From contig MKWG01000043.1 in NCBI GenBank assembly GCA_001899685.1, positions 453,942 through 517,941 on the forward strand: a DNA stretch of 64,000 nt. The letters are read 5' to 3'. Origin of the DNA: Sphingobacteriales bacterium 44-15 (GTDB taxonomy: Bacteria > Bacteroidota > Bacteroidia > Chitinophagales > Chitinophagaceae). Every line of letters starts with the position of its first letter. Positions within the stretch are counted from its first letter, which is position 1. Made by a program: the position numbers and the translations under genes. The notes below the pieces were generated by a model that was given only the letters and a program-made list of their open reading frames with translations, was not told the DNA's origin and made no database searches. This document shows positions 1-64,000 of this stretch, piece by piece.

Positions 1-25
1 CTGATCTTTAAAAAAAGTATGGCGG

Positions 26-42
26 CTCGCAATACGTGCGAG
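26..42. terminator. short hairpin, possible terminator
   Basis: CTCGCA (26-31) and TGCGAG (37-42) are perfect inverted repeats around a 5-base loop, and a T run follows at about 53-58. It may end a gene that lies to the left of the window. The stem is short, so the call is weak. Confidence 0.3.
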
Positions 43-47
43 ACTGT

Positions 48-87
48 TGATAATTTTTTAACTTTCGTGATAATTCAGGTTTACAAA
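48..87. repeat. dispersed repeat, copy 1 of 2
   Basis: This 40-base stretch matches 21033-21073 with three substitutions and one indel; the core GTGATAATTCAGG and the following TTTACAAA are shared. Both copies are intergenic. Its nature is unknown. Confidence 0.6.
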
Positions 88-195
88 TAACCTATTCTCG
101 CCGAAATCCAATGGGTATATTTCATGTTTTGCAGGCACGCCTGTTGGACCAATCTGAAATGCACTGTATAAATAGTATTAAAACCGTGAAAAGTA

Positions 196-203
196 TATAT
201 TTG
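196..203 (+). promoter_or_regulatory. candidate -7 promoter box (TATATTTG)
   Basis: TATATTTG fits the Bacteroidota -7 consensus TAnnTTTG and lies 22 bases before the ATG of the symporter gene. No convincing -33 TTTG was seen, so this is a moderate call. Confidence 0.4.
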
Positions 204-225
204 ATAAAACTAAGGATTGACTTGT

Positions 226-1920
226 ATGAAAAATGGACTGCTTTTTCCCGACTACCTGGTGTTCTTTATTTATTTTGTTGTAGTGGCTTCCTATGGTTAT
301 TGGATCTACCGCAAAAAAAAGAAAGCGCAAACCGACACGCATGATTTCTTCCTGGCAGAAGGGTCGCTTACCTGGTGGGCAATAGGTGCTTCACTGATCG
401 CTTCCAATATTTCGGCCGAACAATTTATAGGGATGAGCGGTGATGGTTTTTTTGCAGGCGTGGCAGTAGCGGCCTATGAGTGGATCGCAGCGCTGGCGCT
501 GATCATCATAGCCGTGTGGTTTATGCCGGTATACCTGAAGAACAAGATATACACGATGCCTCAGTTCCTGAAAACCCGGTATAATGAAAGCGTTTCGCTT
601 ATCATGGCCGTTTTCTGGCTGTTCCTCTACGTATTCGTAAATCTTACGTCGATCCTTTACCTTGGCGCACTGGCGATAAATGGCCTGCTGGGGGGTGAAT
701 ATCTCCACGTGACGATGATAGCATTGTCTGTTTTTGCCATTATCATCACCCTGGGAGGAATGAAGGTAATCGGGTATACCGATGTGATCCAGGTATCTGT
801 GCTGATCATCGGGGGGCTGGCAACCACTATACTGGCGCTGAACATAGTAAGCGATAAAGTAGGCATGGGCACCGGCGCTATTGATGGCTTCAAGACATTG
901 CTCAAAGATGCGCCTGATCATTTTCACATGATCTTTAAGAAACCGACACCGGATTCCCCGCAAATAGAAATTGATAAATACCTTATCCTTCCGGGCATCG
1001 CGATGTATTTTGTCGGACAGTGGATCGTTAATCTTAATTATTGGGGATGTAACCAGTATATCACGCAACGTGCCCTGGGTGCTAATCTCCAAACAGCGCG
1101 TACCGGTATTTTATTCGCAGGATTTATCAAACTGATGATGCCCATTATCGTAATGCTTCCCGGTATTGCCGCTTACGTATTACATAAAAACGGGCATCTT
1201 CCGCAGTTGCATGGCGGCAAGGATGGCGCTTATGCAGCAGTATTAAGCTTCCTTCCCAATGGGCTTAAAGGATTGTCAATAGCAGCGCTGACAGCTGCTA
1301 TAGTAGCATCTCTTGCAGGAAAAGCAAATAGTATTTCCACCATTTTCACGCTTGATATTTACAAAAAGTATATCGGCAAAGAGGCTGATGAAAAGAAACT
1401 GGTTTGGACTGGCAGGGTTACCATTATCATCGCCATGCTGGTAGCGATACTTTTCACCTGGAACGATCTGCTGGGGATCAGTGGTGAAGGTGGCTTTACC
1501 TTCATCCAGAAATATACCGGGTTTATCAGCCCCGGTGTTTTTGCCATGTTCATCCTCGGGATGTTCTGGAAGCGTACTACAGGCACTGCAGCAATAGCAG
1601 GGTTGATCACCGGGTTGGTAATGGCCGTTATATTCAACAACTATGCTCCCTCATGGTTTGGACATGAAACCCTGTTGTATACTGCCTTCCCTACTATGGA
1701 AGGCGACCGGCAGGTGTGGCGGATACCCTTCCTGATATGCATGGGATGGTCATTTATATTCACCGTTGCCGTGATGGTAGCGCTGAGCCTTGCCGGTCCC
1801 AGGATCAATCCGAAGGCGTTTATGCTTGATAAAGAAATGTTCAGGCTAAAGCCCGCAACACTGACTTTAATAGTGATCATGCTGATGATACTGGTAGCTA
1901 TATATGTGAGGTTCTGGTAA
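226..1920 (+). CDS. sodium:solute symporter (SSS family, vSGLT-like)
   Basis: The product is a 564-residue multi-pass inner-membrane protein of the solute:sodium symporter family, expected to couple Na+ entry to uptake of a sugar or similar solute. The family signature SNISAEQFIG is at about residues 60-69, and the segment GLSIAALTAAIVASLAG is typical of the core LeuT-fold helices. Hydrophobic helices run through the whole chain. ATG 226 is preferred over TTG 217 because TAAGGA at 211-216 is well placed as a ribosome-binding site. It stands alone, with no adjacent glycoside hydrolase or regulator to indicate the sugar. The family is secure; the substrate is not. Confidence 0.9.
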   Translation: MKNGLLFPDYLVFFIYFVVVASYGYWIYRKKKKAQTDTHDFFLAEGSLTWWAIGASLIASNISAEQFIGMSGDGFFAGVAVAAYEWIAALALIIIAVWFMPVYLKNKIYTMPQFLKTRYNESVSLIMAVFWLFLYVFVNLTSILYLGALAINGLLGGEYLHVTMIALSVFAIIITLGGMKVIGYTDVIQVSVLIIGGLATTILALNIVSDKVGMGTGAIDGFKTLLKDAPDHFHMIFKKPTPDSPQIEIDKYLILPGIAMYFVGQWIVNLNYWGCNQYITQRALGANLQTARTGILFAGFIKLMMPIIVMLPGIAAYVLHKNGHLPQLHGGKDGAYAAVLSFLPNGLKGLSIAALTAAIVASLAGKANSISTIFTLDIYKKYIGKEADEKKLVWTGRVTIIIAMLVAILFTWNDLLGISGEGGFTFIQKYTGFISPGVFAMFILGMFWKRTTGTAAIAGLITGLVMAVIFNNYAPSWFGHETLLYTAFPTMEGDRQVWRIPFLICMGWSFIFTVAVMVALSLAGPRINPKAFMLDKEMFRLKPATLTLIVIMLMILVAIYVRFW

Positions 1921-1942
1921 AATTGCGGACAGATATTTGATG

Positions 1943-1989
1943 TTTCACGCAAAGTAGGGGCAAAAGAAGGCAAAGTCCGCAAAGGAGGT
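1943..1989. repeat. GCAAA-rich short-period repeat
   Basis: GCAAA recurs at 1949, 1960, 1970 and 1979, spaced 9-11 bases, just after the symporter stop codon. GCGGAC (1925-1930) and GTCCGC (1975-1980) are inverted around it. A related motif is at 23553-23588. It may act as a 3' untranslated element. Confidence 0.45.
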
Positions 1990-2081
1990 TATACAGGTAA
2001 ATTGGCCTGACTTAAACCGGCCATTCGTCATAGCAGCTTCGGGTATAATCCTTTTAAAAGATTTTTCTCTGTGATCATCCC

Positions 2082-3209
2082 TTATTTCAGGTATTTGTCA
2101 AACCATCTGACCATTTCAATCTTCATATCGTCTGTATAAACATGCCCGGTCTGCGGATAAATAATGCTCTTGAACTGCTCTTTCCTTTTATATAATGAAT
2201 AAACAATATCCAGTTTTTTCTCTAATGTTTTCATGCCGCTGACAGGCGAGCCCGGGTCACTGTCGCCTGTCAGCACAAGAAAAGGCCTCGGGGCTATCAT
2301 TCCCATTACGGCTTCCGTATCAAAATGCTGAAGCATACCGGGAACAAAGTAATAGATGCCATGGGCTGACAGTTGTCTTTGCTGGATAAGCTCTTCATAA
2401 CGCGTAAAGCAAGCCACTCCAACCACAGCTTTTATACGGCTATCCATTGCGGCGAGCCACCAGGCGCGGGTGCTTCCCATGCTCATGCCCTGGGCGCCGA
2501 TTTTTGCTGTATCTATTTCGGGGCGCGTAGCGAGGTAATCCAACGCAATCTGTTCATCGCGGAGCTGCATGCCCCATAAAGTGCGTCCGAACCAAAGGTT
2601 AATCTTGAATTGCGAAAGCTCCTGATCAGCCGACTTATCCTGCATTTCGTTATCGCCTGCCGGACCTGTACCGCGTCTTTCACCGTTAAAATAACTGTCG
2701 ATAGCTATCACAGCGTATCCCCTGGAGATCAGCACAGCCAATACATCCTGGGCGGTATTGGAATCAGATCCGAATATATTATCCTTACTGCTGCTATGCC
2801 CATGCATTCCCAAGATAACGGGTACCCTGCTTTTTATATTGGAAGGGATAGCGATATAGCCGGGGATCCAGCCGTCCACTTCATTATCAATCAAAAACTT
2901 TTCGAGCGTATACCCATTCATGTTCTTTTTATAAACGGTCTTTACTTTCAATTGCCTGGGGCGTACAGGCAGATCGCCCAGCAAATGTTTCAGGGTCTCG
3001 CCCACTTTCACCCTTTCTTTTGTCCAGCCTGCTAAAGTAGCGGGAAACTGAAAATCTGGAAATTTCCATTGCTGATAATATTCAGGAACACCTTCCCATG
3101 GTTTTTGTTCTGTCCAAAGCTTTTCCTGCGCATTGGTCGTCTGCGTATAAAAACAATATACTGCAAAACACAGGCAACCCTTTATAAAAGAAAAGGAATA
3201 TTTATTCAT
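2082..3209 (-). CDS. secreted alpha/beta hydrolase (acetyl-xylan esterase/dienelactone hydrolase-like)
   Basis: The 375-residue protein starts with a signal peptide (cut near TNAQ, residue 28) and carries an alpha/beta-hydrolase fold. The likely nucleophile is Ser243 in the elbow GMSMG, the likely acid is the Asp in LTGDSDPG, and the likely histidine is in TGHVYT near the C-terminus. HGHSSS forms the oxyanion strand. These features fit the large carbohydrate esterase/dienelactone hydrolase group found in Bacteroidota polysaccharide use, but no substrate can be assigned. ATG 3209 is chosen over TTG 3215. It is convergent with the symporter gene and separated from it by a repeat. Confidence 0.8.
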   Translation of the reverse strand: MNKYSFSFIKGCLCFAVYCFYTQTTNAQEKLWTEQKPWEGVPEYYQQWKFPDFQFPATLAGWTKERVKVGETLKHLLGDLPVRPRQLKVKTVYKKNMNGYTLEKFLIDNEVDGWIPGYIAIPSNIKSRVPVILGMHGHSSSKDNIFGSDSNTAQDVLAVLISRGYAVIAIDSYFNGERRGTGPAGDNEMQDKSADQELSQFKINLWFGRTLWGMQLRDEQIALDYLATRPEIDTAKIGAQGMSMGSTRAWWLAAMDSRIKAVVGVACFTRYEELIQQRQLSAHGIYYFVPGMLQHFDTEAVMGMIAPRPFLVLTGDSDPGSPVSGMKTLEKKLDIVYSLYKRKEQFKSIIYPQTGHVYTDDMKIEMVRWFDKYLK

Positions 3210-3239
3210 GATCAAATGATTCAGAAAATGGAATATTCA

Positions 3240-3596
3240 TCAGCGAAGCAATTCTTTCAAACAGTTCTTTCCCATTATACAGAGGCTGAAGAAATATAGT
3301 CCTGAAGGTACACCAATAATGGAACAAACAAACGCCTCCGGGCAGGCCGCGCATATAAGTGCGATGAAAGAATTAAAAGGATTGGAACAAGTATAATATT
3401 TTATATCCTGACAGGATCTCCTGCCAACTATATTTTGCAATGGTATCCGCATGGAAAATAAAAACAGATAAGGTGTCTCCTGGTAATTGACCAAATAACT
3501 CTGACCAATTCTTTTTACTGATTCGGCAAAGAAAGATTTATCACATGCCATATTAACAAACAACATAATAGAGCAGGTAAATATTATTCTTTTCAT
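3240..3596 (-). CDS. hypothetical small lipoprotein-like protein
   Basis: A 118-residue frame opens with a hydrophobic leader ending in a possible lipobox (VNMAC, Cys18). The rest is unusually rich in cysteine and aromatic residues and I recognise no domain. The next gene on the same strand starts 30 bases downstream, so the two could be co-transcribed. The cysteine-rich C-terminal half could be an out-of-frame tail after a frameshift. It may not be a real gene. Confidence 0.4.
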   Translation of the reverse strand: MKRIIFTCSIMLFVNMACDKSFFAESVKRIGQSYLVNYQETPYLFLFSMRIPLQNIVGRRSCQDIKYYTCSNPFNSFIALICAACPEAFVCSIIGVPSGLYFFSLCIMGKNCLKELLR

Positions 3597-3825
3597 TTTT
3601 CAATTTTTACCTTATCAATAACCACCAAGCAAATTCAGGTTAAGGAAGCGAAAAGATAGCTGCGGGTTTCTATGACATCATATTCGGACTGATTTTTTAT
3701 GATTATATCAGCATGGCAATGTTTCTTTCCTGCAAGTTGCAGCAATGAAAATATTGCAAATCATTAGAAGGATAAGCCGCTTCATGCCATGAATTAAAAG
3801 TTATTTAAATGCAGACTACTCCGGC

Positions 3826-4383
3826 TCAATTATGCTTCGCTCTCAAATTTAAAAGATTGATATTCCATCCGGCAGCTACCAATACAGGAAGCGCATCTCT
3901 TTCGATAGTTCCGCCTCTCGAAATTAAATTTCGCCTTGCATCATAAAAAGTCCTGTCCCGTATAGGGACGAGGATCATAAAATTCACTTTCTGATTTTTC
4001 CTCCTGCCGAACTTAATATCAAATCCTCCTCCGACAGTACCGCCTGCATATTGCCCACGGCTTTCCCCGGCAGTGGTTGTGCCGTCATAACTGTATTTGG
4101 TAATAATAGTTCCGTTAATACCGCCCATAGCAATAAGTACCGGGGTGAAATTTTTATCCGGCAGTATATTATATATAAAACCAAGGTTACCGCTTGGCCC
4201 TGCAAAATCGTATCCTAATCCCAGAAAAATGCCCAGGTATTTAAAAGGCTGGTATTCGGTTTTTACACCAATACCGCCATGATCAAGCCCTACACCGGCT
4301 CCTACAAATAATGCCTGTTTTTTTTGTGCTGTTCCTGCAATGGCTACAATCAGGCATAGCCAGAGGATGATGGAGTGTTTCAT
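3826..4383 (-). CDS. putative outer-membrane beta-barrel protein
   Basis: The 185-residue protein has a clear signal peptide (MKHSIILWLCLIVAIAGTAQ). The mature part alternates hydrophobic and polar residues and is rich in glycine and aromatics (for example GIFLGLGYDFAG, GGTVGGGFDI), as in the small porin-like barrels common in Bacteroidota. It ends in a short charged segment rather than the usual terminal Phe. It is a single gene with 230-400-base flanks. Function is unknown. Confidence 0.6.
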   Translation of the reverse strand: MKHSIILWLCLIVAIAGTAQKKQALFVGAGVGLDHGGIGVKTEYQPFKYLGIFLGLGYDFAGPSGNLGFIYNILPDKNFTPVLIAMGGINGTIITKYSYDGTTTAGESRGQYAGGTVGGGFDIKFGRRKNQKVNFMILVPIRDRTFYDARRNLISRGGTIERDALPVLVAAGWNINLLNLRAKHN

Positions 4384-4481
4384 TATAATGCTGAGTTTAG
4401 AGGTTTTAATAAATGAGTTTTATTTCCTGATATACCAGGAATGGAATGCTCCGGTGAGGAAGACACCTCCCGGCAGAATGA

Positions 4482-4715
4482 ATGACAAAGTGTATTGAAT
4501 ATTATGTAGCTTTTGGAGAAGATGCCCCTGTTTCAGGTAATGGAAACAAGTCGTTGCACATTTGGAAAGCAGAAAACTTTTTCCTGGTAAAGAGAGGTCC
4601 TTTTAAATGGCTTAGCATTGCCGGTGAGGTTTGGTCAGGTTATTAAAGTAATAGATCAGGCAGCCATAAAGTTTGTTATTTAATTGTAAATGGGGAATTT
4701 TTTCACCAGTATTAA
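4482..4715 (+). pseudogene. coding-like small ORF, possibly broken
   Basis: In the 404-base gap 4384-4787, ATG 4482 opens a 54-residue frame ending in TAA at 4644-4646. It reads like real protein (WKAENFFLV, WLSIAGEVW). The same frame continues beyond that stop for 22 more protein-like residues (SHKVCYLIVNGEFF) to a second stop at 4715. It may be a short orphan gene or the remnant of a longer one with a nonsense mutation. There is no clear ribosome-binding site. Nothing else was seen in the gap apart from the heptad tract at its right end. Confidence 0.28.
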
Positions 4716-4751
4716 CAAAAAATTCTTTATTGGTGTTAAAAGTGAAAGAAT

Positions 4752-4786
4752 GCTTCACGTCTCACGTTTCACGTTTCACGTTTGAC
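4752..4786 (-). repeat. heptad tract, five exact units
   Basis: Read on the minus strand this is five 7-base units (GTCAAAC, GTGAAAC twice, GTGAGAC, GTGAAGC) in perfect phase. It starts one base after the TAA stop (4788-4790) of the MFS gene. Confidence 0.85.
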
Positions 4787-4787
4787 A

Positions 4788-5942
4788 TTATTGCCTGATC
4801 CTTCCCGACATGATCGTAGTACCCAGCCCCAGCAGGGCGATCAATGCAAAAGATACCCGCAGGTTGCTCAGCTCTGAAATAAACCCGATGATGGGAGGAC
4901 CAATAAGAAATCCCAGGAAGCCGATAGAAGAAACCGATGCCAGCGCCACACCCGGCAGCATTTTCTTCGACCTGCCGGCAAGGCTATACGCCATTGGCAC
5001 CACCGATGAAGTGCCGATGCCTACAATGAGAAAGCCAAGCGTAGCCGTGGATACATAAGGAAATAAGATGGCGAACATCATACCCGTAATAATAAAAAGC
5101 CCGCTCATTCTCAGTATACGGTGCACACCAAACCGGGTTACCAGATAGTCGGCGGTAAAACGCCCTGCTGTCATAGTAAACATAAAAGCCACATACCCAA
5201 GCCGTGTCATATCTTTTGGCGCCTGCACTATTTTTTCAAAATAAATACCGCTCCAGTCAAACATAGTGCCTTCGCAGATCATACAGGCAAAAGCTATAAT
5301 GCCGAGCGTAACAATATACCTGTCGGGCTTTACAAACACTTTCTTTTTTTCTTTCCGGCCGGAATGAGCGTCCCGAGGCAACATAAACTTTCTTGCAAAC
5401 AGCATCAGCAGGAAAGCTATGGCATAAATAATGCAGAAATGGGTGAACGGCGGTATATGTTTGGCTACCATGTAAGTGCTGACCACTCCGCCGGCAAACC
5501 CTGCCATGCTCCACACGCCATGGAAAGATGCCATGATGCTACGCCTGTAAAGCCGCTCCACACCTACGCCCTGGGTATTGAGCGATATATTGGAAAGATT
5601 ACCACAAATACCAAAGAACAGCAATGCCAGTCCCAGTTGCCACGCTGTGGTAACGCTGCCAAGCAGCAAAAGCACTGCGGGATACAGGCAGGCGGCGATA
5701 GACAATATCCTGCGGCTGCCGAACCGGCTCACCAAGAAACCTGAAAGCGCCATAGCCGCCAACTGCCCCAGGGGCAGCGCGAAAAGTATGGACCCCAGCG
5801 CTCCGTCGCTGAGATGCAGGACGTCCTTAATATCGGGAATACGGCTTGCCCAGGTGGCAAAGCTTAGCCCCTGTATAAAGTAAAAAGTACTTACTCCTAT
5901 GCGGTAATAGCGTTGTGTAGGAAAGGAAAGCGTAAGATTCAT
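4788..5942 (-). CDS. MFS transporter (YbjJ-like)
   Basis: The 384-residue protein has about twelve hydrophobic helices, a conserved N-terminal pattern (FATWASRIPDIK) and a motif-A-like loop (SRFGSRRIL) between helices 2 and 3. This matches the group of major-facilitator permeases that includes E. coli YbjJ, whose substrates are poorly known. It is probably a monocistronic inner-membrane transporter, divergent from pntB. The 3' end touches a heptad tract, which may serve as its 3' untranslated region. A small palindrome lies 17 bases before the start codon. Confidence 0.8.
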   Translation of the reverse strand: MNLTLSFPTQRYYRIGVSTFYFIQGLSFATWASRIPDIKDVLHLSDGALGSILFALPLGQLAAMALSGFLVSRFGSRRILSIAACLYPAVLLLLGSVTTAWQLGLALLFFGICGNLSNISLNTQGVGVERLYRRSIMASFHGVWSMAGFAGGVVSTYMVAKHIPPFTHFCIIYAIAFLLMLFARKFMLPRDAHSGRKEKKKVFVKPDRYIVTLGIIAFACMICEGTMFDWSGIYFEKIVQAPKDMTRLGYVAFMFTMTAGRFTADYLVTRFGVHRILRMSGLFIITGMMFAILFPYVSTATLGFLIVGIGTSSVVPMAYSLAGRSKKMLPGVALASVSSIGFLGFLIGPPIIGFISELSNLRVSFALIALLGLGTTIMSGRIRQ

Positions 5943-5958
5943 CTCGTTTGCTGTTTGT

Positions 5959-5975
5959 CATTACCAATAGTAATG
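5959..5975. promoter_or_regulatory. palindrome upstream of the MFS gene, possible operator
   Basis: CATTAC (5959-5964) and GTAATG (5970-5975) form a perfect inverted repeat with a 5-base spacer, close to the MFS start codon in the divergent MFS/pntB gap. The size fits a repressor site. No regulator gene is adjacent. Confidence 0.3.
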
Positions 5976-6080
5976 GCAGCAATCATGATTTTTATAAATG
6001 CAAAGATAAAATATTATTAGTGACCGCTAAAATTTGAAATTCGCCGTATTTATTGGAATTTTAAGCTACACTTACATATC

Positions 6081-7511
6081 ATGCAGGAAAGTACGCTCAC
6101 CGTTTGTTATATTATTGCTTCTGTTACGTTTATTCTCGGGCTTAAAATGTTGTCGCATCCTGCCACTGCGCGCCGGGGCAACCTGATAGCGGCAGGAGGC
6201 ATGTCGCTGGCAGTCCTTGCAACTATTTTTTTGTACCATGATGAAAACGGGAATGCGTTGCACAACTACGGCTGGATATTCGGGGGAATAGCTATCGGGG
6301 GAATAGTAGGAGTGTTTGTTGCTAAAAAGGTGAAGATGACCGCCATGCCGGAAATGGTAAGCCTCTTCAACGGTATGGGAGGCGCCTGCGCTGCGTTGAT
6401 CAGTATAGTGGAATACAATCATCTTGTACACCGTGCAGCAGATAGCGTGATCGCAACAGGGGAACTGTTGATCATATTATCGGGGCTTATTATCGGAACC
6501 ATATCTTTCACCGGCAGCATGATAGCCTGGGCAAAGCTGAATGGGCGTATAAAAGATTTTGCGTTTAAAGGTCAGCATGTTCTTAACCTGCTGTTGTTGC
6601 TGATCATAGCCTGTACGGCAGCCTGGCTGGTATACAGTTCCCGGGAAGGAGAAGCTGGTACTTCAGGTCACCCTTTAATGATCTTTTATTTTATCCTGTT
6701 GCTGTCTGTCACTTACGGTGTGTTCTTCGTCCTTCCCATCGGTGGCGCAGATATGCCGGTGGTGATCTCGCTGCTCAATTCCTTTACAGGCGTTGCCGCT
6801 GCCTGCGGCGGCTTCCTGTACGATAATAAGGCAATGCTTACCGGTGGCATCCTGGTAGGCGCGGCGGGCACACTGCTCACTATACTTATGTGCAAGGCCA
6901 TGAACCGTTCCCTGCTGAATGTATTGATAGGATCATTTGGCGGAAATGCGCAAAGCGGTACAGCCGGCAAACAACAGGGCGCTTATAAAGAGATATCTCT
7001 CAGCGATGCGGCGGTAGTGATGAATTACGCCAATAAGGTGCTTATTGTTCCCGGCTACGGACTGGCGGTAGCACAGGCGCAGCATGCCTGTCATGAACTG
7101 GAAAAGCTGCTGACGGAAAGAGGGGTCGACGTAAAATATGCCATTCACCCGGTAGCCGGCCGCATGCCCGGGCACATGAATGTGCTGCTGGCAGAAGCAG
7201 ATGTAAGCTACGACCAACTGCTGGAAATGGAGCAGGCAAACGAAGAGTTCCCCAGCACCGACGTAGTGCTGGTGCTGGGCGCTAATGATGTGGTAAATCC
7301 TGCTGCCAAAACCGATCCTTCTTCACCCATATATGGCATGCCGGTACTGAATGTGGAGCTTGCCAAAACCGTTATTGTCAACAAACGCAGTATGAAGCCG
7401 GGATACGCCGGTATAGAGAATGAGTTGTTTTTTCAACCTAAAACATCCATGCTTTTCGGTGATGCCAAAAAGGTGCTGCAGGAGCTGATCGCCGAGATAA
7501 AATCGTTATAA
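6081..7511 (+). CDS. pntB: NAD(P) transhydrogenase subunit beta
   Basis: The 476-residue protein is the beta subunit of proton-translocating transhydrogenase, which moves hydride between NADH and NADP+ using the proton gradient. The N-terminal half (about 1-280) has the membrane helices; the C-terminal half (about 310-476) is the NADP-binding domain III with the typical stretches VPGYGLAVAQAQ, HPVAGRMPGHMNVLLAEA and LGANDVVNPAA. Length is normal. The alpha subunit genes usually sit directly upstream in the same operon. Here the upstream gene is a divergent permease and no pntA is seen anywhere in the window. Confidence 0.95.
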   Translation: MQESTLTVCYIIASVTFILGLKMLSHPATARRGNLIAAGGMSLAVLATIFLYHDENGNALHNYGWIFGGIAIGGIVGVFVAKKVKMTAMPEMVSLFNGMGGACAALISIVEYNHLVHRAADSVIATGELLIILSGLIIGTISFTGSMIAWAKLNGRIKDFAFKGQHVLNLLLLLIIACTAAWLVYSSREGEAGTSGHPLMIFYFILLLSVTYGVFFVLPIGGADMPVVISLLNSFTGVAAACGGFLYDNKAMLTGGILVGAAGTLLTILMCKAMNRSLLNVLIGSFGGNAQSGTAGKQQGAYKEISLSDAAVVMNYANKVLIVPGYGLAVAQAQHACHELEKLLTERGVDVKYAIHPVAGRMPGHMNVLLAEADVSYDQLLEMEQANEEFPSTDVVLVLGANDVVNPAAKTDPSSPIYGMPVLNVELAKTVIVNKRSMKPGYAGIENELFFQPKTSMLFGDAKKVLQELIAEIKSL

Positions 7512-7541
7512 ATTACCTTCACAGAAAAACTGAGGTCAACG

Positions 7542-8942
7542 TTGAAAATTCCCGAAGCATTACTGGACGCATTACAGGAACTGGAAGATTTCGATCGTGA
7601 GGCATTCATAGCTGTCCATACCGCCGGCGAACAGGTCACTTCCATCCGGCTGAACCCCTTCAAAAAAAAGTGGACAGGTGGTGAATGGACGCCGGCAAAG
7701 CAGGAAGATGTATGCGCAGGCTTCCCGGGATGTGAACAGATGCCCTGGTGCACTAATGGCTTTTACCTGCCTGAGCGTCCTTCATTTACGCTCGATCCGT
7801 TGTTCCATGCCGGATGTTATTACGTGCAGGAAGCTTCCTCCATGTTCCTGGAGCAGGCGGTCAAAACCAGCTTCCCCGACCATTCGGTTATGCCTTACCG
7901 TGTGCTGGACCTTTGCGCTGCTCCAGGGGGCAAATCCACCCATCTTTCAGCCCTGTTCCCACAGGGGCTTGTTGTTGCCAATGAAGTGATCAAAACACGT
8001 TCTGGCATACTTACTGAAAATGCCATCAAATGGGGACAGGATAATATAGTGGTAACAAGCAATGACGCGGCGGATTTCAAAAAGCTTTCAGGATACTTTG
8101 ATATGGTGCTCGTGGATGCGCCTTGCAGCGGGAGCGGTATGTTCAGGAAAGATCCTGACGCCATCGCAGAATGGTCGCCGGAGCATGTAGCGCATTGCAG
8201 CAGGCGCCAGCGGCGGATACTGGAAGATGCATGGACCTGCCTCAAAGAAAATGGTATCCTCATATATTGCACCTGCTCTTATTCAAAAGAAGAAGACGAA
8301 GCCATTATAGACTGGCTTGCCGGCGAATATGATGTGGAGAGCATAGACCTGCAGCCCGGCGAAGATTGGGGCATAATGGAAACTTTTACTGCAAACAGGC
8401 ATTGCCGGGGATACAGATTTTATCCTGACAAAGTATATGGGGAAGGGTTTTATATCAGTTGCCTGCGGAAGAAAAACGCGGCAGCAACACATGCCATGAA
8501 ACCTAAAAAATTCATGTATGCCCCTGTAGCAGCCGTCAACATTATTGCAGGTTTCGTTCAAAACATCAAACTGCATTCTGCTATACATACGGAAGATACC
8601 ATAACGCTTATTGACAGCAGGTGGCAGGAAGACCTGTCCGTCATTTTTTCGGCATTATATGTAAAAAAAATGGGAATTAATGCAGGAAAGCTTATTCGGG
8701 ACGAACTGGCGCCCTCGCACGATCTCGCGCTCAGCGGTATGCTGTCAACCGGGATACGCACACTCGAGCTTCCCCGGGAAGCCGCGTTGCAATACCTGCG
8801 CAAAGCTGATTTTCCCTTTCAGCACACACAGAGAGGCTGGTTGCTGGTCACTTACAAAGGCTTTCCACTTGGATGGGTCAAGGCATTACCCAACAGGATG
8901 AACAACTATTATCCCCAGGCGCTCCGTATATTAAAACATTGA
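7542..8942 (+). CDS. RNA (cytosine-C5) methyltransferase, RsmF/NOL1-NOP2-Sun type
   Basis: The 466-residue protein should transfer a methyl group from SAM to carbon 5 of a cytosine in 16S rRNA. Motif I (DLCAAPGGKS, about 123-132), motif IV with Cys195 (DAPCSGSG) and motif VI with the catalytic Cys245 (CTCSYS) are intact. The C-terminal 150 residues look like the extra RNA-binding part of RsmF-type enzymes. The start is TTG 7542, supported by GAGG about 6-9 bases upstream and by the early family motif TSIRLNP. It follows pntB by 30 bases and is probably co-transcribed. Confidence 0.88.
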   Translation: MKIPEALLDALQELEDFDREAFIAVHTAGEQVTSIRLNPFKKKWTGGEWTPAKQEDVCAGFPGCEQMPWCTNGFYLPERPSFTLDPLFHAGCYYVQEASSMFLEQAVKTSFPDHSVMPYRVLDLCAAPGGKSTHLSALFPQGLVVANEVIKTRSGILTENAIKWGQDNIVVTSNDAADFKKLSGYFDMVLVDAPCSGSGMFRKDPDAIAEWSPEHVAHCSRRQRRILEDAWTCLKENGILIYCTCSYSKEEDEAIIDWLAGEYDVESIDLQPGEDWGIMETFTANRHCRGYRFYPDKVYGEGFYISCLRKKNAAATHAMKPKKFMYAPVAAVNIIAGFVQNIKLHSAIHTEDTITLIDSRWQEDLSVIFSALYVKKMGINAGKLIRDELAPSHDLALSGMLSTGIRTLELPREAALQYLRKADFPFQHTQRGWLLVTYKGFPLGWVKALPNRMNNYYPQALRILKH

Positions 8943-8976
8943 TTTTCACGTTATATACCCGATCCGCATTTTTTAC

Positions 8977-9001
8977 TTATTTTCGTAAGTGCTGAAAATA
9001 A
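8977..9001. terminator. hairpin between the methyltransferase and LysM genes
   Basis: TTATTTTC (8977-8984) and GAAAATAA (8994-9001) are perfect inverted repeats with a 9-base loop, in the short gap before the LysM gene. It may be a weak terminator or a leader hairpin. The stem is AT-rich and no T run follows. Confidence 0.3.
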
Positions 9002-9011
9002 ATGATATCTG

Positions 9012-9992
9012 ATGAAAAAATTGGGATATATACTGATTTCATTGCTTATCACAACCGGTCTTGCCGCGCAGACTTCCGATCTTACCATTCATAGTGAAAA
9101 CGGGAAGCTATATCTTAATCATACCGTGGAAGCAAAGGAAAACTGGTATAGCATTGGTCGTTTATATAACATAAGCCCAAGGGAAATAGCCCCTCTGAAC
9201 GGGCTGACCCTGAACAGCGGGCTGGAAATAGGGCAACAACTAAGGATCCCTTTGACAAAAACTAATTTTGCGCAATTGGGTGTGGCACCTGCTGATGAGG
9301 TTTTCGTTCCCCTGTATCATACTGTAGAGCAGAAGGAAGGACTGTTCAGGATAGGTCAGAATTTCAATAAAGTCCCGGCAACCGATTTAAAGAAATGGAA
9401 CAACCTGAGCGCTGAAAGTATCAGTGTGGGGCAGCAATTAGTGGTAGGATTTCTAAAAGTAAAGAAAAATCAGTCGGCGCTTGCGGCAAATGGCATCAGG
9501 CGTATAGGCGATCCTGTAAAGACTGCTCCACCGGTGGTAAAAACAGCAACCACGGAACCGCCGGTTACAGAAGAGCCTTCAAAGCCTGTAGCAGTATCCA
9601 CTGCGCCTTCCCAGCAAAATGCGGCAGAGATCAATACGGCAAAATCTTCCCCTGAAGGGTCAGGCTTTTTTAAAAATCTGTATAAGCAACAGGCATTATC
9701 AAACAGCGCTTTCAGAAGCGAAATGGGCTCTGCTTCCATATTCAAAAGCACAAGCGGATGGCAGGACGCCAAATATTACGTACTGATGAATAATATTTCA
9801 CCGGGAACCATTGTACGTATTACCAACCCGATAAACAGCAGGATAATTTTTGCAAAAGTTCTGGGAGAATTACCCCCGGGAAAAGAAAACGACGGACTGC
9901 TGATCCGTATCAGCAATGCCGCAGCCGCAGAACTGAAGGTCAATGAAAAAGACCCTAAGTTCCCCGCTGAGGTGTCTTATGCAAAAAGCTGA
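9012..9992 (+). CDS. secreted LysM protein with C-terminal RlpA-like domain
   Basis: The 326-residue protein has a signal peptide (to about residue 19), two LysM repeats that bind peptidoglycan glycan (first with WYSIGRLYNISP at about 45-56, second with GLFRIGQNFNKVPATD at about 115-130), and a low-complexity Pro/Thr linker at about 170-210. The C-terminal domain (about 240-326) reads like a double-psi beta-barrel (PGTIVRITNP, then LLIRISNAAA). It probably acts on or anchors to the cell wall in the periplasm. Catalytic activity of the last domain is unproven. It is convergent with the next gene, 12 bases away. Confidence 0.8.
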   Translation: MKKLGYILISLLITTGLAAQTSDLTIHSENGKLYLNHTVEAKENWYSIGRLYNISPREIAPLNGLTLNSGLEIGQQLRIPLTKTNFAQLGVAPADEVFVPLYHTVEQKEGLFRIGQNFNKVPATDLKKWNNLSAESISVGQQLVVGFLKVKKNQSALAANGIRRIGDPVKTAPPVVKTATTEPPVTEEPSKPVAVSTAPSQQNAAEINTAKSSPEGSGFFKNLYKQQALSNSAFRSEMGSASIFKSTSGWQDAKYYVLMNNISPGTIVRITNPINSRIIFAKVLGELPPGKENDGLLIRISNAAAAELKVNEKDPKFPAEVSYAKS

Positions 9993-10004
9993 CAGGTACG
10001 AATA

Positions 10005-10997
10005 TTAATCTGCCGGATACCGCAATCCCGCCTTCTTCCTGATATCATCAAGCGTTTCCATCAGCAGGAGTGTATCTGCATGTGTTATAACGGGGCTTTC
10101 GGTTAAGCCTTTACGTAAGCATTCGCCTGCATGGGCAATTTCGTAATGATATCCCCACCCTTTTACTTTTTCTACTTCTACTATTTGTTTGGTATCATAT
10201 CGTCCGGGGTAATATTCAAGCGTGCTCTCCGGAGCATAGAACCTGTGCCCCAGCAAGAGCCTTCCCTTATCACCGCTGATATTGGCTTCGGTAGGGAGAT
10301 GGGACGAAAAAGAAGAAAAAAGCTGGGCAATGGCTCCGTTGTCATAGCGGAATAGAATAGCGCATTGCTCATCTACTCCGGTAACTGCAGATGTCATAGA
10401 TGCTTCTATACTATGGGGTTTCCCCAAAGCAGAAAGCGCAAAGAATACATTATATACGCCTATATCAAGCAAGGCGCCTCCGCCCAATGCAGGATCGAAA
10501 ATACGGGGCGCAACAGGAGCCTGGGGAATAAATCCGAAGTTGATCAGTACATTATTTATTTTTCCCAGCTTTCCTTCTTCAATCATCTGTATCATCTTTT
10601 GATAGGAAGGAAGGAATTTGGACCAGAGGGCTTCCATCAAAAACAGGTTTTTCTTTCGTGCTGTTTCAATCATAATGTTTGCCTGCTTTGCATTGATGGC
10701 AAAAGCTTTTTCACATAATACCGCTTTATCATGCTGCAGGCAAAGCATCACATGCTCGAAATGCAGTCCATGCGGGGTGGCCACATATATAATGTCTACA
10801 TCTTTTGAATTTGCGAGGTCTTCATAATTATAATATACCTGGTCTGCGCCGGACTCCCTGCCAAAGTTGTCGGCATTCAACTTATCCCTCGAAGCAACAG
10901 CAGCAGGCACCGCATTTTTCACCAACCGGAGGTCAGATGCAAATTTCCTGGCAATACGACCGCAGCCTAATATTCCCCACCTGATTGTTTTATTCAT
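10005..10997 (-). CDS. Gfo/Idh/MocA family oxidoreductase
   Basis: The 330-residue protein has an N-terminal Rossmann fold with GILGCGRIARKF at about residues 8-19, and the usual EKP motif appears as EKAF. The variant is shared with dihydrodiol dehydrogenase-like members of the family. The C-terminal half is the typical substrate-binding sheet domain (ALGGGALLDIGVY). It should carry out an NAD(P)-dependent oxidation or reduction of a sugar-like compound in the cytoplasm. ATG 10997 is chosen over GTG 11000. The downstream neighbour on its 5' side is an NAD(P)-binding protein 11 bases away, so they may form an operon. Confidence 0.87.
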   Translation of the reverse strand: MNKTIRWGILGCGRIARKFASDLRLVKNAVPAAVASRDKLNADNFGRESGADQVYYNYEDLANSKDVDIIYVATPHGLHFEHVMLCLQHDKAVLCEKAFAINAKQANIMIETARKKNLFLMEALWSKFLPSYQKMIQMIEEGKLGKINNVLINFGFIPQAPVAPRIFDPALGGGALLDIGVYNVFFALSALGKPHSIEASMTSAVTGVDEQCAILFRYDNGAIAQLFSSFSSHLPTEANISGDKGRLLLGHRFYAPESTLEYYPGRYDTKQIVEVEKVKGWGYHYEIAHAGECLRKGLTESPVITHADTLLLMETLDDIRKKAGLRYPAD

Positions 10998-11008
10998 CAC
11001 CTGAAATT

Positions 11009-11677
11009 TTATGTATTAAAGGCTTGGATCCGGTCATATTCATACATATTGCTGCCACTATTATCAGTCAGCGATGCTTTAAGCATAGCGCGGGCAACGG
11101 CCTCCGCCTGTACGGGCTTATATTTTCGCCATCCGCCGGCAAATAAAAATGAAATAACGGGAAAAATGATCTGCGCTGCACGCTCCCCTCCTCTTTCCTC
11201 CCGCCTGTCTCCTAATAAAAGAGAAGGGCGAAAAATGTCAACTGATTTATACCCTGCCGACCGGATCTTATCTTCTGCTTCTCCTTTCAGCCGGAGATAA
11301 AAATTAGATGATTTACTGTCTGCACCAATTGCCGAAACAAAAGAATAATGGCTGAATCCTTTTTCTGTTCCCCATTTCGCAGCATTTACCGGTATATCAT
11401 AATCTATGGTACGATAAAGCGCTTTGTTACCGTTTACCTTTTTCATAGTGGTACCGATGCAGCAAAATATGACATCACCTGTCCCCAATGCATTATAGTA
11501 ATTGTCGGCATTACTGAAGTCTGTAATATGTATATCCAGTTTAGGATGAGCGATATTAATGGGTTTTCTAACAAGTATATTCACCCTGCCATACTCATCA
11601 CTATCCAAAAGCATTTGCAAAAGCTTACTGCCTGTGAGTCCGGTAGCTCCGAGTAATACTGCTGTTTTTCCTTGCAT
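11009..11677 (-). CDS. NAD(P)-binding atypical short-chain dehydrogenase
   Basis: The 222-residue protein begins MQGKTAVLLGATGLTG, a classic Rossmann nucleotide-binding loop, and continues with FCCIGTTMKK and YSFVSAIGADSKSSNFY, as in HTATIP2/TIP30-like atypical SDR proteins. The substrate is unknown. ATG 11677 is chosen because a longer frame would run through the murB start on the opposite strand. It lies 5' of the Gfo/Idh/MocA gene on the same strand and is divergent from murB with only 32 bases between start codons. Confidence 0.8.
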   Translation of the reverse strand: MQGKTAVLLGATGLTGSKLLQMLLDSDEYGRVNILVRKPINIAHPKLDIHITDFSNADNYYNALGTGDVIFCCIGTTMKKVNGNKALYRTIDYDIPVNAAKWGTEKGFSHYSFVSAIGADSKSSNFYLRLKGEAEDKIRSAGYKSVDIFRPSLLLGDRREERGGERAAQIIFPVISFLFAGGWRKYKPVQAEAVARAMLKASLTDNSGSNMYEYDRIQAFNT

Positions 11678-11709
11678 GTTTTTTGTTATTTTGTGCAGGA
11701 GATTGACCC

Positions 11710-12738
11710 ATGCAAGTTCAGGAAAATATTTCGCTAAAGCAATATAATACCTTCGGTATTGATGCCCGGGCAAGGTATTTTGGAAAATTTTCCACAATGG
11801 AAGCGCTGGCAACATTGCTGGATAATTCAAAAGTGCCTGCTGCTTTTATACTTGGCGGCGGCAGCAATATACTGCTCACCAAAGATATTGACGGACTGGT
11901 ATTGAAAAACGAGGTAAAGGGCATTGAAGAAGTCGGCGAAGATGAACGTTATATATATGTGGAAGCCGGAGCAGGTGAGAACTGGCACCAGTTCGTGCAA
12001 TATTGTATATCGCGCAACTGGGCAGGACTGGAAAATCTTTCGCTGATCCCAGGCAATGTAGGCGCTTCACCAATGCAGAATATCGGAGCCTATGGTGTGG
12101 AAGTAAAAGAAGTATTCAACAGCCTTACTGCGTTTCATATTCATGACAAAACTATTCACACATTTACCCCGGGCGACTGTGCATTTGGCTACAGGGAAAG
12201 CGTCTTCAAAAGAAAATACAGGAACCAGTTCGTCATCATGCGGGTATGCTTTCGTTTACGCAAAGATCCTGTGTTCCATACCGGGTATGGCGCTATTCGC
12301 GAAGAACTGGAAAGAATGGGAGTCACCACGCTCAACATCAAAGCTATTGCCCAGGCAGTCATCAATATCCGTTCTTCCAAATTGCCTGATCCGGCAGTGA
12401 TAGGGAATGCAGGCAGCTTTTTTAAAAACCCTTCCATAGAGAAGAGTACTTACCTGAAGCTCAAAGAAAAATTCCCCGTAATAGTTGGATACGACAATCC
12501 TGACGGCACAGTAAAACTTGCGGCAGGATGGCTGATAGAGCACAGCGGTCCGAAGGTAGGTGTAAGCTGGAAAGGATACCGTGTGGGAGATACTGGCTGC
12601 CATGCCAGGCAGGCGCTTGTGCTGGTAAACTATGGACATGCTTCCGGAAAAGAGATCTATGCGCTGAGCGAAGCAATAATGCGAAGTGTAGAGAATAAGT
12701 TTGGAGTGCGCCTGGAACGGGAGGTGAATATATATTAG
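11710..12738 (+). CDS. murB: UDP-N-acetylenolpyruvoylglucosamine reductase
   Basis: The 342-residue cytoplasmic flavoenzyme makes UDP-MurNAc, the second committed step of peptidoglycan precursor synthesis. FAD-binding motifs are visible (LGGGSNILL at about 53-61, PGNVGASPMQNIGAYG at about 117-132). The catalytic serine is in GNAGSFFKNP and the catalytic glutamate in the final LEREVN. Length and the C-terminal lobe place it in type I (E. coli-like). AGGAG at 11697-11701 is a good ribosome-binding site for ATG 11710. Confidence 0.95.
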   Translation: MQVQENISLKQYNTFGIDARARYFGKFSTMEALATLLDNSKVPAAFILGGGSNILLTKDIDGLVLKNEVKGIEEVGEDERYIYVEAGAGENWHQFVQYCISRNWAGLENLSLIPGNVGASPMQNIGAYGVEVKEVFNSLTAFHIHDKTIHTFTPGDCAFGYRESVFKRKYRNQFVIMRVCFRLRKDPVFHTGYGAIREELERMGVTTLNIKAIAQAVINIRSSKLPDPAVIGNAGSFFKNPSIEKSTYLKLKEKFPVIVGYDNPDGTVKLAAGWLIEHSGPKVGVSWKGYRVGDTGCHARQALVLVNYGHASGKEIYALSEAIMRSVENKFGVRLEREVNIY

Positions 12739-12898
12739 CAACGGATAGAAAAACCTGTAAAAAGCAAATTATTATCACCGGTTACGGATGCTTATTGTTA
12801 CGATATTTAATTGACGTATCAAGAGAAAAGAATTTATTTATTAAACCGGCAATCACTATACCTCTCATTTGTGATAAGCCAACCTGTATTGCACAATC

Positions 12899-13621
12899 CT
12901 AAAAATCGGCTTCCTGATTTCCGTAGTCAAAAATATTATTGTTTACGGAGTTGTTGAATACAATATTCTTCACAACAAAAGTAAGCAAAGGCGGACCGGT
13001 AACACCGGAAATGTGTTGAGTATATGCCACGCAATATCCTTCAGGTGTTTTCCTGTAATCTTCGAAAATGGTGGTTGACAGCTCTGTTAGTACCCCGTCT
13101 TTTTTTACATACCGCGTTTCTTTATGAATATAGTAAGTTTTTGAATCAATCAGGTAACGGGCTTCAATGCCGTCAGGGTTAGTGTATAGTATAATATAAT
13201 TGTCGTCTTCTTTACCCACTAACTTTAAAGTTCCCCCTCTTTGTTTGTAAAGCGCAAGAGGATGGATATACAACTTGTCTTTCATTAATTTATTTTCACT
13301 ATCCGACAGCTTTTTTAACCCGGTATACCACAGGGAATTCAGTACCCATCCTTCATTCTTTGTATAGCATTCTATTATTTTACGGCCGGAAACAGACAAT
13401 TCGACCTTATATGCCCTGCCTTCAACGATGGCCAGTTGTCCGGGCGTTTCGGAGCTTATTTCTTTTAGAGCAAAATGAGCGATAATTGATTTTATCGAAC
13501 TGATTTTTTCCAAACCGCCCATTGCCAGAACATATTTGTCAACAATCTGCCCGGCTGTTTGCGCCTGGCATGTTGCTAATAGCAGGGAGAAACATGACAA
13601 CAATAAAATTTGTTTTTTCAT
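12899..13621 (-). CDS. secreted protein of the LolA-like lipoprotein-sorting fold
   Basis: The 240-residue protein starts with a signal peptide (MKKQILLLSCFSLLLATCQA). The mature part resembles the Bacteroidota secreted proteins annotated as outer-membrane lipoprotein-sorting proteins: AGQIVDKYVLAMGGLEKI at the start, then repeating strands such as EGRAYKVELSV and YLIDSKTYYIHKETRY. A carrier or sensor of lipids or lipoproteins is possible but unproven. Its ATG (13619-13621) overlaps the TGA stop of the AraC gene in an ATGA arrangement, which points to translational coupling. Confidence 0.7.
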   Translation of the reverse strand: MKKQILLLSCFSLLLATCQAQTAGQIVDKYVLAMGGLEKISSIKSIIAHFALKEISSETPGQLAIVEGRAYKVELSVSGRKIIECYTKNEGWVLNSLWYTGLKKLSDSENKLMKDKLYIHPLALYKQRGGTLKLVGKEDDNYIILYTNPDGIEARYLIDSKTYYIHKETRYVKKDGVLTELSTTIFEDYRKTPEGYCVAYTQHISGVTGPPLLTFVVKNIVFNNSVNNNIFDYGNQEADF

Positions 13622-14505
13622 ATAACCCGTTTTTGTTTGCAAGATTTATAATAAATATAGTTTTCGCGGGGTGGAGGCGTAGTGTTAAAAAACAGCGCTG
13701 GTGCGCTACCGGCAAAATCTTTAAAGTCACGGACCAGGTGCATCGTATCATGGTAATGAAACCGTGAAGCAATATCTGACCACACAGAAGAAGGGTTTGA
13801 AAGTTTGTACTGAATTACTTTATTGAACCGGAGCATGCGGCAGAAGAGTTTCGGAGTAGTTCCGACTTGTTGGGAAAAACGCCTTTCAAAATTACGCATG
13901 CTCATATTCGCCTCCCTTGCATAATAGCTTATATTGACCATACCATTTAGCTGCAGCATATTTGAGGAAATTTTTGCGATGCCATCATAGCCATGCCCCG
14001 TTGTTCGTTTGCTAAGTCGGGAGCGGAAAAATTTGTCGGCCACAAGCCGCATAGCGCTGATATTGGGCGCTTCCTGCAGCTCCTCCCGTAGCAATTTTCC
14101 GGTTGTGCCCAAATAAGCGTCTGCATTAAATATCCTGTTAGCTAGCTCGGGAAGCGGAGGAAGGCTGAATAGCCTGTGAAAGCCATTCGGCATAAAAATA
14201 ATCTCGAACTGAAGATAGCTCCCATTTAACAACATCATGCCATTGAACCTGTCTGACAGGCCCAACACGGCAATATCATGATCACCTTCCACATAATATC
14301 CGGTTGCTTCATCTTTGCACCATATAGGCCGGCCTTGCAGAAATAAGATTAACTCTGTTTCCGGTATGGCATACCATGGAACAAGTAGATCCATGCCGTG
14401 AGTAGAAAATGTACGCAACCTGTAGTAATAAATATACGCTGCCAAATCCGGCGCAGGTAATATGCGAAGATGCTCGATCATATTCAAGAATTTAAATGAA
14501 GGCAT
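13618..14505 (-). CDS. AraC family transcriptional regulator
   Basis: The 295-residue protein has an N-terminal ligand-sensing region and a C-terminal AraC DNA-binding domain with two helix-turn-helix units (about 190-285). The typical second-helix features are NMSMRNFERRFSQQVGTTPKLFCRMLRF and a later DIASRFHYHDTMHLVRDFKDFAG. It ends in an ATGA overlap with the downstream LolA-like gene, which it may therefore control or be expressed with. The start is uncertain: ATG 14505 is used, ATG 14481 is an alternative, and neither has a ribosome-binding site. Confidence 0.85.
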   Translation of the reverse strand: MPSFKFLNMIEHLRILPAPDLAAYIYYYRLRTFSTHGMDLLVPWYAIPETELILFLQGRPIWCKDEATGYYVEGDHDIAVLGLSDRFNGMMLLNGSYLQFEIIFMPNGFHRLFSLPPLPELANRIFNADAYLGTTGKLLREELQEAPNISAMRLVADKFFRSRLSKRTTGHGYDGIAKISSNMLQLNGMVNISYYAREANMSMRNFERRFSQQVGTTPKLFCRMLRFNKVIQYKLSNPSSVWSDIASRFHYHDTMHLVRDFKDFAGSAPALFFNTTPPPRENYIYYKSCKQKRVI

Positions 14506-14896
14506 ACAGGGACGGCAAGCTTTGGAGCAGCTATCCCACCGGAGCGACGGCGACTATATCAAATCTTACGTCCAATTAATATCAGGTGGTTATATTGATT
14601 CTCCCGATCCTGGATAAGCTCATTCAAATCCCTTTCTTTTCGGGGAGAAGTTTAAACCCCTATAAAATTATACAAGGTATCTCACAATTTAATAGTAAAA
14701 AAACGACAAACTTTCATTATCAGGACACCTGAAGATAAGGGAATAGTAAAAAATCAACCTGACAGGTACTCGCCGGTATAATAATCAGAGGCAAGAAAAC
14801 ACACTGTACCATTCGTAATTCTTCAACCAAACTGTGCTTTTTACCCGGGTATAATATTGCTTTTACCTTCTCTTTCATTGTATAAACCCTGCATCA
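14506..14896. other. 391-base gap with one coding-like fragment
   Basis: On the plus strand, the frame ending in TAA at 14615-14617 reads like the tail of a protein from about 14507 (LEQLSHRSDGDYIKSY, then GGYIDSPDPG). No start codon is clear, since the frame runs back into the antisense of the AraC gene. It may be a gene remnant. The remainder holds no gene, hairpin or repeat that I can support. Confidence 0.25.
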
Positions 14897-17032
14897 ATGC
14901 CTGCAATTTTCAACCCGCAATTTCCACTGAGGAAATTAAGTACTTTCTTCCTGATCGGTTTATCGCTATCCATTGGCTGGGGCATCCGGGGCAACTTCGG
15001 GCATGAATACGGAGCCGCCTTTGCCGGGAGCCTTGCCGCCATAGCAGTAGCTGTTTTGTCGGGACGGGCAGACTGGAGAAATAAAGTGCATTATTTCGCC
15101 CTCTTCGGTGCCATAGGCTGGGGCTTTGGCGCATCCATGTCTTACATGCAGGTCATTGCCTATACGCAAAGTGGCCATGCCCTGTCGCAATGGTATGGTT
15201 TTGTTTGCCTCTTTATCATTGGTTTTTTATGGGCAGCTATCGGCGGTATCGGCACGGCATTGCCTGCTGCAATGGACAGGGAAAGGATAGTAAAATTATT
15301 TGTACCGCTGCTCTTTGTGCTGGGCGCAAGGATAGTGCTCGGTATCATTGAAGATCCGGTGGCCCGCTGGATGGAAGCAGGCATCCATTTTGACCAGACA
15401 GCATCGAGACATAAAAATCCCTTGTACTGGTTTGACGCATACTACCTGCCTGCATTTTCAGCGCTGGTCGGTATCGGATTGTATGATCTCTGGCAACGCC
15501 GCGGGGAAAAAAACCTCAGGCTGCTTCCTTTATTTTTAATTATAGGATCACTGGCCGGTTTTCTTATTCAATTGTTGATGAAGAAAGCAGGCATTGAGGA
15601 AAGCTTTGCTGCCTCGCTTACTTACCTGCAGGGCGATCCTTCTTATATCAATCCTGATACCGGCTTACCGGCATACGAAGCAACAAATCTCCTGAACAAT
15701 TGGCCGCAATGGTTTGGTGATTATCCGCAGCATGTAGGCTGGGTAGCAGGCGGCATCCTGGGAGCAACGGTTTACTTTTTCAGATACGGAAAGTTTAAGA
15801 ACGGGGCTTCATTAATTGTATATATGGCAACAGGATGGCTGATCGCCTTTCTTGCCTTCCCTGTGTTGGGTAGTAAATTGTTTACTTCGTACGGGGGTAT
15901 CCGTATGACGCCGCCACGCAGTGATGACTGGGCAGGCATACTGGGATTGTTTATCGGCGCAATGATCTGGCTTTGGAAAAACAACCTGCGTGCCGTGGCA
16001 ATGGCTGCGGTTGTATGCGGTACTATCGGAGGGCTGGGCTTTTCAGGCGTGCAGTGGATAAAAACGATGTTGATGTCTTTCGGGAACCCCGATATACTTA
16101 CGAACAAAGGCATGCTGCCGGGGTCTGCTCAATTTATTGCGATTACCACAAGATGGGCCGAATGGCAGGCGCAGAACTGGCATAGCTTCCTGGAGCAGAC
16201 CTATGGATTTGTAAATGGTATTGCGATTGCGGTGGCAATGGCTTTGCTGGCTTCACGGATAAAGAATGAAAATGTAAACAGCAATGAAAATAAAATTGTT
16301 TTATCGGGAAGGTGGACAAGGGCGCTGGCTACTCTTTCCATATTATTCGGACTGACTTATTTTAATATTGTCAAAAATGTAGAGGAATGGTCAAACCAGC
16401 TTGATCCCGCTGTATGGAAAGAAAAAATAATGCAGCCGGACGGCACTGAAACAACCATACCGGCACAATGGGATCTTCCCTATTTAGGCAGGTTGCCCGG
16501 GTTGGATTTTTTACATCTTTCTCCCGAAGGCTGGTTTACATTGACATGGATATTACTTGTCATTGCCATGGTATTCATAGTACGCAAACACTTTCGCACA
16601 CCTGTTGCGCTCATACCTTCCGGTGATACGGGAAAAGGGCAACTGATCTTCCTGCTATTGCTGTGGATAATGACGATCGCTAATTTTGAAAGAGCATTGG
16701 TCGGCTGGCATCCTGCCCGCATGCTGACCGAATGGGTCATCTTTGTCAACGCCATTCTCGCTACGGCGCTTATCCTTATTTTACCTTCGGAAAATGTATC
16801 ACCTGTACCGGTTGTGGAAGAAAACTACAAGCCACTTTTAAGAAAGCGTTTGGGAATAATGGTAGCCTCTATGCTTATAGCAGGCACATTATTTACTTTT
16901 ACCAACCGATGGATATATCGTTATCCCAAATACAACCAACTGGATCTTAAAAGAAAAAATATACATACCCGTTTTGGTCCTGAAGCTGACTGGCGGGCGA
17001 AACCTAATTTAAAAAATGCGGAGCATAAGTAG
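14897..17032 (+). CDS. large polytopic membrane protein of unknown function
   Basis: The 711-residue protein has some fifteen hydrophobic segments spread over its length and no recognised catalytic domain. The N-terminus is glycine-rich (IGWGIRGNFGHEYGAAFAG, about 26-44). The C-terminus has a membrane segment followed by a charged tail. It could be a transporter, a polymerase-like membrane enzyme or part of a carbohydrate pathway; nothing here decides. It is a single gene, and its 3' end faces the AAA-ATPase gene across a long heptad hairpin. Confidence 0.75.
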   Translation: MPAIFNPQFPLRKLSTFFLIGLSLSIGWGIRGNFGHEYGAAFAGSLAAIAVAVLSGRADWRNKVHYFALFGAIGWGFGASMSYMQVIAYTQSGHALSQWYGFVCLFIIGFLWAAIGGIGTALPAAMDRERIVKLFVPLLFVLGARIVLGIIEDPVARWMEAGIHFDQTASRHKNPLYWFDAYYLPAFSALVGIGLYDLWQRRGEKNLRLLPLFLIIGSLAGFLIQLLMKKAGIEESFAASLTYLQGDPSYINPDTGLPAYEATNLLNNWPQWFGDYPQHVGWVAGGILGATVYFFRYGKFKNGASLIVYMATGWLIAFLAFPVLGSKLFTSYGGIRMTPPRSDDWAGILGLFIGAMIWLWKNNLRAVAMAAVVCGTIGGLGFSGVQWIKTMLMSFGNPDILTNKGMLPGSAQFIAITTRWAEWQAQNWHSFLEQTYGFVNGIAIAVAMALLASRIKNENVNSNENKIVLSGRWTRALATLSILFGLTYFNIVKNVEEWSNQLDPAVWKEKIMQPDGTETTIPAQWDLPYLGRLPGLDFLHLSPEGWFTLTWILLVIAMVFIVRKHFRTPVALIPSGDTGKGQLIFLLLLWIMTIANFERALVGWHPARMLTEWVIFVNAILATALILILPSENVSPVPVVEENYKPLLRKRLGIMVASMLIAGTLFTFTNRWIYRYPKYNQLDLKRKNIHTRFGPEADWRAKPNLKNAEHK

Positions 17033-17062
17033 GACTGTGCTTATTATAACAAGTCGTTCAGA

Positions 17063-17184
17063 GGCGAATGGTGAATAGGCAATGGTGAATGAGTGAGAGC
17101 ATCTCACGTTTGACATTTCACGTCTCACAGAAAAAGTGAGATGTGAAATGTGAGATATTCACTATTACCTATTCACCATTCGCC
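17063..17184. repeat. heptad tract folding into a long hairpin between convergent genes
   Basis: The left arm (17063-17128) and right arm (17136-17184) are inverted copies around the loop AGAAAAA (17129-17135). Outer parts are GTGAATG/GTGAATA-type units, inner parts are GTGAAAC-type. The arms match apart from a few substitutions, a 10-base insert at 17091-17100 and one extra heptad (GTTTGAC, 17108-17114) on the left. The right edge lies two bases from the stop codon of the ATPase gene. It probably works as a two-way terminator. Confidence 0.85.
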
Positions 17185-17186
17185 CC

Positions 17187-18725
17187 TCAATATCCCTCCT
17201 GTCCGAACCCTTCTTCATCTTCAAAGGAAGAAGTTTCCCTGCCCATATTCAGCATGGAGCCCATCAGGTCTTTAAATTCAATTTTACCGTCCAGCACTTT
17301 TTTGCTGATGAGGGAATAACTGGATAAGCCATGCAGTATCAATTCCATCAACAACGCATTCTCTTTTTCGTTGGCATGAGGGAAGGTCTTTTTAACCAAA
17401 CCATACAATCCCTCTACTTTATAAAGTAGTTGTATCTTATCCTTATCCTTTACATTAAACAATATGTCCAGTGCATTACCACTATCAAACCAGGTGATGA
17501 CCGGGCGATAGGGATTGTGAGGTGCGGCAGCTTCTTTTTGTGATGTCTTTCTTTTTTTCAGTCCATCGGGATTGGGAAAATATTGCACGAACAATGTGCG
17601 GATAGCCTTGTTGAGCAGATTGAAAGCCACCTGGTAGGGACCTTCCTGTTCGCCTTCATATACAAGCTCCACCTTGCCGGTAACGGAAGGAATGATGCCG
17701 GTAAGATCGGAGATCCATACCTGCGTGTCTTTTTCTTTATTGATGATCGCCCTCCTTTCTGCTGCGCTTACCGCATTTTCAAAAGCAGCTATGGGAAGCC
17801 TTGCAGACACACCGCTTTTCTGATCCACCAGCTCGCTGGCGCGGGCTTCAAAAGCTACCTGCTCTATCAATCTCTTTACCAGATCGCTGATCTTCACTTT
17901 TTCTGTCTGCTCTTCAATTATATCAGCTTCCTGCTCAGTGATGGCAAGAGCGTCTTCAATATTTTTTGGATAGTGGGTTAATATCTGGCTTTCTATCCTG
18001 TCTTTCAGCGGCGTTACTATGGATCCCCTGTTGGTATAGTCTTCCGGGTTGGCTGTAAATACAAACATAATGTCCAGCGGCATTCTCAATTTAAAGCCGC
18101 GTATCTGTATATCGCCTTCCTGTAATATATTGAATAGCGCCACCTGTATCCTCGCCTGCAGGTCGGGCAGTTCGTTAATAACAAAAATACCACGGTTGCT
18201 TCTTGGTATAATGCCGTAATGGATCACGCGTTCGTCTGCAAAATTGAGCCGGAGATTAGCGGCTTTAATAGGATCTATGTCGCCGATAAGATCGGCAACG
18301 CTCACATCCGGCGTGGCAAGCTTTTCCCCATAGCGATCGCTGCGGTGTATCCATTCAACAGGCGTATCGTCGCCCTTTTCTGCGATCAGTTGCCTGGCAT
18401 ATCCCGACAAAGGCTTAAGCGGATCGTCGTTGACATCACTTCCCGCAATGACCGGGATGTATTCATCAAGCAGGCTGATCATCTGCCGCGCCATACGCGT
18501 TTTTGCCTGCCCGCGCAAACCAAGGAATAATATATTGTGCCTGGAAAGCAATGCCCTCTCCGTATCCGGCACAACAGTGTCTTCATAACCAACAATGCCC
18601 GGAAAAGTTGCTTCGCCTGCCTTAAGCTTTTGAATAAGATTATACCTGATCTCTTCTTTTACCGTTTTGCTTTTATACCCCGAAGCCTTTAATTCACCTA
18701 GTGTGGTTATATGCTTTATATCCAT
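17187..18725 (-). CDS. MoxR/magnesium-chelatase I-like AAA+ ATPase
   Basis: The 512-residue protein has a Walker A loop GLRGQAKT (residues 69-76), a Walker B region GIFVINELPDL (about 179-189), and the sensor-type stretch VFTANPEDYTNRG. It resembles the ATPase partner in chelatase-like AAA+/VWA pairs, which remodel or activate other proteins or insert metals. Its likely partner, a VWA protein, is encoded 120 bases upstream on the same strand. There are no porphyrin or chlorophyll genes nearby, so a chelatase role is not implied. Length is larger than most MoxR proteins, with a C-terminal helical part. Confidence 0.88.
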   Translation of the reverse strand: MDIKHITTLGELKASGYKSKTVKEEIRYNLIQKLKAGEATFPGIVGYEDTVVPDTERALLSRHNILFLGLRGQAKTRMARQMISLLDEYIPVIAGSDVNDDPLKPLSGYARQLIAEKGDDTPVEWIHRSDRYGEKLATPDVSVADLIGDIDPIKAANLRLNFADERVIHYGIIPRSNRGIFVINELPDLQARIQVALFNILQEGDIQIRGFKLRMPLDIMFVFTANPEDYTNRGSIVTPLKDRIESQILTHYPKNIEDALAITEQEADIIEEQTEKVKISDLVKRLIEQVAFEARASELVDQKSGVSARLPIAAFENAVSAAERRAIINKEKDTQVWISDLTGIIPSVTGKVELVYEGEQEGPYQVAFNLLNKAIRTLFVQYFPNPDGLKKRKTSQKEAAAPHNPYRPVITWFDSGNALDILFNVKDKDKIQLLYKVEGLYGLVKKTFPHANEKENALLMELILHGLSSYSLISKKVLDGKIEFKDLMGSMLNMGRETSSFEDEEGFGQEGY

Positions 18726-18816
18726 TGTATTACTACTCTTTTGTACAACTTTTTTAAATTATTTTCTGCACTTCATTCATTTCTTTCCCGCAACGAAAGC
18801 AAGCCATGAACATCTT

Positions 18817-18844
18817 CCCTCCCTTACCACTTATCACTTACCCC
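18817..18844 (-). repeat. short heptad tract after the VWA gene
   Basis: On the minus strand the units GGGGTAA, GTGATAA, GTGGTAA and GGGAGGG follow the TAG stop (18846-18848) after a single base. It lies between the VWA and ATPase genes, which face the same way. Confidence 0.75.
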
Positions 18845-18845
18845 T

Positions 18846-19943
18846 CTAATACACCGTCTTTCTCTTCCCTGATTCAAAATCCTTGAAGATAAAGCTCCCC
18901 AGATCATCAAGCGATGCAAAATAAGCCTTGCCGTGATTGGTTTCTGTGAACTCTTGCACAAACTGCTGCAGGTAAGGATCTGTGGCGATCATAAAAGTAG
19001 TGATCGGTATCTTCAGCTTCTTGCATTGCGCTGCCAGGTTGATACAGCGATTGATCACTTTCCGGTCGAGACCGAAACTGTTCTTATAATATTTCCTGCC
19101 GATCTTCAAACAGGTGGGTTTGCCATCCGTTATCATGAAGATCTGCTTATTGGGATTTTTTCTTCTTCTCAGCAGGTCCATGGCCAGCTCCAGCCCGGCT
19201 ACGGTATTGGTGTGATAAGGCCCTACCTGCAGGTAAGGGATATCTTTAATTTCTATAGGCCAGGCATCGTTCCCGAATACTACAATATCCAGCGTATCTT
19301 TCGGGTATTTTGTAGTAATGAGCTCGCTCAGCGCCATTGCAACTTTTTTGGCAGGAGTGATCCTGTCCTCTCCATAAAGGATCATGGAATGCGATATATC
19401 TATCATCAGCACGGTGGAGGTCTGCGACTTGAAATCTGTTTCCCTGATCTCCAGGTCTTCTTCATCCATCTGCAACTGATCTACACCGTGACTGATCTGT
19501 GCATTGCGGATAGAGCTTACAAAATCTATCTGCTCCAGCATGTCCCCAAACTGGAATGGTCTCGTTTCAGGATTGATCTCATCTCCCTGTCCGGGTTTAT
19601 ACGTACGGTGCTCGCCCTGTTTTGTTTTTTTCAGCTTACCGAAAATTTCCTCAAGGCTCCGTTTGCGGATGCCTTTCTCCGTTTTGGGTGTGATGCGGAT
19701 CTCACCGGTTTGGTTATTTTCATCCAAATAACCTTTTTCTTTCAGCTCATCAATAAAATCTCCCAGCCCATAGTCTTCACCGGTGAGCTGGTATTGCTTA
19801 TCCAACTGGGTCAGCCAGTTCAAAGCTTCGCTCACATCACCGCTGGTATAGGTGAGCAGTTGCATAAATAAGTCGAGCAACTGTTCAAACTTAGACCTGC
19901 CGTTTTGTGCCGGATCAAATAAAGAAAAGCGATACCCTAACAT
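18846..19943 (-). CDS. VWA-domain protein, partner of the AAA+ ATPase
   Basis: The 365-residue protein has an N-terminal charged helical region and a C-terminal von Willebrand A domain (about 175-365). The metal-ion-dependent adhesion site is intact: Asp182-x-Ser184-x-Ser186 (DISHS), a threonine near 245, and Asp273 in ITDGKP. VWA proteins of this type act with MoxR/chelatase-type ATPases as substrate adaptors. It is the first gene of the pair; the ATPase gene follows with a heptad tract between them. No signal peptide, so cytoplasmic. Confidence 0.88.
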   Translation of the reverse strand: MLGYRFSLFDPAQNGRSKFEQLLDLFMQLLTYTSGDVSEALNWLTQLDKQYQLTGEDYGLGDFIDELKEKGYLDENNQTGEIRITPKTEKGIRKRSLEEIFGKLKKTKQGEHRTYKPGQGDEINPETRPFQFGDMLEQIDFVSSIRNAQISHGVDQLQMDEEDLEIRETDFKSQTSTVLMIDISHSMILYGEDRITPAKKVAMALSELITTKYPKDTLDIVVFGNDAWPIEIKDIPYLQVGPYHTNTVAGLELAMDLLRRRKNPNKQIFMITDGKPTCLKIGRKYYKNSFGLDRKVINRCINLAAQCKKLKIPITTFMIATDPYLQQFVQEFTETNHGKAYFASLDDLGSFIFKDFESGKRKTVY

Positions 19944-20074
19944 AACTACTCCTTTTCAAGATACACAATGCCGGAGGTAAAATTATTGAAGCGGGGAACA
20001 GGGGATTCTTAACAACCGTTGAAGCATATCAATAGCTCATCCCTCCTTGTATTACCTGCAATTTAAGCAATTTT

Positions 20075-20725
20075 TTATACAACCATCAGGTTGCGGCAAA
20101 CCGTATTGCTGAATATTGTTTTTTGTTTGTTATTCAGCTTTACGCCCATGGATTTATCAAATTCCTGTATTTCTTTTATCTCTATGGTGGCGCCAAGTGT
20201 AAGATGCAGTGCGTCGAGAAACTGGAGAAAAGACGGGTCATGATTAGCTACCCCTGCCAGCTTATACTGTTTATTGAGCTGCCCTTCCGAAAGCGGTATC
20301 GACTTATATACAGGGAGCTTGCCATTAGAGTCCGGGATAGGCTCTCCATGAGGATCGAATTGCGGATGCCCGAGCATTTCATCCACACGATCAAAAAAAC
20401 GATCGGATTGTATATGTTCTATCTGCTCGGCTATATCGTGCACTTCTTCCCAGCCCAGGTCCATCACCTTAGTTAAAAACAGCTCTGTCAGGCGGTGCTT
20501 GCGGAGTATAGTAAGCGCCTGCTTCCGCCCTTTATCCGTCAGCTCTATGGCTTTGTACTTTTCATATTTAATGAATTTTTTTTCGGCCAGCTTTTTCACC
20601 ATGCTGTTCACCGTCGGCATTTTAATGCTGAGGCTGTCGGCAATATCCTTTACCACTATCTCCTGCTTCTCCTGGGATAACCTGTACAGGGCTTTCAGGT
20701 AATTTTCTTCTGTAAGTGAGATCAT
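20075..20725 (-). CDS. DtxR/MntR family metal-dependent regulator
   Basis: The 216-residue protein has an N-terminal winged helix (about 1-65, with DIADSLSIKMPTVNSMVKKLAEK as recognition region), a dimerisation/metal domain with HDIAEQIEHIQSD at about 97-109, and a C-terminal FeoA-like part (about 140-216). The Glu and His of the metal site (EH in EQIEH) are present, while the DtxR cysteine is replaced by Gln, and the N-terminal metal residue is Asn. Fe2+ or Mn2+ sensing is likely, but the ligand set is non-standard. No transporter gene is adjacent. Confidence 0.87.
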   Translation of the reverse strand: MISLTEENYLKALYRLSQEKQEIVVKDIADSLSIKMPTVNSMVKKLAEKKFIKYEKYKAIELTDKGRKQALTILRKHRLTELFLTKVMDLGWEEVHDIAEQIEHIQSDRFFDRVDEMLGHPQFDPHGEPIPDSNGKLPVYKSIPLSEGQLNKQYKLAGVANHDPSFLQFLDALHLTLGATIEIKEIQEFDKSMGVKLNNKQKTIFSNTVCRNLMVV

Positions 20726-20854
20726 CCGGCAAAAATATCAAATCATTTAGTTTCTGCAACAAAGGGATTGCTTCAATTGCAGACACGACTGACCGGATAA
20801 TTATATATCCCCCTCCTGCAAAAAGCGTCAGCTACAAAAACAAAGACGCTCTTG

Positions 20855-21020
20855 TGTCATTTCGATCCCGCCAGCAGGCAGTATTGACTTAAACAATTAC
20901 AGCGGGAGAGAAATCCGTCCGGCAGTAGTGCAACAGTTGAGCATTGGTACAAAAGCCAAACAGGTTTCTCCCGCGCAAGTCAGCAATTAGTTCTAGTGTT
21001 CGTGTTGGCTTGGTCGAAAT
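20855..21020. repeat. imperfect palindromic intergenic element
   Basis: The outer ends TGTCATTTCGA (20855-20865) and TCGAAAT (21014-21020) are inverted, and inside them GCGGGAGAGAAATCC (20902-20916) pairs with GGTTTCTCCCGC (20963-20974). The wording resembles the CATTTCGA...GGAGAAATC palindromes seen in intergenic regions of many Bacteroidota genomes. Confidence 0.6.
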
Positions 21021-21032
21021 ACGGTAACAAAC

Positions 21033-21073
21033 TGATGATTTTGTAACCTTCGTGATAATTCAGGGTTTACAAA
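21033..21073. repeat. dispersed repeat, copy 2 of 2
   Basis: It matches 48-87 over about 40 bases with three substitutions and one indel, including GTGATAATTCAGG and TTTACAAA. It adjoins the palindromic element to its left. Confidence 0.6.
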
Positions 21074-21103
21074 GGACTTCCAACCATCGGAGAATTGGAA
21101 ACC

Positions 21104-22123
21104 TCATTGCCCGATAAGTTGCTTAAAGGCGGTGCTGGCACTATCAGCTATGCTGCCATCATTTTTCTTATAAATAAAATATGCTGCCATGTCCTTCCTT
21201 CCCTCTACGAATTGCAGTCCTTTTTCAAGCCCCATGGTCATCAGCACATTATCATAGGCATCGGCAGTCATGGCATCGGCAGCATACACGGTTACGCTGA
21301 TCAGCTCATTTTGTGAAGGGTAACCCGTGCGCGGATCAATATTATGACTGAATTTTTTACCATTGCTTTCATGATATTGTCTGTAACTTCCTGAAGTGGT
21401 AATACCGCCGCTGTCGAGGGTGATCACTTTTTGTATAACAGGTATGTCTACCGTATAATCGCCGGGCGCCTCTATGCCGATCTTCATCTTTTCATTCCCG
21501 GGTTTTCTCCCCCTTACCCTGATCTCCCCGCCGATCTCTACGAGGTAATCAGTGATTTGCCTGCTTTCCAGGAAATCCGCTACCACATCCACGCTATAGC
21601 CCTGCGCAATACCATTCACATCAATAGAGACAGAGGGTATTTTTTTAAAAAGACGATTCCCGTCAAGCCGCAGCTTGTCAGTACCTACACAACGCAGCAG
21701 TGTCCTGACTTTTGCCGCATCGGGGTATTGACTGACTTTTTTGGCGCCAAATCCCCAGGCTTCTACAAGCGGCATTACAGTTATATCAAATAATCCTCCC
21801 GACTCCTTCCATACTTCAATGGATTTTGCAATTACCTTTTCAAAATGTTTGTCAAGAGCGATCCCATTTTGCGCATGGTTGAACCTGCTGATCAGCGAGT
21901 AGGGTTTGTAGATAGACATAGAACTGTCCAGCACCGATAGTATGCTGTCAATGGAATATTTTTTGACGGTGCTGTCTGCCGCATAATAAGTAATATGCCA
22001 GGTAGTGCCCTGCGCATAACCGGATAACTGTATCTTTTGTACCGGAGAAGGATGAAAAAACGCGAATACGCTTATGAAAGTATATATCCCGTACGGCAGA
22101 AGCAAAGAGAGAAAAGTAGTCAT
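21104..22123 (-). CDS. apbE: FAD:protein FMN transferase (ApbE family)
   Basis: The 339-residue protein should attach FMN covalently to a threonine of target proteins such as Nqr/Rnf subunits, using FAD and Mg2+, at the periplasmic side. The family signatures are present: DVNGIAQGYSVD (about 168-179), SGGITTSGSYR (about 238-248), HNIDPRTGYP (about 260-269) and the Mg-binding region TADAYDNVLMTMG. An N-terminal hydrophobic segment suggests export. ATG 22123 is used; it is 2 bases after the stop of the upstream esterase gene, so the two form an operon. No Nqr or Rnf genes are in the window. Confidence 0.88.
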   Translation of the reverse strand: MTTFLSLLLPYGIYTFISVFAFFHPSPVQKIQLSGYAQGTTWHITYYAADSTVKKYSIDSILSVLDSSMSIYKPYSLISRFNHAQNGIALDKHFEKVIAKSIEVWKESGGLFDITVMPLVEAWGFGAKKVSQYPDAAKVRTLLRCVGTDKLRLDGNRLFKKIPSVSIDVNGIAQGYSVDVVADFLESRQITDYLVEIGGEIRVRGRKPGNEKMKIGIEAPGDYTVDIPVIQKVITLDSGGITTSGSYRQYHESNGKKFSHNIDPRTGYPSQNELISVTVYAADAMTADAYDNVLMTMGLEKGLQFVEGRKDMAAYFIYKKNDGSIADSASTAFKQLIGQ

Positions 22124-22125
22124 AG

Positions 22126-23010
22126 TTACTGGTGAAAGCTCTTGCCAATAAATGCTAACGCATCGGTGATACCCGTACGCCAGTATTCCCAATTATGCGC
22201 GCCGTCTCTTACACGGTATTCGTGGTTTACCAGCTTTTTGCGTAAAGCTATATGCAACAGCGCATTTCCATTGAATAAAAAGTCATCATCGCCGCAATCA
22301 ATCCAATAACGCACTTTGTTGAGCTCAGCGCCTGATTTTTTTTCAACAAGATGTAAAACAGAATTATCGTACCATGCTTTATTCAGGCGGTCTTTGTCTT
22401 TAAGATCCTTCCCAAATAAAGGAGCGAAAATGGTATTCCATTGCCCATCGGGCATCATCAGCATTTCTTCATCGCTGAAAATGCCGGCGCTCAGCGGCGC
22501 GGCTGCAGCAAAAAGCTCAGGATATTTCAAAGCATAGATCATAGTGCCATAACCTCCCATTGATAACCCGGCGATGCCCCTGAACTGTTTCTCACTTTTT
22601 ATGCGGTATTTTTTTTCAACAGCGGGAATAAATTCTTTCACAAAAAAATCTTCGTAGCTTTCCTTACCGTCATAAGCATTAATATACCAGCTTGAATCGC
22701 CGTTGGGCATTACAATGATCATCGGCGGGATTATTCCTTCGGCAATAGCTTTGTCTGCATAGCGGTTTACTTCTCCAAACTGGAACCATGCCGTATTATC
22801 ATCGGTATAGCCATGCAGCAGGTATACTACAGGGTATGAGCGTTGTGAATGGTCATAATCCGGCGGGAAATACATACTGTACTTTACATCCCTTTTTAAT
22901 ATTTTGCTTGCTACCGTGTTTTGCTCAATTATTTTTCCATGCGATTGGGCTGGAGCATCCGGTATAACCAATAGTCCCGGAATAAAGAATAACAGTAAAA
23001 CTTTTATCAT
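22126..23010 (-). CDS. secreted esterase (alpha/beta hydrolase, esterase D-like)
   Basis: The 294-residue protein has a signal peptide to about residue 22 and an esterase fold of the putative esterase family that also includes feruloyl esterases. The nucleophile elbow is GLSMGG with Ser150; the acid is probably in DCGDDDF and the histidine in GAHNWEYWR. LLHGYTDD forms the oxyanion loop. It probably cleaves acyl or feruloyl esters of polysaccharides in the periplasm or outside the cell. It is followed 2 bases later by apbE. Confidence 0.85.
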   Translation of the reverse strand: MIKVLLLFFIPGLLVIPDAPAQSHGKIIEQNTVASKILKRDVKYSMYFPPDYDHSQRSYPVVYLLHGYTDDNTAWFQFGEVNRYADKAIAEGIIPPMIIVMPNGDSSWYINAYDGKESYEDFFVKEFIPAVEKKYRIKSEKQFRGIAGLSMGGYGTMIYALKYPELFAAAAPLSAGIFSDEEMLMMPDGQWNTIFAPLFGKDLKDKDRLNKAWYDNSVLHLVEKKSGAELNKVRYWIDCGDDDFLFNGNALLHIALRKKLVNHEYRVRDGAHNWEYWRTGITDALAFIGKSFHQ

Positions 23011-23064
23011 AAAATAAATTCTAAACCATACATTTTCAAATCCAACAATTCTTTTTATTTGCCA

Positions 23065-23493
23065 TCAGCTTATTGTTGGTTCAAAGCTAATCTTCCAGTT
23101 AATTCCGAATTTGTCCGTAACAATTCCATAATAGGATCCCCAAAATGTTTCATTCATCGGTAATTTTATTTCCCCACCAACAGAAAGATCTTGAAATAGC
23201 CTGTCTGCCTCTTCCTTTTTGCTGGTATTAAGCGCCAAAGAGAAATTATTAGTTCCTACTCCTTGTTTGAACAGCGCTGCATTGTCAGAGCCCATCAATG
23301 TTGTTTCAGCGCTGATAGGGAGAGAAACATGCATGATTTTATTGTCCTGATCCGAAAATATTCCCCGGTCTGTTTGTGGGGCATCTTTATAACGCCCGAT
23401 ATATTTGAACTGTGAATTAAAAACGGATTTATAGAAAATAAAAGCTTCCTCGCAATTACCGTTAAAATACAGATACGGGTTTACTGTTGTCAT
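23065..23493 (-). CDS. VOC family protein (PhnB/glyoxalase-like)
   Basis: The 142-residue protein starts MTTVNPYLYFNGNCEEAFIFYKS and has the paired beta-alpha-beta-beta-beta units of the PhnB-like vicinal oxygen chelate family; CNCEEA and RGIFSDQDNKIMHVSLPI are characteristic. These small cytoplasmic proteins are often annotated as 3-demethylubiquinone methyltransferase-like, but their real roles are mostly unknown. ATG 23493 gives the usual family length; longer starts run into a repeat. Confidence 0.85.
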   Translation of the reverse strand: MTTVNPYLYFNGNCEEAFIFYKSVFNSQFKYIGRYKDAPQTDRGIFSDQDNKIMHVSLPISAETTLMGSDNAALFKQGVGTNNFSLALNTSKKEEADRLFQDLSVGGEIKLPMNETFWGSYYGIVTDKFGINWKISFEPTIS

Positions 23494-23552
23494 AAAGTAT
23501 TGAGCCTGATTTTTAGAAATTGATTCCTTCATCAAATGACATCCAACAACTT

Positions 23553-23588
23553 CCCCGTGTAACTCCGTGCCTTTGCGTCTCCGTGGTT
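23553..23588. repeat. CCGTG/TTTGCGT short-period repeat
   Basis: A run of CCGTG and TTTGCGT words spaced about 6-10 bases apart lies 12 bases after the stop of the lipoprotein gene. On the minus strand it contains GACGCAAAGG, linking it to the GCAAA repeat at 1943-1989. Confidence 0.45.
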
Positions 23589-23599
23589 CAACTCCCGGC

Positions 23600-24151
23600 C
23601 TAATGCTTCGGCTCAAAGCTGTAGCTCAGTACCCTCTCTTCGTAATTGGCAAGTGTATACACCACCAGCGTCCCGTTCCTCCGGTCGAAAGTATACCGGT
23701 TCCTGTTCGTACCGGTTTCTTTCTTATTGGCAGGTCCAAACCATTTTTCCAGCGTGAACTTCGAAGTGTTGTACACCTCTATCTTTTTTACCCTGCTTTC
23801 TTTAATACGTTTGGTGATGTTGTCGGGATTGCCTGATACCGGTGTAAATATTTCAGGACGGTATAAAAAGCTGCCTACGGTCTTTGAGCTGTCAAAATTC
23901 ACAGTAAGGGTATCACCAAGATAGCCATATACATATCTCTCTCCCTTATCGCTGATGCTGTTCTTGGCCGGATCGCCAAACAGTTTTACAACATCCGCCG
24001 GCGTGGTAATGCCTTTTTCCAGTTTGCGCACATTGTCTTCAGATATAGGATGATAAATAGCAAAAGGTGTGTTTGCAGGGTTATATTTCCTGCTGCATGC
24101 CGCTGACAGGATGATCAGTATTCCTATAGGCAGCGAAAAATATTTTAACAT
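23600..24151 (-). CDS. lipoprotein with SmpA/OmlA-like region
   Basis: The 183-residue protein has a lipoprotein signal peptide with lipobox LSAAC (Cys19). Residues about 40-75 (LEKGITTPADVVKLFGDPAKN, then GERYVYGY) match the start of the SmpA/BamE-like fold. A second half holds more beta strands. It is probably anchored in the outer membrane facing the periplasm. Whether it has a role in outer-membrane assembly is not shown by the context. Confidence 0.7.
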   Translation of the reverse strand: MLKYFSLPIGILIILSAACSRKYNPANTPFAIYHPISEDNVRKLEKGITTPADVVKLFGDPAKNSISDKGERYVYGYLGDTLTVNFDSSKTVGSFLYRPEIFTPVSGNPDNITKRIKESRVKKIEVYNTSKFTLEKWFGPANKKETGTNRNRYTFDRRNGTLVVYTLANYEERVLSYSFEPKH

Positions 24152-24198
24152 AGAAGAAACAGGTTTTACTTAACAATTCAATCCGTACGCTACAACAA

Positions 24199-24873
24199 TT
24201 AATAGCTGGCGCACTCTTTCATTTCCTTTTCAGTATAGGCGATACCATATTGCTTCAATACATCATCCGGCACCCCGTTCCACTGGTTAGGCTGGTTACC
24301 CGCATACCCGATATCTTCTATGCCCATCTTAGAGGTATAAAAGCCGGTACAGGTCAGGTCGCGCATGGTGGAGAAAAAGGAAACACCCTGCGACATGGAA
24401 GGCTTTGCCTTGCGTGGATAGGCTATATCATCAACCACCTGTATGCGCTCTTCATGGCTGCAGTCTTTGAAATTCTTTTGAAATCTCAGTTGTGTTTCAC
24501 GGTCCAGCCATCTCAATCCTCCTCGCACCGGTATCTGGTAATCCGGCATATCTTTCACAATAAACTCTATGAAGTCAGGCACTTTGGCATCTGTTGCGCT
24601 GCCGCTCACTTCGTCTTTAGGAATAATAATATCTGTCAGGACAGCAATAGTAGCCATTTCATGCGCAGTGAAAAAAGTAGTGGAAATTACATTTTTATAA
24701 TGCTCAATCTCTTGCGGTTGTCTCGCAGGCCCTGCTGCTGCATCCGCAGAGGACGGGGTTGCAGCAGGAGTTGCTTCCTCCGTTTTCTTATCGGACAATT
24801 TACAGGCATCCAGTAAAATGGAGGAGGATACTGATCCTACGCCTATGATCTTTAAATATTTTCTTCTGTCCAT
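24199..24873 (-). CDS. gluconate 2-dehydrogenase subunit 3-like protein
   Basis: The 224-residue protein starts with an exported, possibly lipid-modified leader (RRKYLKIIG, then LLDAC, Cys24) and has the domain of the small subunit of membrane-bound gluconate dehydrogenases (FFTAHEMATIAVLTDIIIPKD at about 70-90; RGGLRWLDRETQLRFQ later). It probably helps to export and stabilise the GMC flavoprotein encoded 58 bases upstream on the same strand, of which it is the expected partner. A cytochrome subunit is not adjacent. Confidence 0.87.
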   Translation of the reverse strand: MDRRKYLKIIGVGSVSSSILLDACKLSDKKTEEATPAATPSSADAAAGPARQPQEIEHYKNVISTTFFTAHEMATIAVLTDIIIPKDEVSGSATDAKVPDFIEFIVKDMPDYQIPVRGGLRWLDRETQLRFQKNFKDCSHEERIQVVDDIAYPRKAKPSMSQGVSFFSTMRDLTCTGFYTSKMGIEDIGYAGNQPNQWNGVPDDVLKQYGIAYTEKEMKECASY

Positions 24874-24931
24874 AGTATGTTGTGTTTTTGAGCTCCCGGC
24901 ATTGTACGCCGGAAGCGGTTATGCAATAGCG

Positions 24932-26671
24932 TTAGATATTCTGTTTTTTCAGCTCATCAATGATATATTCAGAGGCGCGCATGGAAAGTGCCAGTATGGT
25001 CCAGGTGATATTTTTATCTGCCTGCGAAGTGAAAGCTGCGCCGTCCACCACGAAAAGGTTTTTACAATCATGGGCCTGATTCCATTTGTTAAGCGCTGAT
25101 GTTTTGGGGTCGCTGCCCATCCTGGCAGTGCCTCCTTCATGTATGATGCGTCCCGGCGCTTCCAGCCCGTATTTGCTTTCAGGCCCGTCATTGCCGCCCC
25201 AGGTGATCACTGCGCCCATATTGTGCATGATCTCTTTGAAGGTTTCTTTCATGTGCTTCGCCTGCTTTACTTCATAGTCGCTCCATTTTACATTAAAGCG
25301 AAGCACGGGTATGCCATATTTATCCACAACGTTGGGATCTATTTCACAATAGTTATCCCGCCGGGGCACTGCTTCCCCTCTGCCGGCCATTCCCACACCT
25401 GCCCCATAGAAGAAGCGCTGATCTTCTTTCAGTGATGCGCCATAGCCTCCGGCTTCTTTCTTTTTGCCATTAACAGGATAATCACCGTTCTGGCTTTCTA
25501 TGCCCATGCCAAAACCGTATGCCGGCATATCCATTCCCCCCCAGTATTCAACATGATAGCCACGCGGGAAATCCAGCTTTTTATTATCACCCCACCAGGG
25601 TGAGTATACATGCATACCTCCCACGCCATCCTCATTATAGCGTTTCCTGCCAAATAATTTCGGGAGATACCCGCCGAGTGCTGCACCGGTAGAATCATGC
25701 AGATAGCGACCCACCACATCGCTCGAATTGGCAAGACCGTTGGGATGCGCCTTTGATTTGGAATTGAGCATCAGCCGGGCCGTTTCGCAGGCGCTGGCCG
25801 CAAGGATCACCACCTTCCCGTTCACCTGGTATTCATCCATATCTTCTTTGCTTACATACGATACGCCGGTAGCTTTGCCGCTGTCATCTGTAAGCACTTC
25901 ACGTGCCATGGCATTAGCGATAACATCAATATTACCTGTGGCTATGGCAGGATTCACTAAAACCGATCCGCTGGAAAAATCTGCATAAAACTGGCAGGAC
26001 CTGCCGCATTGCCCGCAATACACGCAGGTTCCCCTTTCGTCATTGATTGGCTTCGTGAGCATGGAAAGACGGCCGGGGATCACCCTTACACCCGTTTTGG
26101 TAGCGGCATCTTTAATAAATAATTCGTGAAGACGGGGCTTGGGCGGCGGAAGAAAAAACCCGTCGGGGTCATTCTCCAGTCCTTCATTAGTGCCAAATAC
26201 ACCGATCAGTTTATCTACCCTGTCATAAAAAGGCCTGATATCATCATAACTTATCGGCCAGTTCTCACCAAGCCCGTCAATATCTTTTCTCTTAAAATCA
26301 TGGGGACCGAAACGAAGGGATATCCTTCCCCAGTGATTGGTGCGTCCACCCATCATACGGGCACGAAACCAATCCCATTCTGTGCCTGAAGTTTTGGTAT
26401 ACGGTTCCCCATCTATCTCCCAGCCACCATAGCAGGCGTCAAAATCACCGAAGGGCCGGTAGCGGGTGCCTGAGCCACGACGGGGTGATTCATAAGGCCA
26501 CTTGAACTGGGTAACATTTTTCTTGGGATCGAAGAGCACCCCGGCTTCCAGAAGACAGACTTTTAAGCCGGCCTTTGCCAGGATATAGGAAGCCATCCCA
26601 CCTCCTGCTCCCGAGCCAACAATAACTACATCATAATTCTTTGGGTTCTTTTTGATCTGGAAATCTCCCAT
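24932..26671 (-). CDS. GMC family flavoprotein oxidoreductase
   Basis: The 579-residue protein has the FAD-binding loop GSGAGGGMA (about 19-27), GRTNHWGRISLR (about 109-120) and the C-terminal GMC region with HEGGTARMG and DGAAFTSQ. This matches the large subunit of gluconate 2-dehydrogenase-type sugar oxidoreductases. An unusual feature is CVYCGQCGRSC at 216-226, in which Cys216, 219, 222 and 226 have the spacing of a ferredoxin [4Fe-4S] site. It has no signal peptide of its own and probably travels with the subunit 3 partner. The true sugar substrate is unknown. Confidence 0.9.
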   Translation of the reverse strand: MGDFQIKKNPKNYDVVIVGSGAGGGMASYILAKAGLKVCLLEAGVLFDPKKNVTQFKWPYESPRRGSGTRYRPFGDFDACYGGWEIDGEPYTKTSGTEWDWFRARMMGGRTNHWGRISLRFGPHDFKRKDIDGLGENWPISYDDIRPFYDRVDKLIGVFGTNEGLENDPDGFFLPPPKPRLHELFIKDAATKTGVRVIPGRLSMLTKPINDERGTCVYCGQCGRSCQFYADFSSGSVLVNPAIATGNIDVIANAMAREVLTDDSGKATGVSYVSKEDMDEYQVNGKVVILAASACETARLMLNSKSKAHPNGLANSSDVVGRYLHDSTGAALGGYLPKLFGRKRYNEDGVGGMHVYSPWWGDNKKLDFPRGYHVEYWGGMDMPAYGFGMGIESQNGDYPVNGKKKEAGGYGASLKEDQRFFYGAGVGMAGRGEAVPRRDNYCEIDPNVVDKYGIPVLRFNVKWSDYEVKQAKHMKETFKEIMHNMGAVITWGGNDGPESKYGLEAPGRIIHEGGTARMGSDPKTSALNKWNQAHDCKNLFVVDGAAFTSQADKNITWTILALSMRASEYIIDELKKQNI

Positions 26672-26767
26672 AGCAAAAATTAAATTAAAAGTTCTTTAAA
26701 AGTGTGCCCTAAATGTAGTACTTTCTGCAGTAATGCAATGCTGTTTTTACCATTTAAAACATAATCG

Positions 26768-28981
26768 TTATAAACTCATCTGCCGCATAATAACATTCAC
26801 ATTTTTCTTAAAGGCTTTCAGCGCTTTCTCCTGCATAAGAATAAAGCTATTGTCTTCCAGCCTTCCCCAAACTTTCTCCATTTCTTCTTTATTGTCAAAT
26901 ACCATCAACCGGAATGGATTGCTGTAATCCTTTGCGCGGGATTCGTAAATACCTTCCGTAAGCCACTCTTTGGTATCAATAGACTTCCGGAGCATTGCTG
27001 CGAAATGGTCTTTTGAAAATTTGGATACGGGAACGCCGTTCAATATACGCCAGGCAACCATGGCATGCTCAAATTTCAATTTGTCATACTGCTCTCCCTG
27101 TTCCCTGTAAAATGCATGCACATCGTCCCAGCTACTGATCTTTCCTGTATGGATTTGCTTCCTGAATTTCATCAGCTCCGGTGCAGCTATCAGTTGCCCA
27201 CCAACATTTATCCACGCTACAACGCTGCCCGCCCGCGGGATCTTTTTTAAGAAAGCGGGAAAATTCTTTATAGCGTTGGCAGTAATGAATTGTATGCTCT
27301 GCACTGCTGCATAATAGTTGACCAGTTCTTTAAAAATGATATATGCCTGCTGCGCTTTAAGGATAACACATTTCCTGTCGCTGTTCTCTATGCCCTCTGC
27401 CAGAATTTCCAACCGCTCAGTCAATCCATCATTTTTCTCCAGCAGCTTTTTACCTATCCGCACATATTGTTCATCAGGTAATGCCTGCTGCATTTTTTCA
27501 TACCGGGCATACGCCTTCCCTGTATACAGGCAAAGCAACCGCAGCGCCTTTAATATTTCGTTGATGGTATCGGGAGCGAGGGAATCAAATTCTATCCGCT
27601 GCACTTTTTCAATTCTTGCGTCCCTGTCGTTATACTTCCATTCATTCCTGGCTATGGCATAGATATTATACATAAACCAGTAGGCCGGCATCAAAAGCAA
27701 CTGATCATTTGCCACGTCATTGCTGATCAGTGTAAAAGGGAAAGGCATATCCAGCTCCGCAGGATAATCGCCTTTGGCGATTATATTGAAAGAGGCAAAG
27801 CGGGAATTGTGCTTAAGGCTTACACACAGCCCCGGCCAGAAGCCACGCCCTGCGATCAGCTCACCGTCAGGGCTACGCGAATTATGATTAGAACCGATAG
27901 TAGCGCCCGCTGCCATATTGCTTTGCCCTAACACGGTTGCCGCACACAGGAAAGAGTTATTATGATGCTGCTCATGCGAAGGAAATATCAAAGAATTCAA
28001 TACTTCACAACATGATATCGTAGAATTGTTCCCCAGGTAAGCATTAATCAGCCTGGCGCCATATTTTAATTGTGAATGACTTGCCATAATGAACCTTACA
28101 GCCTTCACTCCATAAAATGCTTTACATCCCAGTCCCATCACACCATTTACCATTTCACACCCCTCTCCTATCTGTGAGGGCGCTTCAGGAGAGGAATTGA
28201 CCGTAATATTTTTCAGCTTGTTCGCGCCTTTGATATAGGCATCAGTACCGATCCACGCATCTTTGATGATACTTGTATTCTTGATGATAGTACGATCTCC
28301 GATCTTTCCATAGTAGCCTCTTTGCACATCATATTCTTTCTGAGTAAACTGCTTGAACTTTTCCAGCATCACATCGTCATCCCTGTACTTCGACCATAGC
28401 CATGCATCCCCCGGCAGCATCCGTGTGAACGGGACGACTTTCCGTCCCCCGTTTTCATTACATATTTCCAGCCATATCCTTATGTCTTCTGCTTCGCCTT
28501 CCTTAATGATCCCGTTCCCGAATTTGGCAGTGCTTGTGGTGGCCAGTTCATTGATATTCACCAGTATCACTTCGCTGCCGATGATATAATGAGAAAGATA
28601 ATTAACATTATCCACCACCACATTATCGCCAAAATCGCAACTGATAATAGTACTGTTGTACAAACCCACAGGCATCCGCAGGTTATGATATTCTAAAAAA
28701 CAGGATTCCAGCTTACCTATACGGACCAGCCCGAAGAATTTGCAGTTCTTTACCAGTTCGGGATTAAAATCATCCCCTACCAGGATCTTATTCCAGTTAT
28801 CAGAAGTATTGCGGTTGCGCACCAGCACCTCTATTTCCCAGGCAGTTAATCCGCGATACTGAATACCGCTCCGGTTTTGAATATTGCGCAGATGATATTC
28901 GTCTTTGTCTTCCGGTAGGTATTCGGCAGCGATAAAATTATATCCCAGCGAGTCAATGCTTTTTTTGGTGATATGGTTCAT
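26768..28981 (-). CDS. DUF4954 family protein with left-handed beta-helix
   Basis: The 737-residue protein resembles the DUF4954 proteins common in Bacteroidota. Residues about 90-400 show hexapeptide-like strands (for example IGTDAYIKGANKL, MVNGVMGLGCKAFYG), the pattern of the left-handed beta-helix seen in acyl- and nucleotidyl-transferases. The C-terminal part is helical. Function is unknown. ATG 28981 is used; a frame extension to 29080 would translate the palindrome at 29049-29074, so it is rejected. It lies upstream of the GMC gene on the same strand. Confidence 0.82.
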   Translation of the reverse strand: MNHITKKSIDSLGYNFIAAEYLPEDKDEYHLRNIQNRSGIQYRGLTAWEIEVLVRNRNTSDNWNKILVGDDFNPELVKNCKFFGLVRIGKLESCFLEYHNLRMPVGLYNSTIISCDFGDNVVVDNVNYLSHYIIGSEVILVNINELATTSTAKFGNGIIKEGEAEDIRIWLEICNENGGRKVVPFTRMLPGDAWLWSKYRDDDVMLEKFKQFTQKEYDVQRGYYGKIGDRTIIKNTSIIKDAWIGTDAYIKGANKLKNITVNSSPEAPSQIGEGCEMVNGVMGLGCKAFYGVKAVRFIMASHSQLKYGARLINAYLGNNSTISCCEVLNSLIFPSHEQHHNNSFLCAATVLGQSNMAAGATIGSNHNSRSPDGELIAGRGFWPGLCVSLKHNSRFASFNIIAKGDYPAELDMPFPFTLISNDVANDQLLLMPAYWFMYNIYAIARNEWKYNDRDARIEKVQRIEFDSLAPDTINEILKALRLLCLYTGKAYARYEKMQQALPDEQYVRIGKKLLEKNDGLTERLEILAEGIENSDRKCVILKAQQAYIIFKELVNYYAAVQSIQFITANAIKNFPAFLKKIPRAGSVVAWINVGGQLIAAPELMKFRKQIHTGKISSWDDVHAFYREQGEQYDKLKFEHAMVAWRILNGVPVSKFSKDHFAAMLRKSIDTKEWLTEGIYESRAKDYSNPFRLMVFDNKEEMEKVWGRLEDNSFILMQEKALKAFKKNVNVIMRQMSL

Positions 28982-29048
28982 AAGAGATTTGAAATATACA
29001 CTGTTTTCAAATGGCTTATATGAAGGTTGCAGTTTACAGGTTGCCTCA

Positions 29049-29074
29049 CAGACGCAAGACATGCCTTGCGTCTG
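29049..29074. repeat. REP-like perfect palindrome
   Basis: CAGACGCAAG (29049-29058) and CTTGCGTCTG (29065-29074) form a perfect 10-base-pair stem with a 6-base loop. It lies between the ThuA-fusion gene and the DUF4954 gene, next to a heptad tract. The 10-mer CATGCCTTGC within it also occurs intergenically at 39218-39227 and 63841-63850. Confidence 0.75.
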
Positions 29075-29090
29075 TAGCATACTTATGCAT

Positions 29091-29149
29091 GAGACCTTAT
29101 ACCTTCCTCCTTTACCTTATACCTCACCCCTCACACCTTATATCCTCTA
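29091..29149 (-). repeat. heptad tract after the ThuA-fusion gene
   Basis: Read on the minus strand it begins directly after the TAG stop (29150-29152) and runs through eight units in 7-base phase (for example GATATAA, GGTGTGA, GGGGTGA, GGTATAA). Confidence 0.75.
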
Positions 29150-32100
29150 CTATTTCGCCAACAGTTCTATACTAACAACCCCTACCTGGTTCTTCGCCGA
29201 TGCATCTTTGGCCCGGCTCACTATATAAAGATCCTGTTTGCCCTTTTCCTGTATCGTATTAAAAAGCATACGAAGCTTTGCTGTTTTTTGACTGGAATTG
29301 CCGGGAGCATTCAGCACCGCCTCGCCTAATTTCTTCCCGTCAGGAGCGCCCAGCCGCAACTCAAATATATAAGCGCCTGCAGGTGCATCCCTCCAGCCAA
29401 TTGTCAATTCTGCTCCGGTTACATCCTGCAGGTCAAGGCTGTCTATAGCAAACCAGGCATTTTCTGCCGGGGCTACCATCACCTGATTCCCTCCCAGCTT
29501 AACCTTACTGTATTTTTCCATACGGGTAACATCGCTGAGGTTAAACTTACTGCTGAACAATACGGCAGCGCCGCTACCAGTAAGCGCTTTTATACCACTG
29601 CCACCCTTGTCAGCATAGGTAGCCGATATATATAAGGCTTCGTCTGTCTTCGCTTCTTTAACGGGAATACTGCCCCTGGCAGGAAGTGATTTTTTCAGGG
29701 ATGACTGATCAGCAAGGGTAAGTATCCACTGCACTATTTGTTTGGCATCGCTTTCCGCAAGATCAGGATGAGCAGCCATTGCCGTTTCACCCCATACACC
29801 GCCGCCGCCTTTTATGATCTTATTAGTAAGGTAGCCCGTCGCCTTCTGATCTTTCTGGTATCGTTTCGCCACTTCGGTAAAAGCAGGCCCGATAGATTTT
29901 TCATCAATCTTGTGGCAGGTCTTGCAATCGAGCGAGAGCATGGTTGTCTTGCCATTCATAGCGGCAACCGCAGTCTGATGCCCCTGCGGCATGGAAGCTT
30001 TATCCTTACCTTCCATATAATCTGCAGTAACATACAGATTCCTGTCATCTACATTTTCGCCATCTTCCTTGTCATGGATCATCACCGTATAGCTGACCGG
30101 CCGGCCGGCAAAATAAAATTGCTGGTTGCCTGATACCTGCACCGACACCTGTGGCGCCGTATTGCCGGCATATACATTCACCACATCACTTTTAGCTGAA
30201 GCACCTTTATCATCTTTTACCTCCACGGAAACAGCATAATCACCTGCTTTATCAAGCGCCAGCTCTACAGCAGGCTCCGCGGTTTCTTTCGTTTGCCCGC
30301 TACCGGTAGTCCATACATAAGTAAGCTTATCGTTTTCAGGATCTTTTGCTTCAACGGAAGCTTTTATCGTCAATGGCGTCGGGCCGGAAGTTTGATCCAC
30401 CTTTATACCCGTTACTTTAGGCGGACGGTTGCCCCCGTTATAATCAATGCGGCTCAACCCTGCGTCATCATTTTTGGCAAACCAGCCGGAGCCGTATTCC
30501 AGTACATAGAGCCGTCCATCGGGCCCTACTTCCACATCAATAGCATTATGGAATTTAGTATGCTCCATAAAAGGCTCCATCATATCAAAGTCGCCGTTGG
30601 GCAGCATAGTAATTACTTTCATCCAGCCGCGTATCCAGTCGTAGATAAACAGCTTATCATTATAATAATCAGGATAACGTGTTTCTTTGGGGAACATGTC
30701 GGTATAATATACCGGGCCTGCCATGGCATTGCGCCCGCCCGTGCCTACCTGGGGAAAATCGGCAGAAGGGGCATAAGGATACCAGATGAATGCGGGAGCT
30801 ACCGGGGGCAGATTCCTCAAACCCGTATTATTCCTCGATTCATTAACAGGATGCTCCGGGTCAAAAGTGGGACCCGACTGGCCGGTCGCATAGTCGTACC
30901 TGTTATAAGGATAATTATTCCCTACGAAAAGCGGCCATCCGAAATAACCGGCTTTACGCGCCTGGTTCAGCTCATCATAACCGCGGGGACCCCGCACGCC
31001 TATGCTGTCTTCACCGGCATCCGGTCCTACTTCTCCCCAATACAGGAAACTGTTCTTTTGATCCACAGAGATGCGGTAGGGATTCCTGTTACCCATTACA
31101 TATATCTCCGGGCGAGTGCTGTCCATGCCTTTCGGGAAAAGATTACCATCGGGGATCTCATAAGTGCCGTCGTCTTTAATACGTATACGCAATATCTTAC
31201 CCCTGAGGTCATTGGTATTCCCCGAGCTCCTGCGGGCGTCGTACTGCAAATGACCGGGACGGTCATCTATTGGCCCATAGCCTTTGCTGGTGTAGGTCTG
31301 CCCGGGCTCATTGAAAGGAGTGGTATTATCCCCTGCCGATACATACAACAAACCATCCGGTCCGAATGCCACAGAACCGCCCGTATGGCAGCAGATCTCA
31401 CGCTGGGAATAGAACTGAAGAACTACTTTTTCACTCTTTACATCAATCGTATCGTTTTCAAAAGTAAAACGCGACAACCTGTTCACCGATGTATCAATAG
31501 GACTGTAAAAAATATATACCCAATGGTTCTTGCTGAAGTTGGGATCTTTGGAAATACCCAGCACCCCTTCTTCGGCGTTGGCTTTGCCATCGGATGTTTT
31601 GAAATAAGCATGCAGAAAACCTACCTGCTTTAATGTCTTTGTTTCATTTTTATACAGCATGATCTCCCCTCTCCGCTGCGTGATCAGGATATCAAAATTG
31701 GGAAGAATGGTCATTTCAGTGGGCTCAAAAAATTCTCCCTGGATAAGCGGCGTTTTTGTAAACCTGTCCTCATCCGGGGGATATTGCGCGGTAGCCTTGC
31801 TGTAATTGAGATTATTATTATCACCTATTGCATATTGAATGCCGCCGAGTATGTGCTGTAAATACAGCGGGTCGCTATAAGATTCGTCCGTATGCCCCAG
31901 CTCTGTATAAAAAGCCCGCCCGCCATCATAATCGTGGTACCATGTCATAGGGTGATCATCACCGTTCTTTCCTCCCTCATAGCTTTTTTCATCAATGCTG
32001 ATCAGCACATGCACGTCCTTATTGAGCTTTTTAAAATTATACCATTCGTCTTTGCGGGTCCAAACATCAGGCAGGTGTTTGGTAGAAGGATGCGTTTTGT

Positions 32101-32542
32101 CTTTCACTATCAGCTTCGCTTCCTGCTGGCGGGGGTGGCTCAGGAAATAGGCGCCTACCAGCCTGTTGTACCATCCCCAGTCATATTCAGCATCTGCAGC
32201 GGCATGTATCCCCATATACCCGCCACCGGACTGTATATACCGTTCAAGTGCAATGCGCTCATGCGTATTGAGCAAAGGCCCCGTAGTATTGAGAAAAACA
32301 ACCGCGGAGTATTTTTTAAGGGTGTCTTCGTTGAACATGGATGCGTCAGTAGTGCTGTCTACGTCAAAACCATTTTCCTGTCCAAGCTTTTGAATGGCCG
32401 GGATGCCCACGGCAATGGACTCATGGTGAAAACCAGCCGTCTTGGCAAAAACAAGCACCCGCGGGTTGCCGCTTCGCTTGTTGCAGGAAAATAAAAACAG
32501 GATCAGAATAACAGGGAAGAGTTGAAGAAGTAATTTTTTCAT
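29150..32542 (-). CDS. lipoprotein fusion: ThuA, PQQ-type sugar dehydrogenase, PKD, cytochrome c, CBM
   Basis: The 1130-residue protein is a lipoprotein (lipobox LFSC, Cys20). In order it has a ThuA-like trehalose-utilisation domain (about 25-240, HAAADAEYDWGWY), a soluble glucose/sorbosone dehydrogenase beta-propeller (about 270-690, GEVGPDAGEDS, YDWIRGWMK), a PKD domain (about 715-800), a cytochrome c domain with CKTCH at 873-877 and probable Met ligand near 922, and a C-terminal CBM6-like beta domain (about 965-1130). It probably oxidises a sugar outside the inner membrane and passes electrons to its own haem. ATG 32542 is used. It is divergent from the CrtA-like gene. Confidence 0.88.
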   Translation of the reverse strand: MKKLLLQLFPVILILFLFSCNKRSGNPRVLVFAKTAGFHHESIAVGIPAIQKLGQENGFDVDSTTDASMFNEDTLKKYSAVVFLNTTGPLLNTHERIALERYIQSGGGYMGIHAAADAEYDWGWYNRLVGAYFLSHPRQQEAKLIVKDKTHPSTKHLPDVWTRKDEWYNFKKLNKDVHVLISIDEKSYEGGKNGDDHPMTWYHDYDGGRAFYTELGHTDESYSDPLYLQHILGGIQYAIGDNNNLNYSKATAQYPPDEDRFTKTPLIQGEFFEPTEMTILPNFDILITQRRGEIMLYKNETKTLKQVGFLHAYFKTSDGKANAEEGVLGISKDPNFSKNHWVYIFYSPIDTSVNRLSRFTFENDTIDVKSEKVVLQFYSQREICCHTGGSVAFGPDGLLYVSAGDNTTPFNEPGQTYTSKGYGPIDDRPGHLQYDARRSSGNTNDLRGKILRIRIKDDGTYEIPDGNLFPKGMDSTRPEIYVMGNRNPYRISVDQKNSFLYWGEVGPDAGEDSIGVRGPRGYDELNQARKAGYFGWPLFVGNNYPYNRYDYATGQSGPTFDPEHPVNESRNNTGLRNLPPVAPAFIWYPYAPSADFPQVGTGGRNAMAGPVYYTDMFPKETRYPDYYNDKLFIYDWIRGWMKVITMLPNGDFDMMEPFMEHTKFHNAIDVEVGPDGRLYVLEYGSGWFAKNDDAGLSRIDYNGGNRPPKVTGIKVDQTSGPTPLTIKASVEAKDPENDKLTYVWTTGSGQTKETAEPAVELALDKAGDYAVSVEVKDDKGASAKSDVVNVYAGNTAPQVSVQVSGNQQFYFAGRPVSYTVMIHDKEDGENVDDRNLYVTADYMEGKDKASMPQGHQTAVAAMNGKTTMLSLDCKTCHKIDEKSIGPAFTEVAKRYQKDQKATGYLTNKIIKGGGGVWGETAMAAHPDLAESDAKQIVQWILTLADQSSLKKSLPARGSIPVKEAKTDEALYISATYADKGGSGIKALTGSGAAVLFSSKFNLSDVTRMEKYSKVKLGGNQVMVAPAENAWFAIDSLDLQDVTGAELTIGWRDAPAGAYIFELRLGAPDGKKLGEAVLNAPGNSSQKTAKLRMLFNTIQEKGKQDLYIVSRAKDASAKNQVGVVSIELLAK

Positions 32543-32640
32543 TTGTGGAATCGTTAACCGTTTTAAACAAGATCGTAAATGTAAGGTCATTTCCGTTAAT
32601 ATATGTAACAGCAGGAAAATTTTCACCGTAGGTTTGCAAT

Positions 32641-33354
32641 ATGCCAGCCACCTGCAAGCCTCCGTTAGTATCCATAACCATAATAAAATATCCTAAGCAG
32701 TATATTTTTTTCGCACTGCTCGCGATGGCAATACACCGGCTGCCACTGTTGGTCAACCGGGGTATTTACTTTTGGAAATTACTGGGCTGCGGAAAGGGAG
32801 GCGGCTTCAGCAGGCAGCCCGACTGGCGGCAATGGGCTGTACTCACATCAGGGGATCAGATTGATTTCAGCAAAATATCGCATGAACAGTTGTTAAAAAA
32901 ATTATATGGAAATTTTATTGCCGGCTGGTATCGTTTCTTTCGCTGCGGGGTCAGTACGATATTGCTGGAGCCTGTATCAGGCCATGGCTGTTGGGATGGC
33001 AAACAGCCATTCGGGTCATTGGCACCAGGAGCTGTTCCGGTGGCCCCGGTCGCGGTGCTCACGAGGGCCACTATCAGGGCTGGCAAAATAAAGCGCTTCT
33101 GGGAACATATGGATGAAGTTTCACACCAGCTCCACCGGGTACCGGGACTTATAAGCTCACTGAGCATTGGTGAAATACCATTTCTGAAACAGGCGACCTT
33201 CAGTATATGGAACTCATCAGAAGACATGCATGCATTTGCATATGGTACAGTCCGGCACATCAACGTTGTGCAAAAAACAAGGGAGGAAAAATGGTACACG
33301 GAAGAGCTGTTTGTAAGATTCAAAGTGCTGGTGGAATATAGGAGCGTACTATAA
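32641..33354 (+). CDS. spheroidene monooxygenase (CrtA)-like protein
   Basis: The 237-residue protein has the C-terminal signature of the CrtA-like family: VLTRATIRAGKIKRFW, PGLISSLSIGEIPFLKQATFSIW, MHAFAY and EEKWYTEELFVRF. In purple bacteria CrtA adds oxygen to carotenoids. Here there are no other carotenoid genes in the window, so the substrate is uncertain. The N-terminal 100 residues are less conserved, with a hydrophobic stretch near residues 22-35. A terminator hairpin follows at 33391-33418. Confidence 0.75.
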   Translation: MPATCKPPLVSITIIKYPKQYIFFALLAMAIHRLPLLVNRGIYFWKLLGCGKGGGFSRQPDWRQWAVLTSGDQIDFSKISHEQLLKKLYGNFIAGWYRFFRCGVSTILLEPVSGHGCWDGKQPFGSLAPGAVPVAPVAVLTRATIRAGKIKRFWEHMDEVSHQLHRVPGLISSLSIGEIPFLKQATFSIWNSSEDMHAFAYGTVRHINVVQKTREEKWYTEELFVRFKVLVEYRSVL

Positions 33355-33390
33355 TTTTTCTTTACTCCGCTGAAGATAAGTTTACAGTAA

Positions 33391-33418
33391 AAAGGCTGCC
33401 CCGTATTGAGCAGCCTTT
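33391..33418. terminator. bidirectional terminator between the CrtA-like gene and the RND operon
   Basis: AAAGGCTGC (33391-33399) and GCAGCCTTT (33410-33418) form a perfect 9-base-pair stem with a 10-base loop. A-rich sequence precedes it and T-rich sequence follows, so it can work for both converging genes. Confidence 0.85.
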
Positions 33419-33439
33419 AATATAATTATAACAGTACTA

Positions 33440-36400
33440 TCAGACTCTTCCGCCCGTTATGGCATCATCAATAGCCTGCTGCCTTGCCGCCTCTTCCTGC
33501 AAACGCCTCAGTTTTCTGCCATAGGAAATCCTGGTGATCAGCACAAATAATACCGGCACAACAAATATAGCCAACGTTGTTGCGGCAAGCATACCTCCAA
33601 ATACCGTCCACCCGATCGTTTTACGGCTTTCGGCAGCCGCACCTTCTGCAAAGGCAAGAGGCAATACACCAAGTATGAATGCGAGCGAAGTCATAACGAT
33701 AGGCCTTAACCTCAACCGTACTGCCTGCAGGGTGGCATGACTGATATCAATGCCCGCGTCTACCCTTTCTTTGGCAAATTCCACGATCAATATCGCATTC
33801 TTGGCTGCCAGACCGATCAGCGTGATCAAACCGATCTGCGCATAAATGTTATTGGAAAGTGCCGGGATGAATGTCAGCGTCAATATAGAACCGAAAGCAC
33901 CGATCGGCACAGCAAACAACACGGAGAACGGGATAGACCAGCTTTCATACAAAGCAGCCAGGAACAGGAACACGAATATGATCGAAATAGCAAAAATGAC
34001 CATCTGCTGATTACCCGCTGCTATTTCTTCCCTGCTCATCCCCGAGAACTCATATCCATATCCTGCAGGCAGGGTTTTGGCAACTTCCCTCAGGGCCTCA
34101 ATGGCCTGACCGCTGCTGTAGCCCGGCTTGGGCGATCCGTTGATCTCTATGGAGCGGTAAATATTATAGTGCGAGACCACTGCAGGCGCTTCAATCACTT
34201 TTGTAGTGATCAGAGAACCGAGGGGGATCATATTGCCCTGGCTGTTGCGTACATAAAATTTCTGAAGCCCGGCAAGAGAGCTCCTGTAGCTGCTGTCCGC
34301 CTGCGACATCACACGGAAGTTCCTGCCGTATATATTGAAATCATTAATATAGCTGCTTCCCAGAAAAGTGGAAAGCGTGCTGTATACATCTGATACCAGG
34401 ACGCCCATTTTTTTCGCCTGTTCCCTGTCTACATCTACCTGGTAGCTGGGGGTACGGGCATTGAAGAAGGTATATGCCATGGCGATCTCCGGCCGCTGGT
34501 TCAGCTTCATTAAAAAGCTTTGCGCTACTTTTTCAAAAGTTTTAATATCATCGGTGCTGCTGGTTTGCTGCAGCTCAAATGTAAAACCGGAGGTAGCGCC
34601 AAGACCCGGGATCGCGGGGGGAGCAATTACCAATATCCTTGCCTCTTTTATATCAGCCACCGCAGCCTGGATCTTCCTCATCACATCCTGCGCCTGCTGC
34701 CCTTTGCCCTTACGGTCATCCCATGGGTTCAAGCTGATAAACAAAGTACCTGCATTAGCCTTACTGGAAAAGCTCACTATATTCAGACCGGCTAAGCCAC
34801 CTGACACCTTTACTTCGGGAATCTGGCGTATACGGTCAGCAATGGTTCTCAGCATCTCCACGCTCCGGGTAGTAGAAGTGGCTTCCGGCATCTCATAGGC
34901 TACCAGCAACCGGCCCTCATCTTCCGTAGGAATGAACCCTGTAGGCTTATTCTCAAACAGGAAGAACAAACCAACAAACAATACAACGAGCATGATAAGC
35001 ACATAAGGCGTTCTTCTTATCCAGCCCCCTACGCCTCTTGTATAACCCGCAGTTAGTTTGCCAAAACCTTTATTAAACCACACAAAGAATTTTTCAAGTA
35101 GGTTCTTTTTTGCATCTTCCGGCTTGGACGGTTTGAGCATAATAGTACATAAAGCCGGGGTAAGTGAAAGCGCTACAAAAGCCGATATGATCACCGATAC
35201 CGCAATGGTAATGGCAAACTGCTGGTACAACCTGCCCACAATGCCCGGTATAAACCCTACGGGAACAAACACTGCCGCCAGTATCAGGGCAATAGCTATT
35301 ACCGGGCCAGATATATCTTTCATCGCCTTTCTCGTCGCTTCTTTGGGCGACATCCGTTCCTGGTCAATATTATGCTGTACGGCTTCCACCACCACAATAG
35401 CATCATCCACCACAATACCGATGGCCAGCACAAACGCAAATAAGGTAAGCGTATTAATGGTAAAGCCTAATGGCCCGAACAAAATGAATGTGCCTATCAA
35501 AGAAACAGGAATCGCCAGCACGGGAATTAAAGTAGCGCGCCAGTTCTGCAAAAACAGGAATACTACTAATACTACGAGTATCAGCGCTTCTACCAGTGTA
35601 TGCACAACTTCTTTAATAGAAGCCTTCACCACAGAAACCGTTTCGAGCGGCACCAGGAAATCAATATCCTTGGGAAAGGATGGTCTCATGTTGTTCAGCA
35701 CCTTCGTAATACCCTCGTATGTTTCCAGTGCATTGGCCCCCGGCGCCTGGTAAATAAGCAGGAACGCCGCGGGTTTCCCGTTCACAAAAGAATTGATGCT
35801 ATAGTCAAAACGATCCAGCTCCACTCTTGCCACATCTTTGAGGTAAACGATACTTCCGTCAGCAGGTCTTGACCTGACCACAATATTTTCAAAATCCTCC
35901 TGCTTATTCAGGCGGCTGTTGGTAAGCACGCTGTATTCAAATACCTGCTTACCGGGCTGCGGATTACCGCCTACCGTGCCCGCCGCTACCTGCAGGTTCT
36001 GTTCCTGCAAAGCCGCATTTACTTCAGCGGGCGTCATGCCAAGCGCTGCAAGCTTTTCAGGGTTCAGCCAAACGCGCATACTGAAATCATCAGCCCTTGA
36101 GAACACGTCTCCCACTCCTTTTACGCGCAGGATGGCATCTTTTACATAAAGGTTTACGTAGTTGCCGATAAACTTGGAATCGTGTGTTCCATTAGGTGAA
36201 TAAAAGGCCATCGCCACCATGATAGCCGGGTTACGCTTTCTAACAGTAAGCCCTAAACGCTTTACGGCATCCGGCAAAGTAGGCTCCGCCACGCTCACCC
36301 TGTTTTGCACATCAAGCGTGGCAATATTAATATCCGTGCCCACCTCAAAGTTCACCGTAATGCTGCTCTGCCCGCTGCTGGTGCTGTTGCTGCTCATATA

Positions 36401-36631
36401 GGTCATGCCCGGCGTCCCGTTCACCTGGGTTTCAATGGCCGTGGTGGTGGTCTGCTCTACCGTTTGCGCATCCGCACCGGTAAAATTACCTGCGATGGAA
36501 ACCGTTGGCGGGGAAATATCGGGGTATTGTGCAACAGGAAGATTGATCAGAGAAATAATTCCTACCAGAACGATCACAATTGATATAACGATCGCCGTAA
36601 CGGGTCTTTTTATAAAAACATCTGCTATCAT
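33440..36631 (-). CDS. RND efflux pump inner-membrane transporter (AcrB/HAE1 type)
   Basis: The 1063-residue protein is a proton-driven RND transporter with twelve predicted membrane helices and two large periplasmic loops. The essential paired aspartates are in GIVVDDAIVVVE (helix 4), and the essential lysine is in GLAAKNAILIVEFA (helix 10). The N-terminus IKRPVTAIVISI is typical. It should export hydrophobic drugs or other amphiphiles through the TolC-type channel. It is the third gene of an operon after the outer-membrane and membrane-fusion genes. Confidence 0.95.
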   Translation of the reverse strand: MIADVFIKRPVTAIVISIVIVLVGIISLINLPVAQYPDISPPTVSIAGNFTGADAQTVEQTTTTAIETQVNGTPGMTYMSSNSTSSGQSSITVNFEVGTDINIATLDVQNRVSVAEPTLPDAVKRLGLTVRKRNPAIMVAMAFYSPNGTHDSKFIGNYVNLYVKDAILRVKGVGDVFSRADDFSMRVWLNPEKLAALGMTPAEVNAALQEQNLQVAAGTVGGNPQPGKQVFEYSVLTNSRLNKQEDFENIVVRSRPADGSIVYLKDVARVELDRFDYSINSFVNGKPAAFLLIYQAPGANALETYEGITKVLNNMRPSFPKDIDFLVPLETVSVVKASIKEVVHTLVEALILVVLVVFLFLQNWRATLIPVLAIPVSLIGTFILFGPLGFTINTLTLFAFVLAIGIVVDDAIVVVEAVQHNIDQERMSPKEATRKAMKDISGPVIAIALILAAVFVPVGFIPGIVGRLYQQFAITIAVSVIISAFVALSLTPALCTIMLKPSKPEDAKKNLLEKFFVWFNKGFGKLTAGYTRGVGGWIRRTPYVLIMLVVLFVGLFFLFENKPTGFIPTEDEGRLLVAYEMPEATSTTRSVEMLRTIADRIRQIPEVKVSGGLAGLNIVSFSSKANAGTLFISLNPWDDRKGKGQQAQDVMRKIQAAVADIKEARILVIAPPAIPGLGATSGFTFELQQTSSTDDIKTFEKVAQSFLMKLNQRPEIAMAYTFFNARTPSYQVDVDREQAKKMGVLVSDVYSTLSTFLGSSYINDFNIYGRNFRVMSQADSSYRSSLAGLQKFYVRNSQGNMIPLGSLITTKVIEAPAVVSHYNIYRSIEINGSPKPGYSSGQAIEALREVAKTLPAGYGYEFSGMSREEIAAGNQQMVIFAISIIFVFLFLAALYESWSIPFSVLFAVPIGAFGSILTLTFIPALSNNIYAQIGLITLIGLAAKNAILIVEFAKERVDAGIDISHATLQAVRLRLRPIVMTSLAFILGVLPLAFAEGAAAESRKTIGWTVFGGMLAATTLAIFVVPVLFVLITRISYGRKLRRLQEEAARQQAIDDAITGGRV

Positions 36632-36682
36632 ATAATGAATGGAGAAAGAAAGTACTTTCTTTCACTTGCTTATTTAAATGTA

Positions 36683-37828
36683 TTATTTCTTCGGTGCTGC
36701 GGTATTGGGCGCTCCCCCGGGGGCTGCGGTAGTAATAACCGACCCTTCACGGAGATTTTGCACGCCCTGCACCGCAATAACCTGTCCTGCCTTTAACCCG
36801 CTATTGATGATCACATCGGTCCCGATCTGTTTGCCGGGCACTACTTTTTGCTGCGATACCTTGCTGCTGTCGCCTACCACATACACAAAAAATTCACCCA
36901 GTTGTTCGGTTATCGCTTTATAAGGGATGATCACTGCTTTTTCAGAAGCTGTATTCAACACCCTCACCGTAGTGCTCATGCCCGCTTTAAGAAGATGCTG
37001 ATCATTAGGGAATACCAGCCTTGTTTTAATCGTTCCGGTTTGAGGATCTACTGCACGGTCAATAAAGCTGATATGACCAGATTTGGGATAGATCTCGGTA
37101 CCGAAAGCAATGGAAAAAGTAGAATCAGCAGCTTTTTTCCCCTGCTGCTGCAAACCTGCAAAGCGGTATACTTCCCTCTGGTCTACCGTAAAATCAACAG
37201 CCATCGGATTATCTGTTGATATAGTGTTCAATACGGTTTGCCCTGCCACTACCGAAGTCCCGTTACGCACCTGCGATATACCAATGGTACCGTCAAACGG
37301 TGCGTAGATGGTTGCAAACCTCACATTTGCTTTTACCGCATCCACATTTGCTTTTGCAGCATCCAGTTGTTTTTTAGCGGCTTCCAGCGCAGCATCTGCA
37401 TAATCTACCTGTTGTTTGGCAATGGCGTCTTTCTTGTCCAGCTCATGATAGCGGTCGGCATCTTTCTGAGCTTTGATCAAATTGGTTTCCTGCACCATCT
37501 GGTTGGCAACGGCTTGCTGATAGTTGGCGTTATACAATTGCTGATCAATGGTATACAATTTTTGTCCTTTCTTTACTTTATCTCCGTCTTTAAAATAGAT
37601 GCCTGTAACATAACCGGTCACCTGTGCACGGATATCAACCTGGTTAAGCGCCACTGTAGTGCCCGGGTACTCATCATAATATACGGCATTAGTCGTTTTC
37701 GCAGTGTCCGTAGTAACAGGCATTGCAGGAGGAGGTCCCTGTTGCTGTTGCGTCTGCTTTGCACCGCAGGCGGATAATAACAATAATAAAGCCCCTATGG
37801 CATAAAACTCAAGTCTTCTGAATAGCAT
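36683..37828 (-). CDS. RND efflux periplasmic membrane-fusion protein (AcrA type)
   Basis: The 381-residue lipoprotein (lipobox LSAC, Cys21) has the order of a membrane-fusion protein: lipoyl half (IRAQVTGYVTGIYFKDGDKVKKG at about 67-89), a coiled-coil hairpin rich in Ala, Lys and Gln (about 95-175), the second lipoyl half (IYAPFDGTIGI) and beta-barrel and membrane-proximal domains. The C-terminus is Ala/Pro-rich. It links the pump to the outer-membrane channel. It sits between the other two operon genes, with gaps of 51 and 42 bases. Confidence 0.93.
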   Translation of the reverse strand: MLFRRLEFYAIGALLLLLSACGAKQTQQQQGPPPAMPVTTDTAKTTNAVYYDEYPGTTVALNQVDIRAQVTGYVTGIYFKDGDKVKKGQKLYTIDQQLYNANYQQAVANQMVQETNLIKAQKDADRYHELDKKDAIAKQQVDYADAALEAAKKQLDAAKANVDAVKANVRFATIYAPFDGTIGISQVRNGTSVVAGQTVLNTISTDNPMAVDFTVDQREVYRFAGLQQQGKKAADSTFSIAFGTEIYPKSGHISFIDRAVDPQTGTIKTRLVFPNDQHLLKAGMSTTVRVLNTASEKAVIIPYKAITEQLGEFFVYVVGDSSKVSQQKVVPGKQIGTDVIINSGLKAGQVIAVQGVQNLREGSVITTAAPGGAPNTAAPKK

Positions 37829-37870
37829 ATATATATTAGTTCAAGTTCAATGATCGAATTAAAGAAGGTA

Positions 37871-39172
37871 TTACGGATTAATCTGTCCCAGGCTTTTCTG
37901 CACATCAATTTTGCTGCTCAGCACACCATACAATGCGTCAAAATAATTGATCTGGGCTGTGCGGAGATCTGTTTCCGCGGTGATCACCTCAAGATAAGTT
38001 TTCACTCCTGAGCGATACTGCAACTGAATGACCTCATATACTTCTTTTGCCAGCTCCACGTTTTCTTTTACGGCAAGATAATTGGCAAGATTGGCTTTAT
38101 AGTTGGCAAGCGCTGCACTGTATTCGCTGTTCACTTCGTTTTTGAGATTCACTATATCAAGGTCTGTTCTTTTCAGCTCCCATTCTGCCTGCTTAATATT
38201 ATAATGCCGCTTGCCGCCCTGGAATATGGGAAAGCTAAGGGTGAGCCCTGCATACGAATTGGGATAGGAGGTATTATACAATTTCCCGAAACTGTTATTA
38301 AGATAGTTGAGATTGTATGCGCCGTTTGCCGAAAGAGAAGGAATATATGCCCATTTATTATACTGCACATTTGCTTCCTGCAGGCTGCGCTGGGTTTCAA
38401 GTATCCGGTATTCTATCCTTTTTGAATAATCTGCCCCCTGCACTGTGTCTACCGCTATTTCCCCTTCGAGCGTGGCGCTGTCATAAATGATATTCAGATC
38501 AGCGCTCACAGGATAATTCATCAACTGCTTCAGGTATGCTTTCTTTGCTTTCAGCACTTCTTCATTGCTCTTTCTGGCAGCCAGCGCATTGTTCAGCGCA
38601 ATAGTGGCACGTTTGTAATCTGTTTTGTCTACCACGCCGGCGTCATACTGGTTCTTTGCATCATTCAGGCTCTTTTGCAGCCGTGTGATGTTCTCATCCG
38701 TTACCTTTATCTGCTGTTCCGTTGCCAGCACGTCATAAAAAGCTTTCGACACATTTGCCACCACATCAATCTTAGTACCTGCTGTTTGCTGCTGAGCCTG
38801 CTGTCTTACCATACTGCCTGTTCTTTTTGCCAGTAAAACATCACGATTGAAAATAGCCTGAGAAGCACCGAACTGCAATGCAGATGTGTTATGAAACCCC
38901 ATGCCTATGATGTTTGTTTGCACCTGGAAATTATGCTGGTAGAGGTAATTAAAATTCACCTGCGGGAACCAGTCTGCCAGTTTCGACTTCACCTGCATAT
39001 CGGTGATCCGTTCATCAATCTGCGCCTGTTGTACCACAGGCTGCTGCTTTAACGCATACGATATAACGTTGGGTAATGTTGCATCGGCAAGCAGCGAATC
39101 CTGCTGCTGTGCAGCACTGTGTAAGGAGGAAAATATAAAACAAATGCTAACTGCTAATGCGCCGTATCTCAT
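37871..39172 (-). CDS. TolC-like outer-membrane efflux protein
   Basis: The 433-residue exported protein has a signal peptide (to about residue 22) and two halves of long alternating helices typical of the TolC family (LPNVISYALKQQPVVQQA at the start of the first, VQYNKWAYIPSLSANGAYNL in the second). It should form the trimeric channel for the RND pump downstream. It is the first gene of the operon, so the palindrome at 39324-39333 lies in its promoter region. Confidence 0.92.
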   Translation of the reverse strand: MRYGALAVSICFIFSSLHSAAQQQDSLLADATLPNVISYALKQQPVVQQAQIDERITDMQVKSKLADWFPQVNFNYLYQHNFQVQTNIIGMGFHNTSALQFGASQAIFNRDVLLAKRTGSMVRQQAQQQTAGTKIDVVANVSKAFYDVLATEQQIKVTDENITRLQKSLNDAKNQYDAGVVDKTDYKRATIALNNALAARKSNEEVLKAKKAYLKQLMNYPVSADLNIIYDSATLEGEIAVDTVQGADYSKRIEYRILETQRSLQEANVQYNKWAYIPSLSANGAYNLNYLNNSFGKLYNTSYPNSYAGLTLSFPIFQGGKRHYNIKQAEWELKRTDLDIVNLKNEVNSEYSAALANYKANLANYLAVKENVELAKEVYEVIQLQYRSGVKTYLEVITAETDLRTAQINYFDALYGVLSSKIDVQKSLGQINP

Positions 39173-39323
39173 AAATTAAGTTAATAAGCCTAAAAATCTT
39201 TCTGTAGCATCAAAAGCCATGCCTTGCAGAACGGTCGGTCATTCATTTATAACAAGCAAAAGAAAAAATATTCCAGGGATCGAAAATTGAAGTGCGAAGG
39301 TATGGATTAATTCATCAATAAAT

Positions 39324-39333
39324 CAAACGTTTG
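39324..39333. promoter_or_regulatory. TetR-type operator candidate
   Basis: CAAACGTTTG is a perfect 10-base palindrome within a wider imperfect one (AATCAAACGTTTGTTTAATT). It sits 151 bases before the start of the efflux operon, in the gap shared with the S15 peptidase gene. Such sites are bound by TetR-family repressors of efflux genes. No tetR gene is nearby. Confidence 0.4.
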
Positions 39334-39405
39334 TTTAATTATTTTGTTAACAGATCATTAATAGCGCACATTATCTTTAATTTAGCTCCGCATAACAGGG
39401 GGATA

Positions 39406-39413
39406 TATATTTG
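39406..39413 (+). promoter_or_regulatory. -7 promoter box of the S15/GH20 operon
   Basis: TATATTTG fits the Bacteroidota -7 consensus and lies 43 bases before the peptidase start codon. A TTTA at 39381-39384, 21 bases further up, is one base from the -33 TTTG. Confidence 0.5.
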
Positions 39414-39456
39414 TAATTATATGGTGTCCGGCCAGTCTTAAAATTGTAAATATCGG

Positions 39457-41310
39457 ATGAAAAGATTTCTTTCACTGTTCATTATCGCGGGCAGTTTCCT
39501 GTTTGTACATGCACAGGATTCAACATGGATACGCAACAACTATTACAAGAAAGAAGTATATATCACGATGCGTGACGGCATCAGGCTGTTCACCTCTGTA
39601 TATATACCCAACGACAGCAGTGCAGCCCATCCTATCCTTATGACCCGCACACCTTATTCATGTGCGCCTTATGGTGAAGATAAATTCAGGAGCTTCTGGA
39701 CTAATCACTACCGTGAATATTTTAAGGACGGCTATATTATGGTGATACAGGATGTGCGCGGCCGCTGGATGAGTGAAGGGCAGTTTGAGGATGTACGCCC
39801 GTTCAATGCAAACAAAACATCAAAAAAAGATATTGACGAGGCAAGCGATACCTATGATACCATTGACTGGCTTGTAAAAAATATTGCTCACAACAACGGG
39901 AAGGTTGGTGTGTTCGGCATTTCTTACCCCGGATTTTATTCTACTATGGCTGCTGCGTCCAACCACCCTGCATTGAAGGCGGTATCGCCGCAGGCGCCCG
40001 TAACCGAATGGTTCCTCGGCGATGACTTTCATCACAACGGCGCGTTTTCCCTGATGGACGCTTTCAGCTTCTATTCTTCATTCGGGAAACCAAGACCGAA
40101 GCCAACTACTGTCGGGCCTTCCGGTTTTATCTTTCCTGTTCAGGACAACTATACTTTTTTCCTGAGAACGGGCGCATTACCCAATTTCTCAACATTAATG
40201 GGCGATAGCATTGCCTTCTGGAAAGATCTGTATGCCCACCCCAATTATGACAACTGGTGGCAGGCACGTAATGCAGAAAAGGCAATGTATAATATAAAAC
40301 CTGCACTGCTTGTGGCAGGAGGGACATTTGATGCGGAAGATTGCTATGGGGCATGGAATCTTTTTAAAGCCATAAAAAGACAAACACCGCAAACCAGCAG
40401 CAGCCTGATCATGGGACCGTGGTTTCACGGGCAATGGTCGCGCGGCACGGGCACAAGCCTCGGGAATATCCGGTTTAGCGACAGCACTTCTGTATATTAT
40501 GCAGAACAGTTTGAACATCCTTTCTTCAACTATTACCTGAAAGGTGAAGGCAGTATAGCGAATATCAAAACCGCAACCGTTTTCTTCAGCGGGGAAAATA
40601 AATGGCGGCAGTTCGATACATGGCCGGCGGCCGGCATGCAGCTGATACCGTATTATCTCCAGGCAGGCGGCGGCATCAGCACAGCCCGCCCTGTACAGGC
40701 AAACAGCTATACGCAGTATACCAGCGATCCAAACAAACCTGTTCCTTATGCGGATGGTATACATCTGGAACGCACAAGGGAATATATGACAGATGATCAG
40801 CGCTTCGCCTCCAGGAGAACGGATGTAGCCGTATTCCGGACAGAAATATTAAAGGAAGATATTACGTTGGGAGGACCTGTAGTGGCAGATCTTAAAACAA
40901 GTATCAGCACCACCGACGCCGATTTTGTAGTGAAGCTGATTGACGTTTTCCCCGATGATTTTAAATATGACAACCCGGAAAGTGACTACCCCATGGGCGG
41001 CTACCAGATGCTGGTACGCGGGGAGATCATGCGCGGTAAATTCAGGAAGAGCTTTGAGCATCCCGAGCCTTTTGTGCCAGGCAAACCTGCGGAAGTAAAG
41101 TTCACGCTGCCTGATGTGGCGCATACCTTTAAAAAAGGGCATCGCCTGATGATACAGGTGCAGAGCTCATGGTTCCCGCTGATGGACCGCAACCCTCAAA
41201 AATTTGTTGATATTTATAAAGCAAAGGACAGCGATTTCCAGCCGTCTGTTATAAGGATATATCACGCTGCCGGCAATGCCTCAGCGATTTATTTACCGGT
41301 CATAAAATAA
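39457..41310 (+). CDS. secreted X-Pro dipeptidyl-peptidase/CocE-type hydrolase (S15)
   Basis: The 617-residue protein has a signal peptide (MKRFLSLFIIAGSFLFVHAQ) and the S15/CocE alpha/beta-hydrolase fold. The nucleophile is Ser156 in GVFGISYPG, the acid is probably in the GGTFDAEDCYG region and the histidine in GPWFHGQW. A C-terminal jelly-roll domain (about 430-617) is normal for the family. It may remove dipeptides or hydrolyse acyl amides such as beta-lactam-type substrates. The GH20 gene follows 7 bases later, so they share an operon. Confidence 0.9.
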   Translation: MKRFLSLFIIAGSFLFVHAQDSTWIRNNYYKKEVYITMRDGIRLFTSVYIPNDSSAAHPILMTRTPYSCAPYGEDKFRSFWTNHYREYFKDGYIMVIQDVRGRWMSEGQFEDVRPFNANKTSKKDIDEASDTYDTIDWLVKNIAHNNGKVGVFGISYPGFYSTMAAASNHPALKAVSPQAPVTEWFLGDDFHHNGAFSLMDAFSFYSSFGKPRPKPTTVGPSGFIFPVQDNYTFFLRTGALPNFSTLMGDSIAFWKDLYAHPNYDNWWQARNAEKAMYNIKPALLVAGGTFDAEDCYGAWNLFKAIKRQTPQTSSSLIMGPWFHGQWSRGTGTSLGNIRFSDSTSVYYAEQFEHPFFNYYLKGEGSIANIKTATVFFSGENKWRQFDTWPAAGMQLIPYYLQAGGGISTARPVQANSYTQYTSDPNKPVPYADGIHLERTREYMTDDQRFASRRTDVAVFRTEILKEDITLGGPVVADLKTSISTTDADFVVKLIDVFPDDFKYDNPESDYPMGGYQMLVRGEIMRGKFRKSFEHPEPFVPGKPAEVKFTLPDVAHTFKKGHRLMIQVQSSWFPLMDRNPQKFVDIYKAKDSDFQPSVIRIYHAAGNASAIYLPVIK

Positions 41311-41317
41311 ATTTTGA

Positions 41318-42955
41318 ATGAAAAAATTATTCATTGCATTTTTTTGTTTCACTGCTTTTCAAATACAGGCGCAAACAAAGCTGCCCATTATCCCTGCCCC
41401 TGTAAAAGCACAAAGCAAAGCGGGCAGCTTTACCATCAGTGAAAAGACAGTGATCGTAGTGCATGGTAATACGGAAAAAAAGACCGTCGACTTTTTTAAT
41501 AATTATCTCCGGAAGTATTATGGCTTCTCGCTGAAAACAGCCGCCAAAGCCTCAAAGAATTTCATAAGCTTCGGCACCCGCACTTTTGTAAAAGCTCCTG
41601 ATAAACCGGAAAGATATACAGTGGAAATTTCTCCTGCATCCGTGCAGATCACCGGCGACGCGGACCAGGGCACATTTTATGGTATGCAGACATTGATACA
41701 GCTATTGCCGGTGGAGCAATCCGCTGCGCTGAAAGTGCCGGCAGCTTCCATTGAAGATTACCCCCGCTTTGCTTACCGTGGCGCCATGCTTGATGTAGGG
41801 CGTCATTTCTTTGATGTGAATTTTGTAAAAGAATATCTTGACCTGCTGGCATTGCATAAGATCAATACTTTTCACTGGCATCTTACAGATGACCAGGGGT
41901 GGCGTATTGAAATAAAAAAATACCCCAGGCTTACAGAAGTGGGCGGCTGCAGGAACGGCACCATCATTGGTCATCACCCGGGTACCGGAAATGATGAAAC
42001 AAAATACTGCGGCTACTATACACAGGAACAAATAAAAGAAGTGATCCAATATGCCGCCGACCGTTTTATCACCGTTATTCCCGAAATAGAATTACCGGGG
42101 CATTCTTCTGCAGCTATAGCAGCATACCCGCAACTGAGCTGCTTTCCCGGCGAATCTACCAGTCCGGCCAAAGGAGTAGTATGGTACGGAGATACTACAG
42201 GCAAGCAGGTACAGCAATCATGGGGGATATACCGGGATGTATACTGCCCGAGTGAATATACGTTCAAATTCCTCGAAGATGTGCTGGATGAAGTAACAGC
42301 ACTATTCCCTTCAAAATATGTGCATATCGGCGGCGATGAATGCCCGAAGGACAACTGGAAAAGGTCAGCATTCTGCCAGGAGCTCATCAAAGAAAAAGGA
42401 TTGAAAGATGAGCATGGCCTGCAAAGCTATTTTGTGAGCCGCATTGAAAAATATCTCAACAGCAAAGGAAAAGCCATAATTGGCTGGGATGAAATACTGG
42501 AAGGCGGACTGGCGCCCAATGCTACCGTGATGAGCTGGCGGGGTGAGAAAGGAGGTATTGAAGCAGCAAAGCAAAAGCACAACGTGATCATGACACCCGG
42601 CACCTATGCTTATATAGATCATTCACAGAAGAAAAATGAAGATTCTCTTACTATCGGGGGTTACCTTCCCTTACAAACCACATACAACTACAACCCCATC
42701 CCCAAAGAACTGCAGCCGGATGAATATCATTATGTATTGGGAGCGCAGGCCAACCTGTGGACAGAATACGTCACCAACCCGGCAAAGGTGGAATATATGG
42801 CGTTCCCCCGTTTGAGCGCATTAAGCGAAGCATTCTGGAGTCCTGTAGAAAACAAGAACTGGGAAAATTTCAAACAGCGCATATCACAACAATTCAAGCG
42901 GTATGACAGGTGGGGCGTCACCTATTATCCCGGACTGGATGAGCCGGTAAAATAG
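41318..42955 (+). CDS. secreted beta-N-acetylhexosaminidase (GH20)
   Basis: The 545-residue protein has a signal peptide (to about residue 18), a GH20b-like N-terminal domain (about 20-140) and the catalytic barrel. HWHLTDDQGWRIEIKKYPRL (about 186-205) and the catalytic pair Asp340-Glu341 in HIGGDECPK are intact; the Asp assists the substrate acetamido group and the Glu is the acid/base. It should release terminal GlcNAc or GalNAc from chitin, peptidoglycan or glycoproteins. It is the second gene after the S15 peptidase, and a heptad tract begins just after its stop. Confidence 0.93.
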   Translation: MKKLFIAFFCFTAFQIQAQTKLPIIPAPVKAQSKAGSFTISEKTVIVVHGNTEKKTVDFFNNYLRKYYGFSLKTAAKASKNFISFGTRTFVKAPDKPERYTVEISPASVQITGDADQGTFYGMQTLIQLLPVEQSAALKVPAASIEDYPRFAYRGAMLDVGRHFFDVNFVKEYLDLLALHKINTFHWHLTDDQGWRIEIKKYPRLTEVGGCRNGTIIGHHPGTGNDETKYCGYYTQEQIKEVIQYAADRFITVIPEIELPGHSSAAIAAYPQLSCFPGESTSPAKGVVWYGDTTGKQVQQSWGIYRDVYCPSEYTFKFLEDVLDEVTALFPSKYVHIGGDECPKDNWKRSAFCQELIKEKGLKDEHGLQSYFVSRIEKYLNSKGKAIIGWDEILEGGLAPNATVMSWRGEKGGIEAAKQKHNVIMTPGTYAYIDHSQKKNEDSLTIGGYLPLQTTYNYNPIPKELQPDEYHYVLGAQANLWTEYVTNPAKVEYMAFPRLSALSEAFWSPVENKNWENFKQRISQQFKRYDRWGVTYYPGLDEPVK

Positions 42956-42963
42956 CGATAATC

Positions 42964-43083
42964 GTGAGGGAGGTGAGAGGATAGAGGTGAACAGGCAATA
43001 GTGAATAGGGAATGTACCACTCACCTTTGACGTCCATCTTCTCCCGTTTCTCATCTCACTATTCACCATTCACTATTCACCAT
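42964..43083. repeat. heptad tract between GH20 and prmC
   Basis: On the plus strand GTGA-type units run from 42964 (phase kept from 42973 to 43014). After a middle section of mixed units the opposite-strand type TCACTAT/TCACCAT runs from 43056 in exact phase to 43083, overlapping the first two bases of the prmC ATG. The outer arms pair at 18 of 22 positions. Confidence 0.8.
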
Positions 43084-43930
43084 GAACATTTCCGAAAGCC
43101 ACCGTTACCTGCGCGATGCATTGACAGCGTTATACGATCAGCGTGAAGCAGGTAACATAGCTGATATGGTCATGGAAAAGATCTCCGGGCTGAAACGAAT
43201 TGACCGGGTCCTGAACAAGGGTCATGAGCTGGACCCAGCGCAAACCCAATTGCTACATCGGTATGCCGACAACCTTTTGCAGCATCAGCCGGTGCAATAT
43301 GTGCTGCAGGAAGCATGGTTTTATGGTATGCGACTATACGTGGATGAGCGCGTATTGATACCCCGTCCTGAAACAGAAGAGCTGGCAGAATGGATCATTA
43401 AAGAAGAAATAAAAAAGACAACCATAATTGATATCGGTACCGGCAGCGGATGCATTGCCATTGCCCTGAAAAAAAATGTACCGGCAGCAGATATATGGGC
43501 TATAGATATCAGTGAGGCGGCCCTGGAAGTAGCCCAAAAGCACGCCGGGATGCAACACACTGATATTACGTTCCTCAAAGCGGATATACTACAGGAAGCC
43601 GCACAAAGCAGCCTGCCGCCATTCGATATCATTGTAAGCAACCCGCCGTATATCCCAGCTTCAGGAGAAAAAGAAATGAGCAAAAATGTAACACAATACG
43701 AACCCCATAATGCCTTATTTGTTCCCGACAATGACCCATTGATGTTTTACAGCGCGATCGCGGCATTTGCATCAGGCAATTTAAATGCCAACGGCCACGT
43801 ATATATGGAAATACATGAAGCGATGGGAGAAGCGGTAAAAGACATCTTTGAGAAGCACGGGCTGTCAGACATCATCATCCGCAAAGACCTGCAGGGAAAA
43901 GAGAGGATGATAAGAGCGGGGAAGCGGTAA
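43082..43930 (+). CDS. prmC: release factor glutamine methyltransferase
   Basis: The 282-residue cytoplasmic enzyme methylates the GGQ glutamine of class I release factors. The SAM-binding motif DIGTGSGCIA (about 117-126) and the catalytic NPPYIP (about 184-189) are intact, and the N-terminal substrate domain is normal. No ribosome-binding site exists because the bases before ATG 43082 are a pyrimidine-rich heptad tract. Downstream comes the heptad-like GTTTCAG/GCTGCAA stretch at 43933-43946 and then a terminator. Confidence 0.95.
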   Translation: MNISESHRYLRDALTALYDQREAGNIADMVMEKISGLKRIDRVLNKGHELDPAQTQLLHRYADNLLQHQPVQYVLQEAWFYGMRLYVDERVLIPRPETEELAEWIIKEEIKKTTIIDIGTGSGCIAIALKKNVPAADIWAIDISEAALEVAQKHAGMQHTDITFLKADILQEAAQSSLPPFDIIVSNPPYIPASGEKEMSKNVTQYEPHNALFVPDNDPLMFYSAIAAFASGNLNANGHVYMEIHEAMGEAVKDIFEKHGLSDIIIRKDLQGKERMIRAGKR

Positions 43931-43985
43931 GTTTCAGGCTGCAACCTCTGCCTGTTTTCCAAAGGTGCATTACTGAAAGATACTT

Positions 43986-44031
43986 ACAAACAAAAATCCT
44001 TCAGCTATAAGCCAAAGGATCTTTTGTTTGT
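43986..44031. terminator. bidirectional terminator between prmC and glnN
   Basis: ACAAACAAAAATCCTT (43986-44001) and AAGGATCTTTTGTTTGT (44015-44031) pair over 16 bases with a single bulged base. It sits between the converging prmC and glnN genes, 55 bases after prmC and 16 before the glnN stop. Confidence 0.8.
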
Positions 44032-44047
44032 AGTGAACGGACCGTGA

Positions 44048-46243
44048 TTATCTCAGGAATAACATTTCACGATATTTGGGCAACAGCCAATATTGATCGT
44101 CAACCAACAATTCCAGCTTATCAACATGATAACGGATCTTATCAAAGAAAGCATCTTTCACCTGGCTTTGGTAAGCTATGGCTTTGGTGCGGGTATCTGT
44201 CATCTTGTTTACCACTTTCCTGGCTTCAATCATCTTTTCCACTCCATCAGCTACCTGGCCAATATGTTCAGATATCTTTTCAAGGATCTGTAACTGGTTG
44301 GCGTAAGCAGATTCAGGGAGACCAAGCTCTTTCAGTCCTTTAATGTTATTGATAAGGATATTCTGGTACTTTACGGAACTGGGAAGGATATGGCTTGTAC
44401 AAAGCTCACCCATGATGCGGCTTTCGATCTGCACTTTCTTTATATATGCTTCCAGCTCAATTTCGTGACGTGCTTCCAGCTCAGTATGACTAAAAACGCC
44501 TGTTTCTTCGAACAGCTTTTTTGCCTTATCTGTTACCATTGCATCCAGGGCGATAGGCGTAGTTTTCAGGTTGGGCAACCCTCTTCTTTCTGCTTCATGA
44601 TGCCATTCTTCGCTATAGCCATCCCCTTCAAACAATACCTTTTCAGAGCTGGTAATATATTCCCTGATAACATGCATGATAGCGATCTCTTTTTTGTCTC
44701 CTTTTTCGATCAGGGCGTCTACTTCATTTTTGAAGTTGGTAAGCGTAGCTGCCATGATAGCGTTCAGTGTTGTCATCGGGATAGCGCAGTTGGCGGTAGA
44801 GCCTACTGCACGGAATTCAAATTTATTCCCGGTGAAGGCAAAAGGAGAAGTACGGTTGCGGTCTGTATTGTCCAGCAACAGTTCCGGGATATTTTTATGA
44901 ATATCAAGCTTCAGCAGAATTTCATCCTGTTCGCTAAAGTTATCACCTACTCTTGTTTTGATCTCACTGAGTACTTCGCTGAGATATTTACCTACGAATA
45001 CTGAAATAATAGCCGGTGGCGCTTCATTGGCGCCAAGGCGATGGTCATTACCTGCCGATGCGATAGAAGCGCGCAGAAGGTCTGCATAGTCATCCACAGC
45101 TTTTATTACATTCACAAAGAAAGTAAGGAACATCAGGTTGGTCTTGGGTGTTTTACCGGGAGCCAGCAGGTTTACACCTGTATCTGTAGACATGCTCCAG
45201 TTGTTGTGCTTGCCGCTTCCGTTGATGCCGGCAAAAGGTTTTTCGTGCAATAAAGTGGTAAGGTTATGGCGTCTTGCTATACGATTCATGATATCCATAA
45301 CCAGCATGTTGTGGTCTACGGCAAGATTGGCTTCTTCATAAATAGGCGCACATTCAAACTGTGCCGGCGCTACCTCATTGTGACGGGTTCTTAAAGGAAT
45401 ACCAAGCCGGTATGCAGCTTCTTCAAAATCTTTCATGAAGGCATAGATCCTCTCCGGTATAGACCCGAAATAATGATCTTCCAACTGCTGTCCTTTGGCA
45501 GGTGCATGCCCAAACACTGTGCGCCCGGTCATAGTAATATCAGGGCGTGCATTAGCTAATCCTGCGTCAATAACAAAATATTCCTGTTCCCATCCAAGCG
45601 TGGCAATTACTTTAGTGACATTCTTATCAAAATAATGACATACATCTACTGCGGCTTTGTTCAGCGCTTCGATAGACCGCAGCAACGGGGTTTTGGTATC
45701 AAGCGATTCCCCGGTATAGGAAACAAATATGGTAGGGATACAAAGTGTGTTGGCATCTCCGATATTCATAATAAAGATCGGGGAGGTAGGATCCCAGGCG
45801 GTATAACCTCTTGCTTCAAAAGTTGCCCGTAATCCTCCTGAAGGAAAAGAGGAGGCATCGGGTTCCTGCTGTATCAGCGCTGCTCCGTCAAATTCTTCTA
45901 TCGGTGTACCATCACCTTTTAATGTAAAAAAGGAATCATGCTTTTCGGCGGCAGTACCTGTCAAAGGCTGAAACCAGTGTGTAAAGTGAGTAACACCCTT
46001 GCTTTCTGCCCAATGTCTTAACCCTGCACCAATCTGGTTGCCCATGTTGCGGTCAATCTTCTTTCCCGTTTTAATAGATGCGACCAGGCTTTTATAAGCT
46101 TCGTCACTAAGATGCTCCCGCGCTGTTTTGAGAGTGAAGACATTCTCACCGAAAATTTTGGTTACCTTATCCGCTCCTTCTACGCTGATCTCTTTTCCGA
46201 GACCGGATAGATGATTGATTGCATTAAACCTAAGTGATTCCAT
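44048..46243 (-). CDS. glnN: glutamine synthetase type III
   Basis: The 731-residue protein is the large GSIII form typical of Bacteroidota, which makes glutamine from glutamate and ammonia with ATP. The catalytic domain carries LGWEQEYFVID (about 228-238), RHNEVAPAQFECAPIYEEANLAVDHN and the family's KPFAGINGSGKHNNWS. Length matches the family (about 700-730). It is preceded by a very AT-rich 169-base leader, and its 3' end shares a terminator with prmC. Confidence 0.96.
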   Translation of the reverse strand: MESLRFNAINHLSGLGKEISVEGADKVTKIFGENVFTLKTAREHLSDEAYKSLVASIKTGKKIDRNMGNQIGAGLRHWAESKGVTHFTHWFQPLTGTAAEKHDSFFTLKGDGTPIEEFDGAALIQQEPDASSFPSGGLRATFEARGYTAWDPTSPIFIMNIGDANTLCIPTIFVSYTGESLDTKTPLLRSIEALNKAAVDVCHYFDKNVTKVIATLGWEQEYFVIDAGLANARPDITMTGRTVFGHAPAKGQQLEDHYFGSIPERIYAFMKDFEEAAYRLGIPLRTRHNEVAPAQFECAPIYEEANLAVDHNMLVMDIMNRIARRHNLTTLLHEKPFAGINGSGKHNNWSMSTDTGVNLLAPGKTPKTNLMFLTFFVNVIKAVDDYADLLRASIASAGNDHRLGANEAPPAIISVFVGKYLSEVLSEIKTRVGDNFSEQDEILLKLDIHKNIPELLLDNTDRNRTSPFAFTGNKFEFRAVGSTANCAIPMTTLNAIMAATLTNFKNEVDALIEKGDKKEIAIMHVIREYITSSEKVLFEGDGYSEEWHHEAERRGLPNLKTTPIALDAMVTDKAKKLFEETGVFSHTELEARHEIELEAYIKKVQIESRIMGELCTSHILPSSVKYQNILINNIKGLKELGLPESAYANQLQILEKISEHIGQVADGVEKMIEARKVVNKMTDTRTKAIAYQSQVKDAFFDKIRYHVDKLELLVDDQYWLLPKYREMLFLR

Positions 46244-46412
46244 TTAATAAAATTTTAATATAATTGATTTTGTGTCGGGTTGGTAATTTTTTTTCAAAAT
46301 TATTGCTTTTTTTGAATAGAAAAACAATTTATCTAAAAAAAATTGCTATTGTCTCAAAGAAATAACTCTTTTTGTTGAAAATTAACAAGCATCTATTATA
46401 TGTAATTTATTT
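46244..46412. other. AT-rich glnN leader
   Basis: This gap is strongly AT-rich with repeated T and A runs, and must hold the glnN promoter (glnN reads leftward from 46243). No clean -7/-33 pair, regulator site or hairpin could be singled out. It contains no coding sequence and no heptad tract. Confidence 0.4.
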
Positions 46413-47687
46413 TTATTTAATTGTTGCTGCTTTGTTAATAGAACCAACAAAAGGCAATAAAAAGATCATGGTATAAAATGCCTTATAACGGATGATCGCG
46501 CCGGGAAACGGTACAATATAGCCGATAAGCAGCAAGCCGGAAAGAGAAAAAGAGCAGAGAAACAGATTAAATGGTTTTGCTAAATGGCTTACAGCATATT
46601 TATTCCTGGACAGGCTAAAAAATATAATACAAATGAATATAATATTCTCTCCGCACATCATAGCATGAAACGGTGAAGTGATCTCGGTAATATAAGGGCG
46701 GAAGAAAATATGATTGACAGCTTCAGGAAACACTTTTATATAGCTGATTAAAGTGGGTTCAAGAGACGTAAGCGGTAGCCTGGTACTTGCCTCAAGAGAT
46801 AAAAACTGGTGCTGCCTGCCTGCAAACTGCTGCGGCAGGTTGAAAGAAGAACTCCTTAATCCTGATAAAAAAAATACCAGGATGGTAACACCATAAACCA
46901 CTGCAAAGATCACCCAGTATCTCCTGTATATCTTCGATGTTATCCACCATGCTATTATTGCAGGAACGAATATAAGCGCATTGACATTCCGCATTAATAA
47001 AATACCGGCAAAGCTTACAACAGCAAGCAGCAGGGAAAGGGCTGCTTTTTTTCTTATACTATAATTATGTGCGCTGCTTATTAAAATACCAGTAAAATAT
47101 ATCATCAATCCGTCTTTGTCGATGGCGCTGTTCCAGAAAAGACAGGATGGCCAAAAGAATATCAGCAGGTAAATCCATCCATTATTTCCCGGCAGATGAT
47201 AAACGGCTACTCTATAAATAAGATAAAGCCCCCAAAACGAAAAGGCATTGAAGAGAATAACATCAATATAATAATTGCCATTGCTGAATACATTCAGCAT
47301 GCCAAGTAGTTTGATCAGTATATTTTCACCGGCATTGCTCCAGAATGCATCATCGGAAGTCGAAAAAAGACCGGTAAAATGGCGAAAATCGCTGTTGATC
47401 GAGAAAAAATGCGCAGGGTCATGTATAAGATCATGATAATCACCGAGCGATTCTTTGAAATATACCCAACTGTCGCTTATGGTATAATAGTGGGAATATA
47501 TATACCCGTATACCATACCCGCCGCTGCTTTTGCAAGGAAAGCTATGGCAATCCATTGCCAGGGAAGAAGATTCCCCTTTTTACGGTTGACGCGGCAGAA
47601 TATGAAAATGAGCATCCCCGCATACAGGGCAGCCAGTAAGATATACAATGTTTTTTGCAATACAGTAGATATAAGTATGACAGGCAA
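46413..47687 (-). CDS. polytopic membrane protein, possible glycosyltransferase or polysaccharide protein
   Basis: The 424-residue protein has about ten membrane segments. A luminal loop near residues 72-115 is rich in Asp, Ser and Phe (DSWVYFKESLGDYHD), and IDKDG follows a membrane helix at about 205. This looks like the membrane proteins in polysaccharide clusters that act as GT-C-type transferases or polymerases, but no signature is certain. The divergent neighbour is a GT4 glycosyltransferase, which supports a glycan role. Confidence 0.6.
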   Translation of the reverse strand: MPVILISTVLQKTLYILLAALYAGMLIFIFCRVNRKKGNLLPWQWIAIAFLAKAAAGMVYGYIYSHYYTISDSWVYFKESLGDYHDLIHDPAHFFSINSDFRHFTGLFSTSDDAFWSNAGENILIKLLGMLNVFSNGNYYIDVILFNAFSFWGLYLIYRVAVYHLPGNNGWIYLLIFFWPSCLFWNSAIDKDGLMIYFTGILISSAHNYSIRKKAALSLLLAVVSFAGILLMRNVNALIFVPAIIAWWITSKIYRRYWVIFAVVYGVTILVFFLSGLRSSSFNLPQQFAGRQHQFLSLEASTRLPLTSLEPTLISYIKVFPEAVNHIFFRPYITEITSPFHAMMCGENIIFICIIFFSLSRNKYAVSHLAKPFNLFLCSFSLSGLLLIGYIVPFPGAIIRYKAFYTMIFLLPFVGSINKAATIK

Positions 47688-47747
47688 ATATCAGAGTATT
47701 TAGAATAAATTTTCAATGTTTTGGTATGAACGCTTATTTTTATTGAT

Positions 47748-48914
47748 ATGCCCAAAATATTAATAGGAGTATCCAGTTCGTACTGCGCCAGTTTCCTTAA
47801 AGGCCAGGTAGCATTTTTGGTAGCGAATGGTTTCAAAGTAGTTATTGTAAGCGCTCCGGGGGAAGAGATCAGCATGCTGGCAAAAAAAGAGAATGCCGAA
47901 CTTATCACGGTTCCGTTCACTAAAAAAATATCTCCTTTTACAGATCTTGTACAATTGCTTCGTATTATTCGTATCATCCGCAGGGAAAAGCCTGATATAA
48001 TCAATGCAGGCAATCCCAAGTCAGGCTTTTTAATCATGCTTGCCTGCCGGCTTACCGGGTTCAGGCACACGGTCTTTACTTTGCATGGCCTGTTGTCAGA
48101 CAATAAGAAAGGACTGCTCCGGAGCATTATTACCCTTACCGAGAAAATATCCTGCCGTATCCCCGGGGTAGTAGTGGTAGTCAGTCATTCGCTGAAAGCA
48201 CACGCCATTCAAAGAAAGATCCTTGATCCCGCTAAAGCCGTTGTAATTGCAAAAGGAAGCAGTAATGGTATTGACCTTGCTTTATTTTCAAAAACCGATG
48301 AGCTGGAGAGCCAGGCAAAAGAGCTGAAGAAAAAATTCGGGTTGACAGATAAAAATACCGTGATAGGGTTTATCGGCAGGCTGTCGAAAGATAAAGGGAT
48401 AGACATATTGTTCAGCGCTTTTAATGTTTTGGTAAATAAATACCCTATGCTGAGATTGGTTATTGCAGGTCCTTTAATACCGGAGCATCCTTTTTCTCCC
48501 CGGTATCTCGACCAGTTATACCATGATGAAAGAGTCATTTATTTGGGAAAGCTGCTTGACGTAAGACCTGTTTACGGGATGATTGATATGCTGGTATTGC
48601 CTTCCTACCGCGAGGGGTTTCCGAATGTGCTGATTGAGGCGGCTGCAATGGAACTGCCTGTGATCGCAACCGACATTGCAGGTTGTAAAGATGCGGTGCT
48701 GCAACATGCAAGCGGTGAGCTTTTTACCAAAGGAAATGCCGAGCAGTTAGCCGCCGCTATAGTGAAGCTGACAGATGACCCTGGTTTGCGGAGACAATAC
48801 GGGTCAGCCGGGAGAGCATTCGTGGAAGAAAATTTCGCCGGTGAAAAAATATGGGAGGGACAGTTGGGGTTATACAGGGAGATGCTTGAGGAAGTGGTAA
48901 GTGATAAGTGGTAA
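47748..48914 (+). CDS. glycosyltransferase family 4 (GT-B fold)
   Basis: The 388-residue protein has the two Rossmann-like domains of GT4 enzymes. The donor-binding part is clear: VIGFIGRLSKDKGIDIL (about 201-217), VIYLGKLLDVRPVYGMIDMLVLPSYREGFPNVLIEAAAMELPV. The EGFPNVLIEA stretch contains the paired glutamates of the EX7E motif. It probably adds a sugar from a nucleotide donor to a lipid carrier or surface glycan. Its last residues, VVSDKW, and the TAA stop are encoded by heptad units, so the true ancestral C-terminus may have been different. Confidence 0.88.
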   Translation: MPKILIGVSSSYCASFLKGQVAFLVANGFKVVIVSAPGEEISMLAKKENAELITVPFTKKISPFTDLVQLLRIIRIIRREKPDIINAGNPKSGFLIMLACRLTGFRHTVFTLHGLLSDNKKGLLRSIITLTEKISCRIPGVVVVVSHSLKAHAIQRKILDPAKAVVIAKGSSNGIDLALFSKTDELESQAKELKKKFGLTDKNTVIGFIGRLSKDKGIDILFSAFNVLVNKYPMLRLVIAGPLIPEHPFSPRYLDQLYHDERVIYLGKLLDVRPVYGMIDMLVLPSYREGFPNVLIEAAAMELPVIATDIAGCKDAVLQHASGELFTKGNAEQLAAAIVKLTDDPGLRRQYGSAGRAFVEENFAGEKIWEGQLGLYREMLEEVVSDKW

Positions 48915-48984
48915 GTGATAAGGAGGTGCAGGTTACAGGTTTTCACTTCTCACCTTTCACATCTCACGTTATTCACTATTCCCT
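48894..48984. repeat. heptad tract of thirteen unbroken units spanning two gene ends
   Basis: From 48894 every 7 bases is a unit: GTGGTAA, GTGATAA, GTGGTAA, GTGATAA, then GGAGGTG, CAGGTTA, CAGGTTT, then the opposite-strand units TCACTTC, TCACCTT, TCACATC, TCACGTT, ATTCACT and ATTCCCT. The first 21 bases are inside the GT4 coding sequence, and the last 16 are inside the converging gene at 48969-49901. Confidence 0.9.
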
Positions 48985-49901
48985 CCCACTCCCCTCATCT
49001 CAGGAAATTTTTCCTGCAGGAAATCCAATACTCCCGATCGTTCAATCTGGTTGTTCCATGTATAATGCTGTAATTCCGGCCGGACATAATGGAAGTCGTT
49101 AATATTATCCCAGGTAAAGTTTTGCAGATTATCCGACAGGTAAAAATATTCTCCCCCGTTTTTTTTCTGAAAATCCCTGATCCACGCATAGTCGGATGAA
49201 ATGATCTTTGCACCGCAGGCGGTATAGTCTATGAACTTTGCGGATACCTGCTGATTATAAGGCAGCTTGTCCGGCATGAAGTTTATTGCAAACCGGCTTT
49301 GCCTGATATAGCCGTATACTTCGGCATAGGGAACCGGACCTTTAAAAATAATATTAGGATAGTTCTTCAGTGCTTCGGCAACAGCCTGGTAATTTTTGCT
49401 GAGTACCAGTAATGTTTTGTCCCGCATGTTTCCCGTGGTGAAGTTGCCGAACAATGTGGAAAGTTCTCTTTGCTTATCTACGGAACCAACATAAATAAAG
49501 TCATATTTTTTATCGGCGCCTGTATGCATCTCCCGGCCATCCATGACACCATGGCTGCGGTATCCGAAGGGTATATTATCCCTGAAATTAAATTGTTCTT
49601 TTACATATTCGCTGTAGAAAAGCCTGTAGTCGGGCCGGCAGTTGAGCGCTTTTTTCAACCGGTTTTTCAGGGAGGCAAATGGTGGTACTGAGGCTGATGC
49701 ATATTCATGTATAGTAATTGCATTGTTATTCCTTCGTCTGTGCATGCCCATAAAATACCATTCCACATCGGACTGTACATGGTGCCTTGTTGTTGTAAAA
49801 ACCATCTTGGTGTGAACGCAGGGATATCGCGAAAAGAATGATATATAGGCATCGATCTCAGGCAGAATAGCGTTATCTCCGGTGATAAACAAAATAGTCA
49901 T
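48969..49901 (-). CDS. GT-B-like glycosyltransferase, family not assigned
   Basis: The 310-residue protein has a C-terminal half with the pattern of GT-B transferases that bind nucleotide sugars: DFIYVGSVDKQREL (about 134-147), NIIFKGPVPYAEVYGYIRQSRFAINFMPDK and SAKFIDYTACGAKIISSD. The N-terminal half is less conserved. It probably acts with the adjacent GT4 and membrane protein in surface glycan synthesis. The last residues (GNSE) and the TAA stop come from heptad units. A second tract lies just before its start codon. Confidence 0.65.
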   Translation of the reverse strand: MTILFITGDNAILPEIDAYISFFSRYPCVHTKMVFTTTRHHVQSDVEWYFMGMHRRRNNNAITIHEYASASVPPFASLKNRLKKALNCRPDYRLFYSEYVKEQFNFRDNIPFGYRSHGVMDGREMHTGADKKYDFIYVGSVDKQRELSTLFGNFTTGNMRDKTLLVLSKNYQAVAEALKNYPNIIFKGPVPYAEVYGYIRQSRFAINFMPDKLPYNQQVSAKFIDYTACGAKIISSDYAWIRDFQKKNGGEYFYLSDNLQNFTWDNINDFHYVRPELQHYTWNNQIERSGVLDFLQEKFPEMRGVGGNSE

Positions 49902-49910
49902 GGGCTGTAA

Positions 49911-49973
49911 AGTTACAGGTTTTAGGGATGAGGGGATAAGGCGTAAGGGATAAGGAGCAAGGTGTAAGGAACA
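49911..49973 (+). repeat. heptad tract upstream of the GT-B gene
   Basis: Two hinge-type units (AGTTACA, GGTTTTA) are followed from 49925 by seven units in exact phase (GGGATGA, GGGGATA, AGGCGTA, AGGGATA, AGGAGCA, AGGTGTA, AGGAACA). It begins 9 bases before the start codon of the leftward GT-B gene. Confidence 0.8.
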
Positions 49974-50009
49974 AATCTCATCGGCTAAAATAGTTACAGG
50001 TTGCGGGTT

Positions 50010-50065
50010 TCACGTTTGTCGTCTCACGTTTGTCGTCTCACGTTTATCGTCTCACATTTATCGTC
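50010..50065 (-). repeat. heptad tract with 14-base superunits
   Basis: Four copies of a 14-base unit (TCACGTTTGTCGTC twice, then two one- or two-base variants) run without gaps. Each is two heptads. It lies 96 bases downstream of the sialidase-like gene and has the GTGA strand in that gene's sense direction. Confidence 0.9.
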
Positions 50066-50161
50066 TATCCTTTCCTGTTTCCCGAAACTCACAACACTCT
50101 TCGAAAAGCGAGGGCTGTGTATAGATCTCATTCCCCTGGGGAAGGCCGGGATGGGCTGTAC

Positions 50162-52030
50162 TTATTTCAGTTGTACATCATCTATATAAAATACTGCTTT
50201 TTCCACACGCTCATCTGCACCCGGGAGGGGCGGCGCCGGCGTTTCATTAGGCGTGGTACGCGATGGAAGATCGCGGTATGATCCTGTGCGGAAGGATATG
50301 CGCTCTACAGATCGTACTGCTTCCGCTAAAGGTGCTTTCGTAATAACATGCTCGCCGTTTACCCACGCATCGTATGAGCCTCCGTTCAGGGTAGCCTTCA
50401 CCGTTATGTGAAAATCATACCATTTTTGTGCAGTATAGCTTTTCACTGCTTTTTCCTTTCCCCCGTCGTTCATCATTATCATCCCTTTATTATTCAGCAC
50501 CAGCCTTACCGGGCGGTTGCCATACTGGTCAGTTATATCTACAGAAAGCTGTCCGGATACATTTTGATCAACATATACCCGGAACCTGAGATCGGCATTT
50601 GAAGTTTCCCGGAATACCCGTACTGCTCTTGCATAATCGTAAGGATCTTCATCCCGGAGTTGCAATACGTTGTTGGCTGTGCCCTTAAAAGTGCTGACCG
50701 TAACCGGCGCCCATTTCGGTGAATAGGTATTCCAGTCAGGGATCCTGCCGCCGGGAGTAAGATGATCAAAATTATCATTTACAGGTTGCTCTGTTTTAAA
50801 GGTAACGGGCACCTGTATCCTGCTGATCCATATATCCTCTTTATTCATGCTGTAAGCAAGCCACATATCATCACCGGGAGGATTGCCATTACCTTCCACA
50901 ATCCCACGCATATAGCATGGTCCGAAATCTTTCCAGCGCCCGTAAAAGCGCCGCGGTGGCACTTCGCCCTGTACCAGCAGCATATTATCGAAGATAATGC
51001 CGTCGTCGCCGGTAACAATGATCAATGGATAGCGGTATTCTGAATTTTCGATCGGGTTGTAGCACATGGCATACCTGCCATCTTCAATACGCTGTCCCCA
51101 GTTTTTGCCCCCCGACATCAACAGCGTAGGCATTTTAACAGGATAGGAAAAAGTTTTCCCTTCGTCAGCCGACAGGGCAGCTTTTGATTCTTTCCACAAC
51201 ATTACCACTTTACCGTCTTTACGGTGAAAATAAGAGAGCGCGGAAAGATGATCGCCATCCCTGTTGCCGGCATATAAGGTATCGCTTTCATCATCCTCAT
51301 CGCGCCATTGCAGGGTTTTAAGGCGATCATTCAACAGCGCATTACATGCAGCTACAAATCCTGTATCACCCGATGTGGAATAAAAGGGATAGGCAGTATT
51401 GGAAGCATTCCATTGGGAATGGCTTTCGTATTTAATGAAATATATGGGACCAAAGCTGCCATCCTTATATATTTCCCTTACAACTCTTCCGATACCGCCT
51501 TCCTGGAAGGGATCTTCGGTATGACCATAAAATGCAAGCGTGAGTAAACGACCGCCGGGAGCTACATAAAATCCCATCCGCTGGTGCATCATATACCCGT
51601 GGTATCCTGCAGGTATTTTTACGCCGGGAGGCGCTTTGTAAGGCGGGAAAATAATTTTGGGATCGCTCCAGTGCCGTCCGTCACGTGAGGTTGCCAGCAG
51701 CGTTTGTCCGGGAGCGATATGCTCATCTACAGGATTGCTCAGGTATTGCAGGTAAAAATTCCCGTTCCAGTAAGCCAGGTTCGGTGCATGATTATAAGTC
51801 CAGCCTGAATCGGCATCAATGCCTCCATGCTTCCTGTTGGCACGCATTACCTGTATGCTTTCCGTGCCTGTGGCCCACCGGAGCCTGCCTTCATGAACCG
51901 AAGGATCAATAGTGACACCACCAACATATCTTACCGGTTCCTCACCCGTGCCTGTCTGGGCTTTTATACCTCTATATTCTACTGATACAATCAGCAGGAC
52001 AATACAAAAAACAGTTTTTTGTGATCGCAT
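50162..52030 (-). CDS. secreted sialidase/BNR-fold protein with C-terminal lectin-like domain
   Basis: The 622-residue protein has a signal peptide (cut near IKAQ, residue 25), a five- or six-bladed propeller region (about 60-420) with blade motifs such as SRDGRHWSDPKIIFPPYK and LSADEGKTFSYPVKMP, and a C-terminal concanavalin-like beta-sandwich (about 430-622; RFRVYVDQNVSGQLSVDITD, YDFHITVKATLNGG). It resembles secreted exo-sialidase-type proteins of Bacteroidota. A canonical Arg triad could not be verified by eye, so the substrate is unknown. Confidence 0.65.
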   Translation of the reverse strand: MRSQKTVFCIVLLIVSVEYRGIKAQTGTGEEPVRYVGGVTIDPSVHEGRLRWATGTESIQVMRANRKHGGIDADSGWTYNHAPNLAYWNGNFYLQYLSNPVDEHIAPGQTLLATSRDGRHWSDPKIIFPPYKAPPGVKIPAGYHGYMMHQRMGFYVAPGGRLLTLAFYGHTEDPFQEGGIGRVVREIYKDGSFGPIYFIKYESHSQWNASNTAYPFYSTSGDTGFVAACNALLNDRLKTLQWRDEDDESDTLYAGNRDGDHLSALSYFHRKDGKVVMLWKESKAALSADEGKTFSYPVKMPTLLMSGGKNWGQRIEDGRYAMCYNPIENSEYRYPLIIVTGDDGIIFDNMLLVQGEVPPRRFYGRWKDFGPCYMRGIVEGNGNPPGDDMWLAYSMNKEDIWISRIQVPVTFKTEQPVNDNFDHLTPGGRIPDWNTYSPKWAPVTVSTFKGTANNVLQLRDEDPYDYARAVRVFRETSNADLRFRVYVDQNVSGQLSVDITDQYGNRPVRLVLNNKGMIMMNDGGKEKAVKSYTAQKWYDFHITVKATLNGGSYDAWVNGEHVITKAPLAEAVRSVERISFRTGSYRDLPSRTTPNETPAPPLPGADERVEKAVFYIDDVQLK

Positions 52031-52073
52031 GGCTTTACTTTTGTCTGAGAGAGGTTAAATATAGTGTATTCAG

Positions 52074-52174
52074 GTGAGGGAATGGTGAAAAGTGAATGGT
52101 GAATGATAGACGTTGAACGTGAGATGATAAACGTGAGACGTGAAACCACCTGAAACTTGTAACCTGAAATCTTT
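52074..52174 (+). repeat. heptad tract ending at a start codon
   Basis: GTGAATG-type units at 52085-52104 pass through a single 6-base unit (GTGAAT) into GTGAGAC/GTGAAAC-type units (52105-52146) and then into hinge-type units CACCTGA, AACTTGT, AACCTGA and AATCTTT. The 7-base phase is unbroken from 52105 to the ATG at 52175. Confidence 0.85.
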
Positions 52175-52501
52175 ATGGATATAGAACGGATCCGAACATA
52201 TTGTCTTTCTAAAGCAGGCGCAGAAGAAACTATGCCTTTTGGCCCGGATGTGGTAGTCTTTAAGACGTCCGGTAAAATTTTTTTATTGCTTTCTTTGGAT
52301 ACAGAACAAACGCAGTTCAATGTAAAATGCGATCCTGAGAAAGCGGAAGAACTGCGGGAGGCTTATTCCTGTGTGCTTCCGGGATATCACATGAATAAAA
52401 AGCACTGGAATACCATTATTGTTGACGGAACGGTACCTGCACGTACATTACAATCTTGGATAGATCACTCGTATGATCTTGTGAGCAGGAAGAAAAAATA
52501 A
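52175..52501 (+). CDS. MmcQ/YjbR family protein
   Basis: The 108-residue protein has the short MmcQ/YjbR double-wing fold: MDIERIRTYCLSK, GAEETMPFGPDVVVFKTSGKIFLLLSL, PEKAEELREAY, and GYHMNKKHWNTIIVDGTVP. It may bind DNA, but the role is unknown. Its start codon follows the heptad tract directly, so no ribosome-binding site is visible. It is convergent with the CobW-type gene with only 3 bases between stop codons. Confidence 0.85.
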   Translation: MDIERIRTYCLSKAGAEETMPFGPDVVVFKTSGKIFLLLSLDTEQTQFNVKCDPEKAEELREAYSCVLPGYHMNKKHWNTIIVDGTVPARTLQSWIDHSYDLVSRKKK

Positions 52502-52504
52502 GGA

Positions 52505-53596
52505 TCAGGCAATTATCCTGTACGTAGGCCTGGGATAGCCGGGCTGAAATGCGGTGGTGGTATATTCAGTGATCTTAGATGCTGTTGTATTTTCTGTTTC
52601 AACAATAGCCTCCGTAATAATATCCTGCAATACCTGTGGTGCGGTTTGTACCCGCGCATTTACGAGCAATACAGCCTTTGCAGATTCTTCCATAGTATGT
52701 TGTTCCATGCTGTTAGTATCTCCAAAAGGGCTGAAGCTGATCTTCGTTTGAGAGCGCCCGTTATCCAGCAGGAATTTGAGGTGCCCGATAGGATAGTTCC
52801 CGGCTTTTATTTTGTTGTATACAGTATCAGCCAGGAGCAATGCCGCTTTAACTGCATTTTTATCTTCTGATACTATGCCCACTTCCTCATCCAGCCAGGC
52901 CAGTTCAGCTTCGCCGGCGCCGTACTTATCATAGTCAATATTGAGCGCGGGACGGAGCGTTGCATTGTGGAAATTTTCACAGGCATCCAGCCAGTGTTGT
53001 ATCCCTTTTTCCGAAAGTGAATTTTGATAGAGGATAATTTTATCAGGGAATGCATCAGATATTACTGCTTTTGCATGATCCAGTTCCGGGACGGATAAGA
53101 GATCTATCTTATTAGCTACGATGATATCAGCTTCGTCCAGTTGCTTTTGGTAGATATAGCTGACATTCTCATGAAAAACAGGTTGCTCATTTTTCAAAAA
53201 TGCTACCAGCAGCCTGATGTCAGCAAATACAGACAGCACGATATTATAGCGGTCCGGCTGCAGGGTAAGCAGGGGATTGATTATTGTAGCTGCAAGGTCG
53301 GCACATGACCCTACAGATTCTGCGAAAATGATATCAGGCTGAATGTCTTCATGCAATCTCTGTATACCTCCAGACATAGCATTGAAATTACAGCAAAAGC
53401 AACTGCCCGCTACTTCTTCATTAGGAAATCCCTTGCCACGGATGAACCCGGTATCCACCTGTTGTTTTCCCTGGTCGTTGGTAAGAATACCCGCTTTGCG
53501 CCCCGATGCTTTTAAGAGCTTAGCTGCACTATAGATGGCTGTTGTTTTTCCGCTTGCGAGAAATCCCCCCACTAATAATAATTTCATACGGGTCAT
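52505..53596 (-). CDS. CobW/COG0523-type GTPase, putative metallochaperone
   Basis: The 363-residue protein has the G3E GTPase layout: Walker A GGFLASGKTT (about 10-19), a CxCC metal site (GSCFCC, Cys66-Cys68-Cys69), a switch region ESVGSCADL and the base-recognition motif NKIDL. COG0523 proteins insert or deliver metals such as zinc, cobalt or nickel in a GTP-dependent way. The usual motif is GCxCC; here the first position is Ser. A CobW C-terminal domain fills residues about 250-363. Start is ATG 53596 or 53587. No metal-uptake gene is adjacent, so the metal is unknown. Confidence 0.85.
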   Translation of the reverse strand: MTRMKLLLVGGFLASGKTTAIYSAAKLLKASGRKAGILTNDQGKQQVDTGFIRGKGFPNEEVAGSCFCCNFNAMSGGIQRLHEDIQPDIIFAESVGSCADLAATIINPLLTLQPDRYNIVLSVFADIRLLVAFLKNEQPVFHENVSYIYQKQLDEADIIVANKIDLLSVPELDHAKAVISDAFPDKIILYQNSLSEKGIQHWLDACENFHNATLRPALNIDYDKYGAGEAELAWLDEEVGIVSEDKNAVKAALLLADTVYNKIKAGNYPIGHLKFLLDNGRSQTKISFSPFGDTNSMEQHTMEESAKAVLLVNARVQTAPQVLQDIITEAIVETENTTASKITEYTTTAFQPGYPRPTYRIIA

Positions 53597-53610
53597 AATT
53601 TTACAGTGGT

Positions 53611-56322
53611 TTAAATAATTGTGATGTAGAGTGTCTCATTTTCTGGGATCACCTGTTTTTGCTTAAAGCTGATCACACATTGCGACCCGGAATGAGAGAA
53701 GCTGGCCGCGATAGCCCGCCCTTCGATCAACACTTCAACGCTGCCTGCTTTGTGGCTGCTGGCAAGAGATGCAGTAAATTGTTGTATGCTTAGCGATCCG
53801 TATACCATTTTCAGTTGGGCCCTGAGAGAATTTTCGGTTTGCTGCTGGCTATACGTACCCCATCCTTCTGCGGCAGTAAATGGGGATTTAAAAGCTTCAG
53901 GATTTAATTTAGGAGAAAATCCAATTTGCCCTTTCGGTCCATGGTAAGTAAAACCGCAGGCACTGATAAAAGTGCCATAACTCGCCATTGCACGCCCATA
54001 ATGGTCACTGCATTCTATTTCATTAAAAGGATTGCGTTTATAAGCATGATAGCGATCGTGTATTGATCTTGTAAGCACCAGTGATTCTTCGATCATCCCT
54101 TCTGCCATCATGTGGGCGGCAACCTGGTGCTCAAAGCCGCTCATACATTCACTAAAATAAGCAACCTGCCAGGCCCTGGCATTGCCATACGGGTTTTCTT
54201 CATTCCCGGGATTGGTGTTCATCACCATACCTCCATCGCCTGCCAGTGCATAAAACCGTCCGCCGGTATGTTTTTTTATGTAAGGACCCACATCCGGCAT
54301 ATAATTATATTTCCAGAGCGCTTTCAAAGCGCTCATGGTTTTCTCTTTACTTAGAATGCGGCCAAGATTTACCTGCCACGCCCAGCTCTGACCGTATACC
54401 TGGTCAATATGACAGGTGTTGAAAGAACCGATTTCCTTTTTGCCTATTTCCGGGTCGGCCCTGTGAATAAAATACTCCCCGTTGAAGAGTTGTTCTTCCA
54501 TGTTGCGGCTCCCCTTGACCACATAGTCAGCACACCGTTTGGCAAAAGCTTTATCCTCCATTTCTTCGGCCATGGCCTGTCCTGCACGCACTCCTGCAAT
54601 GCATAACCCAACGATCCAGGCGATCTCGCCGTGCCATTGTGCGTCAAGTGTATTCTCCATAGGCGTATCTTCCATGCCGTCATTATTCTTATCAAGATTC
54701 ATAATGAAGATCACCGCTTTTTTGATCTTCGGCCAGTTCTTTTTCAGAAAAATATCATCCCTGCTCATCTGGTGTTCGCGATAGATACGTAATATAGTGC
54801 CCGCCTGCCCGTCTACGGAAGGGCCTGTGGCCTCTCCTCTTATGCGGATCATTCCATCTTTCTCATTATATCCTATGCCAAGATCAACCCTTTCGCGCGT
54901 ATCTCTTTCCAGCTCGGGAAAAATGCGTGATACGGCGTGCGCATACTGGTATACGTGAGTACAGTTGCCGTGACAGCATCCTATCCCTTCCCAGGCATAA
55001 TAGCGCCCCGACCTGAAACGGTGGGTTGTAGTAGTAGCGAGCGTTGAAATATTTACAAAAGTCCTTTCCAGGAACCACCAGGGAAGACTGCTGTCGTACC
55101 ATGTATCTTTCCAGAGGAAAGTTTTGCTTTTCAGCTTATCATAGTGCTTTGCTATATATGCAGCTACATCTGCGGAGCTTTTAAACTGTGTGGTATAGAA
55201 ATGTGTATCTGCACCTTTCACGGTCATTCCTTTCAGGTTTCCCGGTTTGCTGTCTTCCGGGGCGCAGTCAAAGCATATATTAGGGGTGAACCACGAAAGG
55301 ATGAAGTCTGCGTTGATCTCCATTTGCGATTGCATGTGGTAAGACTGTATGATACCGCCAACGGGGTCGTTGCCGGTATTGCCAAGCATGCCTTTGATCC
55401 TGTAAGCATTCTCTTCTTTCCCGGAAATGACATCTGCCATGCATGTGGCGTCGCCTGCCAGGGTGCCAAGGAACATATCTCCGAAGTCGGGCGCTTTTTG
55501 AAGCGTTTCTTTGCCGGTATGGCAGCGCAGGTGAATGCCCCGGATATGCTCTTCTTTTACTACTGCATTAACCCGTGAAAAATCTTTATCTGTCTTTTCG
55601 GAGTAGCATAACATTTTATTTTCAAGCCAGCCCATGATATCCACCTCAATGGCGTCGCCGGATATGTTTTTTACAGCTATGGACTGGATGGTAGCCGGGA
55701 GCCCGCTTTCAAGCGCATTGCCCGGTATAAACGGAGAAAAGGCCCGCAACGTGACCTCTACCGGAAACCCCGGATCACTGTAAGTGATGGTTGCTACAGG
55801 ATATGTAGCTTCAAAGCTTATCTCTGCCCAGTCTGTTTCCTTCAGCTTTTTAATGTAAGTGGCATCGTTGAGGGTTACGGCAATAGCAAAGCCCTGCTGC
55901 AGAGGTGTAATCTGTGTAGATGGATCAAGATAGAGCGTACCTTCAATATTGTCTATTTGTTTGATGTTAAAGCTCTTTAATGGTATGGGAAGCACTTTAG
56001 GTATAGCTCCCATCTGGTTTTGGTTGAAAATATCCCAGAGCCATAATCTTCCGTCGCCACCCACATATACACCTCCGGCGCAAATACCGCCTGCAGGCAT
56101 CCCGATATATTGCAACTCGTTCCTGCTTTTTTTGTAAGTGGTGGCACTCCCCCGTTCATATAGCTGCTTCAGCCAGAGGTGATCTAATTTTTTATTGAAA
56201 GGAAAATAAGTACCGGTAAATTCCTCCTGTGTAAAAGGCCCTGCTACGAGCGGAAGCCCGGGTGAAAAAAATCCTGCGGCAGCAAGCATGCTTCCTGATC
56301 TTAAAAAATTGCGCCTTTTCAT
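53611..56322 (-). CDS. exported GH116-type beta-glucosidase/glucosylceramidase-like glycosidase
   Basis: The 903-residue protein has a twin-arginine-like leader (MKRRNFLRSGSMLAAAG). Residues about 65-100 (LQYIGMPAGGICAGGVYVGG) match the N-terminal domain, and the C-terminal (alpha/alpha)6 domain contains HIDQVYGQSWAW, in which the Asp corresponds to the acid/base of GH116 (the DQxxGQ motif of human GBA2). Length is normal for the family. It may act on beta-glucosides or other glycans. It sits 14 bases upstream of the CobW-type gene on the same strand. Confidence 0.87.
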   Translation of the reverse strand: MKRRNFLRSGSMLAAAGFFSPGLPLVAGPFTQEEFTGTYFPFNKKLDHLWLKQLYERGSATTYKKSRNELQYIGMPAGGICAGGVYVGGDGRLWLWDIFNQNQMGAIPKVLPIPLKSFNIKQIDNIEGTLYLDPSTQITPLQQGFAIAVTLNDATYIKKLKETDWAEISFEATYPVATITYSDPGFPVEVTLRAFSPFIPGNALESGLPATIQSIAVKNISGDAIEVDIMGWLENKMLCYSEKTDKDFSRVNAVVKEEHIRGIHLRCHTGKETLQKAPDFGDMFLGTLAGDATCMADVISGKEENAYRIKGMLGNTGNDPVGGIIQSYHMQSQMEINADFILSWFTPNICFDCAPEDSKPGNLKGMTVKGADTHFYTTQFKSSADVAAYIAKHYDKLKSKTFLWKDTWYDSSLPWWFLERTFVNISTLATTTTHRFRSGRYYAWEGIGCCHGNCTHVYQYAHAVSRIFPELERDTRERVDLGIGYNEKDGMIRIRGEATGPSVDGQAGTILRIYREHQMSRDDIFLKKNWPKIKKAVIFIMNLDKNNDGMEDTPMENTLDAQWHGEIAWIVGLCIAGVRAGQAMAEEMEDKAFAKRCADYVVKGSRNMEEQLFNGEYFIHRADPEIGKKEIGSFNTCHIDQVYGQSWAWQVNLGRILSKEKTMSALKALWKYNYMPDVGPYIKKHTGGRFYALAGDGGMVMNTNPGNEENPYGNARAWQVAYFSECMSGFEHQVAAHMMAEGMIEESLVLTRSIHDRYHAYKRNPFNEIECSDHYGRAMASYGTFISACGFTYHGPKGQIGFSPKLNPEAFKSPFTAAEGWGTYSQQQTENSLRAQLKMVYGSLSIQQFTASLASSHKAGSVEVLIEGRAIAASFSHSGSQCVISFKQKQVIPENETLYITII

Positions 56323-56495
56323 GAGCTATGGGGTTGGGTGAACATTGCAGCTAAGTTAAAAAACCTCGTCTTCTCAGTTGAGAAATATTTAAAACAGTTT
56401 ATAGATTACTGCTGGCATGACACGGGATTTAAATGCCTTAGAGGTTCTCATATTCCTCTTGAATTTGGGAGGCGCAATAGTAAATAATAAAAACA

Positions 56496-56520
56496 GAGGC
56501 TGCCTTTAAAAGACAGCCTC
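56496..56520. terminator. terminator-like hairpin downstream of katG
   Basis: GAGGCTG (56496-56502) and CAGCCTC (56514-56520) form a perfect 7-base-pair stem around an A/T-rich loop. With flanking A and T runs it looks like a rho-independent terminator for leftward katG transcription, about 280 bases after the stop. Confidence 0.6.
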
Positions 56521-56684
56521 GCCTTTCACTACTATTGGATTAAACGGGCCTGAAACAATAATGACAATGGAAACGTAGGGTTACTTTCTCAATACAATGA
56601 GAATATCCTGAGCTTCATATCATTATGATCATTACAAAGTTTATAAATTTTTGTGACACTTACCACAAAGAATGCCTTAACGCC

Positions 56685-56720
56685 AAGGGTTTCCAACTTT
56701 TCAAAAGCAGGAAACCCTTG
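56685..56720. repeat. REP-like palindrome with 11-base-pair stem
   Basis: CAAGGGTTTCC (56685-56695) and GGAAACCCTTG (56710-56720) are perfect inverted repeats with a 14-base loop, itself partly self-complementary (CTTT with AAAG). It lies in the katG 3' region. Confidence 0.75.
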
Positions 56721-56730
56721 TATAAACCTT

Positions 56731-56797
56731 GAGGCGTGAAACGTGAAAGGAGAGGTCTTTTCATGTTTGTCGTTTCACATTTGTCGTTCCTTACCCC
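56731..56797 (-). repeat. heptad tract after katG
   Basis: On the minus strand GGGGTAA follows the katG TGA stop (56798-56800) directly, then units such as GACAAAT, GTGAAAC, GACAAAC and ATGAAAA. Opposite-strand partners (GTGAAAC 56736-56742 and GTGAAAG 56743-56749 on the plus strand) give it a hairpin form. Confidence 0.8.
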
Positions 56798-59095
<2,298 letters not shown>

Positions 59096-59211
59096 TTAAG
59101 TATTGTTTATAAGTCACGCTGCTAAAAGTGTTTATCGAAAGAAATATTACCCAGCTTATTTAACCGCCGAACATTTCCTGACAAACTTATGACATTTGAA
59201 GTATAAATAGA

Positions 59212-59247
59212 ATTGATTAATTCTATAAGTATATAGAATTGATCTAT
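59212..59247. promoter_or_regulatory. OxyR-like site upstream of katG
   Basis: Two ATAG-N7-CTAT-type elements lie side by side: ATTG-N7-CTAT (59212-59226) and ATAG-N7-CTAT (59233-59247), with a 6-base spacer. The OxyR consensus is two ATAG-N7-CTAT elements with a 7-base spacer, so this differs by one base and one spacer position. An 8-base perfect palindrome (ATAGAATT/AATTCTAT, 59207-59226) overlaps it, so PerR-type binding is an alternative. Confidence 0.45.
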
Positions 59248-59290
59248 TATCCAGCTATGGTGTTTATCTGAAACAAATTATAGAGATAAG

Positions 59291-59890
59291 TTAATGTGAA
59301 AGAACGGAAGGTTTAGAAGATGCATATTTTAAATTATATGCCTTAATTAATTCAGGTACCATTTTATACTCAAAATTATCTGCATCTATAATATTGGTAA
59401 ACTCCTCATCAGTGATATATTTTTTTAATATTTCTTTATACTTGTTCTTCTTCAGTTTCAGCCTGGTATTTCCATATTTAATGCAAAAATTGCTTGCTCG
59501 TCCAATTCCTGCGATTCCCCAACCACTTATATTATAATAATACACTTCTATTGTGCCATTCACTATTCTTGGAATCATAATCAGCACATTTCCGGTGGGT
59601 CCGGGTAAAGTACCGAATGTTTCCATGTGCAAGCTGTCGGAGTCAAAAGCTTCATATTCACGGGACTGAAACTTTTTATCATGCCTTTTAGCATTAATAT
59701 CAGCTTTATACCACACAGTTTGCCCGTTAGAATTGATTTCTGTATCAAATTCAAAATAACCTACAAGGGTATCTCCCGGATTATACATTTTTCCGAAAAT
59801 ATATTTTTGCTTTTTATTTTGAGCATAACTGTGGGTATTGAAAAAGAGCAGCAGAACCAGAAAGTACAAGCAACAAATAGTGTGTCTCAT
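59291..59890 (-). CDS. hypothetical secreted protein
   Basis: The 199-residue protein has a signal peptide (MRHTICCLYFLVLLLFFNTHSYA). The mature part has basic and aromatic residues (KYIFGKMYNPGDTLVGYFEFDTE) and ends without a recognised domain. It is a single gene; its start faces the acyl-CoA dehydrogenase 3' region, and katG lies downstream on the same strand. Function is unknown. Confidence 0.65.
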   Translation of the reverse strand: MRHTICCLYFLVLLLFFNTHSYAQNKKQKYIFGKMYNPGDTLVGYFEFDTEINSNGQTVWYKADINAKRHDKKFQSREYEAFDSDSLHMETFGTLPGPTGNVLIMIPRIVNGTIEVYYYNISGWGIAGIGRASNFCIKYGNTRLKLKKNKYKEILKKYITDEEFTNIIDADNFEYKMVPELIKAYNLKYASSKPSVLSH

Positions 59891-59950
59891 AATATCGTAT
59901 TGCCGGGTAGATTTAGTGGTAAGTTAAGACTATTGTACCGTAAACAATTG

Positions 59951-60010
59951 TAAGAGGTGAGATTTTCACGCCCGCCTGTCGGCAGACAGGTTTGACTTCT
60001 GACGTTTCAC
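59951..60010 (-). repeat. heptad tract interrupted by a small palindrome
   Basis: On the minus strand GTGAAAC, GTCAGAA and GTCAAAC are followed by a palindrome (CCTGTC 59975-59980 and GACAGG 59985-59990, 4-base loop), then GTGAAAA and TCTCACC-type units. It lies 49 bases after the acyl-CoA dehydrogenase stop. Confidence 0.7.
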
Positions 60011-60058
60011 GATTAACATAGCATTAGTAATTAATACATTAAAAGTGATAATAGCGCT

Positions 60059-61420
60059 TTATACAAAGGCACTAAATCCCGTAATAGCCCTGCCCACAAT
60101 CAGCGAATTAATTTCCTTTGTTCCTTCATAAGAGTATATCGCTTCCGCGTCTGCCACAAACCGGGCAACATTATGATCAAGCAGTATACCATTGCCGCCC
60201 ATCACTTCTCTTGCCCTGCTCACAATATCACGCGTGCGCAAGGAACAAAATACTTTCGCCAGCGAAGCATGTTCATCTTTCAGCAAGCCTTCATCCTGCA
60301 ATTCAGACAGGCGGTATACCATTGACTGCATAGCCGTAAGATTTGATAACATTTCCACCAAATGATTTTGAATAAGCTGAAAAGAAGCAATAGGTTTGCC
60401 AAACTGTTTACGTTTGCGTGTGTAATCCAATGCGTTTTCATACGCGCCCCTGGCACAACCAACCGCCATCCAGGCTACACCGGCCCGGGTCATCTGTAAT
60501 ATCTTAGCCGTATCCTTAAATGAATTAGCGCCGGGCAGCCTGTCGTTTTCCTGCACAACGCAACCGGTAAGCGTTATCAGCCCGTTCTGCACAATGCGCA
60601 GCGCCATTTTGCCTTTTATCTTTTCAACCGACATGCCGGGCGTATCTTTCCTCACAATAAACCCCTTTACTTCTCCATCATCCACATCTCTTGCCCAAAT
60701 AATAATCAGGTCGGCAAAAGTGGCATTGCCAATCCATTTCTTTTGCCCGTTCAGCACCCAGCCGTTTTCCGTTCGTTTAACCGTAGTAGTTAGTCCTCCG
60801 GCAGCGCCGGAGCCTACTTCAGGTTCTGTCAATCCGAATGCGCCAATCTTTTTCAGTTCATGCATGGCAGGCAACCATTCCTGCTTTTGTTCCTCTGAGC
60901 CGCACATATAAATAGAGCCCATTGCCAGTCCGCTCTGCACACCAAAAAAAGTAGCGATAGACGCATCTATCCTTCCCATTTCCATTGCAATAATTCCCTC
61001 CATTAAAAAAGATTTACCAGGACAACCATACCCCCGGTAGGTTACACCGCATAAACCCAGCTCAGCAAATTTGGGTATCACTTCAAACGGAAAATCATCG
61101 TGCAGCCAGTAATTATTTACAATAGGTTTGATCTCTCTTTCCATAAATTCACGCACCCGCAGTTGCAAAGCTTTATCTTCATCACCCAGGCGAAGGTGCA
61201 GCTCATAAAAATCGCCATTTATTTCAGGCAATTCTTTTTTCTTTCTGCTACCGCCATTCATCATATTCATCAGCATTTTCAATTGCTTATCATCCAGTTT
61301 CGAAAAACCTTCCATCACCTTTTGCAGGTCGACTTTTTGTGAAAGTTTTGCTAACTGATCAAAATCTATACTCTTCAAAAGATTGAATGTGCTTTTGATC
61401 TTTGAAAAAGTTCCTGACAT
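60059..61420 (-). CDS. acyl-CoA dehydrogenase (glutaryl-CoA dehydrogenase-like)
   Basis: The 453-residue FAD enzyme should introduce a double bond into (or decarboxylate) an acyl-CoA. The family motifs GAFGLTEPEVGSGAAG, WIGNATFADLIIIWARD and IASFQLIQNHLVEML are present, and the catalytic base is probably Glu432 in YSYEGTKEIN, the position seen in glutaryl-CoA dehydrogenase. An extra N-terminal part of about 60 residues is helical. No pathway partners are adjacent, so the substrate is not certain. Confidence 0.9.
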   Translation of the reverse strand: MSGTFSKIKSTFNLLKSIDFDQLAKLSQKVDLQKVMEGFSKLDDKQLKMLMNMMNGGSRKKKELPEINGDFYELHLRLGDEDKALQLRVREFMEREIKPIVNNYWLHDDFPFEVIPKFAELGLCGVTYRGYGCPGKSFLMEGIIAMEMGRIDASIATFFGVQSGLAMGSIYMCGSEEQKQEWLPAMHELKKIGAFGLTEPEVGSGAAGGLTTTVKRTENGWVLNGQKKWIGNATFADLIIIWARDVDDGEVKGFIVRKDTPGMSVEKIKGKMALRIVQNGLITLTGCVVQENDRLPGANSFKDTAKILQMTRAGVAWMAVGCARGAYENALDYTRKRKQFGKPIASFQLIQNHLVEMLSNLTAMQSMVYRLSELQDEGLLKDEHASLAKVFCSLRTRDIVSRAREVMGGNGILLDHNVARFVADAEAIYSYEGTKEINSLIVGRAITGFSAFV

Positions 61421-61944
61421 AGTATATCGTTTTCAGTTATCTATTAAAGATAAGACCTGAATTGTTTACACTTTTATTTTTTGTTCAAGCCGATTGTAAG
61501 CAAGATGAGTTTAAATGCAAAATAAGCAAGGGTGAATGAATTTGCACCAGGAAGCTTTCGTACCTGTAAGTACTACTGCTTATTTTTTTAAAAATTACCC
61601 TTACGAATAACCGCAGTTTTGAGAATACTTATTAGATTAATATGCAAGTCCTGAATTATTCTTACATAATGACTGTACTTTTTGGTATATTTACTGGTAT
61701 GTACCCCCGATAGTGTCAGGTTAACCGTAATGCACTGTATCATTTTGTGATAAGGGGTAAGGGATAAGGAGTAAGGGAAGATGTTTCACTATTGACCATT
61801 TACCATTCACTTCTAACCTCAAGGACATGTCACAATTAACTCAGCACTATTTCAGGGATACGTAATCATTATGTTCTGCCATTCCGTATTTTATGAAAGC
61901 AAAAAAGATCCGTGCCGGTATTTTTTTGAATAAACCATTGCCGT
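61421..61944. other. 524-base divergent gap
   Basis: The gap lies between the start codons of the acyl-CoA dehydrogenase (leftward) and the sensor kinase (rightward) and must hold both promoters. The only structure I can support is the heptad tract at 61747-61818. A 33-residue frame from ATG 61894 overlaps the kinase start and is not accepted as a gene. Confidence 0.5.
61747..61818. repeat. symmetrical heptad tract in a divergent gap
   Basis: Five plus-strand units (GTGATAA, GGGGTAA, GGGATAA, GGAGTAA, GGGAAGA; 35 bases), 2 bases, then five opposite-strand units (TTTCACT, ATTGACC, ATTTACC, ATTCACT, TCTAACC; 35 bases), all in phase. The arms are of different flavours and pair only weakly. Neither adjacent gene has its stop codon here. 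Confidence 0.85.
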
Positions 61945-63729
61945 ATGGGATTGATGCCAATCCATTCACAAAAGAAAAGCTGGATATCCTTTAAAAACCT
62001 GTCGCTTCAGAAAAGGCTGCCTTTATTTGTATGCCTGTTGCTGATAGGGGTAGTTTCGTGCTTCAGCATAATATCTTACCTGAGCATTAAAAATCTTGAA
62101 TTGCGCGCCGGCAGGCAACGGTTATTAAGCCTTACCCTTCAGGTGGCCAACATGTTTTCGGAGTCTATACACGAAGATTATAAAAATACCGCACAGATAG
62201 CCGCTGCCGCTCCCATATCGGACTTTATACATTATCGTGATGAAGCTGCCAAAAAGAAAGCTCTGGATTTACTACGGCAGATAGGCTCGGGAGGCACCTC
62301 AATGTTTGCAGAAATACTTGACACGGGGCATCATCCGCTGCTCAGCGCCGGCAACCCATTGTACCTGCCGACGCCCCGGTATCATCACAGTCGTGAAGAT
62401 AGTACTATAGCCGGGCGTGTTTATAGTTTTCATGATTCTGTTTTTTACAGTATTACTATACCGGTACTGGAATCGGGTATACGAACGGGGTATGTTCGCC
62501 GCTACCGGTTTGTTAAGATCACGTCTAAAATGATTGCCCAGTTCTCTAAGCTTGCGGGGCAGGGAGCAAAATTGTATGTTGGTAACAGGAACGACAGTTT
62601 CTATACGGATCTGTTCAAACCTGTGCACTACCGGTTGCCTGTAAACGAGAGCCTTGTTGGTAAGAGTTATAATTATACTGATGACGGGGGTACTGATTTG
62701 ATAGGCGCTTTCAGGTTTGTGCCTGATACACCATGGCTGGTTTCCCTGGAATTTCCTTATAATGTTGTTGTGCAGGGCTCTTCCCGGTTTCTTTTCTGGC
62801 TGGTACTGCTGGGCACTTTTTTGGTAGCAGTGGGGCTGGTAGTAGCCTGGATCATCAGTAAAAATCTTATCCGGCCGCTCAATCAGTTAACTAATGCGGT
62901 AGATACATTATCGTCGGGTGAGTTTGCAGAAGTGCCGGTCAGCCGCCGGGAGGATGAGGTAGGCAGGCTGGCCCGGTCCTTTAATGAAATGTCTTTGAAC
63001 CTGCGGGATGCAAGAAGTAAGATGGAGGAAAAGATCAGCGAAGCTGAGTATTTGAATATCCAATTGAGAAAGCTTACCGCGCATCTGCAGAATATACGGG
63101 AAGAAGAGCGCAAGCTGATAGCAAGGGAAATGCATGATGAACTGGGGCAATTGCTCACAGGCTTCAAAATGGATATCCAGCTTCTGAAAAATCAATTGCC
63201 CGCATATGACAGAGGACGGGTGGCAGAGCATATCCAGTCAATGACAGGTCTTATTGATGACGCCATCAGGTTTGTAAGGCGGCTGTCGTCACAGTTGAGA
63301 GAAGGCCCGCTGGAAGATCTTGGACTGATTGCAGCTATTCAATGGTATATTAAAGAGTTTACCAGGCGATATAATATTCCTGTAACATTTAACTGCTCAC
63401 ATGCTGAACTGAAATTGCTTCCTGCAGTGAAAACGGGATTGTTCAGGATCTGCCAGGAGTCGCTGACCAATATAGCAAGGCATTCACATGCCACACAGGT
63501 GCAGATTGATCTTGAAGTAAATAATGATGAACTGTCGCTGACAGTAACCGATAATGGGAAAGGCTTCACAACAGGCGCTCACGGTAATACCGATTCACTG
63601 GGACTGCTGGGAATGAATGAACGTGCGCTTATGATAGGAGCTACGCTTTCTCTCCGGTCTGCTGTCGGGAAAGGTACCACGATCAAAGTGGCTTTTCCCA
63701 TCGGCAAAGAACAGGAAGCGTCTTCATGA
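61945..63729 (+). CDS. sensor histidine kinase (NarL/LiaS-type, HisKA_3)
   Basis: The 594-residue membrane protein has an N-terminal helix (about 24-46), a periplasmic sensing region (about 47-275), a second helix (about 280-305), a HAMP domain (about 305-357) and the HisKA_3/HATPase_c core. The phosphorylated histidine is His397 in AREMHDELGQ, and the ATP-binding N-box is in QESLTNIARHSH (Asn509), followed by TVTDNGKGF. It should control a LuxR-type response regulator. No regulator gene is in the window; it may lie just beyond the right edge or elsewhere. Confidence 0.92.
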   Translation: MGLMPIHSQKKSWISFKNLSLQKRLPLFVCLLLIGVVSCFSIISYLSIKNLELRAGRQRLLSLTLQVANMFSESIHEDYKNTAQIAAAAPISDFIHYRDEAAKKKALDLLRQIGSGGTSMFAEILDTGHHPLLSAGNPLYLPTPRYHHSREDSTIAGRVYSFHDSVFYSITIPVLESGIRTGYVRRYRFVKITSKMIAQFSKLAGQGAKLYVGNRNDSFYTDLFKPVHYRLPVNESLVGKSYNYTDDGGTDLIGAFRFVPDTPWLVSLEFPYNVVVQGSSRFLFWLVLLGTFLVAVGLVVAWIISKNLIRPLNQLTNAVDTLSSGEFAEVPVSRREDEVGRLARSFNEMSLNLRDARSKMEEKISEAEYLNIQLRKLTAHLQNIREEERKLIAREMHDELGQLLTGFKMDIQLLKNQLPAYDRGRVAEHIQSMTGLIDDAIRFVRRLSSQLREGPLEDLGLIAAIQWYIKEFTRRYNIPVTFNCSHAELKLLPAVKTGLFRICQESLTNIARHSHATQVQIDLEVNNDELSLTVTDNGKGFTTGAHGNTDSLGLLGMNERALMIGATLSLRSAVGKGTTIKVAFPIGKEQEASS

Positions 63730-63732
63730 AAA

Positions 63733-63794
63733 GTGAGACGTCAAACGTGAAACACACAAGTGATAAGTGGTAAGTGATAAGAAGTAAGTATGCA
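63733..63794 (+). repeat. heptad tract after the sensor kinase
   Basis: Three bases after the kinase TGA stop, GTGAGAC, GTCAAAC and GTGAAAC are followed by a single 6-base unit (ACACAA) and then GTGATAA, GTGGTAA, GTGATAA, GAAGTAA and GTATGCA in exact phase. Confidence 0.85.
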
Positions 63795-63832
63795 AGCGAT
63801 GGGTGGGATATGAAAAGTGAAATGAACGCCAT

Positions 63833-63900
63833 ACATGCAGCATGCCTTGCGCCCATACTCCTTATCCCATATTCCTTACCCCCTTCACCCAGTATAATAG
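63833..63900 (-). repeat. opposite-strand heptad-like tract
   Basis: It holds CATGCCTTGC (63841-63850, shared with two other intergenic sites) and then CCTTATCCC, TTCCTTACC and CCTTCACCC, the opposite-strand form of the GGGATAA/GTGATAA units. With 63733-63794 it makes an inverted pair. Confidence 0.6.
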
Positions 63901-63960
63901 CTAACTTAAAAGTATTATTGCAATGAATGAGTATAAAAGAAGCAATTTTTTTCTCATATA

Positions 63961-63990
63961 TCTCTTTTCACATTTTACGTTTGACACCCT
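63961..63990 (-). repeat. partial heptad tract at the window edge
   Basis: TTTTCAC, ATTTTAC and GTTTGAC are opposite-strand units (GTCAAAC, GTAAAAT, GTGAAAA). The tract probably marks the 3' end of a leftward gene beyond the window. Confidence 0.5.
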
Positions 63991-64000
63991 ACTACTTTAT

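Follow-up and report, generated by a model that had tools for sequence, protein, structure and literature searches.

The STRR sequences of cyanobacteria are tandem heptamers that lie between genes, and so, likewise, are the tracts described here. According to two papers that cite Mrazek 2007 (PMC4679880; PMC4692102), no class of longer simple repeat is commoner than heptads in many bacteria, and slippage has been put forward as their source. The closest described system, reported by Rehm et al. 2015 (PMC4692102), is that of the Xanthomonas and Nostoc heptads, heterogeneous repeats of the form (GGGANTN)n, with GGGAATC and GGGGA(C/T)T among their words, which attracted study as sequences that can fold into quadruplexes; they are intergenic, lie close to stops on the coding strand, are sparse between divergent genes and often come as convergent pairs. 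TAACTGA heptads are reported from Beggiatoaceae, Cyanobacteria and five Bacteroidetes (MacGregor 2015, PMC4679880). The preliminary description of our tracts held that no described family matches them. This was wrong: the heptads of Rehm et al. (PMC4692102) share their placement, their strand preference and their convergent pairs. How, then, might such tracts arise, and why do they sit where they do?

Tracts, period and vocabulary

The window, by which we mean the whole stretch of 64,000 nucleotides that was analysed, holds the following tracts (strand in brackets where one is assigned; scores are lag-7 scores).

4755–4789 (minus): GTGARAC block that reaches and crosses the stop of the gene at 4788–5942 (minus); score 22, p 0.001
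17063–17184: nested palindrome between convergent genes, GTGAATR outside and GTGARAC inside, both inverted; fold z −12.3
18817–18845 (minus): short GTGRTAA block (TTACCAC/TTATCAC on the plus strand) ending at the stop of the gene at 18846–19943 (minus); weak, score 10, p 0.002
29094–29149 (minus): block of GGTATAA/GGTGTGA type ending at the stop of the gene at 29150–32626 (minus); score 15, p 0.001
42970–43083: GTGA-type and GTGAATR words 3' of the stop at 42955, reversed words 5' of the start at 43082
48892–48984: GTGRTAA, CAGGTTW, reversed GTGARAC and reversed GTGAATR, overlapping the stops of both convergent genes; missing in 3 of 3 relatives
49912–50082: CAGGTT, TAAGGGA-type, CAGGTT and reversed GTGARAC blocks in a codirectional gap; scores 15 and 15
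52080–52146 (plus): GTGAATR, then GTGARAC, then CCTGAAA words in a divergent gap; missing in 5 of 5 relatives
56731–56790: short GTGAAAC words, then reversed words, 5' of 56798; score 9, p 0.005
59914–60026 (plus): MITE-like element with TA at both ends, short GTGARAC arms and a REP-like palindrome in the right arm
61751–61810: block of GTGRTAA/GGGATAA followed by reversed GTGAATR words, between divergent genes; score 15, p 0.002
63727–63788 (plus): GTGARAC block over the stop at 63729, then a GTGRTAA block; score 19, p 0.001
63961–63990 (minus): short GTGARAC words, reversed, at the end of the window; a weak locus with score 8 and p 0.017

Each of the 14 loci first listed was compared with 1,000 dinucleotide shuffles over a slice of 120 nt that began 10 nt 5' of its assigned start (shorter at 63961, where the window ends), and all 14 hold lag-7 segments above the shuffles, with best scores of 8–22 against shuffle means of 3.4–4.2 and p values of 0.001–0.006 at thirteen loci and 0.017 at 63961. 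The lowest scores belong to the loci at 18817 (10), 42964 (11), 56731 (9), 59951 (8) and 63961 (8); at lags 4–6 and 8–13, the top score at the 14 loci never exceeded 8. Intergenic identity across 528 gaps that are 30 nt or longer (114,840 nt in all) is 0.299 at lag 7 and 0.295 at lag 14, against 0.266 in shuffled gaps (sd 0.0013 and 0.0011), while coding DNA gives 0.248 at lag 7; the lag-7 excess marks the period as a real feature. Segments scoring 12 or more in the first 464 kb number 60 at lag 7, 43 at lag 14 and 12 at lag 21, against 0–7 at every other lag between 4 and 20, and Tandem Repeats Finder often scores period 14 above period 7. The pattern GTGARACGTGARACG has 69 matches genome-wide, against 0 when it is read backwards.

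The tracts do form an intergenic family in several flavours, dispersed over the whole genome, distinct from simple microsatellites and explained by no gene, as had been claimed, and with units that are contiguous and 7 nt long, membership in a CRISPR is implausible. The claim of an exact 7-base phase fared less evenly: as judged by eye, phase is kept within a block of one flavour and often broken where flavours meet. The original list of loci was borne out, and stop-codon anchoring, strand polarity, flavour order and the MITE-like nature of one locus were absent from it.

The flavours follow an order. GTGAATR precedes GTGARAC 26 to 1, and GTGARAC precedes CCTGWAA 11 to 0 (the order ratios overall are 26:1, 11:0 and 6:1), and where GTGARAC words are inverted, they face each other in 25 cases against 3; the words behind the order and polarity counts were compiled by eye from the same tracts. 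One tract in G032, another tract-rich genome of the family, has GTGARAC before GTGAATR (L571, 121–244, by eye), so the order is not universal. Variation within GTGARAC falls at positions 2–3, which read TG in 229 of 352 words and TC in 48 (the search pattern fixed positions 1, 4, 5 and 6, and freedom at 2, 3 and 7 is the only result here). In two flavours, neighbouring heptads alternate at their variable base (20 same and 49 different, p 0.001; 23 same and 45 different, p 0.010), and GTGARAC neighbours show no alternation (168 same, 175 different). A quadruplex motif (four G3 runs, loops of 1–7) was found in 0 of 132 tracts, of which 25 carry two or more G3 runs on the same strand.

Stop codons and strand polarity

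Within 864 kb of the 6.0-Mb genome we found 136 tracts, of which 1 is mostly coding. The first 20 stretches of this sample were taken at round coordinates, with the list of matches in view but not followed (several contain matches), and the second 20 were picked around known matches, which inflates tract density there; genes were called by in-house ORF scoring. Divergent gaps carry 0.45 tracts per kilobase, codirectional gaps 1.18 and convergent gaps 1.85. Among codirectional tracts, 45 of 86 begin no more than 10 nt from the stop of the preceding gene, where uniform placement gives a mean of 15.0 and a maximum of 26, and barring the final 60 nt ahead of the start leaves the excess in place (27 of 57, against a null mean of 11.1 and a maximum of 19); the median tract lies 8.5 nt from the stop and 77 nt from the start. 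The first word stands on the purine-rich, GTGA-like strand and points away from the stop in 98 of 113 tract–stop pairs; a tract may be counted for two stops, and ahead of the word filter 101 tracts gave 122 pairs. A replication-strand bias was rejected in the single-contig genome G065, where the matches listed lie mixed on both strands. Some of the overlap between tracts and stops is itself a product of ORF calling.

Elsewhere the preference for stops varies. It is weak in G032, where 7 of 13 codirectional tracts are nearer the stop, and none is seen at codirectional sites of the genome_contigs scan (17 of 35), both of which count against the explanation that we favour below; codirectional IMG/VR sites show some (38 of 53). 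Of the cross-phylum sites, 20 of 85 in genome_contigs and 12 of 86 in IMG/VR fell within ORFs called by a plain length rule, and 12 and 10 contig-edge sites were dropped; stops on the GTGA strand bias the reading direction in these data.

One might imagine that the tracts are a backstop for translation, with TGA, TAA and TAG words at a 7-base period halting all three frames just past the gene. Of 95 3' regions with a tract, 52% do meet a stop in every frame in the first 45 nt, against 23% of 174 without one, the first words read outward from the stop (the 98 of 113 above), and 11% of consensus heptads in this genome are stop-free on both strands, against 27% after letter shuffling. Yet in three other genomes of the family, stop content equals that of shuffles (22% and 22%) and the word GTACTTC is stop-free; as a unifying rule, stop codons hold in this genome and fail in those three. 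Moreover, TGA is not fixed even in GTGARAC, given the variation at positions 2–3 (TG 229 of 352, TC 48), and the share of stop overlap owed to ORF calling weakens the argument further. We consider a backstop most unlikely.

Alternatively, the facing words could pair into hairpins just past the stop and thereby end transcription or shield the mRNA, which seems to us rather unlikely. Folding at z below −3 is more common in tracts of at least 60 nt (14 of 38) than in tract-free 3' regions (21 of 120; Fisher p 0.023), and in convergent gaps, hairpin-plus-U terminators appear in 4 of 27 gaps with a tract and in 14 of 37 without one (p 0.053). However, 24 of the 38 tracts do not fold at that threshold, and in codirectional gaps terminators are equally frequent with a tract (10 of 79) and without (29 of 195). 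Nor do the arms of 17 inverted tracts show any sign of selection for RNA pairing with each other, as their differences keep pairing through G-U in 24 cases and break it in 22, with 59 of transversion type.

Possible mobility, turnover and wider recurrence

Gene 3' ends are a usual site of mobile palindromic elements. The tracts might be remnants of transposed hairpins of REP or MITE type that inserted beside stops, their heptads being the arms, a reading that we judge unlikely. The locus at 59951 sits within a dispersed TA-ended element (59914–60026 of the window), of which 16 copies with GTGARAC arms were aligned; a REP-like palindrome lies in the right arm of 11, in the left arm of 2 and is absent from 3. 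This genome has at least 49 matches to the element, against 0–7 in each of 11 congeners (40 of 300 candidates were scored here, and a few of the weaker ones may consist of nothing but heptads). Between two BLAST-selected loci, 56 nucleotides are identical, and the facing inversions (25 against 3) also speak for this reading.

Most tracts look otherwise. The end signature of the element occurs near only 6 of 57. The TA-ended subset agrees in part with what a MITE shows, conserved ends with a duplicated target in many copies, and no clean empty site was found. Indels between its copies have lengths of 7, 14 and 21 in 4, 10 and 9 cases and lengths of 1, 20 and 22 in 15, 13 and 11, with no clear excess at 7 nt; the classes of 20 and 22 partly reflect the palindrome. 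Unselected tracts share no exact words beyond an order-7 Markov model (a conservative null, being trained on the same tracts), so no recent copying is detected, and with sharing at the Markov level, any long memory has been lost. The arms are not copies of each other either: a tract's own partner arm is the best match in 1 of 84 cases here, which rejects inverted duplication as their origin in this genome, and in 7 of 16 in G032 and 2 of 17 in G065, G070 and G135. Summed own-arm scores (902) do exceed permutations (758, sd 35) in this genome, because flavours match. Finally, RAYT-type transposases are uncoupled from tracts, as G014 has 286 matches and one weak transposase match while G096 has 30 and 14; across 30 genomes, with counts at family level, the number of Y1_Tnp transposases does not track tract number, and a RAYT link was rejected.

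However they arise, the tracts change fast. In stretches of relatives selected for orthology with positions 44001–64000 of the window, the tract is missing from 10 of 10 orthologous gaps (lag-7 scores 3–7). Between sister species, match counts stand at 286 against 4 in one comparison and at 231 against 0 in another, and word vocabularies differ wholesale; such swings, from hundreds to few or none, make the cause of the tracts testable.

One word recurs much more widely. Triple GTGAATR occurs in 90 stretches of IMG/VR, where the mirrored word gives 14 and a scrambled one 3, and the genome_contigs scan finds it in no fewer than 118 stretches from many phyla (80 of these were used), where chance would give about 1 match at the DNA level with equal base frequencies. 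Among the papers listed from the open PMC literature, we found none on this recurrence, and we regard it as a lead. Could a sequence-specific process, a reader of DNA or RNA in 7-base register or a template-directed writer, make or keep tracts from a small vocabulary? Word variation confined to set places, flavour order, strand polarity, the recurrence of GTGAATR and the wholesale change of vocabulary between sister species all speak for it; against it, a search that comprised PF01797 alone turned up neither a candidate protein nor a template RNA or a reverse transcriptase, and the scrambles used as controls were few. We hold such a reader or writer to be very unlikely. The broader proposal, that tracts in 7-base phase owe their making or upkeep beside stops to a sequence-specific process common to different bacterial phyla, and that flavours, order and alternation are information rather than the debris of slippage, strikes us as improbable.

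Proposed slippage and tolerance, and the known heptads

The account that we favour, tentatively and at somewhat less than an even chance, is that the heptads grow by slippage, are tolerated after stops and are mostly without function. The tracts would be heterogeneous heptameric intergenic repeats of the Xanthomonas and Nostoc kind in a many-worded form, in which purine-rich 7-base words grow, shrink and decay, the likeliest mechanism being replication slippage by 7 or 14 bases at a time. Such words would persist where they cost least, right after stops and in the orientation of the purine-rich, stop-bearing words, and would not be kept in coding DNA or in the promoter gaps between divergent genes; tolerance, rather than any dedicated function, would thus set their placement, and any influence on transcript ends or stray ribosomes would be a by-product. 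A TA-ended, MITE-like palindrome, itself struck by a REP-like palindrome, may have spread one of the words, GTGARAC. Placement, polarity, flavour order, turnover between species, the missing quadruplex motif and the dispersed element are observed; slippage as the driving process, tolerance as the ground for the placement and the lack of a dedicated function are inferred. We count in favour of this account that lags 7, 14 and 21 stand out, that turnover is fast, that exact words shared at the Markov level leave no long memory, that heptads are so common among longer simple repeats of bacteria, that a single tract in 136 is mostly coding, that starts cluster near stops and that divergent gaps hold few. 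Other observations count against it. Slippage homogenizes neighbours, yet two flavours alternate; this alternation, together with indels that occur at lengths other than multiples of 7, tells against slippage in its simple form, and neither flavour order nor a word favoured across phyla is expected from random seeds.

How do the tracts compare with what has been described? Like the Rehm heptads (PMC4692102), they are tandem 7-nt units with conserved and free positions, dispersed over the genome, intergenic, near stops on the coding strand, few in divergent gaps and paired convergently (the facing GTGARAC words). Unlike those G-rich, quadruplex-capable repeats, they use other words, several per tract and in order, and they lack the quadruplex motif. 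Most Rehm repeats are reported to lie between the same genes in two species, whereas 0 of 10 orthologous gaps here keep the tract, although our relatives are perhaps more distant than Xcc and Xac; and Rehm et al. found no general link to mobile elements, where here one subset lies within a mobile-looking one. The TAACTGA repeats (PMC4679880) are also 7-base, tandem, intergenic, patchy over distant lineages and able to stop all frames in one orientation, but they consist of one exact word, mostly right upstream of starts, in place of degenerate words after stops. With REP, BIME and MITE elements, the tracts share the form of short dispersed palindromes at gene 3' ends, and one subset has repeated ends and TA borders; most, however, have 7-base units without conserved ends, and no relation to RAYT number. 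What is new beside the Rehm heptads is the ordered, multi-word tract, the lack of a quadruplex motif, the TA-ended, MITE-like subset and the favour that GTGAATR enjoys in many phyla. Because the same placement, polarity and convergent pairing occur in 132 tracts without that motif, a quadruplex is not needed for the architecture, and its cause is to be sought in slippage with tolerance, in a purine bias of the strand or in some further factor.

Periodicity, placement and turnover

The tracts, stretches of degenerate 7-base words (heptads) that the preliminary description had picked out from the sequence alone, are present in the window as it described them, with all 14 of its loci lying above dinucleotide shuffles at lag 7, and the excess extends to 528 gaps (114,840 nt), where lag-7 identity is 0.299 vs 0.266 in shuffles. 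In the first 464 kb, lag 7 has 60 segments with a score of at least 12, lag 14 has 43 and lag 21 has 12, and each remaining lag from 4 to 20 has 0-7. From the organism's own genome (6.0 Mb in 46 contigs), we sampled 864 kb (the window, C43:453942-517941, with L001-L020 and L191-L210), and the merged tracts there occupy 8,490 of 864,000 nt.

Where, then, do they sit? Only 1 of the 136 tracts in this sample is mostly coding, and among gaps of at least 30 nt, tracts occur in 30 of 82 convergent, 79 of 342 codirectional and 14 of 104 divergent ones. For the 86 tracts in codirectional gaps, the median distance is 8.5 nt to the upstream stop and 77 nt to the downstream start. In 45 of them the distance to the stop is no more than 10 nt (2000 uniform placements: mean 15.0, maximum 26), and this is still so for 27 of 57 when the final 60 nt ahead of the start are excluded (null mean 11.1, maximum 19). 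In 63 of 76 tract-stop pairs in which the stop precedes the tract, the first recognised word points away from the stop; where the two overlap, it does so in 35 of 37. The 40 nt past the stop are 64% purine with a tract (n = 87) vs 50% without (n = 237). Among codirectional tracts of congeners, 7 of 12 are found no further than 10 nt from the stop (null mean 2.9, maximum 8), and 1 of their 49 divergent gaps contains a tract; pooling three other genomes (G065, G070 and G135) gives 15 of 36 (null mean 5.5, maximum 11) and, for divergent gaps, 2 of 29. The preference is weak in G032 (7 of 13 nearer the stop) and is not seen at codirectional sites of the genome_contigs loci (17 of 35). The ideas that tracts serve as transcript ends or as stop-codon cassettes each explain a part of the data and fail at least one test.

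The tracts also turn over. At orthologous gaps, compared for presence or absence as had been proposed, the tract is missing in 10 of 10 cases (lag-7 scores 3-7): that of 48915-48968 in 3 of 3 comparisons, that of 52031-52174 in 5 of 5 and that of 59891-60058 in two genomes, G002 and G007, which likewise lack a 199-aa ORF.

Annotated features of the window
14897-17032, + strand: 711-aa protein without Pfam match at E 0.001
56798-59077: peroxidase-domain gene, on one side of the 199-aa ORF and TA-ended element
59291-59890, - strand: 199-aa ORF, no Pfam match, accompanying the TA-ended element
60059-61420: acyl-CoA dehydrogenase-domain gene, on the other side

In G002 and G007, the peroxidase/acyl-CoA dehydrogenase gap contains neither the ORF nor the TA-ended element.

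Word order and a TA-ended element

We label the words N (GTGAATR), A (GTGARAC), C (CCTGWAA), T (TAAG-type, GTGRTAA) and S (AGCTRTS), with lower case for reverse complements. Across 132 merged tracts, N precedes A 26 times and follows it once, A stands before C 11 times to 0, C before t 6 times to 1, and facing A-a pairs number 25 to 3 diverging a-A pairs; therefore, the flavours tend to form layers within one loosely palindromic structure rather than separate families. The arms of a tract are not copies of each other (own partner best match in 1 of 84), and in 17 inverted tracts, G-U-preserving arm differences (24) are no commoner than pair-breaking ones (22), with 59 of transversion type. Folding z falls below -3 in 14 of 38 tracts vs 21 of 120 controls. 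Within A, positions 2-3 and 7 are free, with TG at 2-3 in 229 of 352. Neighbouring heptads alternate at the variable base in N (49 of 69 differ) and T (45 of 68); A does not alternate (175 of 343), and N heptads in loci of other phyla have like neighbours (327 same, 100 different). The GTGAATR and GTGRTAA flavours are mutual mirror images, and the backwards control of the former matches the latter 72 times in the own genome.

Sixteen aligned copies, including 59914-60026 of the window, form one mobile-looking element with end sequences like TAGTGTTAAGTTAAG and CATAGCACTA, TA bordering both ends in most copies and a variable number of GTGARAC arms. A REP-like palindrome lies in the right arm of 11 copies and in the left of 2, and is absent from 3. 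This palindrome (CCTGCCTGTCGGCAGACAGG or a near form) occurs at differing sites within copies (L182, L188, L171-L180), as if it had been inserted into the heptad arms. Matches to the element number at least 49 in the own genome (40 of 300 candidates scored) and 0-7 per genome in 11 congeners; three stand in tandem over about 250 nt at C46:224047-224297 of the own genome. Its left-end pattern, with as many as 3 mismatches allowed, has 16 hits. The end signature of the element lies close to 6 of 57 tracts in the first sample, and therefore, the majority of tracts either are something other than this element or no longer carry its ends. A transposon origin explains a part of the data but fails at least one test.

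Vocabularies across genomes

GTGAATRGTGAATRG is present in 56 and GTGARACGTGARACG in 21 of 146 family genomes (own counted), and the former in 43 of 392 phylum genomes. Match numbers swing inside genera (G014 286 vs G113 4, the latter using other words; G032 231 vs G128 0), and GTGARACGTGARACG is wholly missing from G014, G065 and G070, all rich in GTGAATRGTGAATRG. GTGAATR x3 occurs in at least 118 genome_contigs stretches from many phyla and in 90 IMG/VR stretches (mirror 14, scramble 3); in IMG/VR, GTGARAC occurs in 15 (a different scramble, 4), AGCTRTS in 106 and GTTTRTR in at least 120, the last two patterns admitting eight times more sequences. The family genome G065 (L041-L045) has a different rich vocabulary (AAAGCTT/AAAGCCT, GTACTTC, AACGTAC and ACACCGT) in identical 7-base phase, and G032 (L566, L572, L576) has GGATGTT and GGATGAC heptads as nested palindromes with layers matching on either side.

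Origin of the tracts and known heptameric repeats

The explanation that we favour, tentatively and at a little under even confidence, is that the tracts are repeats grown by slippage: slippage would expand 7-base repeats, and these would be tolerated downstream of stops. Slippage with tolerance accounts for the period of the tracts, their placement and polarity, their fast turnover and the lost long memory between loci. It leaves unexplained the alternation, the order of words and the shared vocabulary, and indels between copies of the TA-ended element are not restricted to multiples of 7.

The preliminary description knew of no matching family. The GGGANTN repeats of two xanthomonads, as reported by Rehm et al. 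2015 (PMC4692102), have the same architecture: 186 and 183 repeats, of which 89% and 93% are intergenic, with mean distances of 28 nt to the 5' neighbouring ORF and 160 nt to the ORF downstream. Where a repeat follows an ORF, it is in most cases on the coding strand and no more than 50 bp from the stop. Between divergent ORFs lie 7-8% of the repeats, convergent pairs number 70 and 75, and there is no preference for leading or lagging strand. They can form quadruplexes, whereas the motif occurs in 0 of 132 tracts here. TAACTGA repeats (PMC4679880) differ in being a single exact word, mostly directly upstream of start codons. We class the tracts as a variant, not previously known, of heptameric repeats already described.
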